From Sinohyriopsis cumingii (Eukaryota; Mollusca; Bivalvia; Unionida; Unionidae), in assembly GCA_028554795.2 (NCBI GenBank), contig CM068839.1:84527540-84591539 (forward strand): a DNA stretch of 64,000 nucleotides. Reading direction: 5' to 3'. Positions 1-64,000 of the stretch are shown in pieces. Both the position numbers and the translations under genes were made by a program. Every line of letters begins with the position of its first letter. Position 1 is the first letter of the stretch. The notes under the pieces are model-generated. The model was not told where the DNA came from. It was given only the letters and a program-made list of their open reading frames with translations, and did no database searches.

Positions 1-1495
1 TTCGAAACAGTCAACAGAGACGCACTGCGGGTAGTACTCAAGAAGCTTGGTTGTCCTCAAAAGTTTACCAACCTCATCCGGTTCTTTCACGATGACATGA
101 CTGGAGCGAGTTTCTCAGACTGTTCATCCTCTGAGAAATTACCCATATATAACGGTATCAAGCAGGGCTGAGTACTCGCTCCGGTACAATTAAATGTCTT
201 CTTCACACAGGTACTGCTCCATGCCATCCGTGACCTTGACCTTAGTATCTACATTATATATCGCCTGGATGGATCAGTGTTTGATCTCCGTCGTCTAGAT
301 GGAAAAACCAAGACGCTAGAAAGACTCATCAATGAAGCACTTTTTGCAGACGAATGTGCCCTCATGGCCCATGAAGAGACTCACCTACAGGCAATTGTGG
401 ACAGGTTTTCTGAAACCCCCAATTTATTTGGACTCACACTTAGCCTAGAAAAGACTGAAGTTCTCTTCCAGGCCGCCCAAACAATGTCCCTTCACAACCC
501 TGCATCACCATTGGCAACAATCAGCTGAAGAATGTGGACAGTTTCAAATACCTGGGCAGCACAATATCCAGTGATGGATCCCTGAACAAAGAGATCACTG
601 CAAGGATTCAAAAAGCCAATCAAGCACTCAGACGACTCCGAACAAAGGTCTTGCACCACGAGGACATACGCCTGTCAACAAAGATGAAGGTGTACAAAGC
701 AGTTGTCCTCACGTCTCACTTTTATGGCTGTAAAACGAAGACTGTCTACCGAAGGCATATCAGTCAGTTGGAACAATTTCACCAGCACTGCTTGAGATCC
801 ATCATGCGGGTCAAGTGGCAGGACCGAATCCCCAACCAGTAAGTCCTTGATAGAGCCAACAAAACAAGCATTGAAGCTTAGTTGGACTGGCCATGTCATC
901 CGCATAGATCAAAACAGAATCTCAAATCAGGTTTCCTTTATCGAGCCAGCCCAAGACAAGCCAGAATCGAGGCCGCCATCACAAGAAGTACAAAGACAAT
1001 CTCAAGACGCACATCAAATGCGCAGACATTCAACTTCAGCAGCTCGAGCTCGCTGCATCAGAGAGAATTCATTGGCGAGCCCTGACCAGAAAAGTCAGTT
1101 CCACCTTCGAGGCTGACCGCCGCCAGCGTCTTGCTGCAGCTCGTGAGAAACTTCACAGAACTGTCATAGCCACCCCCAACCACCGGTGTCCCATGACCCA
1201 CCGGCAACCGCCTGTGTGCATCGGAATGGGACTCCGGAGCCACATACGCGTCCACCGTCGATGAGATCGCACCACTTGTCTTCGTCGACCCGAGAGACTA
1301 CCAAGAAGGAGTTGCTGTAATAGAAGATCAGGAAAATATCCATACTCTATTCCTTCGAATGCTTTCGAAGAGCATCCATAAAGATGATGCTAAGGCGCTA
1401 GAGGAAATGCGCTTCGAAGATTCGACCCGGGTCCTCTTGTAACGGCTACGGTAACAACCGCCTGACATACACGTATCAGCCCCTACATCAACTCG
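1..1495 (+). mobile_element. Decayed LINE (RTE-like) reverse transcriptase fragment
   Basis: Conceptual translation shows the middle and C-terminal part of a non-LTR retrotransposon ORF2. A GIKQG-stop-VLAP block near 154-186 is the usual GVKQGCVLAP palm motif with an in-frame stop. FADECALMAH near 346-370 replaces the FADD catalytic box, and FKYLGS follows near 545. The frame changes around 270, 530 and 845. The tail contains GLRSHIRVH near 1230, like the C-terminal zinc-finger-like end of these elements. The 5' part lies left of the window. The family is assigned from these motifs; the copy is clearly dead. Confidence 0.8.
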
Positions 1496-3039
1496 ACCAG
1501 GCTCACAACATCAATGTGCCAAGAATGTTAATATCTCTTCGATTTGTTAGTGCTGTATGCTTATATGTTTCTTTTGCAATTTTGTCCTTTACATGTTTAT
1601 AACTTTACTTTTGAGCCAGACTATATAGCTAGCATTGTGTTGTCGTCCCATTCAACTCGATACATGCTTATCGTTTGGTACCATTTTACAGATTGTTTAG
1701 ATAGCCTTATGTGCGGTGCTTATGTTTATGTAATACTATGAACATTTGAGATTATAATATGGAACAAAAATATTTTCTTTTTGAACATGTCATCAACAGA
1801 TCGTTTAGTTCAAAATACTTCCAAATATGCACGATATATGATATATTACACATGGAAACTATGATAAAGCCACTATGGTCGTCAAAATACATTGGCAAAG
1901 GTATATTTCCAATGGCAGATAAAAGCTAATTAAAATCACATATATCTTTTTGTCAAATTTATTCAAACTTTTTACAGCGACTACATCAATATCACATGGA
2001 AACGATTGCTACTTTGAAGAATTTTAATGTATCCATAAAACCTTTTGTTTAATAATGCTGCCAGATAAATCAAAACCAGTGGATATGGGAAGAGTTGAAA
2101 TATCACACGAATGAAGTAAAATGCAGATTCAATTAATGCAAATTTTCAAATGACATCGAGTCATCCTTTAAATTATGTTATGCATATCTATATATTTTAA
2201 ACTCCTCGTGATACTTTTATCGAATTTTTTCAATTTTTTTAAATATATTAATGTTGTAAATTGCAGTAATTATCTTTTGTTTAGATTTTGCCTGCGTGAC
2301 TAGGGTCTCTGTTATGAATAGTAAGAACATAAATGTACATTTATAAATGGAGACTTACGTATGTGTTGACAATTTCTAATAGTAATCTTAATAATTAGAC
2401 TTATTGAAGACTTTTGTTAATTTTTCATTGGCTATTATGGTTTGGACGGTTCTAGAAGAATTAAGTAATTTCCCATTGGATGAGTGAGGCCATATGAATC
2501 GGTATTTTGAAATATTAAATTGAGTAGTACGAACTCTTATTTGGGGTACTTTGCGATATACAGTAGTAATAGCCATTTTGAAGGTGTATATAAGGAGATA
2601 ACTGAGAAACCAGTTTCATTCCATTTTTGAAGTAAATCTTACTTCTTGTGTTCCTGTTGTAACAGTAAGTCTGTAGACTTGTTTTATGTTGTCCTTAGAT
2701 ATTGTTTGAGAGGCAAAACCTTTTTGGAATGTTCAGTAGACATAGACAGTGCTCATTGTATGGACCATTATTCTTGAACTATTGCGAATTATTCAATGGA
2801 GTTCTGGACAACTCCATTTTGACAACGTCACGATTCTTGGTGGACCAGTACATTCCAGGTTCTAAAGTTTATAGGGATCTTTCCATTGTTTTGGACTTTA
2901 ATATAAACCTTTTATGATTATTGTTAATTCACTTTATAACACAGGAAACTCCTTTCACATTTTTATTTAATAACTTTGATAATTAAATTAATTGTTAGGT
3001 TTTACAAAATGTGATGGTTTTACTTCTTTCTGTTACCTA
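1496..3039. other. AT-rich interval, no gene recognised
   Basis: No coding similarity is recognised. The only structured part is a promoter-like stretch at 2430-2593: two CATTGG (inverted CCAAT) boxes, a TTCTAGAAGAATT sequence resembling a heat-shock element at 2450-2462, and TATATAA at 2587-2593. A 60-odd residue open frame follows near 2729-2917, unlike anything I recognise. Confidence 0.4.
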
Positions 3040-5300
3040 GTTTACAGCAGAGAACATCATACTTCAAAGGATCCGGGCTTAACAATCATTAAGATGATCT
3101 CTTCTACTACAATCATTGATGATTTATATTGAACTTGCTGACTTGCCGATCTTGCTGGCTTATTGGAGCCGAATTTGACACTTTATCATTGATTATTTCT
3201 CTGCAAGTTTACAGAAATAGCCATTGCACTCATGGACGCAATCTGATACAATGAAACTGATATTATACCTGCGTATATGCATCTATCGTTATGTGATGGC
3301 ACCCTTGATGATTGTTTCAAAGAATAAACCACATCTACTGTTAAATGGAGTATGAAAGATGCTTACACTGGTTGTTGTTGTTGTTGTAGGGTTTAATGCC
3401 ATTTTTCAGAACACGATAGGCTATACATGGCGGCCAGTATTAATGGTGGAGGAAGATCCCGGGGAAAACCATCGTTAATCATCACCATTAAATCAGAGCA
3501 TTCGTCATTAATCTTTAAAGAAGTACTTCGGCACATCAAACTAAGCATTATATTTTATAGCTGCCTGTGTTTATTGTAAGTATGTAAATCGTTAGGTTCT
3601 GCTTCTTGTCTTCAGCTTTTTTTTCAAACAAATACGGAGCTGCAAAGTTTGATTAATTTCACAACGTTTAACTACTATTTCTCAGTTATTCTTAACCAAT
3701 ACAATACAAAGTCTATGATTACTTGTGATGTTCAAGTCAAATTTGCTTTGAAAAGCTTAAACGACAACTTGGTTCATAATACCAAATGATGAAGCTTTAA
3801 TAAATCACCGAATAGATAGTAAATCAAGCCTTTTTGTAAACAAAAGCGCTTTAAAGATCAAACTTGTTCATTATGACTGTAAACAGTTCAATCAGACCGT
3901 CAGAAGTATGTTGACTATTTCTTCTTGAAATTAGTGTATGATGTCCCTAAAACTCCTTATCAAAATGAATACACGTGATTCAATTAGAATAAATTAATTA
4001 CACGATGATTAATAATAATGTATTTTACAATGGAAAGCTAAGCTGATTTTATGTCCTTGTACTTTAATTTTGAAACTTATTAAGTATTTTATAGTATCAA
4101 GGGGACGAAGGGTTTACGAACAGGAAGTTCAGACCAAGAACAAATTGAAGGGTGTCACATCTAAAGAGCGCAAGATAGCAGTGGATAGATTTGTAAATTG
4201 ACCATTGTTGTTACATTTCTGAACTTAAGGATAGCATGCGACCATTTGCGACTATTGTGTTTAACAATGAAAGATGTGAATATATTTGTGAATTTGGTGT
4301 TGCGGGCTTGTGTTGTTCTTGAAATTGATTTGAGACATAAAAGCTGCCCCTTGCACTACAATGTCCAATGTTAATATTGACCTTGTGTGAATGACATATA
4401 TTTTGGGATATCAACTATACATGCGTTATTTTCCAATTACACAATGCATTGCCAACCATCTGTGTTTTACCATGTCGGTAATTTATGTCAATGGACCACT
4501 TTCGTAAGAACAGTGATGTGTATTACGGAACAAACGTTTAGTCTCTTCGACTAGTTAGAAGGCCCTGGGATTTTCATTCCAACGAAAGTTTTATCTTCTG
4601 CTATCTGATTGATAGAATTAGTTTCTTTTCTACAAATCAGAAAAAAAGATATTTTATTATTTCAATCTATTTCGGAGCTGGAACATGTGAAACCTTTTCC
4701 CGACGCACAAATTACCGGTCCCGTATCTTGCAAAGGTAAGATAGGCAATTGTAGACACTGTTAGTCTGATGACCTGGTACGTTTTAAATATCCCCTCCTT
4801 GCTTACATATTAAAATAAAATTGATACATAAATCGACCTGTTTCAATGTACAACGACGCACCTTTGATAAAATAATTTAGAACCATATTTTATGGCATAT
4901 ACATTATCTTGTAGCTGAGTAAAAGGTACATATTATCTTAATTGGAACGCTTGGAAAGTTCAAATAATAAGTTTTGTAAGGTCTGCATTTAAATGAAGTG
5001 CATACTTCGGACACAGCCAGACAAAATAATGATAAAAATGATAGCCTTTGATCCCATAAACGAATATAAAATGTTTATTTTGATATCCTGGGATAGTGAG
5101 CCAACAAACGTATCGAAAGCGTTAACAGCTATGACATTGGTATGTACGTTGGTACAGTACAAGGAATCTACAAATATCAATCAGAATATGTACTTTTTGT
5201 GCTTCAAGGATTGAGAAAAACCATATACTTTGAAAACTTGTATATCCAGTGAAAGGTCAGATGGGGAGTCTTTATCGTATCGAAACAAACTAACATATCA
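3040..5300. repeat. Segmental duplication block A, copy 1
   Basis: This stretch aligns by eye with 10380-12620 and, less well, with 20160-21480. Shared landmarks include AAGGATCCGGGC at 3068 and 10407, a run of GTTAATCATCACCATT at 3474 and 10731, and GCATTATATTTTATAG at 3545 and 10800. No intact coding frame is shared by the copies. Copy 1 carries a truncated SINE not present in copy 2, so the SINE arrived after the duplication. Confidence 0.7.
3371..3470 (-). mobile_element. SINE-A copy, 5'-truncated
   Basis: It matches the 3' half of the SINE at 6849-7098, from the GTTGTTGTTG tail through the GGTGGAGGAAG region, and stops before the tRNA-like head. Orientation is minus. No clear target duplication is seen. 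Confidence 0.8.
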
Positions 5301-6199
5301 AGAAATGATTTTTATCTTTGATGAAACTGGCAACCTTGAATGAAGATTTGCTTCATAGCTGTCGTAGGATATAACGCTGCAAAGGATTTGGTAAAAATCA
5401 AAATGAATCAAGATGTAGAGGACCTTACATTAATTCTCATTTCTATCATCTGAGAGTCTTGGCGAGAAAAAGATTGAATTATTCGACGAGTTTCGACAAT
5501 GTCATTGCAGTGGGTACATATATATGATTATATTTATGTCCATAAAATACTGAGTTTATTTTTCCACAATGTAGAATAGTGCAATGAAATTTCTTTTGAA
5601 ATACATTCGGACACCTCGGTCGTTATGCCATTCTTTTTCACGAGGCTATAAGATCGTTCTTGACGTCATGGGGCGATATTACACGTGTTACATATATGAA
5701 ATTCATGATACGGATAATATTTTCTTTTCCTGTCTTAATATTGTATTTGATCATGTTGTACTAAAACAACACCAACACCAACAACACATACACAAGCACA
5801 CACACACACACGCGCGCGCGCACGCGTTCAGAAAGAGATCATTTATCTTGCTGAAATTGCAACTCCGTAGCCGATCACATTAAGAATATAGGAAATCAAT
5901 CTCGGAATCAACAATACTTGATACAAAGTCTATCAAAAAGTACAGTTACCGATTTTTAACGTGAGATTAAAAGAATACGTTATTCGCGGTGTTATGGATA
6001 TTACACGCATACACCAGAATATATTGACACGAATGAATCCTAGACTAGCTCCTGCCAACATACATTCTGTCCCCAAGAGTGCGATTTCTATATCCCACTG
6101 CCATGCATAGGTGAGAAAAGAATCTCATATTGTCATATTGTTGTCCCCTGCCTGGCAATACACATTAATGTTTGTCAAGATTTAAGAAAAAAGATAAAT
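5301..6199. other. Gene-free interval with CA/CG microsatellite
   Basis: A (CA)n run passing into (CG)n lies at 5797-5826. The rest is AT-rich unique sequence with no recognised gene. Confidence 0.5.
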
Positions 6200-6848
6200 C
6201 AGACCTTCTAGCTTCTGCTCCATATGTATAAGAATGGCTTCATAGTTTCTTTAGTTAAATCAGATTCGGTTGCTGAATCGCAACATTAGGGATCGAACTT
6301 GCTCAAATCTCGGAGAAATGTTCTGTTGAAACAATCAAATTCCGACTAGTTTGTGGAAACACACCCTTCCGTAATTCTACCTCTCTGGTTCAGAGATCTT
6401 CGGCAGTCAGGTATATTCCTCCAACAGCAACGTTGTTTTATATGGCATATCGTGCACAGTCTTCTGTGTAAGTTATTTTAGTTTTCAAATTGCACATTTT
6501 TATCTAGACTGGATGACTTCCCTTTGAATGAAACAAAGTGATACATTTTCTTTGATTTTTACTCCCATTTTGATTTGTATTGACGTCTTTTGATACATGT
6601 TTCTAACAACAATTAACCTACATGTTACAATATTATTCCCTGATCTCTGATGTATCGCAGATAAGATAATGTAAGAGATAACGTTTCCTAAAGGGTTCAT
6701 CCGGTGTGAACAGTCTTAAAATTGTGACAATGCCAGCTCGATTTATTCAGGACGTAGTCAGCCGTTTAAAGGGATTGTGTTAATTTCGTATTGGACTAAT
6801 GTTTTATAAAAGAGGTGCTGACTGCTTTTATGATATATTAAGATATGT

Positions 6849-7098
6849 TGCTGTTGTTGTTCTAGGGTTTAACGCCATTTTCAGCACAAGATAGGCTATA
6901 CATGGCGGCCAGTATAACTGGTGGAGGAAGAACCCTGGAAAACCCAGGGAAGAACCACCGATCCACGAGAAGCTACTGACAGGCTTTCCCACGTACCCAC
7001 ACATGCCGAGCCTTGGACTCGAACCCACGCAGACAGAGGTGAGATGGCAGTGATCCGGAACGGTGAGCGCTTTAGGCCACTCGGCCACTCAGGGCCCC
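6849..7098 (-). mobile_element. SINE-A, full-length tRNA-derived retroposon
   Basis: Read on the minus strand it begins GGGGCCCTGAGTGGCCGAG. An A box (TGGCCGAGTGG) lies at 7077-7087 and a B box (GGTTCGAGTCC) at 7015-7025, giving a Leu/Ser-type tRNA head for RNA polymerase III. The tail is a CAA-type repeat. It is flanked by a perfect 12-bp target duplication, ATTAAGATATGT, at 6837-6848 and 7099-7110. Copies at 43861-44110, 47683-47930, 54124-54296 and 3371-3470 define the family. Confidence 0.93.
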
Positions 7099-7110
7099 AT
7101 TAAGATATGT

Positions 7111-8399
7111 ACGGGAAACATTGCCACATTGTCGCTGTAGCAGACGACACTATCATATCAACATACGTCATTTGGCTATTATCGAATTTGCAAATGAATC
7201 AGTCAAGGATATCAGACTACGAAGGATTAGATAAAAATCAAGATGAAGCAAGATTGTATAATATTCAGCAATTGATAACATATTATTAAGTTACTGAATT
7301 TCAGTCTCTATATTTAAACTTACTAATCTTTTCTCGTAATGTGGCAGCCGGAGAGCCATCTATGTTTTAGCTTCGTATGATAACTGTTATATAATACATT
7401 TATATGTGTTTCCATCATTATATAATCTCACCAATAATGACTGCTAAAGACTACAGATTGGGTCATTGTGTGTACGTTGATAATCGCAAACAGTTAAAGG
7501 CAGGAAGAAATTCATGACAGTTGAGAACGAGTGTGGACTCTGCTGCCTTCATACCACAGGGCAACAACTATATTCTCGGACCAAACACCAAGAGGATTAA
7601 AAGTATATGAAAAGAAAGATCTATCTTGTAATCGTTGGAACAAAACTTGAAAACAAATAAATTTAGTCCGAGAATCCTCTGACCCTTGCCATCCTATGTT
7701 TAATATTTGGAAATTTTTGTTGGGGTGAAAGGTCCACTGCTTGTCGAAAAGGTGGAATCCGCCGACACCATTTGGTGTCGGCATAGAGTAGCCTCTTCCT
7801 AGCCGGTCTAGTAAACTTTAACGACCTTTTATCGAGATGTACCTGCTCGAAATAGATATAAATATCATTTGTTTTCTCCGAAATTGCAAGTATATCATTC
7901 GCTATATCTTTATCCGCTGACAGACGAGATGAAACTAGGGCGTTGATGAAGTTTGACCTGGATCTCGCCATTTGCATTGATAGTCACATGGCTACACAAA
8001 TAGCAACTTTTCGAAATGTAGTGGACAAACTTCATTGATTGACCCAGCTTATAATTTTATTGGCCACCACCAAGTATAGTGCATTCAGAAAGTACCGTCA
8101 ACTTGTAAAACTAAGAAATGAGTTCACTGTAAATATGCCGATAGACTAATGTTTGGTAAGCTGCATCAATAAGAAACATGTTTCAACAATTCAAATTGTG
8201 GCTAAAATTATTTGGACAGTGTACCAAAATATTGTGTCCATTGTTTAATATATGAACCTCATGTCCAATAATTCCAATTCCAAATGCTGACAATGGATAT
8301 GAAACTTATTTCAAGCTATATAATCTCATTCTAAGTCTTTAAATATACATGTACATACCCATCTTAATGTTTTGACTGTCTTTGATTTGACGTTTAAGC
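7111..8399. other. Unassigned interval with a weak minus-strand open frame
   Basis: A minus-strand frame from an ATG near 7970 down to 7663 encodes about 100 residues, including a run of mixed charged residues. It overlaps a second frame at 7512-7784 at a probable frameshift. I recognise no family. It could be an old gene fragment of the surrounding duplications. Confidence 0.3.
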
Positions 8400-10379
8400 A
8401 ATTTTATTTCAGATAAATAAAAATACATAACATGAAGAGAAACAATTAACAAACATTTTATTTTGTATGCAAAACGTATTGGTAAGTTTGTTCCGATCAA
8501 CGGATTGAAAAAAGAAATTAAAATTATATATATATGAAATATGTTATAATATATAGTAAGACAGCTAGATCCTTTTGATACGAACATTATGTTTTTACTT
8601 TATCACTTTTGCAGATTAAGCATATCACATCAGGTAAGAATATTAATTGTGAATAGCAAATATTGCAATCTGCCATGCTCTGCTTTGCAGATACATTTAT
8701 TCGTTTATTTTGCCACAGGTAAATACATTTGGCGGTAAATTTTGACACAAAAGTATCTTTAATTCTTGATATTTAAGATTTTAGTAAACTTTATCTAAAT
8801 TGAATGCATGATAAGTCGTTCTATATACTCAAAGTCATTAAATGTGAAATGCAGGAAAGCTCCTGTAAGTTACTTATGAGGCTAGGACATAAGACCACCA
8901 GATCCCGTACTAATTCCAGTAAAATACAAATGTGAAAACTGTGAGAAATAATTATCAGTAATTAAACAGTATTAAAATTACGAACATACAATTTAACGGA
9001 GGTAATAAATACAAAAAGAATGAACGAAATAAGACGGAATATATTCTATGATCCAACTTTGACCTTTTAAAAGTTCTGCCCGTGCTAACCAGCATATTAG
9101 TAAATATAACTAGATATCATTTTGGCTTCTGTTAATGTTTTACACATTTTATGCATTAGTGAGCGACATAACTCCATCTTTCGTCGGCCTATTTCGTTGC
9201 AAAGCACATTTAATTTGCAATGCCAGGAAAAAGTTCAGTTCTTTCAGTTAAGTACACATTCGTGCTAGTTTCCGATAAGACATCTTCAGCGAAGGGCGGG
9301 ACGATCCACTTTGAGATCTTTCTACATCTTGTGGTTCTTCTACATGGCTCATCTTTGATAGCCTCAGTTTGTTCTTTCTTCTCTCTACCTGAGTTAAGGC
9401 TTTCATTTATGGCTGTGAGCCGTATTCGATTGTAAAAAGTCTCTGGTAAAGCAGCCACATTCTCTATACATCCCCTGTCGTGCCAGGGCTCTAGGTGGCG
9501 CTAGCTTCCCTCTCCCGATGATCTTGCCCTTCTGGCTTCTGGTCCACATACAGTAGAATGGCTTCATTGCTTTTCCACTTAGTTCAAGCGAACAGTCTGG
9601 GTGTCTTTCTAAAGTTGCTGATTTTCTACATTCAGAACAGATTTTGTCTAGGACTGGAAGAGATCCTCTGCTGAAAGAAATTGTTTTTGAGGAATGTTTG
9701 GAAACATATCTTTCCGTGCTGATCAACCTGTGGTCCAGTGATCTTGGGCAGTCAAGTGTGTGTCTTCGTGAGGAAACTTCATGCCCGTGTTTGCACAGCA
9801 TGTTCTTTTGTTTCTTTACAGATTTGCCTTCTAAGACATCAGCCTGTAACTGTATTTCACCGTCCATTTTCTCGATAATTTCCTTTAGTTTCAAGTTGCA
9901 CATTTTCAGTTCCACTCAAATGTTTGTGTACAGAATGAAACAGTTGTCAAATTCCTGTTAGATATTTCCGTGTTCTGTTAGAGCTGTTATACCGCAGACG
10001 ACTTTTTATATATCACTGTTGCCAGATGTGTTGCCAACAACAAACAACAGAAAAGTGGTAGAACATCGATTGCTGATTTGGGCATGGTTAAATAGTATAT
10101 ATGACGGTTAAATGTTCTATTTAATTCCTAACCTCAGATATGCCTTAGATGTAGTAGAAGATAAAGTGTCTTTGATGGTTCAGCCAGTGTGAAAAACCTT
10201 TAAAGAGTTACACTGTCATTATGATATATTCGGAACATAAACCACATGCACAGAGTCATTGTGCTAATATATATTTGGTATCGGATTATTGTTCTACAAA
10301 AGAGGTGTTAACAATGTGTCTGCTATATCTAAATGCGCACGCAAGAATTGCGGCATTGTTGCTATGACAAATGACGCTA
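8400..10379. repeat. Segmental duplication block B, copy 2
   Basis: It corresponds to 18450-20150. The best-preserved stretch is 9440-9800 versus 19260-19640, including TGGTAAAGCAGCCACATTCT and CTTCCCTCTCCCGATGA-like runs. More decayed relatives are visible near 6200-6800 and 13830-14180. It contains the open frame at 9403-9903. Confidence 0.7.
9403..9903 (-). pseudogene. Cysteine/histidine-rich hypothetical ORF in duplication block B
   Basis: From an ATG at 9903 this minus-strand frame encodes about 166 residues with repeated Cys/His pairs (CKHGHE near the N-terminus, CSECRK and HPDCSLELSG in the middle, RECGCF near the end). This could be a zinc-binding module, but I cannot name a family. 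A second frame at 9210-9458 overlaps its end and looks like the continuation after a frameshift. The equivalent stretch in copy 3 (19200-19760) is broken, with only a piece of about 60 residues left open. I read it as a decaying gene fragment or exon copied with the segmental duplication. Confidence 0.4.
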
Positions 10380-12650
10380 ATATAACAGTAGACATCGGAC
10401 TACAAAGGATCCGGGCCAAACAAGTCGTTAAGAATCATATATTGAACTTGCTGTCTTTCCGATTATGTAGGTTATTCAGCAAGTTTGCAGAAATAGCAAT
10501 TGCAATCTTGGGTGCAATCCCATTCTATGAAATTGATATTATACAAACATAAATGCACCTATCGTTATGTGATGGAAACCTTCATGACTATTTCCAATGC
10601 TAAACCTTATGACATTGTTAAAAGGAATATGAGAAATGTGACTGCTGTCGCGCACATTGTCTGACTTAAAGAGAGAAAAACTGTTACTTAAAAACAAATT
10701 GCGAGTGGAAATAGCCGATATCGTAACACGTTAATCATCACCATTGAATCCGAGCATTCGTCATTACTCTTTAAGAAGATTTTGGGCACATCACACAAAG
10801 CATTATATTTTATAGTTGTCTTTATTTATTGTAAGTGTGTAGTTCGTCACGTTCTACTTCTTGTCTACTTCTTTTTTCAAACAAATACAGAGCTGCGAAG
10901 TTTGATTAATTTTACAAAAGTTTTCCACTATTTCTCAAATATTGGTAAGCGATGCAATATAAAATATTTGATTATTTGTGATGTTCAAGTCAAACAAAAG
11001 CTTGTCAAGTCAAATTTCCTTGAAAAATTTAAACAAAAGCTTGGTTCAAAATACCAAATTATGAAACTAGTAATAAATCACCGAATACATATTGAATGAA
11101 GCCTTTTTGTTTATAAAAAAAAGAACTTTAAAGATCCTGCTGGTTCATTATGACTGTAAATAGTTCAATCTGACCGTCAGAAGTATGTTGACTATTTCTT
11201 CATGAAATTAGTGTGTGATGTCCCTAAATCTCCTTAACAAGATGAATATACTTGATTCGAGTAGAATACATTAATTACACGATCATTAATAATAATGTAT
11301 TTTACAATGGAATGCTGAATTGATCCGATGGCCCTGTACTTTTAATTTTGAAACTTATCAATTATTTTCGTGTATTAAGGGGACGATGGTTTTACGAACA
11401 AGAAATGTACACCAAGAACAAAGTGAAGATTGCCACATCTAAACAGTGCAAGATAGCAGTGGATGGTTTTGTAAACTGACCATTCCTGTTACATTTCTGA
11501 ACTTAAGGATATCACGTGACCTTTTTCCACTATCTGTGTTTAGTAATGAACGATATGAGAATATTTGTGAATTTGGTGTTGCGGGCTTATGTTATTCTTG
11601 CAACTGATTAGAGACATAACATCTGCCCCTTGCGACACAATGTCCAATTAACATTGACCTTGTGTGAATTACAGACATTTTAGGACTATAAATTATACAA
11701 TGCATTACCTGCCACCTGTGCTGAACAATGTCGGTTATTTATGTCAACTGACCACTTTAGAAAAGAACAGTGATATGAATTAGGGACCAAACATTTAGTC
11801 TCTTCAAGCAGGAGGGCCTAGGATTTCATTCCGACCAAAATAATTAAATATTTTTCTTCTGCTATCGCAAGATAATATTTAAAAAATCTGATTGATAGAA
11901 TTAGACCCTTTTCTACAAATCGGAAAAATGATGTTATATTATTTCAATCTATTTCGGAGCCAGAAATGTTTTCTTTTTCAAAACATGTGAAACCTTTTCC
12001 CGACACACAACTCACTTCTCTCGTATCGTAAAAGTAAGATAGACAATTGTAGACACTGTTAGTATTATGATCTAGTACGTTTTAAATACCCACCTGTTGA
12101 TTTATAATTCAAATATTCTAGATATTTACCAAACTCTTAATTTTACTTTCCAAGCGTTCAAATAAAGATATTATGTACATATTGTTTACTCACCTACAGT
12201 ATAATGTATCCGTCATACAATATGGTTTTACATTTATTTTATCAAAAGTCCGTCGTTGTACATATACACAAGTCGTACATATGTATCGCAAAGTGAATTT
12301 ATTTCGATACGACAAAGACTCCCCACTCGACTTTGCACTGGATATAAAAGTTTCTAAAGTATGTGGTTTTTCTCAATCAATGAAGCAAAAAAACATTCAC
12401 GCATATTCTGAGTGATATTTTGTAAATTCCTTGTTCTGTACCAACGTACATAACGACAACATAGTTGTTATCGCTTTCGATATTTTTGTAGGCTGACCAT
12501 TCCAGGATATCAAAATAAACATTTTATATTCGTTTAATGGGATCAAAGGCTAACATTTTCGTTATTATTTTGTCTGTTTGTGTCCGAATTATTCGTTTCA
12601 GTTAAATGCAGACCTCTCTCATTTCTTCTGGTGACGGCAATATTTTAATG
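10380..12650. repeat. Segmental duplication block A, copy 2
   Basis: Second copy of the 3040-5300 block. Sub-blocks 12140-12260 and 12290-12620 match 4846-4965 and 4975-5290 in inverted orientation while keeping their relative order. No intact gene is seen. Confidence 0.65.
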
Positions 12651-13030
12651 ACTTTGAATTTAGTTTTCATGCGATATATTGTAAAATAACCTATTTTAAA
12701 TTTTGTTCCTTTTACGTTATTGTAAGATATACAAATGCCAAGTAAGAATTAGAACGAATTGACAGGAAATTTTGCTTATATCTCTCCCCACCCCGGCTTA
12801 ATAAGGCATATTACGTAGCTGTTATGTGTAGAAAATCAATTTCATTTCACTGTTTTGGGCGTAAGTTGCACACATATCTTATACAACTCTCTTTTTAAAA
12901 AAATGGCTACAACTTTGAAAGTTAACTGTATTCCTTTAATGCAAGGAATATTCTTCTATGCAGTGACATTGTCTACTGAAAGCTAAGTTTTGGAAACTAA
13001 GACTAGAGAGCACAAGAGCTACTATAGTCC

Positions 13031-13095
<65 letters not shown>

Positions 13096-13120
13096 CATTG
13101 CTATTATTATTATTATTATT
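13031..13120. repeat. (AAT)n-(ATT)n inverted microsatellite
   Basis: An AAT triplet run switches at 13063 to ATT repeats, making a long self-complementary hairpin. The related duplicated region at 22100-22155 has an equivalent triplet patch. Confidence 0.9.
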
Positions 13121-14270
13121 GGAGCGTGGTATTGGTAAATTCCATTCAGTAACACCATATTTGATTGCTATGTTCCAGCTGAAACTTTTCCAGTGCAAAT
13201 GATTTCCAATAGATACTTATTATCTTGTTATTACAAACAGGTTACTCTAAATCGATCTGACCTTTTGTATCATGATGAAGCTTAAAACCATTGTTTCTAA
13301 ATGTATGCTATGGTTCGAGCGCCAATGTGCCATGGTCTATTAACTAATAATTTCTGGTCCTTTTCAATAGAGTATACTTGTTACATATCTAGTGATTAGA
13401 TTAAGTATTGTATGTATTACCCAATTTTCTTTCCTGAATAATGAAACTACTTGCACTCAAATACGAACTCTCTTCATCCAGTACTAGTATACCTTCAAGA
13501 TACAATATACGCTTTTCATGTACACATAATTTGCATTGTTTCTTGGTTTTTCCATGATTATGTGTTATGTGTATTTAATTTATATGATGTGAATGACCTT
13601 TGTCCATTATTGAGGGTAGGATCTGGACCTACCTAAGGTGTTTTTTGTTATTTTTATAAACAGCATAGTACACTGCTAATTATTGTCTATCATTTTAGAT
13701 TATATATTAAGATCACTATTACTTGGAGCTAAAAATATTACAGATGTAAAGAACAAGGTCTATTCTTTTAGAAGTTAAGAATATCATAGAAGCAAGATGT
13801 GTGCGAATTTGATGAGAAAAATTAACCTCATCCTGGTTCTGTTAGTGTGTCTTAGCTTTTATATAAACCGATGACGCTGACCTCGCTTCTCTCTCGATCT
13901 AATGGATTTGTTCCAAATATAGTGGAAGGGCTGAATTTTTTATCTGCGTAATTTAAACGATCTCCCCGGTATGTTTCTAACGTTGATGAATCACAACCGT
14001 TTGGTCAAATTTTTGCTCAGGTCTAGATCACTGATCTTGGGAACTCATGTGTATGCTTCTGGCAGCAAATTTCATTTGGTATATCCATGCTGAAGACTTT
14101 GTGTCTGATATGCTAGTTTATACTTTTATTTCCAACTCATATTTCTGTATACTTGCTTTTAGTTTTAAATTGAAAGAAACAAAATGAGAAATATTTCTTT
14201 CACAACTGCGTATGTTATAGCCGAACATTTGTTACGGAGTACTATTTATCCCTGGTGCGAATGGCATACA

Positions 14271-16268
14271 TTAATAATAATAATAATAATAATAATGAGG
14301 ACTTTGTATAGCGCCTAATCTTTAGAAGCTCTAAGCGCTTTACAACATTAGTCAACATCTATAAGATAAAAAACATAAAATGATATGATTACAAAAACAA
14401 ACACCATGAAATTAGAAAACATTAAAAAATCATGCTGAGATTATTTAAGGTAGAAAACATTATTAGGTCTTTAAGTTTGTTCTTGCAGTCGAAATAAGTG
14501 AGTTTTGAGAGCTCTCTTGAATTTAATCACTGTGTCTTTATGTCTAAGTTCAGTGGGCAATTTATTCCACGTTGCTGGGCCCTGGTATGCAAAAGAACGT
14601 TTTCATAGTGGGAATAATGAATATACGATTGTCACAGGAGGAGCGTGAGTATCTTGCTGGTGTGTACACATGGGTGAGATCGGATAGGTATGTTGGACTA
14701 GAGTCCGACAGTGAAACGTAGCACAGAGAACAAATTTTGTGTTTGATTCTGGATCGAATGGATAGCCAGTGTAGGGTACATAGCAGCGGGGAGGTGTGCT
14801 CTGATCGTGGTACTCTAAGTATGATCCGAACAGCTGTGTTTTGAACTTTCTGAAGCTTCTGGAGTAGGTATTGAAATGAACCAGACAGAATTGAGTTACA
14901 ATAGTCCAGTCTTGAAAGTACTAATGAACACACAAGTGTTTTAGTGGCATCAACTGAAAGATATTTGCGAATTGAGCTGATGCGTCTCAGCTCAAGATAT
15001 GCAGCCTTGCATATGTTCATGACATGTTGGTGCAATGTGCAGAGTACTGTACAGAGTAACACCTAGGTTTCGTACTGATTGTGTGAATTTAATGTTGGCG
15101 TTGCTGCTATTTATTGTTTGAGGTAAAGGATGTGAATGAGAAAGTCTTTGTGTTGTGATCATAATGGCTTCAGTTTTATCATCATTCATCTGCAGCTTGT
15201 TACATGTCATCCATGATTTCACATCAGAAATGCACCTCTCTACACCTTGGATGGTAGCATCAACTTCAGTTGGGTGGCTAGATTTGTATATTTGGGTGTC
15301 ATCAGCGTACAATTGGTGAGACACTGGATGACGATCTATGACACTTGAGAGTGACTGAGTGTACAGAATGAAGAGAACAGGTCCAAGAACAGACCCCTGC
15401 GGAACACCACAACATAGATCAACTGGGCTGGAGTGTATTCCATTTGCAGATACAATTTGTGTCCTGTTAACCAAGTAGGACTTGAACCACAGTAAGGCTG
15501 TATCATGAATGCCAAATACATCCTGGAGACGGTGAAGTAATATATCATGGTCTATTGTGTCAAATGCTGCAGACAAATCAAGGAGGATGAGGAATGTAAT
15601 CTTTCCGCTATCCAACGCAGAGAGAATGTCAATAACTACTTTTAGAAGAGTAGTTTCAGTACTGTGGTAAGGGCGATATGCAGATTGTACATTGCTAAAA
15701 AGACTGTTTGAATTTGGATGAGATACAAGTTGGGATAGAACAACCTTTTCTAAGATTTTTGATATGAATGGGAGATTATAAACTGGCGGTAGTTCTTTAA
15801 ATCGTTATGGTCTAGTGTTGGTTTCTTCAGCAGGGGCTTTACAATGGCAGTTTTGAAAAATGATGGGAATTCCCCGGATGAGAAAGAGGTATTAATAACA
15901 TCAGTTAGTGAAGGCAATACTGGATCTAAGCACTCAAGTAGCAGTGATATTGGAATTGGATCAAGTTCACATGACTTTGGTGCACTCTTCATCACGATTG
16001 TACGTACAAAATCCATAGAGACAGGTTCAAATGCTGCTAATGATTGCCGCTCAAATTCTGTATCCCACCTGTATGGTGACGACGAGTCAATTGAAATTGT
16101 GGTGTCAAGCTTATCTCTAATGGTTTGTACTTTGTCATGGAAGAAATTTGCAAACATGTCCGGAAGGTCGACTGGAGAGAAGGTAGTTGGAAGTGGTGTT
16201 GATTTGTTCCTTGACATTAGCTTTCCGTTCATATACTTGGTTTTTCTAAAGAAAGAAACTATTTCCAT
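14271..16268 (-). mobile_element. LINE (L2/CR1-like), decayed, with ATT tail
   Basis: The minus strand encodes reverse transcriptase pieces in three frames: 16268-15750 (ends with the AIVKPLLKKPTLDHNDLKNYR block), 15615-14992 (LDLSAAFDTIDHDILL, GVPQGSVLGPVLF and the YADD box in LYADDTQIY), and 15062-14562 (SRLDYCNSIL, as in L2/CR1 C-termini). The 3' end reads GCGCTATACAAAGTCC followed by an (ATT)n tail at 14271-14296, the typical 3' terminus of this clade. Frameshifts mark it as inactive. Confidence 0.92.
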
Positions 16269-16499
16269 TGTTTACGTGTATCAGTAATCGTGTAACTTTA
16301 CACGGAAAAAGTTTATCTTATGACCACTAGCACTTTCTTCAGGAAAGTCGGTGCAAGTAGTTCACATAACATTATTCTTTCTCACTTGTTCGTAAAAATA
16401 AATGCAATATCTCGTCACTTTCTCTACGAAAACAGTGATTTTCCTCATCGAGAAAACATAAAAAATTGTGTTCATGAAAATGTTCCATCTTGAATTTCA

Positions 16500-17420
16500 C
16501 GAAATAGGTAAGAAAGTTAAGTTTGGTGTTATGCAAGGTTGCGTCCTCTCTCCCATTCTGTTCCTCATCACCATCGACTAGATAATGCGTCAAACAACAT
16601 ATGACCATGTTTGAGGGATTCAGTGGACACTCTTCTTAGACCTTGAAGATCTGGCTTTTGCTGATGATCTAGCCGTGATTTCTTCGAGGCGCTCTCATCT
16701 TCAGGATAAATCTGGCAGACTCAGCAAGTGCGCAAGACAGACTGGAATGCATATCAATACAAAGGAAAACCATATGATGTGCATAAATGCCACAGCTGCT
16801 CATCCAGTTACCATTGATAGAGAGGCGCTTAGGTTTGTAGTGGACTTCACCTACCTGGGTAGCTTAATTGGGAACGACAACGGTGCCAAAAGAACATCAG
16901 TGCCAGGTTAAATAAAGTCAGAGGTACTTTTAGCAGACTCGGCCCTATATGGAAATCAAAACAATATAGAGCCTTAAGACAAAGATCAGACTTTACAACA
17001 GCAACGTAAATTCGGTACTGTTATACTTCACCGAGTGTTGGATAGTAGTGAACACATACATGAGCAGAGTAAATTCATTTCACAATAGCTGCCTCCGTAA
17101 AATCTGCAACATCTGTGAAAAGACGGGAGGTAACAACATTTCCCTGGAGATCAAAATGCACATGATCAAATGGCTCGAGCACGTAATGAGGTTGCCCCAA
17201 GAACGGATATCCATGGTAGCCCTCAGAAGGACACCAACTGGAAAGCGCTAATGTGTACGGCCAAAGATGACATGGAGAGGGACAAGTGATGACCGAGCTG
17301 GAAGAAATGAGACATTCCTGGGGCGAGGCACAAACCATTACTCTAGATCGACCTAGATGGTGGAAGAAAGTTGCAGTCTTATGTCCCAGACGGGACGAAG
17401 AGGACTAACTAACTAACATA
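16500..17420 (+). mobile_element. Second LINE fragment (RT and C-terminal part)
   Basis: VMQGCVLSPILF near 16530-16565 and LAFADDLAVIS near 16650-16680 are the palm motifs of a non-LTR reverse transcriptase. FTYLGSLI lies near 16845. The end reads DRPRWWKKVAVLCPRRDEED-stop near 17350-17408, followed by a short ACTAACTAACTAAC tail. Stops and frame changes show it is dead. It is a different lineage from the minus-strand LINE next to it. Confidence 0.85.
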
Positions 17421-17736
17421 AATAATGTTAGACCTTGCAAGAAGTGTGCGTTTTGAATGCGTGCGTGTATCTGTGTTGGGAGAAAGGTGAGCGGGAGTGG
17501 AGGTGTATATGTAAATGTATAAGAAAATACACATTTTTATTTGTGAGAATCTGAGAGGAAAGATTTAATAAAAGCTTGGATTTCAGATAGATATTTATTT
17601 CTTGCTGTAAATACTGGCAAAAATAAAAGCAAATAAACCATCTAATAATTACGCGTATTTTATTTATTATTAAATTTAACAATAATATTTGCGAATGAAA
17701 ATGACCCTGTACAATATAAATTTATTATTCCATGAT

Positions 17737-18050
17737 GATAGGTAAATGCGTTGATTATGCACATCGGATGCAGGAGGTCGTGTGTTCGATCTCCGGCCGA
17801 GTCATACCAAAGACTTACAAAAATGGTACTAACAGCTGCCTCGCTTGGCGCTCAGCATTAAGAGGTTAATGTTAGGACTGGTCGGCCTGGTGTCAGAATA
17901 ATGTGACTGGGTGGGACATCGTGCCACATGTCTGCGAAATGATGCCCCAGTACTAGACATCACTATAAACTGCCACACTGCAGACATCGTAGCGATATGA
18001 CCGAAAATTTGTTAAAATCTACGTTAAAAATCCAAATCACATACACACAC
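17737..18050 (+). mobile_element. SINE-B copy, older and diverged
   Basis: It shares a body with the SINE at 57882-58168, including GAGTCATACCAAAGACTT, AATGTGACTGG and CCAGTACTAGACATCACTAT. The tRNA-like head is degraded and no target duplication is apparent. It ends in a CA-rich tail. Confidence 0.8.
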
Positions 18051-18449
18051 ACATTATGTACTTTGTTTTTTCTCTTCTACTATATTATGTATCCTATATA
18101 GCTGACAGAACATACTGGACACATTAAATAATTCATTAACAATGTGAACACTATTAAACTTCCATCATTCGTGATCAACAAGCCTAGTTTTGAACAGACA
18201 AAATATGTTTTACGACATTGTTACGAACCCGCGAAAACCAGCGTAATTTGTGTGTCTCGAAATACATTCATCCATTAAATATCATGCTAGTTACCCACAC
18301 GAATGATAATAGTTGATTACATTGCTTTGACAAACTCCGTGTGGATTCTCATAATCTGAGAACTGAAACTGGGAGATATGGAAGCAATAGAATCGATAGA
18401 AATGAAACATACTGACCGCTATATGTCAACCGATGTTGCAGACAAAATT

Positions 18450-20150
18450 CATTTTCTTTTAGTCTTGTATATAAAAATGGATAAAATTAGTGCCAAAACG
18501 TATACCCATTTTGTTTTGTGTACAAAACATATTAACGAGATCCTTCCGATCTACGGATTTAAAATTAAAACAAATAGTTTCTGTGTATATAAAATTCCAA
18601 TAAAACAGAAAATAACAATCAATAAAACATGAATCAGTGGATAAAATATTATAATAAATGTTAAGGCAGTCGGAGGATTTTTCTTGCACAGTTTACTAGA
18701 TTAAACATATGACAACAGTATAAAATATTGCTGATGAATAGCAAACAGTACAATTTGCCAAACTCTGCTTTACAGATGCACGTTTCTATTGTCACAGGCA
18801 AATAAATTTTGCAGTAAATTTCGACACCGCACGTTTGATTCTTGATATTTAAAATTTTAACTATTTATATGTTTTTCTAAACTGAATGCAGTTTTATGTC
18901 TTGATAATTATTTTTATTCTTAAAGTTATTAAACCTGAAATGCAGGGTATTTTCGTAGAATTCGAATCTAATTCCAGGTACTGCAGAAAAATATGGCAAA
19001 TGTGAAAAATGATTAACAGTGAGAAACATTGTTTAACACTAACGTTTCCTTTGCTTTCATTACAAAGCACTTTTAATTTGCAATGCCAAGAAACGTATTA
19101 GCTATATTCCACTTTACACTTCTTCATCTTTTGTATCTTTGTCCATCTTGCAGTTCTACTAAGTGGCTCATATTAGATAGCCAGAGTTTGTTCTTTCTTC
19201 TCTATACTTGAATTAAGTCTGACATTTATCTCAATGAGCCGTGTTGGATTCTAACATGCCTCTGGTAAAGCAGCCACATTCTCTATACATAACCTGTCTG
19301 GGCAGGGCTGTAGGTGGCGCTAATTTCCCTCTCCCGATGACCTTGACTTCCTGGTTTCAGGTCCACATATGATAGAACGGCTTCATTGCTTCTCCACTTA
19401 GTTCAAGCGAACTGTCTGTGTGTCTTTATAAAGTTGCTGAATTGCCACATTCAGAACAGATTTTGTCCATGTGTGGAAGAGATATTGTGCTGAAAGAATA
19501 ATCTTCTGAGAAATGGTTGGAAACGTATGCTTCCCTGCTGATCAATCTCTGGTCCAGTGGTCATGGGGAGTCAAGTGTATGTCTTCGTGAGGAAAGTATA
19601 TCCGTGTTTACAGGATATATTCTTATGTTTCTCAACAGAATGTTTATCTAGCATAGCTATCTGTAATTGTATTTCACTGTCAGTTTTCTCATTAAGTTTA
19701 GTTTCAAGTTGCACATTTTCATTTACACTGATTTTCTTGTATACACAATGAAACAATTGTCAAAGTTTTGTAAGGTATTTCTTTGTTCTGTTGCAGCTGT
19801 TGTACTGCAGACGACTTTTTATATGTCACCGTTGCCACATGTGGTGTCACAACAAATATCAGAAAAGTGGGAGGATATTTATTAGTGATATGGGCATGGT
19901 TGCATGGTTCTTATTACGGTTAAATGTACTATTTTATTCCCGACCACACATGTGCCCCTGATGTAGTGATAGATAAAGTATATTCTATGGTTCAGTCAGT
20001 GGGAAAAACCTTTAAAAAGTTAAAATGTCACCACGATGCATAAAAAATATACACAATTGCATTGTGCTAATTTGCTATCTGACTGTTGTTATACGAAAGA
20101 GGTATAAACAATGTACCTGGAGCATCAAAATACGCACGCAAGAATTACGT
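18450..20150. repeat. Segmental duplication block B, copy 3
   Basis: Diverged copy of 8400-10379. The open frame of copy 2 is broken here by stops and indels. Confidence 0.65.
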
Positions 20151-20159
20151 CATGAATAA

Positions 20160-21480
20160 TCAAAATATCTATTATTAACCATTGATGATTTATGTTGAAC
20201 TTGTTGACTTTCCCATTATGTGGGATTACCGGTGTCGTTTGTCTAACTTGTTACTCATTTTATCTCCTCAAGTTTACAATTATCGTCGTACTCTCGTAAG
20301 ATGCAGTTGATAGTATACAATTATATGTACGCATATGATTATGTTGTGGCTCCCTCGACGATTGTTTCGGACGAAAGACCTCGCCTAGTTGGAGGATTTA
20401 TCATATCAAATATTTAAATGAAAGGATGAGATATGTAACTGCTTATACGGATTGCAATCTTTTATAAGACTTCTCGAGACCACCTACATTGTCTGATTTA
20501 AAGATAGATACTAAAAATGCAAAAAAATCTCGTCTGCTGTATCCCATTTTAGTTTCCAAATATCCTAACACGTTATATATTACCATAAAAACGAATATTT
20601 GCTAATACACTTTAGCTTGAATTTCGGCACATCAGGCTCAGCATTAGATTTTAAAGCTACATTTGCTTGTTATAAGAATGTATATCGTCATTTTATGCCT
20701 CTTGTCTAGCTCTTGTTAAACGAATATAAAACTGCGTAGTTTGATTAATTTCACAAAATTCTTCCACAATGCTTCAAATATTAGAAAGCAATATAGCAGG
20801 ATGTCTTTGATTGCTTGTGATGTTGATGACAAATTTGCTTTAAAAATTAAAACAAAAACGTACTTCATAAGTATCAAATAATGAAATTGGTATTAAATCA
20901 CTGAATAGAGAGAATCAGGAATTTGTTATCTATTATTTTTAAAGATCATGTTGGTTCATTTTGACCGTAAACAGTTCAATGTTATCGTCAACAGTGATAT
21001 GATTATCTTTTTCTTGAAAGATAGTGAGTAATGTCCTTCAATCTCTTTAACAACATGAATAAAGTTTATTTGTTTAGAATAAATTAATTACACAATGAAT
21101 AATAATAATATATTGTACAAAGCAAATGATAACTTGAACCTATGACACTTATTCACCTGAAACGTATTCGCTATTGTAAAGTCCCAACGAAGTGAATCTG
21201 ATACAAACGACAAGTTAACACCAACAACAAATTGAAATATTGTTACTGCTAAACAATGTAAGGGTAACGCGGAATAGTTTCGTAAATTGTCTCTTGCTGT
21301 CAAATGTCTGAACGTAAGGCTATTTTGTGACTTTCCCAAAGTTTTCGTGTTTAATAATTAAAGACACGGATTTAATTGTGAAGTCGGTTTTGAGGTCGAT
21401 TGTTATTCATAAAAGTGATTTGAGGCATGCACATTTCCGTTTTTACTTCTGAGCGCCTAGAATCCGAATATCAATTATTG
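20160..21480. repeat. Segmental duplication block A, copy 3
   Basis: The most diverged copy of block A, recognised by TTTCGGCACATCAGGCTCAG (compare 3528) and GTAAACAGTTCAAT (compare 3880 and 11156). No gene is seen. Confidence 0.55.
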
Positions 21481-22849
21481 AAGAGATAGCAAACCTATCC
21501 ATCGATATCAGTAGACACGTTGGATTTAAACCATTTAGAATATCTCAAAAACGACATGAATGGGAAGTATTTTCAATGGAATCGTGCTGTTTAATACACG
21601 ATACTTTTTAAAGTTATCAAATAGGGAAAGAGCTTGTATTTGCACAGTAAGCACAACGTTATGTCACAAAAACCTTCGGACATGATTAAATGCACGTGTC
21701 ACAAAAAAAGGGTGGGGGTCAGGTGAATACATTAATTTCACTACAAGAGTCCATAGATTGTTAGGTTAAATGATTTTTTAAAAATGTGTTCAGATTTATT
21801 ATAGTTATCCAAATATGGGCATTATTGGCATCGTTTGTGTATTTTACATTTTTTAATTAATTTTATATATTAAACACCTTGACGAGTTCTCAGTTTCCTG
21901 CATACAATCTGTTCCTTGTACCATTATGGCCAAATTGTCATTGACCGTCTGTGCGTGACAGTTTCTATCACATCAATTATATGGACTTTATTTGCCAATT
22001 TTGCACTTCATTACCCACCAGCTAGTCAGAACGATTAGATTCGAAAATTAGTACTTGAGAGCACATGTCAGTAAAAGGGTTTTTATAGTCCATTACTACT
22101 ACTAATTCATGTTGTTGTTGTTATTATTATTATTATTACTACTACTACTACTAAGTGAGGGGATTTTGTAAATTTCATTCAGTAAGCTCACTACTATGTA
22201 GGAGTTGGATATTATCTTTGTTATTAAAAACGGTCGTTATAATCAATATGACATCTAATTATATATCAGGAAGTGTCCATCATGTTGAATCTTAAAACCA
22301 TTGTCCATAAATTGTTGGTCTTGGTTTGAGCGGAAATGTTACATTGTCTCATGCAATAGTTTTGGACCTGTGAAACAGGATATACTCTTGATATATCTGA
22401 TGATTAGATTAAGTAATGTATATATTCCACAATTTTCTTTCATTGATAATGTGTATAACATGCATTCAGTTGGAAACAGCCAAGACCGAAATCTGGGCCC
22501 GATCGTAATAAAAAACAGACAAACGTACAAACAGCAACAAAAACTTATCGACTCGGAATGGTAACTTTCTGATTTGTCATTTATTTGACAGTAGCTAATC
22601 TATTCTTAGAATATTTAGCTCATTGTCTGAGTGTAAGAAGTTTATTTTATTCTTGGGACCTGTCATTGCACTGGATTTGGAAATAAGTGCTAATTGCACT
22701 TATGATAATTGATCTTCAGACAAAAGAGCAGTTGTAAATGGCAATAGGAAGATTCCGAATGACGTCATCAGCAGCCATATTTGTGGTATTTGAGCAAATT
22801 TACTGTTGCTTTTATATGGTGTTTGGAAGTTGAAATAAATTCATTGAAT
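21481..22849. other. Gene-free flank of the Polinton
   Basis: 22080-22500 is related to 13010-13450 (triplet repeats, then a CTTAAAACCATTGT stretch), so it belongs to the same duplicated unit. No gene is recognised. Confidence 0.5.
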
Positions 22850-22855
22850 TTCACG
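22850..22855. repeat. Target-site duplication, left (TTCACG)
   Basis: The 6-bp sequence TTCACG abuts the left TIR and is repeated exactly at 39641-39646. Six-bp duplications are the hallmark of Polinton/Maverick integration. Confidence 0.95.
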
Positions 22856-22875
22856 AGTAGTTAAGTGGGCCACCA

Positions 22876-23059
22876 TAGGGACAATGGGACTTAGCATTAA
22901 AAACACCCCTGGGCAACTCTAGGGACAATGGAAATTTAACATGGAGAAAAACGCTGGGCCACTTTAGGGACAATGGGAATTTAACATAGAGTTTGGGTCT
23001 GTCTAGGGACAAGGGAAATTAACATGGGAATAGAGTTTGGGTTTGTCTAGGGACAAGGG
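22876..23059 (+). repeat. Subterminal tandem motif array, five TAGGGACAA copies
   Basis: Copies start at 22876, 22920, 22965, 23004 and 23048, spaced 39-45 bp, and are mirrored in the right TIR. Regularly spaced subterminal motifs suit binding of integrase or replication-initiation protein, but no binding function is shown by sequence alone. Confidence 0.8.
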
Positions 23060-23150
23060 GAATTGAATATGGGATTTTTTTTTTTTTTAAAGTTTTTTTA
23101 AATTTAAATTTAAATTTAAATTTAGAAAAGGGGTAGGCAATGGAAAGGCT

Positions 23151-23189
23151 ATCTCTTTTCGAGAAATATGGCTGGCCCTGAAAAGGGCC
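23151..23189 (-). promoter_or_regulatory. Histone-type 3' stem-loop plus purine-rich element, left TIR
   Basis: On the minus strand the stem-loop GGCCCTTTTCAGGGCC (23174-23189) is preceded by AAA and followed by AGCCA and then TCTCGAAAAGAGAT (23151-23164). This has the stem, UUUC loop and downstream purine-rich element of metazoan replication-dependent histone mRNAs. It lies 24 nt after the stop codon of the minus-strand gene at 23214-23447. Confidence 0.85.
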
Positions 23190-23213
23190 TTTGGGTTTAT
23201 GTTAATGTATTCA

Positions 23214-23447
23214 TTAACATAAATGGTACCGCATTGGTCTTCTTCTTGTCCTTAGGCTACGTCTCACTGTTGGTCCGTAAATCAGCACTCTTTTCAGGCA
23301 TCCTTGTCTTTCTACGTAGATCCTACGTATCCACAGGCTGGTGTTTGTCCTGTGGACAACGGCCCACTTGGATCGGACATACATGGGTATGTCCGTCCGG
23401 AACATCATGGAAGACACAAGCGTAGAAGATTGCACATCGGTCCACAT
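23214..23447 (-). CDS. Small basic protein encoded in the left TIR
   Basis: A 77-residue protein of unknown function, rich in Arg and Tyr, with the core block RIYVERQGCLKRVL and a basic tail (RRSLRTRRRP). ATG at 23447 is chosen because a TATAAATA box lies 46-52 bp upstream (23493-23499, minus strand). The stop at 23214-23216 is followed 24 nt later by a histone-type stem-loop. The right TIR holds a diverged, 5'-truncated copy with the core conserved at protein level (39079-39224), which supports real coding. Its outward direction toward the element end is opposite to the main gene block. It is too short to assign a family. Confidence 0.6.
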   Translation of the reverse strand: MWTDVQSSTLVSSMMFRTDIPMYVRSKWAVVHRTNTSLWIRRIYVERQGCLKRVLIYGPTVRRSLRTRRRPMRYHLC

Positions 23448-23492
23448 CTTGAAGCGACGAGAACAGGTGAATCAATGCACTGAACTGCGCTT

Positions 23493-23499
23493 ATTTATA
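23493..23499 (-). promoter_or_regulatory. TATA box of the TIR gene
   Basis: CTATAAATAAG on the minus strand, about 50 bp before the ATG at 23447, at the same spacing as other TATA boxes of this element. It is back to back with the TATA at 23612. Confidence 0.7.
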
Positions 23500-23611
23500 G
23501 GTAGAGGCAGGATTGAAACGGATTGAGTTCATTCACCAATCCAAACACGCGTTACAAAATTCAGTCAGCCCGCATCCAATCCGAAGAGAGTAGTCTGTGA
23601 CGTCAGTTGGT

Positions 23612-23618
23612 CTATATA
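23612..23618 (+). promoter_or_regulatory. TATA box of the Q-rich gene
   Basis: CTATATAG, 55 bp upstream of the ATG at 23667. Together with 23493 it forms a divergent promoter of about 120 bp. Confidence 0.65.
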
Positions 23619-23666
23619 GATTCGCTAGCGCTTGTGTGCAGTCAATCTATGCGACAGTGATTCAAC

Positions 23667-24227
23667 ATGACGGAAACTCAGAAAACGATCCATTGGGGTG
23701 CACCAGCAGGGGAGACTGCCCAAGGGAACCCGGACTTACTTTCAGAAGAGGTACATTGGGATTTTGTGGATTTTCTTACCTCGCAAGAATTTGTTCCGGA
23801 ACCTTCGTTACCTTCTTCATTACCGCAAGTGGAGAATTTTAGACAGAGACAGAAAGAAGAATTGGAGAAAGTTATGCAACGACAAAAGGAAGCGGAACAA
23901 GCTTTTCTCCTACAGCAACAGCAACAGCAACAAGAAGAGGTAAGAAAAAAACAACAGCAACAACAGCAAGAAGAAGTAGCAGCAAAGAAACAAGAGGGTG
24001 AAAATCAAACGGCTACGGTACTGTTGGACATTTTAGCGGAGTTAAGAAGTCTGAAACAAATGTATCAGACTTCTTTATCACGACCGAAGAGAATACGACC
24101 TTCCCGAGCTAAACACGCCAACCCTGTGACTAAGCCTGTCGTACCACCCTTAGTGATTTCAACCCAATCATCAGAAGTAGGCCTTGGCCGTGGCAAAGGC
24201 TTAAGGCAGTTAAAGTTGATTGGTTAA
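23667..24227 (+). CDS. Gln-rich coiled-coil accessory protein with histone-type mRNA end
   Basis: 186 residues, no recognised family. The N-terminal 50 residues are acidic and aromatic (EEVHWDFVDFL). Residues 56-112 are a Gln/Glu/Lys coiled coil with two Gln runs, and residues 116-136 form a heptad-like Leu segment (LLDILAELRSLKQM). The C-terminus is basic and ends VGLGRGKGLRQLKLIG. The start is supported by a TATA box 55 bp upstream. The stop is followed 27 nt later by a canonical histone stem-loop (24255-24270). The next plus-strand gene is the polymerase, with the zinc-knuckle gene inserted between on the other strand. A regulatory or scaffold role is possible but unsupported. Confidence 0.75.
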   Translation: MTETQKTIHWGAPAGETAQGNPDLLSEEVHWDFVDFLTSQEFVPEPSLPSSLPQVENFRQRQKEELEKVMQRQKEAEQAFLLQQQQQQQEEVRKKQQQQQQEEVAAKKQEGENQTATVLLDILAELRSLKQMYQTSLSRPKRIRPSRAKHANPVTKPVVPPLVISTQSSEVGLGRGKGLRQLKLIG

Positions 24228-24254
24228 ACTCACTCCTACACGATAAAGAAAAAA

Positions 24255-24293
24255 GGCCCTTTTCAGGGCCACCCACATTTCTCGAAAAGAAAT
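24255..24293 (+). promoter_or_regulatory. Canonical histone mRNA 3' stem-loop and downstream element
   Basis: AAAA-GGCCCTTTTCAGGGCC-ACCCA at 24251-24275 matches the metazoan replication-dependent histone stem-loop in stem, UUUC loop, 5' A flank and ACCCA 3' flank. CTCGAAAAGAAAT at 24281-24293 resembles the U7-binding histone downstream element. An AATAAA at 24321-24326 could serve as a backup polyadenylation signal. It lies 27 nt after the stop at 24227. Confidence 0.9.
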
Positions 24294-24517
24294 ACAATTT
24301 CAATTTGCCAATAACTCAAAAATAAACCCACCCATTTTACCCTTATAGTACGTGTCTGTGTATGAGTGCGTGAGTGTAGCTTCTTATTTTAAAATCAAAA
24401 CTCAAAGACACTTACCTTATATTATTCATGTATTCTTTTATCCATTTTTTTACAATCCAATTCACAATTCACCACAGAACACTTTAAAAAGTTCGTACAC
24501 TTCTTCTTTTTCATTAT

Positions 24518-24988
24518 TTAGTCTCTCTGTTTTTTGAATTTCTTCACCGTTTTTTCCTCATTTTCTTCCCTTCTTCTTTTCTTCTCCTGTTTCTTTGCCT
24601 CTTTTAAATAGAACTGTCTTCTTTCTTCCTCTTCTTCCTCTGAAGAATCCCTCTCTTCTTCCGAAGAATCCCTCTCTTCTTTTGAAGAATCCTTCTTTTC
24701 TTCTGACTCCTCTTGTTTCTTTTTTGGGCAATCTGGAGACCAATGTCCTTTTTCTTTACAATAATAACAGGTATCTTGACTTTTGTCTTTTTTAGCCCCT
24801 GTTTTTGTTCTTTTTTGATGGTCTGGACACTCTGAAGACCAATGCCCTTTCTTCTGACAGATATAGCAAGTATCTTGACTTTTATCTCGAAAGGAAGGAG
24901 AGCAGTCCGTCGGCTGGTCTGAAGAGAATTTTCTAATGACCCCTCGCAAAGCTATGACGAAACGTTCCATCTGGGTAGTCTCTTCCAT
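24518..24988 (-). CDS. CCHC zinc-knuckle protein with charged tail
   Basis: 156 residues from ATG 24988, chosen over an upstream GTG frame extension because the TATA box (25043-25052, minus strand) is 55 bp upstream. Two Gag-type zinc knuckles are plain: CYICQKKGHWSSECP and CYYCKEKGHWSPDCP, each C-x2-C-x4-H-x4-C. The C-terminal half is alternating Glu/Ser and Lys/Arg (DSSEEERDSSEEE), ending in a basic NLS-like stretch. Such proteins bind single-stranded nucleic acid. It is transcribed divergently from the polymerase, which may suggest a replication or packaging role, but this is inference. A CCHC protein is not part of the standard Polinton core set. Confidence 0.8.
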   Translation of the reverse strand: MEETTQMERFVIALRGVIRKFSSDQPTDCSPSFRDKSQDTCYICQKKGHWSSECPDHQKRTKTGAKKDKSQDTCYYCKEKGHWSPDCPKKKQEESEEKKDSSKEERDSSEEERDSSEEEEEERRQFYLKEAKKQEKKRRREENEEKTVKKFKKQRD

Positions 24989-25042
24989 CGTTGTGCTCAG
25001 CTTGAGAGTGAAATGAATAGTGAAAGGACAAGACACACACCC

Positions 25043-25052
25043 TTTTTATATA
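25043..25052 (-). promoter_or_regulatory. TATA box of the zinc-knuckle gene
   Basis: GTATATAAAAAGG on the minus strand, 55 bp before the ATG at 24988. It lies less than 20 bp from the polymerase TATA box on the other strand. Confidence 0.7.
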
Positions 25053-25069
25053 CGCTGGTTTGCCAAGAC

Positions 25070-25076
25070 TATAAAT
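25070..25076 (+). promoter_or_regulatory. TATA box of the polymerase gene
   Basis: CTATAAATT, 54 bp upstream of ATG 25124. Together with the minus-strand box it makes a compact bidirectional promoter. Confidence 0.7.
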
Positions 25077-25123
25077 TAGTCTATGGTGTTTAAACTTGAG
25101 TCATTTGACGTTTTGCACTCAAG

Positions 25124-28100
25124 ATGAAACGATCCCATTCATTCGAGAAGAAAGAAGAAGAAGAAAGTAAGAGGCAGAAACGTGATCTATCGCCTCGTAC
25201 CAGGGCTGAAATCTTGGCACAGATTCATGCCAGTGATTTTGAAGAGGACATGAGTAAACCAGAATTTGAAACCTCTAAACCAAGTTCGTCACCCTTAGTC
25301 AACCCTGAAAAATACTATTCCATTCGAGAGACGGAAAAGCGCTCCTCTAGAAAATTTAGAACCACGGCTTACACCTACACGGTGAAGTTTAAAGATTTCA
25401 AGGCCGACGTACCCTTGGAGAAAGCAGAAGGGTTCATCACCGAGATGTGGGATTCTTTGCTCACCGCACTCAAGCGACAATGTCGACCCAAAGAAGACGA
25501 TCGCTTGACACTATCCATAGATCACGACGGTTTGAAATCCCCTGTTTGGATCGAGTTTAGCAGACCTGCAGAACTAACCCCTTCCAAAATCATGGACAAG
25601 ATTCAACACGTACAACAATCTAATGACCAGTTTGACATCACCGATGGTAAAGCCACACTGAAAATGGCCCACGTCTCTCTTCCTCAAGGGACAGGACGCA
25701 AAAAGATGTTATTGGTGAACGAGCTTCGCAGCATTAAGCGTAGTCTTGTCCAAATTCACAATCCTCATGACCAGATGTGTTTAGCCCGTGCCATCGTGGT
25801 GGGACGAACCTATGCCAACAAGAACGACACGACAGAATGGAAAAGAACCTGGGAGAACATTCGAAAATCGAACCGAACCAAACAACGAAACGAAGCAGAA
25901 CTCCTGTTGCAACAAGCTGGCCTGTCCAAAGACACACCCTGTGGCATTCCTGAGATGCAAAAATTGCAAGATGCCCTAGCTCCACGCTACACCTTGAAAG
26001 TACACCCTCAAGAAATGCGCGGGTCTCTGTTGTTTCGAGGCCAAGACTTTAAGGACGGAAAATACATTCATGTTTATCATCACGATGACCATTTCGATAC
26101 CATTACCAGTATCACCGGATTCCTGGGATACAGATATTACTGTGAGAAATGTGACTATGGTTATAATAATCGAGAGCAACACAAGCATTGTGGATGGAAA
26201 TGCCCAGGATGTTTGGCCTCTCCACCCTGTCTGAGTGAAGAACCAGTGCCTTTTTCGACTTGTCTGCGCACGTTTGTCAGCCCTACCTGTTACCAACAAC
26301 ATTTGAAAACACAAGGTTCACAGAAGAAATGTGCTTGTCAACTCCTGAGATTGTGCCCTACGTGTAGACAAGGCATACGTACCAACAATGCCAAGGCACA
26401 CGTATGTCGAGGAAAGAAAAAATGTCACATTTGTCACCACATCGTGGACTTGGAACACGAATGTTACGTGCAAAAATACCAACTCCCACCAGAGAAAGAG
26501 GACGGTCACAAGAAGAAAGGCAATTTCATCTTTTTCGATTTCGAATGCATGCAAGAGACTGGCATTCACATCCCTAATTTCTGCGTGGCTCATCGAGCGT
26601 GCGAGAAGTGCATTCAAGAACCTATCTTCAGTCATTGCCCTCACTGCAGCAAGATTCCTGGAGGACGTGAAAAAATCTTTCGGGGACCAAACACGTTAGC
26701 CGATTTTGCCCAATGGGTCTTAGACCCCATCGACAAGACGTGGAGCCAAGAGGACATCGAACGTTACGGAGATTGTCATCGTCATGCCACGGTGATGGCT
26801 CACAATTTCTCCGGATACGATGGACAGTTTCTTTTGAGGTACTATACGGAACATGGCACCGAACGTCCTAAAGTGATTTTGAACGGAGCCAAAATCATTT
26901 TCATGCAAGTGGGACAAGTACAGTTTAAGGATTCGATGAGTTACTTGGCCATGCCTTTGAGCCGAATGCCTAAAACGTTTGGAATGACAGAAATGGCTAA
27001 AGCGTACTTTCCACACTTTTTCAATACGGAAGCCAATCAACATGCTGTTCTACCCCATTTGCCTGAGGCTCACTATTACGACCCCGACAACATGGGTACC
27101 GAACAACGAGAAGCTTTCTACGCTTGGTACCAAGCTCACGCCTCGGACCCTTTCGACTTTCAGGAAGAAATGTTAAAGTATTGTCGTTCCGACGTGGACA
27201 TTTTACGGCGTTGCTGTGGAAAATTTCGAGAACTGTTCATGGAACACGGAGGGGTCGATCCTTTGAAAGAAGCTTGCACCATTGCCAAAGCGTGTTCCTT
27301 AGTGTACCGCCAACGATTCATGCCTGAAAACACCGTGGCTGTCATCAGTCCTCAAACGACCCACTATGTCAAGCGTCAATACTCGGTCAAAGCCCTACGT
27401 TGGTTACATTACTTGTGCGACAAGGAAGACAAATGGATTCAGCATGCCCGCAACGGAGGAGGCGAAAAGACCATCGGAACGTATTCGGTCGATGGCTGGG
27501 ACTTAGAAAACCCCAAGATCGTGTACGAGTTTAACGGTTGCTTATTTCACGGATGTCCCGTCTGTTACCCTGACCGTGGCACTAAAAATCAGTTTTTGCA
27601 ACGAACCATGGAAGACTTGTACCAGGACACTTGTCAGCGACGCCTAAAGTTAGAACAGCAAGGATACCAAGTGGTGGAAATGTGGGAACACGAGTACGAT
27701 CACCGTATGAAAACCGATCCCGAGTTTAAACGCCTCGTGGAAAGTTACCAGTTCATGGACCCGCTGAACCCGAGGGATAGTTTGTACGGAGGAAGGACCA
27801 ATGCCACCTGTTTGCTGTACCAAGCCGACGAAGAGAAAGGAGAAGAAATCAAATACTTGGACGTGTGTTCGCTGTATCCCTACGTGTGCAAATATTGTCG
27901 CTTTCCTGTAGGGCACCCGCAATTGTTCACGGAACACATCGACCTGAAAAACATTCGACAATACGAAGGCTTGATCAAGTGTAAAGTTTTGCCTCCCACG
28001 AACCTATACCATCCCGTCTTACCTCACCATTGTCAAGGCAAACTGATGTTTCCCTTGTGCCGTACTTGTGCCGAAACGTGCAACCAGGACCAACATTGCC

Positions 28101-29188
28101 ATCACAGCCAGGAAGAACGTGCCTTGACGGGAACCTGGGTCAGCGTGGAATTGTTCAAAGCTCTGGACATGGGATACCAACTGTTAGAAGTGTACGAAAT
28201 TTGCCACTTTCCCAAGACACAACAGTACCACAAGGGTGACCCTACTCAGAAAGGCATTTTCGCCGACTACGTGGATGCCTTTTTGAAACTGAAACAAGAA
28301 GCCAGCGGCTATCCTTCCTGGTGTCACACTCCCGAAGACCAAATACAATTCAAAGAGAAATACTACGCACAAGAAGGCATCTCTTTAGACCACATCGAAG
28401 AAAACGAAGGTAGGCGATCGTTTGCCAAAGTGATGTTAAATTGCTTGTGGGGTAAAATGGCACAACGACCGTGTTTACCCAAGACGGAATATTTGACAGA
28501 ACCTTCCCGCTACTTCCAGATGATTCACGACAAAACCAAATACATGAAACACGTGGACGTCGTTCGAGAGGATTTGATCTTGGTCAATTGCGAAGAAGAT
28601 CTGGACTTTGTACAAGACGACTCTTTTGGAAATGTCATCATTGCGGCTTACGTGACAGCTCATGCTCGCTTAAAATTGTACGAAGCTTTAGAACTGTTAG
28701 AAGAACGCGTCCTGTACTTTGACACGGACAGTTGCATTTACATCCATCACCCGATTCAACAGCACCCTGACATCGAAGGAGACCGTTTAGGAGCCTGGAC
28801 AGACGAGCATCCCGACGACAAGATTCTAAGTTTCGTCAGTGGCGGTCCCAAAAATTACGGCTACGAATACCGGGACAAACAAGGAGAAGTGCACACGACG
28901 TGCAAAGTGAAAGGACTGACTCTGAATCATCGTACCAGTCGAGTGGTCAACTTTGGGGTATTGAAAGAAGCCTTGCAATCGGGAGAGGATGGAAACTTTA
29001 AAGTGACCACCTATCAACCGAACAAGATTGTACGTTTACCCACTCACCACATCGTCAGTCGACCCTTGGAAAAAGTCTATCAAATTGTATACCAGAAGCG
29101 AGTGCGACTTCCCAATCACTTCACCTTACCGTACGGTCACGTCGGTATTGGTCTGTATATGAAAAGGAACCCTAGGCAAGATCGATAG
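25124..29188 (+). CDS. POLB: Protein-primed family B DNA polymerase
   Basis: 1354 residues, full length for Polinton pPolB, which copies the linear element from a terminal protein primer. A basic NLS-like N-terminus is followed by a Cys/His-rich region at 340-447. The proofreading exonuclease motifs are intact: ExoI FFDFECM (D472, E474), ExoII NFSGYDGQF (D566), ExoIII YCRSDVDIL (D690). The polymerase motifs are intact: A (LDVCSLYP, D913), B (KVMLNCLWGK, K1102) and C (YFDTDSC, D1200, D1202). The start follows a TATA box by 54 bp. The only AATAAA downstream is at 29611, past a broken small frame. I see no break in the frame, so it could be functional. Confidence 0.97.
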   Translation: MKRSHSFEKKEEEESKRQKRDLSPRTRAEILAQIHASDFEEDMSKPEFETSKPSSSPLVNPEKYYSIRETEKRSSRKFRTTAYTYTVKFKDFKADVPLEKAEGFITEMWDSLLTALKRQCRPKEDDRLTLSIDHDGLKSPVWIEFSRPAELTPSKIMDKIQHVQQSNDQFDITDGKATLKMAHVSLPQGTGRKKMLLVNELRSIKRSLVQIHNPHDQMCLARAIVVGRTYANKNDTTEWKRTWENIRKSNRTKQRNEAELLLQQAGLSKDTPCGIPEMQKLQDALAPRYTLKVHPQEMRGSLLFRGQDFKDGKYIHVYHHDDHFDTITSITGFLGYRYYCEKCDYGYNNREQHKHCGWKCPGCLASPPCLSEEPVPFSTCLRTFVSPTCYQQHLKTQGSQKKCACQLLRLCPTCRQGIRTNNAKAHVCRGKKKCHICHHIVDLEHECYVQKYQLPPEKEDGHKKKGNFIFFDFECMQETGIHIPNFCVAHRACEKCIQEPIFSHCPHCSKIPGGREKIFRGPNTLADFAQWVLDPIDKTWSQEDIERYGDCHRHATVMAHNFSGYDGQFLLRYYTEHGTERPKVILNGAKIIFMQVGQVQFKDSMSYLAMPLSRMPKTFGMTEMAKAYFPHFFNTEANQHAVLPHLPEAHYYDPDNMGTEQREAFYAWYQAHASDPFDFQEEMLKYCRSDVDILRRCCGKFRELFMEHGGVDPLKEACTIAKACSLVYRQRFMPENTVAVISPQTTHYVKRQYSVKALRWLHYLCDKEDKWIQHARNGGGEKTIGTYSVDGWDLENPKIVYEFNGCLFHGCPVCYPDRGTKNQFLQRTMEDLYQDTCQRRLKLEQQGYQVVEMWEHEYDHRMKTDPEFKRLVESYQFMDPLNPRDSLYGGRTNATCLLYQADEEKGEEIKYLDVCSLYPYVCKYCRFPVGHPQLFTEHIDLKNIRQYEGLIKCKVLPPTNLYHPVLPHHCQGKLMFPLCRTCAETCNQDQHCHHSQEERALTGTWVSVELFKALDMGYQLLEVYEICHFPKTQQYHKGDPTQKGIFADYVDAFLKLKQEASGYPSWCHTPEDQIQFKEKYYAQEGISLDHIEENEGRRSFAKVMLNCLWGKMAQRPCLPKTEYLTEPSRYFQMIHDKTKYMKHVDVVREDLILVNCEEDLDFVQDDSFGNVIIAAYVTAHARLKLYEALELLEERVLYFDTDSCIYIHHPIQQHPDIEGDRLGAWTDEHPDDKILSFVSGGPKNYGYEYRDKQGEVHTTCKVKGLTLNHRTSRVVNFGVLKEALQSGEDGNFKVTTYQPNKIVRLPTHHIVSRPLEKVYQIVYQKRVRLPNHFTLPYGHVGIGLYMKRNPRQDR

Positions 29189-29215
29189 TTCATTGTTCAT
29201 TGAAGTAACTTACCA

Positions 29216-29462
29216 TGTCGTTGACGAAGAAGAAACCAGATTGGTTAGGAGTCAAATGTTGGACATCACTGAGACCAGGGTTTTGAGGCTTGGACACAAG
29301 AGGTGACCCAGTATGCACGAGAGTTATTCAAGGAAAAAAGTTACTTTTCAACCTGTGTTAGTGACGGTGCCAGAAGAACCCGTCACCCAGGACAGGACTG
29401 TCGTGGACAGGCCTGAAAGACCCTTTCGGGAGGACACTTGTGTGACCTTACCCCTACTATAG
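29216..29462 (+). pseudogene. Broken small gene between polymerase and ATPase
   Basis: A short frame starts with ATG at 29216 and stops at about 29287. In another frame an ATG at 29313 opens 49 residues to the TAG at 29460-29462, with coding-like codon use (RKKVTFQPVLVTVPEEPV). The two pieces may be one gene split by a frameshift, or only the second may be real. The sequence shows no family motif and no catalytic His/Cys pattern of the Ulp1-like protease that some Polintons encode. Confidence 0.35.
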
Positions 29463-29610
29463 AACTGGTTAGAACTTTACCCAAAACATGTTGTACAGAC
29501 ACTTGTGTTTATTCCACGTTCATGGTTATCATGTGCCTTTTATTCTTGTACTTAAGCCTTTGGCTTTTATGCATTTTTGTCTTTCGTATTCATGTTTGAA
29601 AAAAACATTC

Positions 29611-29616
29611 AATAAA
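29611..29616 (+). terminator. AATAAA polyadenylation signal
   Basis: AATAAA after the polymerase and the broken frame, just upstream of the ATPase promoter. It is a conventional signal, unlike the histone-type ends of the accessory genes. Confidence 0.6.
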
Positions 29617-29631
29617 CGTGTTCTGAAAAAG

Positions 29632-29638
29632 TATATAA
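29632..29638 (+). promoter_or_regulatory. TATA box of the ATPase gene
   Basis: GTATATAAAC, 55 bp upstream of the ATG at 29687. Confidence 0.7.
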
Positions 29639-29686
29639 ACTCTTGTCTTGTTTGTTTTTCGTGTCACAAGTGACATTTGTCACACC

Positions 29687-30430
29687 ATGGCTACCTCTGC
29701 TGTCTCTGCTCCCTCTTCCTCTACTGTCAAAGTCATCGACGAACACTTAGATCGTGCCAGTTGGGAGGCTTTGTATCTTCGCCATCCCTTTAACATGCTC
29801 ATTGCTGGACCTAGCGGTTCAGGCAAAACCGAATTCGTCAAACGTTTGATCGAACATAAACATCATTTGATCGATCGACCCCCTCAACGAATCGTGTGGT
29901 GTTACAAAGAGTGGCAATCGGCGTACAGCCTCTTGCGAGAAAGTCAAGGCGATTCCATCGTGTTTGTGGAAGGCATTCCTAAAGAAGACGATGGCATCGT
30001 CTCTGACTCCCGTCTAACCCATTTGGTCATTTTCGACGACATGTTAGGAGAAGACGAAGAAGAAATTAAACTGTGGTTCACGCGCAAAGGGCATCACCGT
30101 AATGCCAGTGTCGTTTACATCACCCAAAATTTGTTTCAACAAAGTAAAGCCCATCGCACTATCAGTCTCAATGCGCATTACGTGGTCTTGTTTAAAAGCC
30201 CTCGAGATAAATCGCAAGTGCAAGTCTTAGCCAAACAGTTAGGAACGCCTTGGTTGACTCAGGCGTACGACGATGCCACTCAAACTCCACACGCCTATTT
30301 ACTCGTCGATTTGAAACCTACGACTCCCGAGGATTTGCGATTTCGTACCCACTTGTTTCACCACTGGTGCCAAGACGGAGGGCCTGTCCTGTACACGTCT
30401 CCGTCCTCGACTTCATTTCACTCCCCATAA
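29687..30430 (+). CDS. ATP: A32/FtsK-HerA-type genome packaging ATPase
   Basis: 247 residues from ATG 29687; the frame is open upstream but the TATA box and Kozak-like ACCATGG favour this start. Walker A GPSGSGKT is at 41-48 and Walker B HLVIFDD at about 112-118. A downstream VYITQN segment (143-148) resembles the sensor motif of this family. In Polintons and adintoviruses this ATPase is thought to pump the genome into capsids. The gene opens the plus-strand morphogenesis block and its stop is 7 bp from the next TATA box. Confidence 0.95.
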   Translation: MATSAVSAPSSSTVKVIDEHLDRASWEALYLRHPFNMLIAGPSGSGKTEFVKRLIEHKHHLIDRPPQRIVWCYKEWQSAYSLLRESQGDSIVFVEGIPKEDDGIVSDSRLTHLVIFDDMLGEDEEEIKLWFTRKGHHRNASVVYITQNLFQQSKAHRTISLNAHYVVLFKSPRDKSQVQVLAKQLGTPWLTQAYDDATQTPHAYLLVDLKPTTPEDLRFRTHLFHHWCQDGGPVLYTSPSSTSFHSP

Positions 30431-30436
30431 AAAATC

Positions 30437-30443
30437 TATAAAA
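30437..30443 (+). promoter_or_regulatory. TATA box after the ATPase gene
   Basis: CTATAAAAACC, 48 bp upstream of ATG 30485. Confidence 0.7.
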
Positions 30444-30484
30444 ACCTCAGACCCTTTTTCGTCTGTCTCACTCTCAGTGCGAAC

Positions 30485-31405
30485 ATGACGTCCCTTCAGT
30501 CGCATCTTCCCGTCAAATTGATTCGTGCCTTGTATGGCATCAGTCGAGAAAAAGATCCACAAACACGAGCTCGTGTCTTAGAAGCTAGTCTCAAAGAAGT
30601 CTTACGATGGTTCACGGTGACAGCACGTCAATTACTCCAAGGAATCATTCAGATTCCTCATCAAACCAAACGCTTTTTCGATCGAAACAAAGTCGCTTTG
30701 GTCCAACTGGCCGATCCCCGCATCGACACTCAAACCAAAAAACAAATCATTTTGAAACCTGGAGGGAGCGGTACTCTAGGAGGGGTCATCATTCGCTCAC
30801 TCTTAAGATGGGATCCTAATGCCCCCAAAGTTATCCCCAAGACAAAAGTCCAACGAAGCCCCAAGAAGAAAAAGACCAGGTCCCCAAGGAGAACTTCTCC
30901 AGTGGCAGGACCCTCCTCTGACCAGACACCACCACCACCCCGGAAAAAGAAAAGAAGCCCCCAGAAAAAGAAAAGTCCACAGAAAACTAGTCGCAAGAGA
31001 GGCACTTCGGCCAGGACGCAACCTTACACTCGCAAACCACGACCTGCCACGGCGGTGACTGCGTCTCCAGCAGCTTCACGTTTGTCCACTTCTCCGTTAA
31101 TGACACCCAGAACTGAAGAGTACTTGGAGACGTTGATCACACCAAGAACTTCTCCGTTGATGACCCCCAAAAGAACTTCCCCAGTGGCAGGACCTTCCAA
31201 TTTAGTGGCAGTGGCTGCTGCTCACAAAGTACCTTCTCCCAAAATCAAAGTTCAAGAAAGATCGGGCATGTTACAAAGTTTGCTGGATTTGTCCAAGCAA
31301 GAACTGGCTCGATTTAGTCCGTTACGTACCCCTGCACGACGTGTCATGCCTGTCCTCAAACTAATACGACGTAAAGACAATCAGTGGCGACGCGTTCCAG
31401 TATAA
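30485..31405 (+). CDS. Basic core-like protein with Lys/Pro-rich tail
   Basis: 306 residues. Residues 1-105 form a compact domain (LLQGIIQIPHQTK, ILKPGGSGTLGGVI) that aligns with the whole of the next protein, suggesting duplication. Residues 110-190 are a highly basic, Pro- and Ser-rich linker (SPKKKKTRSPRR, RKKKRSPQKKKSPQK) containing repeated RTSPVAGPS units, with TSPLMTPR-type units beyond it to about 238. The tail is basic. It looks like a DNA-condensing virion core protein; the function is inferred from composition and position. The stop codon TAA lies within the TATA box of the next gene. Confidence 0.75.
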   Translation: MTSLQSHLPVKLIRALYGISREKDPQTRARVLEASLKEVLRWFTVTARQLLQGIIQIPHQTKRFFDRNKVALVQLADPRIDTQTKKQIILKPGGSGTLGGVIIRSLLRWDPNAPKVIPKTKVQRSPKKKKTRSPRRTSPVAGPSSDQTPPPPRKKKRSPQKKKSPQKTSRKRGTSARTQPYTRKPRPATAVTASPAASRLSTSPLMTPRTEEYLETLITPRTSPLMTPKRTSPVAGPSNLVAVAAAHKVPSPKIKVQERSGMLQSLLDLSKQELARFSPLRTPARRVMPVLKLIRRKDNQWRRVPV

Positions 31406-31407
31406 AA
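31401..31407 (+). promoter_or_regulatory. TATA box overlapping the previous stop codon
   Basis: TATAAAAAAG; the TAA at 31403-31405 is the stop of the upstream gene. It is 64 bp before ATG 31465. Confidence 0.65.
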
Positions 31408-31464
31408 AAGGCCTGTGACCAAGTCGGGTATCAGTGTTTTTTTGGTGCTCCTGAAGACTCAAAG

Positions 31465-31851
31465 ATGTCACCCTCCAGAAAACCCCAAGGAAAGAAAAGG
31501 AAAGGACTGCCACCACGTTTAGCCAAACATGGGGACATGTTATCTGTCCTGTCCAAAGCTTCTCCACCCCTACGAAAAAAACTCATTCAAACAGCCTCCA
31601 AAGAGGTCATCGATACCGTGTGCGAATGTTGTTTGAACGTTTTGAAAGGCACGATCCCTTTGTCCAAACACCAGAAACAATGTTTAGGCAAACATCGTCA
31701 CGTTCTTCGCCAAATGGTTCAAAAGAAAATTCCCATTCGTCAAAAAAAGAAGATGTTAGTGCAACGTGGAGGTATTTTACCTCTCTTGTTAGGCCCCATA
31801 CTGAAAGGAGTCTTGGGAACCATGTTGGGAGGACTGGTGGGAGCAAGATAA
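31465..31851 (+). CDS. Small basic Polinton core-like protein, hydrophobic C-terminus
   Basis: 128 residues from ATG 31465; an open extension to 31384 is rejected because the TATA box lies inside it. The pattern is a basic N-terminus, a Cys pair (CECC), the block LKGTIPLSKHQK, KKKMLVQRGG, then a hydrophobic Gly/Leu tail (LPLLLGPILKGVLG). I recognise this arrangement as a protein repeated across Polinton/adintovirus-type elements; its role is usually taken to be a minor virion or core protein. It resembles the N-terminal domain of the upstream protein. Confidence 0.8.
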   Translation: MSPSRKPQGKKRKGLPPRLAKHGDMLSVLSKASPPLRKKLIQTASKEVIDTVCECCLNVLKGTIPLSKHQKQCLGKHRHVLRQMVQKKIPIRQKKKMLVQRGGILPLLLGPILKGVLGTMLGGLVGAR

Positions 31852-31853
31852 AA
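31847..31853 (+). promoter_or_regulatory. TATA-like box overlapping a stop codon
   Basis: GATAAAAAGG; the upstream gene's TAA is at 31849-31851. It is 53 bp before ATG 31900. It shares the AAAAAGGCCT context with the box at 31401. Confidence 0.6.
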
Positions 31854-31899
31854 AGGCCTCGGAAGTTCCAAGATCTCAGAATCGACCCCTGACAACCCC

Positions 31900-32544
31900 A
31901 TGGAAGGACGAAAACTAGCTTTAGTACCTTACAAACGATGGATGGAATACCATCGGTGGCAAGAACAACACACCCCGCATTTACCTCCCAATCCCCATTT
32001 GAGCGAGATGTCCCAGTTACAACACGAACTGCAGTCCTTGATGGATCGCCAAGATTTGTCCGAAACAGAAAAATCGCAAAAGTACGGTCAACTCTTGCAA
32101 CGACTGCAACTCTTTCACCAGAAAGCTTTAGACGAAACAGCTCTACCCACTCTGAAAGATTTTAAGACCTTGATGAAAAGTCCAGCACCATCACCAGTAC
32201 CAGTACCAGTACCAGTACCACCAGTACCCGTGACCAAGACAGAAAAAGGAGAAGAAGAGGAAGGGTTTCAAACTCCACCAGAAAAAGTACGCAAGTTAAC
32301 AACACCACCTACCTCCAGAATTGGATGGATTAAAAAGATGATGGCCACCCCTTCTTCCTCACAAGAGAAAAAGAAAGTGAAGACAGAAGTGAAGACAGAA
32401 GTGAAACAAGAACCGATATCCCCCGCTCAGACATCCTTCTCCTCTTCGACACCTATTGCTGGCCGCACACGCAAAGCATTGCAATCCAAGAAAATACCCC
32501 AAGAGAAAAAGAGTAGCATCCTCCAAGAGTGGGTGTCTTATTAA
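31900..32544 (+). CDS. Conserved Polinton protein of unknown role
   Basis: 214 residues. The N-terminus (KLALVPYKRW) and a helical segment (residues about 35-75, LMDRQDLSETEKSQKYGQLL) match a pattern I recall from Polinton-like elements in other animals. The rest is low complexity: a PVPVPV run near 95-105, Glu/Lys stretches, KTEVKTEVK repeats and a basic Ser-rich tail. The gene sits between the core-like gene and the integrase, with a 22-bp gap to the latter. The role is unknown; a scaffold or virion component is possible. Confidence 0.7.
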   Translation: MEGRKLALVPYKRWMEYHRWQEQHTPHLPPNPHLSEMSQLQHELQSLMDRQDLSETEKSQKYGQLLQRLQLFHQKALDETALPTLKDFKTLMKSPAPSPVPVPVPVPPVPVTKTEKGEEEEGFQTPPEKVRKLTTPPTSRIGWIKKMMATPSSSQEKKKVKTEVKTEVKQEPISPAQTSFSSSTPIAGRTRKALQSKKIPQEKKSSILQEWVSY

Positions 32545-32566
32545 CACACCAACTAACACAAAAAAA

Positions 32567-33676
32567 ATGGAAAAAGTCTTAGCCAGCATTTACTACGATC
32601 CCTCCCATCCTGCAGGTTACGCAGGAGTTCAAAAATTGTATCGTGCTGCCAAAACGCGACTGAAAAGTCTCCGTTTACCTCAAGTGCAACGATGGTTACA
32701 AGAACAAGCTACCTACACTTTACACAAACCCATTCGACGCAAGTTTGCCAGAAGTCGCACCCGAGTGGAAGGCATCGATCATCAATGGCAAGCCGATTTA
32801 GCCGATGTCTCTCATTTGGCCAGCTACAATCGTGGCTACAAATATTTGTTTTGTGTCATCGACGTCTTTTCCAAATTTGCCTGGGTCGTGCCCTTGACTT
32901 CCAAATCGAGCAGCGAGTTAGTGCGAGCCCTGCAACGGGTGTTGAAACAAAGCGGTCGTCACCCTCTTCGATGGCAAACGGACAAAGGCACCGAATTTCT
33001 GAACCAAGCTTTCCAAAAAGAATTAAAGAAACGTGACATTCATTTTTTTACCACCGAGAATCCCGAAACCAAAACCAGCATCGTGGAACGTTTTCAACGC
33101 ACTTTGAAAGAACGCATGTGGAAATATTTTACGCATCACCACACTCTGAAGTACATCGACATCTTACCGCACCTGGTGCAAGCGTACAACCAATCTTACC
33201 ATCGAAGCATCGGACGTGCCCCGCAAGACGTGACTCCCGACAACGAAGTGTTGGTGTTTGAGCGTCTGTTTGGTACGTCCCCGACGAGGGCTGTCCCCGA
33301 GAAAAGTGGAATGTTGGCCGTAGGAGATTGGGTGCGCATTGGCAAAACCAAACGCACTTTCGACAAAGGTTACTTACCTAACTGGACGACCGAATTGTTT
33401 CGCGTCACTGGACGAGTGCATGGCCGTCATCCTGCCGTCTATAAATTGGAAGACATGAACGGAGAAGTGCTCAAAGGAACGTTTTATTTGCCCGAGTTAC
33501 AACGTGTGACCAAAAAAGAAGACGACGTGTACGACATCGAAAGCATTCTCGAACGCAGAACCCGTAAAGTGGGCAAACGACGTGTCAAAGAAGTCAAAGT
33601 ACGTTGGAAAGGATATCCACCCAGTTTCGATTCTTGGATCGACGCTTCGCAAGTCATCGACTATAAAAAGAAGTGA
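32567..33676 (+). CDS. INT: Retroviral-type DDE integrase with chromodomain
   Basis: 369 residues from ATG 32567. The RVE core has the catalytic triad D77 (WQADLADVS), D139 (QTDKGTEF) and E174 (SIVERFQRTLKE), the last two 35 residues apart. A C-terminal chromodomain covers about 322-366 (YDIESILE, VKVRWKGYPPSFDSW). It inserts the element and makes the 6-bp duplication seen here; the chromodomain may guide it to modified histones. No TATA box is found close upstream. All catalytic residues are present. Confidence 0.96.
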   Translation: MEKVLASIYYDPSHPAGYAGVQKLYRAAKTRLKSLRLPQVQRWLQEQATYTLHKPIRRKFARSRTRVEGIDHQWQADLADVSHLASYNRGYKYLFCVIDVFSKFAWVVPLTSKSSSELVRALQRVLKQSGRHPLRWQTDKGTEFLNQAFQKELKKRDIHFFTTENPETKTSIVERFQRTLKERMWKYFTHHHTLKYIDILPHLVQAYNQSYHRSIGRAPQDVTPDNEVLVFERLFGTSPTRAVPEKSGMLAVGDWVRIGKTKRTFDKGYLPNWTTELFRVTGRVHGRHPAVYKLEDMNGEVLKGTFYLPELQRVTKKEDDVYDIESILERRTRKVGKRRVKEVKVRWKGYPPSFDSWIDASQVIDYKKK

Positions 33677-33681
33677 CCATC

Positions 33682-34101
33682 ATGCCCTTTCACACAGCAG
33701 ACGCAGCTACGTCGACCACTCCTCCTTCACCTAGTTCTTCTGTGCAAGATTTACAAAAACAACCCTTGTGGATGTGGTGTGGAGAACGTCTGCCTAAAAC
33801 GCAAATCGTCTTTTTCTGCCAAATCTTCGTGGTGTATTGTGTCATCGGGGCAGCCATCGCCAATTTGAGTTTGCAACAAGGAGACAAACAATTGTGGACC
33901 ATTTTATTGAGCAGTTGCATCGGTTACCTGCTTCCTAATCCCTCCCTGAAATTCACCTCGAACGGGAACCCCGGGAACCTTGTGTCCAGTGCCAGTGCCA
34001 GTCACCACTTCAACCACAACCAGAACCCCATTTTAGACGGAGACACGCCTCTGACGTCCAGTAATATTCCCTCGGACAGCCACAGAACTCTGGAATTATG
34101 A
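33682..34101 (+). CDS. Two-TM Polinton membrane protein
   Basis: 139 residues from ATG 33682. A Ser/Thr/Pro-rich N-terminus is followed by a Trp-rich WMWCGERLPKT, a TM helix at 41-62 (IVFFCQIFVVYCVIGAA) and a second hydrophobic segment at 71-85 (LWTILLSSCIGYLLPNP). Similar proteins occur beside capsid genes in Polintons; the function is unknown. Its TGA overlaps the next ATG in an ATGA arrangement, suggesting coupled expression. A TATAAAA at 33662 is too close to the ATG to be a clear promoter for it. Confidence 0.8.
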   Translation: MPFHTADAATSTTPPSPSSSVQDLQKQPLWMWCGERLPKTQIVFFCQIFVVYCVIGAAIANLSLQQGDKQLWTILLSSCIGYLLPNPSLKFTSNGNPGNLVSSASASHHFNHNQNPILDGDTPLTSSNIPSDSHRTLEL

Positions 34102-35027
34102 GTCACCAAAACCAATTTTACTTAACCTTACCCAGTGACAGTTCCATGGAAGTGTTTCCCAAGAACACGTTGTGCTGTTACACGGCCAAATTACCTCAAG
34201 CCATCCAGTTAGATCACGAAGCCCATTGGGAAGTGGCTTTAGTAGAAATGATTCACCCGACCCAAGTCCTCAATGTCCTTCCCAATCAAAATTTTTTTGA
34301 TGTGGAAGTTCATGACGAGCAAATGCAACAGTGGATGGATAGCAATGTCAAATATGACAAGAAAACCCGTACACAAAATCAAAAGTACACCACCTATCAC
34401 TTGTTCATTCCCCCAGGCTATTATTTTAGTGGTCAACATTTGGTCAGCACCATAACCTCCAGGTTTAATGTCGTGTTTCTGAAAGCTTTGGAGCATGTCA
34501 ACAAAAGTGTCACCATGGAGTACCACAAAACAGCTCGTCGCTTCTTGATGAAATTTGAACGGAGTAAAATCATGTCCATTTTATTTTGTCCTGAATTGTT
34601 TGACATGTTGGGCGGAGACATGGACATGAGAAAGACCATGATCAAGAAAAACGAATTACCCATCGTTTACGACAACGAGTCTTTTAGCAAGTTATTTCGT
34701 GCCCCGGTAGAACTGAACCAAGGACTGAATTTGATGTTTGTGTACTCCGATGTGGTGGAGTATAACGTGGTGGGACACACCTCCGTACCGTTACTGCGTG
34801 TCATTCCTTTCAAAGTAGATTCTGCCACGGGCGCTGACGAGGAAGGTGGAAACACTTGCCACGTCCACCGCGAATTTGTACATCCTCACTATTTGCCTGT
34901 CAGTAAGTCGTATTTGGACACGGTCAACATTGCTATAAAAGGAGATCCGGGACAAAATATTCCATTCACCAAAGGAAAAGTCACGGTGAAACTCCATTTT
35001 CGAAAACGGTTCTCTCACGACTCGTAA
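34098..35027 (+). CDS. Penton-like minor capsid protein
   Basis: 309 residues beginning SHQNQFYLTLPSDSS, the typical start of the Polinton minor capsid (single jelly-roll, penton) family, followed by a WEVALVEM strand motif. In related elements this protein forms the fivefold vertices. It starts in a 4-bp overlap with the TM gene and precedes the PX-like gene by 7 bp. The frame is intact. The family call rests on the N-terminal signature and gene order; the distal part is less familiar. Confidence 0.8.
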   Translation: MSHQNQFYLTLPSDSSMEVFPKNTLCCYTAKLPQAIQLDHEAHWEVALVEMIHPTQVLNVLPNQNFFDVEVHDEQMQQWMDSNVKYDKKTRTQNQKYTTYHLFIPPGYYFSGQHLVSTITSRFNVVFLKALEHVNKSVTMEYHKTARRFLMKFERSKIMSILFCPELFDMLGGDMDMRKTMIKKNELPIVYDNESFSKLFRAPVELNQGLNLMFVYSDVVEYNVVGHTSVPLLRVIPFKVDSATGADEEGGNTCHVHREFVHPHYLPVSKSYLDTVNIAIKGDPGQNIPFTKGKVTVKLHFRKRFSHDS

Positions 35028-35034
35028 GTAAGTC

Positions 35035-35451
35035 ATGTATCTAGTGTACCGAGGGGTTGCTCGACAGCGAGGACACGGCTTAGGAGATATGTTAAAATCG
35101 GCCTTTCGTTCGGTGGCCCCGGTGTTGAAACCCATGGTGACACGCGGATTGCACGCCTTGAAAGATGCGGCACTGACGCAAGGCAAAGAATTTCTCCAAA
35201 ATGTCATCATCGACAAACAAAACCCTAAAGAAGCCTTCATGAGGGCAGGCAAAAATGTCTTGCTGCAAACGGGCAAAAACATTTTAGGACAACGAGAAAC
35301 ACTTATAAATGCCCTGCACGCTACCGAGTCAGGCATTCAGCAAGGACAAGGCAGAAAGAGACGACGAAGAAAACACCCTTTCACCAGACTTCAAGCGAGA
35401 AAGGCCAAGAAAAGAAGAACCGTTCGAGACTTAGACGTTTTCGATTATTGA
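35035..35451 (+). CDS. Basic PX/pVI-like minor virion protein
   Basis: 138 residues. It begins MYLVYRGVARQRGHGLGD, then a predicted amphipathic helical stretch (about 18-60), and ends in a strongly basic tail (GRKRRRRKHPF, RKAKKRRTVRDLDVFDY). Proteins of this layout in Polintons and adintoviruses are compared with adenovirus pVI/pX, membrane-active or core components. It sits between minor and major capsid genes. The start is an ATG 7 bp after the penton stop; a TATAAAAG at 34934 lies inside the penton gene about 100 bp upstream. Confidence 0.75.
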   Translation: MYLVYRGVARQRGHGLGDMLKSAFRSVAPVLKPMVTRGLHALKDAALTQGKEFLQNVIIDKQNPKEAFMRAGKNVLLQTGKNILGQRETLINALHATESGIQQGQGRKRRRRKHPFTRLQARKAKKRRTVRDLDVFDY

Positions 35452-35467
35452 GAAAAGAGACAAAAAA

Positions 35468-36040
35468 ATGATGCACCGAGAATCTTGCGCTTGTTCCAAG
35501 ACGGAACTGGACCTGTTTGCCATGCCCCCCACGATGATGACGATGCAAGAATCCCAGTGGGTGGAATTTCACCCCGTCTCCTCACTGACCGATTCCGCTC
35601 CCATCGAGTTTGAAATCAAAGGACAGCCCGAAGATTACATCGATCTGAATAGCAGTTACTTGTACCTGAAAGTCAAAATTCTAGATAAGACTGGAGGTGC
35701 TATAGACGATGAAGCAGTAGCTCCCGTCAACAATTTCATGCATTCCTTGTTCAGTGGAGTGGATTTGTACTTGAATAACAAACTGGTCAGTAGCAGCATG
35801 GATACTTACCCTTATCGTGCCTACCTGGAAAATCTCTTGACGTACGGAATAGATGCCAAGAACACTCATCTCAATGCCTGTGTGGTATGGGAAGCTGACG
35901 AACCTACGAAGTTTGAAATATTGGAAACTGATGAAAAGAAAGACAACAATGATGGATTTGTAGAACGAAGAAAGAGAATCACGGGAGCCGACACAAGTTT
36001 AGAACTGATGGATCGTTTGCATTTGGACATGTGGTTGTAA
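35468..36040 (+). CDS. MCP: Major capsid protein, N-terminal part, ended by an in-frame stop
   Basis: 190 residues. The block FEIKGQPEDYIDLNSSYLYL (47-66), HSLFSGVDLYLNNK (92-105) and MDTYPYRAYLENLLTYG (111-127) identifies the double jelly-roll major capsid (hexon-like) protein of Polintons. The frame meets TAA at 36038-36040, within a region that is normally internal to the family. The sequence after the stop stays in the same frame with clear capsid similarity, so the gene is interrupted by a single nonsense codon in this copy, unless it is a sequencing error or a read-through site. Confidence 0.9.
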   Translation: MMHRESCACSKTELDLFAMPPTMMTMQESQWVEFHPVSSLTDSAPIEFEIKGQPEDYIDLNSSYLYLKVKILDKTGGAIDDEAVAPVNNFMHSLFSGVDLYLNNKLVSSSMDTYPYRAYLENLLTYGIDAKNTHLNACVVWEADEPTKFEILETDEKKDNNDGFVERRKRITGADTSLELMDRLHLDMWL

Positions 36041-36781
36041 GAAAACTATTTGCTGAACGGGGTGGATGTCCGTCTGAGACTGAATCGTAGCAGTGCCGCT
36101 TTCCATTTGATGGCTGATAGTGACGGTTACAAAACCAAAATCCTAGAAGCCAGACTCTACGTACGCCGTGTGGAAGTGTTACCTAAAGTGGGAAACGACA
36201 TCAGTCAGACGTTGAGCAGAACGACCGCCAAGTATCCCATACGACGCGTGGAAGTGAAAACCTTCACCATTCCCAAGGGACAGCGATCCATGATCGAAGA
36301 TCATCTGTTCCAAGGGCAGTTACCCAAACGTTTGATCGTTGGTATCGTCGAGAATACAGCCTTCAACGGAGCTGCCGAAAAAAATCCTTTCTGCTTTCAA
36401 CACTTTGGCGTGTCCAAAATCGAAGTCAGTCGCGATGGCAAGACCTTGTGTACCCGACCTTTCGAACCTGACTTTACCAAGAAGAATTACTTGAGATCGT
36501 ACTTGTCCCTGTACGAAGCCACCGGACAGTTAGGAACCAATACCAGTCACGGTATTACGTACGAGGATTATGCAGGAGGCTACGCTTTGTGGGCTTTCGA
36601 TTTCACTCCAGACCAAGGCAGCGACGAGGGACATTTCCACCCTATAAAATCCGGCCAGATTCGTGTGGAAATTCAGTTTAAAGACCGAGACCCTGATGAA
36701 ACGGTGAACGTCATCCTGTATGCAGAATTCGATAATACCATAGAAATCAACAGTTTGAGAGAAGTCATCCTAGATTACTAG
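36041..36781 (+). pseudogene. MCP: Major capsid protein, C-terminal part after the stop
   Basis: About 246 codons continue the capsid frame: LNGVDVRLRLNRS near the start, EARLYVRRVEV, then a KSGQIRVEIQFKD block and a VILYAEFDNTIEI end typical of the second jelly roll. There is no ATG at the break, so it would not be made alone without reinitiation. No other lesion is visible. The stop at 36779-36781 is followed by a duplicated AATAAA region. Confidence 0.88.
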
Positions 36782-36844
36782 AAACCATGGAAGACTGTTA
36801 TCCCTCTTTACCTAGTGGAGAAACTTTTAGTGTTGCATTGTTGT

Positions 36845-37016
36845 TAAAAAATGTTAGAGTTGTTGTTGTTTAGTGTTAAGTGATTTTTGAATAAAAAATG
36901 TTGTGTTTTGAAAAAATTGTTTGATGTTATATTGTTGGATTATTGTTAAAAATGTTAGAGTTGTTGTTTAGTGTTAAGTGATTTTTGAATAAAAAATGTT
37001 GTGTTTTGAAAAAAAT
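36845..37016 (+). terminator. Duplicated polyadenylation region after the capsid gene
   Basis: A unit of about 98 bp is present nearly twice. Each copy carries GTTAGAGTTGTTG, TAGTGTTAAGTG and an AATAAA (36890-36895 and 36988-36993) followed by a GT-rich stretch. This is a conventional poly(A) signal, in contrast to the histone-type ends of the next two genes. Confidence 0.8.
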
Positions 37017-37120
37017 GCCTTTGTCTTTTGTTTAGCTATAAGAATGTTGGATTGATGCTCTTTCATTTCTTACTATCCCTCTCATGACACTCACTAAACG
37101 TTGCGACTCAAAAACCGTGT

Positions 37121-37150
37121 GGGGGATGTTTTCCTTCACGTCCGCGCTTT
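37121..37150 (+). promoter_or_regulatory. 30-bp upstream element, copy 1
   Basis: Identical to 37960-37989 over 30 bp, with the core TTTTCCTTCACGTCCGCGC. Both lie shortly upstream of an accessory gene start and about 10 bp before a TATA-like sequence. The CACGTCCGCGC part is CpG-rich in an AT-rich context, suggesting a transcription factor site. Confidence 0.7.
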
Positions 37151-37212
37151 GACTTTAAGAACCAGGTTGTTTCCAGTCTAACCATCCATTGTCGACTCAT
37201 CCTCCTAAGAAG

Positions 37213-37572
37213 ATGTGCTCCAAACTAGCTAAACTCAACGAAGCCTACGTGAATTTGCATAGGGTCAGACACAGTCTGATACCGAAGCCAGAAGAAATAG
37301 AGAATGTGAGAATGTTAAAAATCACTGAAGACCTGATAGAAGAGCTCTTCAGAGAAGAAATGAACAGGGAGAAAGAAGAATGGACAGAGAAGTACAGACT
37401 TCAGAGACAGCAGCAACAGCAGCAACAACAGCAGCAGCAGCAGCAACCTGAACCTGACAGAGGCTTTGTCGATTGCCGTATCGACACCAAAGAGTTCTTC
37501 TTTTCTTTCCGAAGAAGCAGACCTATCGCCAGAAAGTCTATCCTCAGAGGACATCGCATTCTTAGAAACTAA
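37213..37572 (+). CDS. Accessory Gln-rich protein, paralogue 1
   Basis: 119 residues from the first ATG (37213); the frame is open upstream without ATG. The N-terminus (CSKLAKLNEAYVNLHRVRHSL) resembles that of the protein at 38051. An acidic helix and a run of roughly 14 Gln (CAG/CAA) follow. The C-terminus is basic (FRRSRPIARKS). It is preceded by a 30-bp element shared with the next gene and an imperfect TATA (CTTTAAG). The stop is followed after 33 nt by a histone-type stem-loop. Function unknown. Confidence 0.65.
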   Translation: MCSKLAKLNEAYVNLHRVRHSLIPKPEEIENVRMLKITEDLIEELFREEMNREKEEWTEKYRLQRQQQQQQQQQQQQQPEPDRGFVDCRIDTKEFFFSFRRSRPIARKSILRGHRILRN

Positions 37573-37605
37573 AAAAAGAATGCCATAGCAAACAAAAAAA
37601 AAACC

Positions 37606-37637
37606 AGCCCTTTTCAGGGCTACCCCAATACTCTAGA
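37606..37637 (+). promoter_or_regulatory. Histone-type 3' stem-loop after paralogue 1
   Basis: AGCCCTTTTCAGGGCT (37606-37621) with flanks AAACC and ACCCC, then CTCTAGAAAAGA at 37631-37642. The outer stem pair is A-T instead of G-C. An AATAAA follows at 37667-37672. It is 33 nt downstream of the stop at 37572. Confidence 0.85.
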
Positions 37638-37679
37638 AAAGATGTGTGTAGGTAGAGTAGTGTGAAAATAAACACTAAC

Positions 37680-37959
37680 TCTTTTTTAAAAAATGTGAGG
37701 GTATGTGTTTGTGTGTTAGTAAGTGCTTAAGTAAGTTGGTATGAATAGTAGATTAAAATCATGTTGTTTTGGTGTTTGAGGTGTATATTTGGAGTTAGAT
37801 TGGATTGCTTTGCGTATGTGGATAGTCTATTGAAGTGATTTATAAAAAATTTTAAAATAGTGATGGGTAGCATAAAAAAGTGAGTGAGTGTTTCTTTTAG
37901 GTCCGCGCGTTGTTGTTTTTGGTCATGATGTAGGTAAGATCAATTTTATGTTTTTTTTA
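37680..37959. other. Spacer between accessory paralogues
   Basis: Mostly low-complexity T/G-rich sequence resembling the start of the minisatellite at 38578, with a GGTCCGCGCGTTG motif at 37901 that partly matches the duplicated upstream element. No gene. Confidence 0.5.
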
Positions 37960-37999
37960 GGGGGATGTTTTCCTTCACGTCCGCGCTTTCACTATAAAT
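37960..37999 (+). promoter_or_regulatory. 30-bp upstream element copy 2 and TATA box
   Basis: 37960-37989 is identical to 37121-37150. CTATAAATT at 37992-38000 is a TATA box, 58 bp before ATG 38051. Confidence 0.75.
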
Positions 38000-38050
38000 T
38001 GAAACTCGCTGGGCAGTCTAGCTACCCTTGTTGATTGATCAACACCAAAA

Positions 38051-38437
38051 ATGAACACGAGACTGTCTAAACTGTTGGAACTTCATGTGCATCTGGAATA
38101 TGCCAGGCGCCTGTTGAATGAACTGGCCGCGGAAGCCATTGTGGAGGAGGGAAGGATAAGAGAGGAGGAGGAAAGAAGAAAAAAAGAAGAGGAGGAGAGA
38201 AGATATAAAGAAGAAGAAGAAGAGGAAAGAAGATACAAAGAGGAGGAGAGAAGAAACAAAGAAGAGGAGGAGGTGAAGGAAAAGAAGAGAAGAAGAATAA
38301 ATTTCAGAATCCCAGAGAGCGAAAATTGGGATTCTGAAGCGACATATCCTGCCTCTGCTCTCTCCCCCAAAAAAGTAAAAAGTAACTGGGGGATAAGATG
38401 TGTATGTGGCGCCAGGCCTGGAAGGTGCCACCATTAA
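38051..38437 (+). CDS. Accessory Glu/Arg-rich coiled-coil protein, paralogue 2
   Basis: 128 residues. The N-terminus (NTRLSKLLELHVHLEYARRLLNEL) matches the pattern of the 37213 protein. Residues 35-80 are a Glu/Arg/Lys-rich coiled coil with RRYKEEE repeats. The C-terminus has a RINFRIPESENWDSEA segment and a short Cys pair. The TATA box is 58 bp upstream. A histone-type stem-loop begins 28 nt after the stop. Gene, promoter element and stem-loop are all duplicated together relative to 37121-37680. Function unknown. Confidence 0.65.
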   Translation: MNTRLSKLLELHVHLEYARRLLNELAAEAIVEEGRIREEEERRKKEEEERRYKEEEEEERRYKEEERRNKEEEEVKEKKRRRINFRIPESENWDSEATYPASALSPKKVKSNWGIRCVCGARPGRCHH

Positions 38438-38465
38438 CCAGGTGTCCATGAAGTTCCAAAAAAAC

Positions 38466-38502
38466 AGCCCTTTTCAGGGCTACCCAATACTCTAGAAAAG
38501 AA
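38466..38502 (+). promoter_or_regulatory. Histone-type 3' stem-loop after paralogue 2
   Basis: AAAAC-AGCCCTTTTCAGGGCT-ACCCA with the stem-loop at 38466-38481, then CTCTAGAAAAGAAAT at 38490-38504. No AATAAA is seen nearby; the equivalent position reads ATATAAA. Confidence 0.87.
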
Positions 38503-38577
38503 ATAACCATCAATTTGCCAATGTGTAGGTAGAGTAGTGTGAATATAAACACTAACTCTTTTTTAAGATAGTGTGAG

Positions 38578-39052
38578 GGTATGTGTTTGTGTGTTTGTGT
38601 TTGTGTGTTTGTGTTTGTACCCGCTCACGTACGATTGTGTGGATAGTAGATTATGGATTTGTTTATCGTTTCTTAGCGTATGTGTTTGTGTGTTTGTGTT
38701 TGTGTGTTTGTGTTTGTACCCGCTCACGTAAGATTGTGTGGATAGTAGATTATGGATTTGTTTATTGTTTCTTAGCGTATGTGTTTGTGTATTTGTGTTT
38801 GTGTGTTTGTGTTTGTGTGTTTGTGTTTGTACCCGCTCACGTACAATTGTGTGGATAGTAGATTATGGATTTGTTTATTGTTTCTTAGCGTATGTGTTTG
38901 TGTGTTTGTGTTTGTGTGTTTGTGTTTGTACCCGCTCACGTACGATTGTGTGGATAGTAGATTATGGATTTGTTTATTGTTTCTTAGCGTATGTGTTTGT
39001 GTATTTGTGTTTGTGTGTTTGTGTTTGTGTGTTTGTGTTTGTACCCGCTCAT
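38578..39052 (+). repeat. Minisatellite of about 100-115 bp, about 4.5 copies
   Basis: Each unit is a (TGTTTGTG)n tract, then TACCCGCTCACGTA, then GTGGATAGTAGATTATGGA and GTTTCTTAGC. Its long open frames on the plus strand are by-products of the TG repeat. It abuts the diverged inner part of the right TIR. Confidence 0.9.
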
Positions 39053-39078
39053 TGAGTCATCCACCCTTGTGTCTTCCA

Positions 39079-39224
39079 TGATGTTTAGGACGGACATGCT
39101 CATGTATGTCAGGTCCAAGTGGACTGTTGTTGATAGGACAGATACTAGTCAATGGATGAGGAGAGTTTACATAGAAAGACAAGGATGTCTCAAGAGGGTA
39201 CTCTTTGTATGGACCGGTAGTTAG
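39079..39224 (+). pseudogene. Truncated right-TIR copy of the small basic gene
   Basis: About 48 codons corresponding to the middle of the left-TIR protein (MYVRSKW, RRVYIERQGCLKRVL) are conserved, then the frame ends early at 39222-39224. The counterpart of the left TATA box is missing, replaced by the minisatellite. Distance to the stem-loop at 39301 is 76 nt instead of 24. Confidence 0.55.
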
Positions 39225-39300
39225 AAGGAGTTTAAGAAGAAGAAGAAGAAGATGTGACAGATGCCATCTATGTTAATATTAATATTAACATAAACCCAAA

Positions 39301-39341
39301 GGCCCTTTTCAGGGCCAGCCATATTTCTCGAAAAGAGATAG
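39301..39341 (+). promoter_or_regulatory. Histone-type 3' stem-loop plus purine-rich element, right TIR
   Basis: AAA-GGCCCTTTTCAGGGCC-AGCCA with the stem-loop at 39301-39316, then TCTCGAAAAGAGAT at 39327-39340. It is the mirror copy of the left-TIR signal and points outward to the right. Confidence 0.85.
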
Positions 39342-39640
39342 CCTTTCCATTGCCTACCCCTTTTCTAAATTTAAATTTAAATTTAAATTTAAAAAAACTT
39401 TTTTAAAAAAAATAAAAAAAATCCCATATTCAATTCCCCTTGTCCCTAGACAAACCCAAACTCTATTCCCATGTTAATTTCCCTTGTCCCTAGACAGACC
39501 CAAACTCTATGTTAAATTCCCATTGTCCCTAAAGTGGCCCAGCGTTTTTCTCCATGTTAAATTTCCATTGTCCCTAGAGTTGCCCAGGGGTGTTTTTAAT
39601 GCTAAGTCCCATTGTCCCTATGGTGGCCCACTTAACTACT

Positions 39641-39646
39641 TTCACG
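39641..39646. repeat. Target-site duplication, right (TTCACG)
   Basis: Exact repeat of 22850-22855. Confidence 0.95.
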
Positions 39647-41567
39647 ATACTGTTACAAAACATGCATACATAAATATAATGCAAATCAGGCTTTCTGTTA
39701 GTATCGATATTGTAATTTATAAGTTGATTTTGCCTCTGTTTGCTTTGCTCTAAAAAGCCAGTTCTGATGGTCACATATAGGAGAAACTGTCAGATTGCCC
39801 TTTGTCAAGGTCAAATGGGCAGAAAATCGTCTGCTACCGACCTTATCGGTAATCGTTTATAACATTAGCAGAATGGTGCCAATAATTTCAGCAGCAGTAC
39901 AAGTAGCTGCCGCATCGGCAACGGTAGTGGTATCAATATCAGCAGCGATAATAGTGACTGAAGCAACAACATTCGCACTATCAGAAACGGAAGTCGCACT
40001 AACAATACCGTAGCAGCAGAAACAATAGCTATATCAGCACTAGCAACAGTGGTAGCAGAGTTAACAGTAGCAAACGCAGCAGTAGCAGCACAACCAAAAA
40101 CGATAGCACCATTAGCAACAGCAACACAAAATATCGATAGCAACAAAACCAACAGCAGCATCACTATTATAAATAGCAGCACAAACTATAGTTATAGTAG
40201 CATTATCAGCACCAATATGAGCATCCGATTAAAAATATTTTCTTATGTGCATATTATCCGGAGTTTACAGTATTAAATGTTTGGAATCATTACAATTATG
40301 TTTACACGTAAAGGCCAATAACAGGCTCATAGCGAATAACATTTCAAAACTTCAAATATGACGTTGAACCTAAATGACCTACAAATAGTAACTACGAAAG
40401 TTAAGGCAAAGGTGTTCATTCCTACATTTCCTGAATATTGCTCAGAAGGCAACACAAAGATAAAAGCTTGCACCTTGTACCTTTCCCAGTCCCTGAAATA
40501 GTTTATAATAATGCCCTCCTAAACAGCGATTTTCTCAGTTCTAATTTATCTCTCAAAACAAGAAGGAAAAAGATAAACGACGAATTCCTTGGTGCTCATT
40601 AACATCCCGACCCTCTTTCAAAGGCGGAGTTTATTCATTCTGTATATGCTTGTTTTAAATATCAGGTGATTTGTAAGCATGCTGTAAATAGTTCATGACA
40701 ATTGGATAAATAATTGAGGGTATTATACTATTGAGATCGTATAAGTTATACATGAAAAATTACCATGTTAAGTGACAGATGCCATCTGCGACCAAAAGCT
40801 CTTCGAATGTCTAGTTGCTTACACTGAAATATCTACTTGCTATCTATCTATCGAGAGAATTAAAAATATACACGAAATATAACGGAAAGTGCATATCCTG
40901 GATTCTACACGAGTATGCTTGATAATATTAATATAATTTTATCGATATGAATAAATAATATTACTTTACAGGTTAGAGAATTTTAATTCGTGCTTTACGG
41001 AGATTTGAATTCGGGTCTAGTAAACGGTACCTTCCGCCTTGCTTGTACGCACCAGTCCCTATACCATCTCTACCATTCACACATCACCAAAAAGTATGCT
41101 ACAAACTCTGAGGTATAGGCATTCATGGGTAACAAATCTACCTTTTCTGTACCAAAATTTTCATTGTTGCATAGTTCACTGAAAGTCGCAGAAAGCTTGA
41201 TTGAACATAACGTGAACAGTTGTGAGTAAATAAATAAAGAATATTTTCATAGTTATTTTTTTAGTTTGAAATTTATTAGACATTTCGTTGTTTTCTTTTA
41301 GAATTACGATGCATCTCATATCCAAGCAAGCAAAAAGAAACACGGCTGTCAAATAGCAGTGCGCATAATAATTGTGCCCGCCCTTTCGTTTACGCTCCAC
41401 GCGAAAAGATTGTTAAGACCTACTATTCGGAATAGTTCGATAATTTTCGTCATGACCGCAGAGGATGTATTGCTCAACGTGAAAATCATGTGTTAACGCG
41501 TCCATTTTCCTCCACCTTTCATTAATTGTTTGGGAAAGATCGAAAGAAAAAATACAGATACCTGAAT
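39647..41567. other. Intergenic region upstream of CTU2, with AGC/ACA-rich patch
   Basis: 39885-40215 is a cryptic simple repeat of AGC, ACA and GTA triplets, open in several frames without coding character. The rest is unique AT-rich sequence. The CTU2 promoter should lie here; no TATA box stands out. Confidence 0.55.
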
Positions 41568-41629
41568 ATGTGTAGTATTCAAGAAGGCGATAATGACGTT
41601 CCTTTTTCAAAAGGTCGGCCGAATGAAAG
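41568..41629 (+). CDS. CTU2: CTU2 exon 1 (coding part)
   Basis: Begins MCSIQEGDNDVPFSKG, like the MC-start of CTU2 proteins. Donor AG|GTGGTA gives phase 2, which matches the next acceptor. This is the least certain exon, as the N-terminus is poorly conserved. Confidence 0.7.
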
Positions 41630-44600
41630 GTGGTACATTCATGGATTATCAATCGTGCTAACTAAGGCCAGTAAGGGTAGACCAACAAGTTTATTCTCCG
41701 CCTTCTTTGGTTTGATCTGATATTATTGGTGACAGAGAATCACTTAAAACGAGGCGGATAACAGTTTGTAGGTCTATGGGTTTTAAATTAGTTGACTATA
41801 TTTCCATTTTCAGGATAGTTATGCAAAGTATCTCACAATCGCTGACAGGGTATAATATCAATATTAGTCATATCAATCAGTATGGTCGTCTGTCTGTTTT
41901 AATTGTTAAGCTGAAGTCCTTAAAACTGATCAAACATGAGTTGGCATATTTGGTTTGCTATTTGAGTGATATGAAATGACAACGAAAGTTTTGAAATCTC
42001 AGCATCTTGCGGGATGAGTGATTGATTTGACGGAAAGAAAGCTTAAAAATAAAAAATGCAGATATATGTGATGCCTTCCATCTATAGTTGCATATTGAGA
42101 AACAGGAGAGATGTCCTCCTCCTCTCCCTGCTAGCACTATATTATACATGGATTGTCATGTCAACAGTAATATCCCCAGAAAAGTTTGGTGGAAAACTGG
42201 TTTTACTGAATATGTTGCATATAATTGGTAGAAAGGTGTTCACATATACCTGGTCCACTAAATGTCAACATCATTTTGTAACCCATCAAAAAGAATACTG
42301 ATATTCCATTACATTATGCAATGTCAGATCACTGTCTATTATTAGTCCTAACAAAATCCATATACCCAGATCTGCCAGTTCATTTTCTGACACACATGTG
42401 GGTCTGTCATGTTTGCAATTTGATTTGACTTAAATACATGTATATATGGTAAATTAAGTGCTCAGAGAAGGCATTTTACTTCACAGAACTGTAATTTCTT
42501 ACAAAATGAATGTTTTATTAAGTGCTTGTATAATTATTGCTGAACATTAGCAAGGGGTACATGTATTATTATATCCTCCATCTTTGTTTGTTCGTCCATC
42601 TATCCACAACCACATCTAAGCTGCTGAGTAAAAATTCACAAAACTGGCATGGCACTGGTTACTATTTGGCGACCATTTGTGAGAGCTGCTTGACCTTTAG
42701 GACTCAGTCTAGAGTCCTTGGGACAAGGTCAGAGAAAAATATACCATATAATCTTTCTTATAAATCAAGTCCAATTGCAGACTACATGGACCCAGATCTG
42801 CCATTGCATAATCATTAAATACCACTGTTATTGTATATTTCAGTGTTGGCCGCACTTGTATGAAATGTCAAGAGAAGGCCATCCTTATCACACGAGTGAA
42901 TGATGCTTTCTGCAGGTAAGTAGCAAAAATCTTTTATTGATGAAAGTAAAAATCAATTTAGGATTAATAGAATTTGTCTTTAATTATTTTTTCAATATGC
43001 TTTTAATAAGGATAATTAATTTTTAGCATGATATTCTTGAAATAAACAAATCTTGATGTAATTTGATTTCTTTTATGTCCTATATAAACCATTTTTGACA
43101 TACACTTTCACCTGTATTGAGAGACTGCTCCATCTGCATTAAAAGTGGTTTTTGCAAGACAGGTACTGATATGTGAATACAAAATCTGTTTTTTATGACG
43201 TGGTCTTTCAAAACAGTTTTTTAATATTATTCTTTGTGCATTATATTTTTAACTGTTTTGATCTCAGAAGTTAAGTGTGTTTTTAAGGGAACCACCTTGT
43301 GTTTTGTTTTATTAGAGTGTTTTAGTCTTGGTGTGCTTTGAGGGAAAAGTTTACTGTATGCTATAGGAATGTTATGCACCAACAATATTTATCACGATAG
43401 ATTTCTTACAATATCTCATTTATTAGAAATATTTGCATACTGATATCCAGACTGATGGCATTTCCCCATTGTCATTTTAGCTGATAGTAGGGAACAATTA
43501 TCAAAACCAGAGTTCTCCCCAAATCAACATGATGCATTGACATCAGATGCCTAGGTGCCACAATGTTGTTATACTGCCACTATGCCAGAATCATTTGAGC
43601 GTAATGCTTTTAATTGGACAAAGTGATTATTTTTTTTGTATACTGTGAAACCATTGATTTATTAGTTGATTATGCTAAGCTTTACTGCTTAACAAAGCAC
43701 TGTTAGGATTTTGTATCACCAGATGAAAATGCAACTAGAGCATCAAACTCCCAGCTTTAACTACCATATGCCAGTGTCTAGATATTACATCCTATAAGTG
43801 CTTTTATCTCCAGAAATAAAATTTTATTGTCATTGAGTCTCTTTAGAAAATCTAAAATGTTGTTGTTGTTGTAGGGTTTAACACCATTTTTCAGCACACA
43901 ATAGGCTGTACATGACGGCCAGTATTAATGGTGGAGGAAGAACCTGGGAAAACCCAGGAAAGAACCACTGATCCATGAGAAACTACAGGCAAACTTTCTC
44001 ACATACCCACATTGGCTGAATCCTAGACTCGAAAACATGCAGACAGAGGTGAGATGGCAGTGGTCCGTAATGGAGAGCGCTTTAGACCACTCGGCCACTT
44101 GGGGCCCCCTAATCTAAAATGTACTAATCATTAAAAGTTGGAAGACAATAGTAATGAAATGTATTATTATATCACTTTGTTAATTAATATTCTATACAAA
44201 ATTCTGGTTCCACTTTTCATGTCCCATGATAATGTTTTGATAGTGGTGTTTAAGGGAAATAGCCAGTGTGTTGATAGTGTTATTTAAGGGAAATAGCCAG
44301 TGTGTTGATAGTGTTGTTTATGGGAAATAGCCAGTGTATTGATAGTGGTGTTTAAGGGAAATAGCCAGTTTGTTGATAGTTTTGTTTAAGGGAAATATCC
44401 AGTGTGTTTCAAATACACAGCAGAGTACTATAAATTCAAGCTTTATTCACAATAGTTTGAAATTTTGTTCATTTAAGAATCCATCATAATCTTTTTTTTT
44501 GACAAATCAATTACTGTAGAGCAGATTCTCTGATTCTTTTAAAAATCATTTTTGTTGGAGAGAATTTTATGCTTGTTTTTAAATTGCATAAGCTTGATTA

Positions 44601-47600
44601 TTTTTTTGGAACTATCTTCACACTGTTATGTGTATTTGATTTAATTATATATGATTTAATATATATTTATTTCAATTTAATTGTTTGTCAGTTTTAATTT
44701 TTTATTATATTTCATTACCTGATATTGTAATGTAAATTTATTCACTAGAGATGATAATTTTTTCAGAAAATAGTTTCACCTTATCTGTTCATTTTATAAA
44801 CACCAGGTGTTGATCTAGATCCTGACCTTGATTCAAAATTTGTAGCAACCACGTAAACAAGTTCTATTTTTTATTTAAAATGATTGGTTGTTGTCGAGGT
44901 CATGATGGGACTATTTGTTTAAGATGTAAACCTTTTCTTTTAATTTCTTAGAGTAAAATGATTGTTTTTCGTCAGGGCCACACTGGGTGGATGTTATTTT
45001 TAACAAGTACCTAATTTTTAGATTTGATTCTTTAAAACCGCAAGTTCATATTTTTAAAAATATTTACAGAATTTTTCCAGGGAAATAAATTATTGTATTT
45101 TTTCAAAGCTTGTTGTTTTCACTCTTTCTTATGTTACTGTTTATTCGAGCTTAAACACGTGACATAAGAACACCTTCAAAAATTTATCGGGAGGACTGTA
45201 CAAAAGTCCTGATTATTGGAACCTTTTTATCTCCCCCTTTTTTGTGTGAAGATATGAGGTTCTGCAGTACAGTGTGTAGCAGTACATTGTATAACATCAT
45301 TCTACATGATTAAGAGCTCCTTTACTTTCAGATATAAAATTGTTTGCTTTCATCTTATTCTGTGAAGTTGGCATATAGTATTAGTGACCACTGTCCATCC
45401 ATCCAACTGCATCCCATTATGTCTCATCACTAAAATACTTTAGTTTATGGTAAACAAATTTTTAAAGGACTTATGGATTGAAACTGAATTTGGTATGAAG
45501 ATTTCAAGTTAGTAAACCTATCTGTAGTTCATATTTTTACATTTTCTGAAAAAAATTGATTAGGTTATGGCCCCCAATAGACTTCGAATGTTGCCCTTGC
45601 ATACTAAACAAAGCTTTCTTCAGTTGCCTACATTATTTATGAATACATTTGTAGTAGGTTTTTGTACTGTATAATACTGTGTAATATTCTTTTTCAGATC
45701 TTGTTTCATGGTATATATTACTCACAAGTTCCGAGCAACAATTGGTAAAACAAAGTTAGTGCGTGATGGGGAGATGGTATTGGTAGCTCTTTCTGGTGGC
45801 CCATCTTCTAGTGCCTTGATTCATCTCATACAAGAGGTATAGGTTTTGTGGATTTCTCTCCCCATGCCATACAGTTTGTGTGTGGCACTTGGTGTTAATC
45901 TTTTGATTATATATGTTTCTTTCTCTCCATATTTATATCTCAGCATCTGTTCATTCAATTTCATTTCTTTTAAATAGCTGAATTAGATTTCATGAATTGA
46001 CGTATGATGTACAGTACATTATAACAGTGTTTATGGGAATGTTATATAATATACTGCCTCCTAGTGATACCAGCTTATAGTGAGACAGCCTTTGAATGAA
46101 GTATGTGATACAGTACTCCCCCATTATGCTATGCATTAATGCCATAAAGTATAGAACCATAATGAGAGTGCCTTATGATCAAGTACATGATACAGTATTC
46201 CCTCATTATAATTCTGTGGATGGGAGTCATCGAGCATAATACCTTTTAGTGAGACTTGTAGTGAAGTGCATGATACAGTACTCCCTCATTATAGTGCTAT
46301 TAATGGGTATACTGCCTTATAGTGAGATTACCTTATAATGAAGTACATGAGACACATACTTTTACTACCACTTAATGAAATAAGATCCATGTCATTACAT
46401 GCCTTATAACAGGAATCATTATTAATTTAGGTAACTGTCTTGTTATCTGTGAAAGGACATTTTAGTACTCTGTGCAGAATTAAAAGGTTATAGTTCTATG
46501 CTGTACTGTGATTTAGGTAAGGCAAGTTGATTTGCTGGTACTTCATTTGTTTTAGAAAAGTATACAAATTATAAATATTTCAAGATAATTCCTGTAACTC
46601 CTGTTAATATGTGACACAATTTGACCATGTGAGAAAGCTTTTGGGATATGTCTATCCCACATGACTGCATTCAATGACACTATATGGTGTCATTATGATT
46701 ATATTGTTTTCAGTGTCTGCAGTGTTTCTTTCCATTTTAATATTGCAATATCAAATTTTGCCAGTTTGTAAACAGTGCGGTTGTCAACTTTTTGAACACA
46801 GCAACCCAACACCTGCCCTGACCAGCCACCTGTTTCATATAGCCAGAATCCTTTGGCAGTGAGGTTTGTGTTCAGAAGCATCCTTCTAATACAGCCATCC
46901 CTCCTAATGCAGCCAGTGCAAAATACTTGAGTAGCTACATAGTGGGGTTTACAGATTGAAATCTCGCACATATTTGTTGATTTCTGAATTCAGCAAATTG
47001 ACATTTATTAAAACATGCTGATAAAGTAAATAACTTTAATTCATACAGCAATGTAAGTAATCTGATGATACATATTGCAGTGTCCCATTGATGTCAAGAC
47101 TTGTCACTTTGATAATTACTGGCTATTAATACCACCTGTAATTATCAAGACTGTAAAAGCTAACTGCTAAGAAGCACAGTATTGTTCAGTTCCAGTTAGC
47201 ATGTCAAGAGTTGCTATAAAGTAAAAATGGTATGTTAGCTGTGGTGTCTCTTCATGGATTATGAAATGTAATCGGAAGGGTACATGACTAAAACCAATCA
47301 GTCATGGGACAAACTCACTTTCTTTGTAAACCCTGAGCATTTCATGTAATCTGTACAAATTGCCAGTGAAGGAATACATTTTTTCAAATAGTGCAAAGTA
47401 TGATCAGACATTCTCAGCTTAAATAGAAGAGTAAAAGTGATTTGAACAAAAAGAGAGAGTTCTTTGATCACTACTGAGAAATTTGATTTCAGAAAGGTTC
47501 AAAGAAATGTCTGTTGTAAACTCTATAGCAGTGGAAAAATGGAATGGATTGACAATAAGAGTTACAGCAAGATTTTTGTGCCATGATTTTAGGGGCTGTA

Positions 47601-50600
47601 CTCATCATAGTCAAGAGGGGCTTATGGGATGGACAGTTGTCTTTCCATCCATTAGCAAAAGTTTGCTGTTGCTTATTCTTCTTGTTGTTGTTGTTTGGTT
47701 TAACGCCATTTTTCAGCACACGATAGGCTATACATGGCAGCCAGTATTAATGGTGGAGGAAGAACCCGGGAAAACCCAGGAAAGAACCACCGACCTACGA
47801 GAAGCTACTGGCAAGCTTTCTCACATACCCACATTGGCTGAATCCAAGACTCGAACCGCCACAGACAGAGGTGAGATGGCAGTGATCCGTAACAAAGAGT
47901 GCTTTAGACCACTCGGCCACTTGGGGCCCCTGCTTATTCTTCTAAACTACTTGGAGGATTACCATGAAACTTCACACACATTTTCATCCCATGGTCCAGT
48001 TGGTCCTTATCCCATGGTCCGGTTGTTCATCATCCCATGGTCCAGTTGTTAATCATCCCACAGTCCAGATGGTCCTCATCCCACGGTCCAGTTGGTCATC
48101 ATCCCAGGGTTCAGTTGGTCCTCATCCCATGGTTCAATTGGTCCTCATCCCATGGTTCAGTTGGTCCTCATCCCATGGTCCAGTTGGTCCTAAATGAAAA
48201 TAGTGCTGCTCAGTCATCCATTATGGCTGCCATAATGGCCATCTTTGAAATTCTTCTTATCATTGCTTCTCCTTGAATTCCATATCAGTTAGGCGTTTTC
48301 ACTAAAAGACTTCTCATGATGTGTAGCTGGTCCCAAATGACAATTATGCTGATCTGACCTGCAATATGGCAGCCAATCTTGTTATCACTGCTCCTGAATA
48401 AAAATCATATTGATATGGGGTTTTTACCTCATGATTTTGTAGGATATATAGTTGGTACTAACTGAATATGGTGCCATTCTGATGACCAAAATGGCCACTA
48501 CAGTGGCCATCTGAAAAATGGTTTTATCACTATTCCTATTGAATGGATGGTTATATCAGAATAATCCTTTCACTACAAGACTTCATATTATATCTAGATG
48601 ATACTAAATAACTTTTATACTTCATATTATATCTAGATGATACTAAATAACTTTTATAACACTTTAATTAATATATGACCTTTGTTGTTTAATACAAAAC
48701 CTGGCCCTTTTGGATGCAAATTTGTTGGCATGAACTTGATTCCAACTGGAAACAACACAGACTCAGATCTACTGGGGCATTATGTGACAGTACTACACAC
48801 ACAAGGGCGCCTGCCAACCTAGATGATGTGAATGCTGAATCTAGGGTTAAGTGGTTTACCAAGTCACATAGTACAATTATTTTTCAATAAGACAGATATT
48901 AATGTTATTTAAATGTTTCTTTAATCAGCATTAAACCCCCATATCCATTGTAGATTCATGACGATTGTCCTTTGTAAAAAAATAGCTGATTTGCATGAGC
49001 CATATCACTCTCTAAATAGTATGTATGTTTCATGGTTGTAGCAGCCGCTAGCTGTTTAGACAAGCTCATTCATATTAAAGTGCAATAATATTGCCAGACA
49101 ATAATTGTGAAATGGATTTTGAACTTGTTCATTCAGCATAGAATGTGATATGGAGACTATTTTTGATGGACAGAATGAAGATAGTATGACAGTGAAGAAA
49201 AACCAAATGCCTTTGAAATTTCAATTAATGTAATTTAAATGTTTTGTTGGCAGTTTTACATTGTCCAGCCCATAATAATAATAAAAATATCATTTGTAAT
49301 GGATCTACATGGTAGAGATTCACTAGTGTTATGGAATGAAATAGAAATAAATTTTATATATTACTGGGTGATTCTATTTTGAATGGATGGAAAAATGATG
49401 GATAGATGAAAAGCCATTGCTCTAGTTACTAGTGATTTCATAAAATGTATTGGTGGCGTATGTAAATTGCTGATTTCATAAGTGTGTTCTTTTGATAAAC
49501 TGGAATGTGCCTGTTGTTCTAAAGCTGTTTGTGTGTGACAACATTTCCTATTTTTGTGACACTGTGTAAATTGTGTTCTTAAAATTACTTCATTACAATG
49601 TCAATCTTTGTATCTATTTTTAGCTTATTTACATGGCATGCCAAGCATGAACATGTTTTTTTTAGATGTGTTCATTTTGTGATGGTACAGAGTCAGCATA
49701 TTAAACTATGGCATATTAAAGTACATCAAATCAGTACAATTATTAAACTATGGCATATTAAAGTACATCAGATCAGTACAATTATTAAACTATGGCATAT
49801 TAAAGCACATCAAAAATAATACAATTATTAAACTATGGCATATTAAAGTACATCAAATCAGTACAATTATTAAACTATGGCATATTAAAGTACATCAGAT
49901 CAGTACAATTATTAAACTATGGCATATTAAAGTACATCAGATCAGTACAATTATTAAACTATGGCATATTAAATTACATCAAATCAGTACAATTATTAAA
50001 CTATGGCATATTAAAATACATCAAATCAGGACAATTATTAAACTATGGCATATTAAATTACATCAAATCAGTACAATTATTAAACTATGGCATATTGAAA
50101 TCAAATCAGTACAATTATTAAACTATGGCATATTGAAATACATCAAATCAGTACAATTATTAAACTATGGCATATTAAAATACATCAAATCAGTACAATT
50201 ATTAAACTATGGCATATTAAATTACATCAAATCAGTACAATTATTAAACTATGGCATATTGAAATACATCAAATCAGTACAATTATTAAACTATGGCATA
50301 TTGAAATACATCAAATCAGTACAATTATTAAACTATGGCATATTAAAATACATCAAATCAGTACAATTATCATTAAAAAATATTTCTGCAAATGATTAGT
50401 TATATGTATCAGCATTTAAAGTTACTACTGGAGATTAAGAACCTATTCAAAAGTTACAATTGGAACATTGATGCCTCATTATGGAGCAAGAATTGTTATA
50501 ACAAATATATTGTATGCAAAAATTGCATTTAGAATACAGTGTTTTAAGTAAAATCACAATATAATCAGTTAAAATTAGCAAAGAATAAATATCAACCCTG

Positions 50601-53600
50601 GTAGTATTGTTTGTTTTACATAACCTTGTAATCTATACTAATATGTTTCTAACTGCCCTGTCTGTATATACTGAGTTTTTACAAAATGACAGACTTTTTT
50701 AAAAACCAAATCCATACAGCTACTTCAAAACCAGTATTGATAATCAGATAGAAGTGAAATTGTTTACAGTGATGTATGCACGGTACTAACTTGAAAAATG
50801 TTGGTGAAATTGATGTGTTCATGGTTATCATATGAGCCAAATAGAGAAATAATTTTGTTTGGAGAAAGAATATCACATCAAATTTATACTTGTCTGTTAA
50901 ACCTAATTATCCAAAGTGTGTATGTGCATAGGGAAATTTTTATTTACATATCACTTATATCGTCATTTCAGTATTTATAGGTCTAAACTGGATGATTGAG
51001 GTTTTATTTTCTGACATTTTTATATATTTCAACATGTTATAATATTTAGTTGATGCAGTAGTTCTGTTGTTTTCAGTTAAGCACAGATTGTCTAAAAAAA
51101 TGACTATGAAATTAATTTTAGTTAAATAATAATTAATCAGTACTACTCATGCAGAAAATAATTATTAACCAGTACTGTTCATGCAGAAAATAGTAAAAAT
51201 TTATTGAATTTACTTTGGTTGCCATGGTATCGAAAAATAAAATAATAGAGCGAAAGATGCTTGCCATGGTGACCAAAATAGTAATACAGTACAAAAGATA
51301 CAACAGTTAAAAAGATGTGTGCATTACAGAAGATCTATTTTCTGAATCATTTATCCAATTACAAAGAACATTATTCTTCAAGAAACAAAATGTAATCAGC
51401 TTCTTAAACTTGTTTCACGACGTGACTGTTTTTGGACCATTTCCTTTTCTTCTGCAGGGGTTAAGTGAGAGAACACACAAGAAGCTCAGGTTCAGACCCG
51501 GATTGATTTTCATCGATGGTAATTTTAATCTTAGTGTACAGATATTAATATCACCAATACTGTATAAATATTTCAAATTACAGTTTGTGTAAAAAGTTGA
51601 CAATAATTGTGATTGATTGTTGTATGTATTGAATATGTAAATAGTCTGTCTTCAAGTTTGTAAAATCACTGAACTGATATATAATATTACTACATGCTTG
51701 TCGCATGGTCACTGATTTTGTGGGTTGGCTTGTGTACGGGTCATGCTGTAACAAGATAACCGGGTGGGATTTCCAGATTCACAACAGAACACTTTTGATG
51801 ATGATTTAAATACAGTGTTTAATAATGAATGACTTATGACTTGAATGAACAATTAATTATGAATAATGTGTGCGTATATATAATCCAAATATTGGATTAA
51901 TTAACGTAAGAACACACAGACTTAATAATGCAAAATACAAATAAATTACTTTACAAAATACAAAGTCAAGGGGTGGATGATTCACAGTGATTTCACAATG
52001 AAGAGATGGATATGGTTTACTCAGCTAGTAAACAATGTAGAGTTTTACTCATGCAGTAAAATTAATTCACTCAGATAGTGAAATTATGCAAATAAAAAGG
52101 GACAGATTTACAAATCATCTTTACAGTCCTGAAAGATACAATGGGTTTTACGAACCCCAAAATTAGCCTATGGCTAATAGATTATATTTAAGGAGATACA
52201 CTCCGTCATCAGTGCACTTTATTTCAGCTCCATGGCTGCTACAGTTCAGCGCCACAGCTGCTACAGTTAAATTCCTGTGGTTGGCTTTACGGCTCATACC
52301 ACGTAGACCCCAATCACACTGATAACTCTGAATGCTCAGGTCACTCTATACACTCTGGACACTCCAGACACTACACAGCAGTACACACTCTGGACAGCTC
52401 TGCACATATTAAAATATATCCAATACCGTGTACTATACATGAAACATAATGACATTATGCATGGTAGATTATACAGATCACATTATCTGCACAATAATTA
52501 CAAAACAACGGGTTCAGAAGTAAACCTAACCCTGCTTGATAAGCATCCTATTGTACTAACAAATGTAACTTGATATTACTAATATAAATCCCTTGCTAAT
52601 TTGTAAACAAGAATAGAAATATGTGCATTATACTGCGTAAACCAAAGCTACATAGCAAACATACAAAGATAAACATGGTAGTACAATAGTTATAACTTAT
52701 ACACAAGAAATTAATAAACTTACATACCTCTACAGCTGTAGATGTGCAAGTCCTTATAGTAGACCGCTGACTGAAAGGCTGTTTATAATGTAAGGAGTTT
52801 TACCTATGGTGAGGTATTTATACACAGATATAGTCTGTGCACTGAAGGCATTTGGTTCTTCCCATCGAGAGCACTTTGCACGTGCGGCATAGGATGAACC
52901 AAACTCATTATTTCGAAATACAACACAATATACATAAATGACCCTCAGGTATCGTTGTACACAAAAAATGAAACCCGAGTACATGTATCTAATAAATAAA
53001 AGAATTTATAGAATTCAGTGACACGTGCCTTTTTTAATGTTTATACCTATTCAGTTGTGGGGGGGGTAGGCTTATATGCGAATGAGCTTATATGTGAGTA
53101 TATACGGTACTCTTTTTTGTTGTATGGTCAGTGAACTAATATATAATATTACTCCATCTTGTTTTATGGTCACTGAACTAACACATAATATCAGACCTGC
53201 CAACTCTTATAATTTTGCTGCAAATTACCCTTAAAATGTGAACTTAAGCATACTAGCAAAAACTATGGGAAAATGATGGTTGCCGAAAAATCTGGATAAT
53301 TGGTTCATCCATGTTTTATTTGGATCAGACTAACTTTACAGCAGCACCCCGGATGCTTTAAACTGCACCTATTTGCTCATGAGAAGCGTCTGCATGATAA
53401 AACTGTTGATTATATAATTTTTTTAAAATGGCGTCCAGAAAGCGATGCATATTTAAGATGAAAGAGAAATTAAGCTTCTAGAAAAGTGTTAATAATTAAC
53501 ACAGGAATAAAAAGAATTATTCAGATTCTTGTGAATAAAAGCTGGAAAGGACACAGTTATGTTTATTGGACATCATATGCCAATTTGAGCATGTCTTGTG

Positions 53601-56600
53601 GTGGGAGATGTGTTTGCCATCGTCGTGTGAAATGGAAAAGAATTTCCAAGAATTATGTAATTTTGAGAGATAGCAACAAGTCATTTAGTTTTATAGGGTT
53701 TGGAACTAGAGTTTGTGCAACTGTACAAATGGTAAATAAAGTCTATGTGAACTTTACAAACTTTTCAGTTGAACATAATGTTTATCGTCGATGCGTCAAA
53801 CTTTTAAGTCCGTTTTCCATCTTTACAATAGCAGTGATTGACATTTTTTTACACCTTACTGAAAACTGGTAAATCTTACAGAAAAAAATCAACTGTCTTA
53901 CTGAGACTGACTCGTCAGGGTTGGCAGGTCTGTAATATTACTGCATGCTTGTTTTTATGGTCACTGAGCTAATATATAATATTACTATATCTTGTTGTAT
54001 GGTCAGTGAACTAATATATTTACTGCATGCTTGTTTTGTGGTCACTGAACTAATATATAATATTACAACATGCTTGTTTTATGGTCACTGAACTAATATA
54101 TAATATTACTACATCTTGTTGTAGTCTCAGATTCAGCCAATGTGGGTATGTGAGAAAGCTTGCCAGTAGCTTCTCGTGGGTCAGTGGTTCTTTCCGGGGT
54201 TTTCCGAGTTCTTCCTCCACCATTAATACTGGCCACCATGTATAGCCTATCGTGTGCTGAAAAATGGCGTTAAACCCTACAACAACAACAACAACAACAT
54301 CTTGTTGTACGGTCATTGAACTAATATATACTACTGCATACTTGTTTTGTGGTCACTCAACTAATATAAAATATTAAAACATGCTTGTTTCATGGTCACT
54401 GAACTAATATATAATATTACTACATACTTGTTCTATGGTCACTGAAGTAATATATAATATATCTGCATATTTGTATCCTCGCTGAACTAATATATAATAT
54501 TACTGCATACTTGTTTTATGGTCACTGAACTAAAATGTAATATTACTACATGCTTGTTATATGGTTAATAAACTAATACATAATATTTCTGCATACTTTT
54601 TGTATGGTTACTGAGCTAATATATAATATTACTGCATACTTGTATTTTCACTGAACTAATATATAATATTACTATATGCTTGTTGTATGGTCACTGAATA
54701 ATATTACTGCATATTTGTAGTATGTTCACTGAACTAATATATAATATTACTGCATACTTTATGGTCACTGAACTAATATATAATATTCCTGCATACTTAT
54801 TGTATGGTCACTGAACTAATATATAATATTACTTCATACTTGTTGTATGGTCACTGAACTAATATATAATATTTTGGCATACTTGATGAATGTCCTCTAA
54901 TTTTCTGGAGTTCCTCTCTGGCCTAGGTTAATGCAAACCTACTTTAGGTGATACATGGCAATCCTAAAAACTCTTGATTTCACTCTTTGTCGTTTAATAT
55001 TTTTCACAGTAATATTAAAGGTAGACAACTTAACATTAATAAAGCTGAATGAACGTGTCCTATTTGCTCATCTTATAAAGAGGATGAATATCATAAATAT
55101 TGTTGTATGTTATAACAGTAATGATATTAGGAAGAAAGATATTCATGAAAAGTACTACATATCCCTTAAGATGCCTGAAAGTGTTTATACGATATTATGA
55201 CTTTCAAAATACATTGTCTTGCTACTAACAGACTAAAGAAAAGGCATCTTGTGTTCTTCTTAGGGTTAATGACTAATAGTTTTTTTTTAAATAAGGAAAA
55301 TGTTTCTTCATATTAACCAGATCAGGGGTCAAATACTTTCAAATATAATTGAAATAATTACAATTAATTTTGAAATTTTTTATTAGTTACATTTACTCAC
55401 TTTTGGTAGATGATAGGGGACCTTGAAAAGCTTGAAAAGCTTTGAAAAATGAATATGCCCCTCAAGGCCTTGAAAACACGTTGAAATTCAAAATATTGTC
55501 TGGATACCTTGAAAAGCCTTGACTTTCTTGAAACTAAAAGGAATTAATAAATAGTTTTTGTTTTACAGATTAAAATAAAAAAGAAAAGGGGGAAAAAAAG
55601 CTCTCTCGTTAACTTTGTGCTTAAACGGAAATTTCCACAACTGGTCACTGTGCAGTCATATATTTTGAGCTTCTGATTGTAGGAAGCTCAGATGTAACCA
55701 TGGTTTAAATTTGAATCATTTGTATGCTTCGAAATGGCTGGCTGCTGATTCCAACATTGGTGGCTAGACAAAGAAAAATTTAAAGTTTGGATTATGAGAT
55801 CTTTCTCAGATAGCTTTGCAAAATGCAAATTATGCCAGAAGGATGCTGAATTGGGTGCAGTGGGAAGGAGTGCTCTGTGGCCACATGCAGCTGGAAAATA
55901 AAACAAGCTCTTGTAATGGCAGCTAATAAGGCAAACAAAAAGCTTTCATCATGAAATAATTTTTGATGAAAGGGGTATGTTTGTGAATAAAGAGATTGAA
56001 ATTTTTAGAATAGAAACTGTATGTAGTCTTAATTATGAAATTAGTTCGAACCGGTTATATATTTTGGTTGAGTGGAAATAGGACAGACAATAATTGCAAT
56101 GAACACAATAAATCTAAAGATAAAGACTACAGCAAAGCTGAGATAACTATTTATACATATATATCTAATATGAAATTGTTTGAAATATCCATATGCAGTT
56201 TATAAATAAATGATAATATTAATTTTAAAAAAATATCTTTGTTTGCTTTTTTTGTTTTATGGGGTTCAGTGAAGAAGAAAGGCAGGTACTGAAAAAGACA
56301 TTGAGAGAATGACAACTGCTGACTATGCATTGAAAGTAGAGCCCTTAGGAAAATTTCCTTTATCACGACATCATATAGTTTGAGGAAAAGTGTGAAGGAC
56401 AAAATCGCTTTGAGCTCTTGCAAAACAACTTGATGACGAGCTACAAGAACTAAAAATTCACTGTAAAATATTGTGGACTTTTTAAATAGTGTAGTCTAGA
56501 CAGAGTAAAATGAACATTGTTCAGTGACTATACATTATTCTAATGCCTAGATGTAGGATGTTTAGTATTAATGGAAATTATATCAATGATCATACTCTAG

Positions 56601-57808
56601 ACTTCATGTTTTGCGGGTTTAAAAGTAATTTTGCAAGAATTGTTCCTTGTATGAAGTGATAGTAAGTATTAACTTGTGTTTACATACAGTTTCATTTATG
56701 TATCCTTTAAAATTAATGTAATAATGCACATCAAATAACAGGATTTTGAACTTGGAAAACCTTGAATTCTTTTTAAAGAAATATGCTACTAACCCATTAT
56801 ATTTTTGAATTTTAATTAATTTTTTTGTATTCCTTTTGATCATATTTTCTTATTAATTTCACAACAAATATTTCTTCTAGCTACTTTAATTGAAATTATT
56901 GAATTCTGATTGACTGAACATTTAAAATTTATTGCTTTCTTCAGAGCAGTTTGACTTCTCTAAAACAACATCTTGTACTTGTATGCAGATGGTTTTTGAC
57001 CACAGTGGGGAAAGTAATAAAACTTTGTTTCACTCACTACAGTGTTTTGTTAGTATTAAACTGTGAAATATAGAAATTCAAAAATCAGAAAAAGACCTCA
57101 ATTGGATATGCACTTTAAAATTTACCAAGCAACATCACATGACTCTTCTTCTTTGGTAGAAGCACAATGAAATTTGCAGGTCATGCTTTATTTCCATAAT
57201 TATTCAACAGCTTATATTACTTTAATTCATTTTTGTAACTTCATTTTGCTCATACAAGATGTTGCAGCAAAGAGTTTTTGAGTTTGAATGTTCTGTTAAC
57301 TCCACTTTAATATTGCATATTTTTGAAAATTAAAATTCAAATATCTCAGAATTTAACTTCATGCCAAATTGAATGTCAGTCACTTTAGAAATAATTTAAA
57401 ATCAGTTTAGATTATGAGTCTGTGTTCATTAATGAGAAAGTAATGTTTTTTAAAATTGTAATTGTTAAAGTTCCATGTTCCATAAATATTCACTTATAAG
57501 ATGTGTCATGCAATCAAACATAGACCCTGATCTGCTCTTGTATATTGCACTGACTAGTGGTGGTCTGTGTTGTTTGTTCTATTGATTAGTCACTGCAAAC
57601 GGCATTGATCCTGATCTTCCTGTGAATTGTTTGAGAGCAGATCTGGGTCTAGGCAGTTTTCAGTTGTATCCAAGTTATAAGTGTGTATATACAGTACTTG
57701 TAATCCAAAAACTGACTTCAGTTACTTGTGATTAAGGATACAAATTAGTAATTTCTTATAGAATATTACACTTAATTACAATTATGCTAGGTATATGTGT
57801 GTGTGTGT

Positions 57809-57861
<53 letters not shown>

Positions 57862-60800
57862 GCTTCTTGTACCATTACACAACTGCTCTGATGGCCTAAG
57901 TGGTTAGAGTGTTCAACTTGGATGTGGGAGGTCACTGGTTCGAAACCAGGCTGAGTCATACCAAAGACTTGTTAGGCACTCAGCATTAAGAGGTTAGTGC
58001 TAGGACTGGACATCCTAGTGTCAGATAATGTGACTGGTGGGACATCATGCTACATGTCTGCAGCATGATGCCCCAGTACTAGACATCACTATAAACTGCC
58101 ACACTGCAGACATCATAGCGATATGAAAAATTGTTTAAGCTACTTGAAAAATCCAAATTGCACACACATACCATTACACAGGATGTTGTTGTTGTTGTAT
58201 AAAGGGTTAGTGGCATCAGCTACTGGCTAAAATGTCTGGTGTACTCTGCTCTATTAAGATATCTATCAGGTGCCTGTGATTTTTATTAAAGATTTTGAGT
58301 ATCAAATCAATTTTGCGTCAAACAGCTGGTTGTTTTACTTAAAGATGTGACTATGTACATAGTTAAAAGAACCCATTGATAATATTTAAGGGTTTGTGAA
58401 TGAATTTGATTGTCACTATTGTAATAATTTTTTACTCCAAATTTTATTTGAGTGGGAATGAGAGGTCACTTTGTTAACTGGAGATGTTTTGACAATAACC
58501 AAGAAATGTTAGATTATATTTTCCTTTTCTTGTACATTCAGCTTTACACTTAGGCTATTAAACACAATTAACAGTGAAGGATATGTTTTACTCAGGCGTA
58601 TATGGAGAAACCTTGGGGCAATAGAGAAGTATTGAGATGAGGGGATGTCTAGGTTTGGTCTAGTATTATTATTAGTACCCCTACTTCATTGATGGGGTGC
58701 CAGTCTGTATGTATTAATGGAGCAGCCGAGTGTAATTCACACATGACATTTTTTTCAGCATACTGTCAAGATGTTTGAAGATGTTCATACCTATTCTGAA
58801 AGGAAGAAATAATACTCTTATTAATACCAGAATTGCTGAATTTCATTGTAGAAATAAGTGTTAAATAGCATTTACCTTCTTCATCTGATATTATTTTGGA
58901 ATGTCTTCAATATTAGTTTGACTGTTAACTAGATCTGTTTTCAGCCTTGTTTTTTGTGTGCCATATAAGGACATTGTGTCCTTTTTTGGAAATGTAAACT
59001 GATTGTAGTAAATCTGTTGTATATTATCCAGTTAACTGTAAATATGACATGCATTGAAAAATCTATCATAGTATATGTGTTATGCCAAGCCTTATTTGGA
59101 AAATGAAATACTACATGAATCCACTGAATTCAGACCAATATGACCTGTTACAAAATTAATGAATATTTTAAAGTTGTGTGTGTGCATATTTTCGGTGGAA
59201 TCACTTGTATTGTGGATTCATTGTATATGATGAGGTTCACAGGTGAGTACACGGTGTTGATACTCTATGCCGACGAAGCATGCATTTTACCGTCTGCATT
59301 TATTACACCCACCCACCCCCATTCAGCTAACTGACTTGGTTGCATATTTCGGTATATAACGTGGTCGGGTTTTATGGCTCCCAACTACCGTGTTATAGCT
59401 GGGTCACACTGTACCATTACATTATTTAAGAGAGTAACTCACCTATTTCTATTTGTCATAACTAATTAGAACTAAGTTTATTTGAAAAATGTTTACAGAG
59501 GGTGCTGCAGTTAACTTGCCGTCATCGGATAGGTTGAATAACTGTGAAAAGATGCTGGGTATCATGAAGTCTACAGGGTTCCCCTGCTGTATCAAGGCTC
59601 TTGAACAGGTAACAAAGTTTTAAAATGTTTTGCATATACTTGTTTGGAAAAAGAGCTGAGACAATGGCACATTTTCTGTCACATATCATCATCCAAATGA
59701 CCGTATATATTTTCTTGTATATTACTCTGTAGAAAGATTATGAATTATACAGTCATTATTTTCTGTCACATATCATCCAAATGACCATAGATATTTTCTT
59801 CTATATCCCTTTTGAAAGATTATGAATTATACAGTCATTAAATTTTAATCATGTTTCAATTTTGAAGTAAGTAGAGAGAAAAAGCATATAATAATTAAGA
59901 TTGCTAACTGTGCTGTTTCAGTAGTAATTTTGATAAATTTATTGCCCTTATACATTTGCAATGAAATGGGCACAGAGACATCAAGGCCTTTTAGAAAAGT
60001 GTTGGGCCTGAATTCATTTCCGCTGCTTATTGCTACAACATTGATATTGGATTTTGATTATACTCCAATATATCTTGTATATTTCTTCAGGGTCTTGATA
60101 TTGATAATATCCCAGAGCTTACCAGTCCTCATGACATTCGTTGCCCAGGTTCACAGCTTGAGAAAAAACTTGGCACAATAGACTACGATACTGAGAGCAT
60201 TTTATCAAATATATCTACAGCAACATCAAGCGTGACTTTGGACATGTCAGAGTGTAGCATTTCTAGTTCAATGGAAGAACCATGTAGCAATTCAAGGGAG
60301 GCAATTGCTGTATCCTCAGTGAGCAGAGTGGAGAGTAGCTTCCAGAAGTATGAAGAAGCAGAAGAAAAGCTGAAGTGCTTACTTAAGTCCCTAAGCTCTG
60401 TCTCAGCACAAGAAGATCTAATTAGATCCATCAGGTATTTTAGTCCAATACTTTGTTTAATCAAAGTTCAAATGCATGCCCATCTTTTCTCAGATAGTAA
60501 ATAAATAACATGACCAATAATTTTCTGTTTATAAGTTTGTTGAAAATGGACTCTTTTGATATGCTTATGATAAAGTTACTCAGGATTCTTAAAATATTTT
60601 CTTAGGATTACTTCAACCATAAAGCTATTTTTACACACCTAAAAAGTTTGAGATGTGTTTATTACATGCTTAAGTGTGATATAGGAGTATAACATGCTCA
60701 AGAGTGAGATATGTATATTGCATACTGAAGTGTGAGATATGTATTACATGCTCAAGTGTGATATAGGTGTATAACATTCTCAAGAGTGAGATATGTATGT

Positions 60801-62698
60801 TGCATGCTGAAGTGTGAGATATGTTTATTACATGCTCAAGTGTGATATGGGTGTATAACATGCTCAAGTGTGAGGTATGTGTATTACATGCTGAAGAAGA
60901 TTAATTGACTTAAACGGTGTTAAAATCAGTTTTATGTAGCTTAATAATTTAACTGTGACCTGCCTGAATTTTTGTTTCAGGCATAAGATTTTATCTGAGG
61001 TAGCCACTACATGTGGTTACAGCAAGGTGATGCTAGGAAGCTGTGGTACTAGGTTAGCAGTGACCCTTCTTACAGACATGGCAATTGGCAGGGGTGGACA
61101 GGCAGCCGTTGACACAGTAAGTATATGTGTGTTACTGTCTCATTTCAGAATTTGATGAATTTCAGAACCAGATGGTAGCTCAGCAGACTGCCTGGAAAAG
61201 AATTTTGTAGGAAAATTTAATTTGGCAGCACAAAGAATGCACATGAATATGACACTGTTAGCTTTCTCAGTAACTCTCTACAGCTTATACTCCTATCTGC
61301 ATTTAATACAATGAAACCACTGTATTGCTAAACTTCGCATAAATAAAATTCAGTTATTTAAAATTTTAGATTTTTGTAACAAACCTTCTGCATCTCCATA
61401 CAAATGCTATTGTATCCATTTCCAATCCAGAAGAACAGTTTGGCTATTGTATCCATTTCCAATCCAGAAGAACAGTTTGGCTAATGTTAATCCCATGTCA
61501 TGAATTTTAAACCCAAAATACGTCATAGTGATCTTGACTAGCTTCATCTACTTGCATAATGGGATGCTGTATGAGTATTTATGGAAAAGGATGAGTATGA
61601 CAATAACAACCCATTTTGCTAAACAGTTAGGGAAGTATTTGAAGCTGTCCTAACAGTGTGAAACGGCTCACTCTTATGCACAAACTGATTAATTTGCTTG
61701 AAAATTGAAGTGTGCAAGAGTTCATTGTAAGTAATTAAAGTACAAGTGACCTGGACTGAGATGTGGTGATATTAACATTAGCCAGGTTGTTAACTTGGAA
61801 TGAAAGTGGATAAAATTATGCTTGCTCAGTGATACACAAGGGTGGTTTAAAAATCCAAGATATTCAAAAGAAATCAATTATTTTCATGTAAACATTCACA
61901 GTATAGAACATTTATTTAGTCAAATGTTGATAGGTATACAGTTTTGAAGATCATTAAAATTTTTACTTTATTAATCAAAACAAAGTGTAGGTTGCTGTGT
62001 AAATGTTTCCACTTTTTATTAGTACAGTGGATGTAATATGATGCAGGTGGACAGTGTATCTGGCTTGGTTGTAAATTCATCATAATTAAGGATTCATGTG
62101 CATTTAGCTTTCTTCTTTCTCTTATACAGAAATGTAATTCCTATCAGATGTTGGTATTTTTATCTTTCACATTCATATTTAGAAGCAAAACACTGTCATT
62201 ATTACATCAAAGATTACATCCAAGTTATATACTTTATCTCCCAGTTTTAATGAAGCATGTCATTGTACAAATGTGACACTGGATTGGATAAGCCATCTTG
62301 AGCTCCATGGTAAACATGAATTGGTCATTAGGAAATATTACTCAAATTTCTTGCATATTTTTTTCCAGCTATAAACTCTGTTGGGGCCAACAAGCATTTC
62401 ACTGGCATTCTATCCAAGATTTTATTATAGTTGTCTGATACCATGTAAACCCAAATAAGTCTCAGCACCGTGATCCTCTATCAGGCATCTGAAAGGGTTT
62501 TAAACCTAGGTATATACAAATATATCAAATGTTCTTTTAATCGCTTTTATGAAACACATAGAAGAAAATGTAGAATGTCATGATTTTGTGAACCTTAGTT
62601 CAGCACTGAGTCATTAATAATTACAGGATGTTATTGACTTTATTTCAGGTCTTTGCAGACAAGCGATACAAGAATGTAATGTTTTTGCGACCACTGAG
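41568..62698 (+). CDS. CTU2: CTU2, cytosolic thiouridylase subunit 2 (spliced, 3'-incomplete)
   Basis: CTU2 (yeast Ncs2) pairs with CTU1 to 2-thiolate the wobble uridine of cytosolic tRNA Lys, Gln and Glu, using sulfur delivered by URM1. Nine exons can be read: 41568-41629, 42844-42915, 45698-45836, 51458-51518, 59499-59608, 60091-60434, 60981-61116 and 62649-62698 form the clear chain (eight found; at least one more lies to the right). All junctions are GT/AG and phases join without break. Motifs include TCMKCQEK, DAFCRSCF, THKFRATIGK, the degenerate PP-loop LSGGPSSSALIHL, CGYSKVMLGSCGTRLA and FLRPLR, in family order. The C-terminal part is outside the window. The Polinton ends about 1.9 kb upstream. 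Confidence 0.93.
42844..42915 (+). CDS. CTU2: CTU2 exon 2
   Basis: TTTCAG acceptor, CAG|GTAAGT donor. Encodes VGRTCMKCQEKAILITRV and NDAFCR, the zinc-binding-like CxxC segment of CTU2. Confidence 0.92.
43861..44110 (-). mobile_element. SINE-A in CTU2 intron 2
   Basis: Full length, flanked by a perfect 12-bp duplication AATCTAAAATGT at 43849-43860 and 44111-44122. The A box is intact (44087-44097); the B box is mutated. Confidence 0.93.
44234..44407. repeat. 34-bp tandem repeat, five copies
   Basis: Unit TTTAAGGGAAATAGCCAGTG plus a TGATAGTG-type part, in CTU2 intron 2. Confidence 0.85.
45698..45836 (+). CDS. CTU2: CTU2 exon 3 (PP-loop)
   Basis: TTTTCAG acceptor, GAG|GTAT donor. Encodes SCFMVYITHKFRATIGK and VALSGGPSSSALIHLIQE, the degenerate PP-loop characteristic of CTU2 as opposed to CTU1. 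Confidence 0.96.
46070..46350. repeat. Diverged tandem repeat in intron 3
   Basis: Three to four copies of a unit near 80-90 bp with CAGTACTCCCTCATTATA and CCTTATAGTGAGA motifs. Confidence 0.6.
47683..47930 (-). mobile_element. SINE-A in CTU2 intron 3
   Basis: Flanked by a 13-bp duplication TGCTTATTCTTCT at 47670-47682 and 47931-47943. A box at 47909-47919 and B box at 47847-47857 are intact. Confidence 0.93.
47985..48195. repeat. 23-bp tandem repeat, about nine copies
   Basis: Unit built on CATCCCATGGTCCAGTTGG, directly after the SINE in CTU2 intron 3. Confidence 0.88.
49698..50372. repeat. 42-bp satellite, about 16 copies, in CTU2 intron 3
   Basis: The unit reads TTAAACTATGGCATATTAAA, then GTACATCAAATCAGTACAAT. 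It is highly homogeneous and its length (14 codons) keeps frames open, giving false ORFs. Confidence 0.95.
51458..51518 (+). CDS. CTU2: CTU2 exon 4
   Basis: TCTGCAG acceptor, GATG|GTAA donor. Encodes GLSERTHKKLRFRPGLIFID, matching the strand after the PP-loop. Ends in phase 1. Confidence 0.93.
53192..53932. mobile_element. Non-autonomous DNA transposon, hAT-like, inside the satellite
   Basis: Perfect 13-bp inverted termini CAGACCTGCCAAC and GTTGGCAGGTCTG, with a TAATAT duplication at 53186-53191 and 53933-53938 made from satellite sequence. The inside contains ATGGCGTCCAGAAAGCGATG and an LSMSCGGRCVCHRRVK segment, reminiscent of the BED/zinc-finger start of hAT-like transposase genes but broken by stops. 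Superfamily call is tentative. Confidence 0.72.
54124..54296 (+). mobile_element. SINE-A, 5'-truncated, inserted in satellite
   Basis: Plus orientation with an (ACA)n tail; the tRNA head is absent. Duplication ACATCTTGTTGTA at 54111-54123 and 54297-54309. Confidence 0.9.
55400..56790 (+). mobile_element. Decayed DNA transposon coding remnant
   Basis: KCKLCQKDAELGAVGRSALW near 55815-55875 resembles the zinc-finger start of a transposase/BED-type gene. The stretch is flanked by CTTGAAAAGCCTTGA-like motifs at 55420-55530 and 56755. Stops and frameshifts throughout. The class is uncertain. Confidence 0.45.
57799..57858. repeat. (TG)n-(TA)n microsatellite
   Basis: TGTGTG at 57799 passes into an uninterrupted TA run, ending just before the SINE-B target duplication. 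Confidence 0.92.
57882..58168 (+). mobile_element. SINE-B, full-length tRNA-derived retroposon
   Basis: A box TGGCCTAAGTGG at 57892-57903 and B box GGTTCGAAACC at 57937-57947, followed by a body shared with 17737-18050. Duplication TACCATTACACA at 57870-57881 and 58169-58180. Confidence 0.92.
59499..59608 (+). CDS. CTU2: CTU2 exon 5
   Basis: TTTACAG acceptor, CAG|GTAACA donor. Encodes EGAAVNLPSSDRLNNCEK and GFPCCIKALEQ; the split Glu codon joins exon 4 correctly across the 8-kb intron. Confidence 0.93.
60091..60434 (+). CDS. CTU2: CTU2 exon 6
   Basis: CTTCAG acceptor, ATCAG|GTATTT donor. A long, poorly conserved linker (Ser-rich SISSSMEEPCSNS) ends in SAQEDLIRSIR, equivalent to the T-A-K-E-E-L-L-like helix in vertebrate CTU2. 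Confidence 0.9.
60660..60897. repeat. Tandem repeat of about 29 bp in CTU2 intron 6
   Basis: Eight or so units of CATGCTCAAGTGTGATAT type, with alternation that suggests an ~85-bp higher-order period. Confidence 0.8.
60981..61116 (+). CDS. CTU2: CTU2 exon 7
   Basis: TTTCAG acceptor, ACA|GTAAGT donor. Encodes CGYSKVMLGSCGTRLAVTLL and GRGGQAAVDT, the most conserved block of the family. Confidence 0.96.
62649..62698 (+). CDS. CTU2: CTU2 exon 8
   Basis: ATTTCAG acceptor, GAG|GTATTA donor. Encodes VFADKRYKNVMFLRPLR, matching the conserved RPMRD-type segment. Ends in phase 2 with the next exon outside the window. Confidence 0.92.
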
Positions 62699-62807
62699 GT
62701 ATTATTACCAAAATGTCATTTTTATTAGTAATTATATGAAGATAAAGGTTAATAAAAATTAGTAGTAGTTGTAGTCGTGGTGCTGACAGTTTTTTTAAGC
62801 ATATTTC

Positions 62808-63835
62808 AGTAACTCAATGGCATATTGCAATGCCCTATAGTAAAAACCATGACAGTCCATCTGTATGGCCATACATCTACATTTATAACTAGCATAACTC
62901 AGTAACTCATTGACATAGAGCAATGCCCTATAGTAGAAACCATGACAGTCCATCTGTATGACCATACATCTGCATTTATAATTTGCATAACTCAGTAACT
63001 CAATGGCATATTGCAATGCCCTATAGTAAAAACCATGACAGTCCATCTGTATGGCCATACATCTACATTTATAACTAGCATAACTCAGTAACTCATTGAC
63101 ATAGAGCAATGCCCTATAGTAGAAACCATGACAGTCCATCTGTATGACCATACATCTGCATTTATAATTTGCATAACTCAGTAACTCATTGGCATATTGC
63201 AATGCCCTTTAGTAAAAGCTATGACAGTTCATCTGTATGGCCATACATCTACATTTATAATTAGCATAACTCAGTAACTCATTGACATAGAGCAATGTCC
63301 TATAGTAAAAACCATGACAGTCCATCTGTATGACCATACATCTACATTTATAACTAGCATAACTCAGTAACTCATTGACATAGAGCAATGTCCTATAGTA
63401 AAAACCATGACAGTCCATCTGTATGACCATACATCTACATTTATAACTAGCATAACTCAGTAACTCATTGACATAGAGCAATGCCCTATAGTAAAAACCA
63501 TGACAGTCCATCTGTATGACCATACATCTACATTTATAACTAGCATGACTCAGTAACTCACTGGCATATTGCAATGCCCTTTAGTAAAAACTATGACAGT
63601 CCATCTGTATGGCCATACATCTACATTTATAACTAGCATATTTCAGTAACTCATTGGCATATTGCAATGCCCTATAGTAAAAACCATGACAATCCATCTG
63701 TATGGCCATACATCTACATTTATAACTAGCATATTTCAGTAACGCATTGGCATATTGCAATGCCCTATAGTAAAAACCATGACAGTCCATCTGTATGGCC
63801 ATACATCTACATTAACTAGCATATCTCAGTAACCC
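62808..63835. repeat. 93-bp satellite, about 11 copies, in CTU2 intron 8
   Basis: The unit includes CAGTAACTCATTGGCATATT, CCATGACAGTCCATCTGTAT and GGCCATACATCTACATTTAT. Two unit types (GGCATATTGC and GACATAGAGC) alternate in the first half. The 93-bp period equals 31 codons and gives repeated open frames on the minus strand. Confidence 0.95.
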
Positions 63836-64000
63836 TTTGACATAATTCATGTCAGTATTTAGGTGATCTACTTTTTACATGAATATATGCCTTTCAAAGT
63901 TGTTGTTTTTTCATTAACATTTTCATGATAGTGCAACCATTTTTTATCAGTGTGGATTTGCACAAAAGCAGTTTCTAGTAACAACTTAGCTAAGGACCCA

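Follow-up and report, generated by a model that had tools for sequence, protein, structure and literature searches.

In a 64,000-nucleotide stretch of the Sinohyriopsis cumingii genome (hereafter the window), four small genes of a Polinton are each followed by a hairpin and a purine-rich downstream element of the kind that ends replication-dependent histone mRNAs. The cis-signal is complete, and its placement, its match to the host histone ends and its conservation in the opened copies and in one distant Polinton are all evident. Because several small genes end in the histone hairpin plus the downstream signal, the host histone mRNA machinery is probably borrowed, and we put the probability that the four genes are expressed via host SLBP/U7 histone-type 3'-end processing at about 0.87. 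This type of 3' end is considered specific to replication-dependent histone genes, and no description of it in Polintons was found among the literature matches listed.

The Polinton and its core genes

The element at positions 22856–39640 is a Polinton, a virus-like mobile element that is very abundant in the host genome (2.9 Gb). It is flanked by a 6-bp target-site duplication, TTCACG, on the left (22850–22855) and on the right (39641–39646), and is bounded by a left terminal inverted repeat (22856–23429; 233 nt fully complementary, followed by stretches of 93% and 78%) and a right one (39057–39640). The core genes, all on the plus strand, include a family B DNA polymerase of organellar/viral type (25124–29188; PF03175, 4.5e-42), an A32-type packaging ATPase (29687–30430; PF04665, 1.3e-7, exceeding its cut-off), and a retroviral-type integrase with a chromodomain (32567–33676; PF00665, 2.9e-14, and PF00385). 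Two more plus-strand ORFs (35468–36040 and 36110–36781) each resemble one part of a single ORF in a distant Polinton, L002, and the gene is interrupted in the window's copy; we take the L002 ORF and its two-ORF counterpart at 35468–36781 to encode a capsid protein. Among the window ORFs scanned, there was no telling Pfam match to a jelly-roll capsid and no Pfam match to an adenovirus-type protease. The element resembles known Polintons/Mavericks in its PolB, A32-type ATPase, chromodomain integrase and capsid-like ORFs, and in having terminal inverted repeats with a 6-bp duplication, but differs from them in carrying histone-type 3' ends on its terminal genes.

Histone-type hairpins downstream of small genes

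The exact pattern RGCCCTTTTCAGGGCY has five matches in the window against a mean of 0.00 in 100 dinucleotide shuffles, and the looser consensus RGYYYTTHTHARRRCY, the metazoan form, recovers the same five sites and no others (shuffles: mean 0.12, largest 2). Chance hairpins were rejected, as shuffled sequence yields approximately none. All five stem-loops listed in the initial annotation are present as exact 16-mers at the positions given there, but they do not count as five independent sites; those at 23174 and 39301 are one site present twice, once in each terminal inverted repeat, which leaves four that are independent.

Each of four separate small genes has a hairpin 24–33 nt past its stop, as had been claimed. 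The gene of a 77-aa arginine-rich protein (23214–23447, minus; two relatives), which has no Pfam match, is followed after 24 nt by GGCCCTTTTCAGGGCC (23174–23189, minus; RF00032, 35.6 bits), and the gene of a 186-aa protein (23667–24227, plus; 20 relatives) is followed after 27 nt by the same stem-loop and then ACCCA (24255–24270, plus; 41.2 bits). On the other side of the element, AGCCCTTTTCAGGGCT lies 33 nt past the stop of a 119-aa Q-rich protein gene (37213–37572, plus; stem-loop at 37606–37621, plus, 28.7 bits) and, followed by ACCCA, 28 nt past that of a 128-aa E/R/K-rich protein gene (38051–38437, plus; stem-loop at 38466–38481, plus, 31.0 bits). The exact ACCCA reported at two sites is found at 24255 and 38466. 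The terminal-repeat copy of the 23174 stem-loop (39301–39316, plus; 35.6 bits) lies downstream of a disrupted 77-aa gene copy, and a CCHC zinc-knuckle gene taken as a control (24518–24988, minus) has no stem-loop at its end. The purine element described beyond the stem is present at all five sites, with GAAAAGA starting at the 14th or 15th nucleotide past it; this HDE-like element occupies 24284–24290, 37636–37642 and 38495–38501 (all plus), and at the second of these the surrounding CTCTAGAAAAGATGT is common to host H2B.

All five sites match the Rfam histone 3' UTR stem-loop (RF00032) with E values from 2.5e-9 to 1.2e-4, and the gathering score of 34 is reached at three of them, both AGCC...GGCT sites falling below it; the three other Rfam matches listed for the window (E 0.11–0.25) are below their own cut-offs. 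Over six sites (five in the window and one in L002), 36 of 36 pair cells in the 6-bp stem closing the 4-nt loop are standard, the stem being preserved at two sites despite a G-C to A-U swap; stem covariation amounts to one pair, with a score reached by 34 of 500 shuffles. The nucleotide 3' of the stem is A at all six sites, and the two nucleotides 5' of it are AA at 24255, 23174 and 39301, AC at 38466 and in L002, and CC at 37606. The minimal SLBP ligand has flanking adenines, two 5' and one 3' (PMC10388802).

The Polinton ends share with the replication-dependent histone mRNA 3' end (RF00032 plus HDE) a stem of 6 bp closing a 4-nt loop, a flank that is mostly ACC, a purine element at constant spacing, proximity to the stop and the lack of a visible intron, none being seen in the ORFs of the four hairpin genes. 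Unlike replication-dependent histone mRNAs, the Polinton genes encode no recognisable histone (a histone Pfam domain is absent from all four proteins), are carried by a mobile element, and have an A-U outer pair at two window sites. An LxCxE motif was found in none of the four hairpin genes. CRE, TATA and CCAAT promoter motifs precede some hairpin genes and not others, an observation made without a control set and given no weight.

The hairpins might instead act at the DNA level, in replication, integration or recombination, and resemble a histone end by chance. This reading is disfavoured and very improbable: two of the five sites are inside the terminal repeats, but three are outside them, every window hairpin is downstream of its own gene on the same strand, and the arrangement is asymmetric, with ACC or AGC and GAAAAGA invariably on the transcript's 3' side. 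In two of the four hairpin genes AATAAA lies 93–94 nt past the stop, so that a poly(A) fallback is possible. Nor are poly(A) signals a general feature of the other window ORFs: within 500 nt, AATAAA or ATTAAA is present for 4 of 12.

Host histone genes and copies of the element

Comparison with the host's own histone 3' ends, proposed as a check on the initial annotation, revealed the same architecture 27–38 nt past the stops of H1, H3, H4, H2B and H2A. Host H2B carries the identical 16-mer, and 15 nt of its downstream element recur in the Polinton 119-aa gene; CTAGAAAAGA occurs in four of the five host histone genes as well as in the Polinton 119- and 128-aa genes; H2A is the exception, with a differing downstream element. 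AC stands 5' of the stem in four of the five host histones, as at 38466 and in L002. Window sites have ACCC or AGCC on the 3' side and the host histones read have ACAC, ACAA, ATAC or ACTT, which indicates that any capture was not recent.

Genome-wide, the exact motif occurs at 33,189 sites and the reversed pattern at none. The 36 host loci opened, of 75 reported for RF00032, are all Polinton copies; each had been selected because its element has a hairpin at some position, and the copies are not independent. At readable gene ends in these loci, with up to two mismatches allowed, the hairpin follows the 77-aa gene in 9 of 9 cases (14 of 23 matches to this gene stopped too early for the end to be read), the 186-aa gene in 20 of 21 and the 128-aa gene in 14 of 14, and the zinc-knuckle gene in none of three. 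When the hairpins picked by the search itself are excluded, the counts are 4/4, 16/17 and 14/14; one locus, L036, holds a 186-aa gene copy without the hairpin. Relative to the window, identities of the hairpin, the HDE and the last 60 coding nucleotides are 1.00, 0.95 and 0.88 for the 77-aa gene, 0.95, 0.97 and 0.89 for the 186-aa gene (the hairpin-less copy included), and 0.97, 0.99 and 0.81 for the 128-aa gene. The hairpin and downstream element are conserved better than the coding ends that precede them. In the best 30 loci, a purine element lies within 29 nt of the hairpin in 60 of 60 cases and ACCCA is present at 53 of 60. The ORFs upstream of the hairpins form six clusters, and 14 of 56 hairpin rows have no ORF of at least 60 aa ending within 120 nt upstream, as might be expected of decayed copies.

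Sites so numerous, agreeing so well with the host histone hairpin, could also be genuine SLBP/U7 ligands that serve chiefly as decoys, titrating SLBP or U7 and so limiting the host histone supply during element replication. A decoy has no need of a coding gene before every hairpin, and the constant distance of the hairpin after the small ORFs of six clusters is what mRNA ends predict; we therefore consider this role unlikely.

The motif was expected to be conserved in related elements, and it is kept both in the host copies opened and in the single distant Polinton compared. L002 was recovered by polymerase similarity alone, without reference to the motif, and is 37% identical to the window over the main polymerase segment. 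Its RF00032 match (E 1.3e-6) lies 28 nt past the stop of a C2H2 zinc-finger gene, with a downstream element AAAAAAGA at +13 and, adjoining the hairpin, CCATTGTCC repeats resembling those at the window's ends. A captured histone 3' UTR, presently functionless and borne as passive cargo on transcripts that end by poly(A), would agree with the AATAAA past two stops and with the 15 nt common to host H2B and the 119-aa gene. We find it still less probable than a decoy role, because the hairpin and HDE are less variable than the coding ends, L002 retains the motif downstream of a different gene, and the 3' flanks differ between the window and the host histones.

As a control, a histone-like 16-mer was sought in viral contigs purely as a pattern; of the seven contigs that carry it, none reaches RF00032, and a stricter hairpin pattern had no match among viral contigs. 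Queries consisting of a 309-aa protein, the L002 capsid-like ORF, and alignments of the polymerase and of the 186-aa protein yielded no useful relative in viral contigs; one of these scans gave a single match, L001 (33% over 83 residues, on a 359-kb contig).

Proposed use of the host histone pathway

The interpretation in the initial annotation, that the element uses host histone processing, is supported, two of its three refuting conditions (a different stem-loop in host histone genes and loss of the motif in related elements) having been checked and not borne out; the processing itself, the S-phase timing and the lack of poly(A) are what we infer from these signals. The four small genes near the element ends would be transcribed by host RNA polymerase II, after which host SLBP would bind the hairpin and U7 snRNP would pair with the GAAAAGA element just downstream. 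Cleavage would then fall between the hairpin and GAAAAGA, after the ACCCA-type flank, giving an mRNA without poly(A). By analogy with histone mRNAs, expression may be tied to S phase, the period in which the element could replicate its own DNA.

Searches for the host factors gave no candidate. RF00066 had no match to a U7 snRNA in the host, nor did any control genome match. A pattern built to combine general U7 features with the downstream element found two places in the host (one for the reversed control), both of which were rejected, having neither an Rfam match nor a U7-like fold; blastn identifies one of them, L078, as a degenerate Polinton copy on the back strand (70% over 308 nt). An exon-by-exon search of the host for SLBP with PF15247 returned nothing and matched no control, and is thus uninformative.

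Partial parallels exist in other systems. Loop 27 of potato spindle tuber viroid has a UUUUCA loop identical to that of the histone hairpin (PMC6827988), but it belongs to a plant RNA, lacks the extended stem and functions in replication and trafficking, with no SLBP reported in its hosts. 'Histoid' genes in adomaviruses and a tailtomavirus (PMC11071296) likewise show DNA viruses borrowing from histone biology, although what they encode are histone-like proteins instead of an RNA 3' end.

If correct, the reading would make the Polinton the first virus-like user of the histone 3'-end pathway among the literature matches listed, hint that Polintons act in S phase, offer a possible explanation for transcripts that poly(A) selection fails to capture, and provide thousands of natural variants for studying SLBP and U7 tolerance. 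More tentatively, and with somewhat less than even confidence, this may be an old trait of animal Polintons, whose fast-changing terminal genes would be expressed via SLBP/U7 in S phase, in step with element replication. With copy numbers here of the order of ten thousand, most genomic histone-type 3' ends would be the element's own, and active elements could therefore compete for SLBP and U7.

The Polinton and its histone-type hairpins

The segment at 22856–39640 is a Polinton. Its terminal inverted repeat consists of 233 fully complementary nt followed by a weaker continuation, with a 6-bp duplication (TTCACG), and the element encodes PolB, an A32-type ATPase, an integrase with a chromodomain, and capsid-like ORFs, the capsid-like gene being broken up in this copy. 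For the polymerase, the closest named relatives come from oysters (43% identity), and other relatives reach 46%.

The initial annotation proposed five histone-type sites in this element. Five hairpin 16-mers are indeed present exactly at 23174 (minus strand), 24255, 37606, 38466, and 39301, and the pattern was absent from the shuffled window sequence. All five match RF00032, the Rfam histone 3′ UTR stem-loop family, with scores from 41.2 down to 28.7 bits, three of them passing the curated gathering cut-off. Rfam lists three further matches within the Polinton (E 0.11–0.25), each under its own cut-off. Four sites are independent, since those at 23174 and 39301 are terminal-repeat copies of one site. 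In the two AGCC...GGCT sites, the outer G-C pair is replaced by A-U and the stem is preserved; this is the sole covarying pair, and its score was reached in 34 of 500 shuffles.

The proposed arrangement of a separate small gene ahead of four hairpins and a purine element beyond them was recovered. The genes encode intact ORFs of 77, 186, 119, and 128 aa (hairpins at 23174, 24255, 37606, and 38466), with stop-to-hairpin gaps of 24, 27, 33, and 28 nt, and the purine downstream element (HDE), GAAAAGA, starts at the 14th, 14th, 15th, and 14th nt beyond the stem, respectively. Among 12 other ORFs compared, none has the hairpin within 500 nt of its stop. AATAAA occurs 93–94 nt beyond the stop in two of the four hairpin genes, and AATAAA or ATTAAA within 500 nt past the stop in four of the 12 other ORFs.

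In the best predicted fold at two sites (24277–24293 and 23152–23164), the purine element sits inside a second, weaker hairpin, which is not the case in the best fold at 37606 or 38466. The 77- and 186-aa genes point away from each other on either side of a short common region (23448–23666), in which TATA and CCAAT boxes and a single CRE occur. A 29-nt element, GGGGATGTTTTCCTTCACGTCCGCGCTTT, identical at 37122–37150 and 37961–37989 upstream of the 119- and 128-aa genes, is perhaps part of a shared promoter. A minisatellite with 99-nt spacing (38472–39093) separates the last hairpin gene from the right terminal repeat. On the host side, at 62798–63523, two ORFs on the minus strand show weak matches to GDNF/GAS1 domains, one of which barely exceeds the cut-off.

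Copies in the host genome

In the host genome, where the window occupies C16:84527540–84591539, the sequence RGCCCTTTTCAGGGCYACCC occurs at 33,189 sites (16,363 + 16,826) and its reversed form at none. Among the first 100 sites listed, which all come from near the beginning of contig C1, the GGCC type (outer G-C pair) accounts for 40 and the AGCC type (outer A-U pair) for 60; 30 of the 40 GGCC sites have a same-strand AGCC site 13.3–18.1 kb away, and AGCC sites form 22 pairs spaced 0.77–1.37 kb apart, a spacing that reproduces the layout of the window's element. As this copy contains three such sites, the genome-wide count suggests that the family is extremely abundant, with copies of the order of ten thousand.

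A search of the host genome with RF00032 gave at least 75 scored matches, and 36 loci of the 75 listed (the 30 top-scoring and the six lowest-scoring) were opened, each of which contains sequence resembling one of this Polinton's genes. Allowing up to two mismatches, the best 30 loci carry 60 hairpins, half of them (30) where the search had placed its match and 30 elsewhere; 55 of the 60 are exact, a purine element lies no more than 29 nt away in every case, and 53 have ACCCA. Across the 36 loci, a hairpin follows the readable end of the 77-aa gene in 9/9 cases, the 186-aa gene in 20/21, the 128-aa gene in 14/14, and the hairpin-less control, the zinc-knuckle gene, in 0/3. A hairpin at some place in the element was the condition for including a locus, which favours complete ends. 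When only ends with a hairpin other than the one selected by the search are considered, the counts are 4/4, 16/17, and 14/14 for the three hairpin genes. These counts leave out matches ending more than 12 residues short (77-aa, 14/23; 186-aa, 6/27; 128-aa, 3/17; zinc knuckle, 7/10; all seven polymerase matches and the single integrase match).

In 3′-end alignments of 6, 16, and 12 copies of the 77-, 186-, and 128-aa genes, without the hairpin-less copy L036, identity to the window was 1.00, 0.98, and 0.97 in the hairpin and 0.95, 0.98, and 0.99 in GAAAAGA, compared with 0.88, 0.91, and 0.81 in the last 60 coding nt and 0.88, 0.77, and 0.73 from the stop to 8 nt ahead of the hairpin. With L036 included (17 copies), the 186-aa values are 0.95, 0.97, 0.89, and 0.76, respectively. 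In the 128-aa gene, the sequence beyond the purine element is likewise well preserved (0.91).

An ORF of at least 60 aa ends within 120 nt upstream of 42 of 56 hairpins in the related locus listing, and none does in the other 14. Clustering of the ORFs upstream of hairpins gave six groups, in one of which the 119-aa gene is the only member. Three host copies (L013, L014, and L026) and their relatives carry further small hairpin genes, encoding proteins of about 132 aa or as long as 204 aa whose C-termini are basic.

Distant relatives

The motif is also present in one distant Polinton. A polymerase-alignment search of a prokaryote genome collection returned one relative, L002, which was picked by its polymerase and not by its hairpin. 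This contig of 8.9 kb, in all likelihood misbinned, belongs to a Bacteroidia MAG; its polymerase is 37% identical over the main segment, and it also carries an integrase and capsid-like ORFs. Its RF00032 match (35.8 bits, E 1.3e-6) lies 28 nt past the stop codon of a gene for a C2H2 zinc-finger protein and is followed by CCATTGTCC repeats resembling those at the window's ends; the loop of this hairpin, TATC, agrees with the metazoan consensus. CREs are also found upstream of this zinc-finger gene.

Database searches with the 186- and 77-aa proteins gave 22 relatives, two of which, P0033 and P0042, extend beyond the usual C-terminus. By eye, 10/14 and 7/13 residues of these extensions agree with a same-frame reading of the window's own hairpin-to-HDE stretch, with changes at the hairpin edges, which suggests that the extensions may be this stretch in translated form; the agreement is suggestive only, as it was judged at the protein level.

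Host histone genes and the proposed processing model

The likeness to histone mRNA ends extends to the host's own genes. A histone repeat at C14:13.10–13.12 Mb contains H1, H3, H4, H2B, and H2A, named by reading of their protein sequences, and a hairpin follows all five stops, at 38, 28, 27, 34, and 35 nt: GGTCCTTTTCAGGACC in H1, GGCCCTTTTTAGGGCC in H3 and H4, GGCCCTTTTCAGGGCC in H2B, and GGCCCTTTTAAGGGCC in H2A. The sequence CTAGAAAAGA is common to H1, H3, H4, and H2B and to the 119- and 128-aa Polinton genes, and H2B and the 119-aa gene have 15 nt of downstream element in common. The 3′ flanks differ: those of the host histones read ACTT, ACAC, ACAA, ATAC, and ACAC, and those in the window's Polinton are either ACCC or AGCC. 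Family and pattern searches of the host genome identified neither U7 nor SLBP, and the family searches gave no control match either. After the purine element, AATTTGCC is present at 24302–24309 and 38512–38519, and AATTTTGCC in host H2A (L070), possibly as further pairing with U7. A 986-aa ORF within the histone repeat (L071:2003–4963) resembles a LINE protein by eye.

In the account of histone mRNA processing in PMC5636114, SLBP binds the hairpin and U7 snRNP pairs with the HDE, and cleavage between the two, with no polyadenylation, leaves a tail of 4–5 nt. The minimal SLBP ligand is described as having one A on the 3′ side and two A's on the 5′ side (PMC10388802); the flanking bases agree with it in part, a C adjoining the stem at 37606 and 38466, as it does in four of the five host histones. 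Hairpins of this kind have been recorded in the histone mRNAs of a bivalve (PMC6210712). Among the open-licence PubMed Central papers listed in our searches, none showed a Polinton or other mobile element with a histone stem-loop, a histone mRNA end, or a link to SLBP. By analogy with histone mRNAs, we propose that the hairpin genes of the Polinton may be expressed in S phase.
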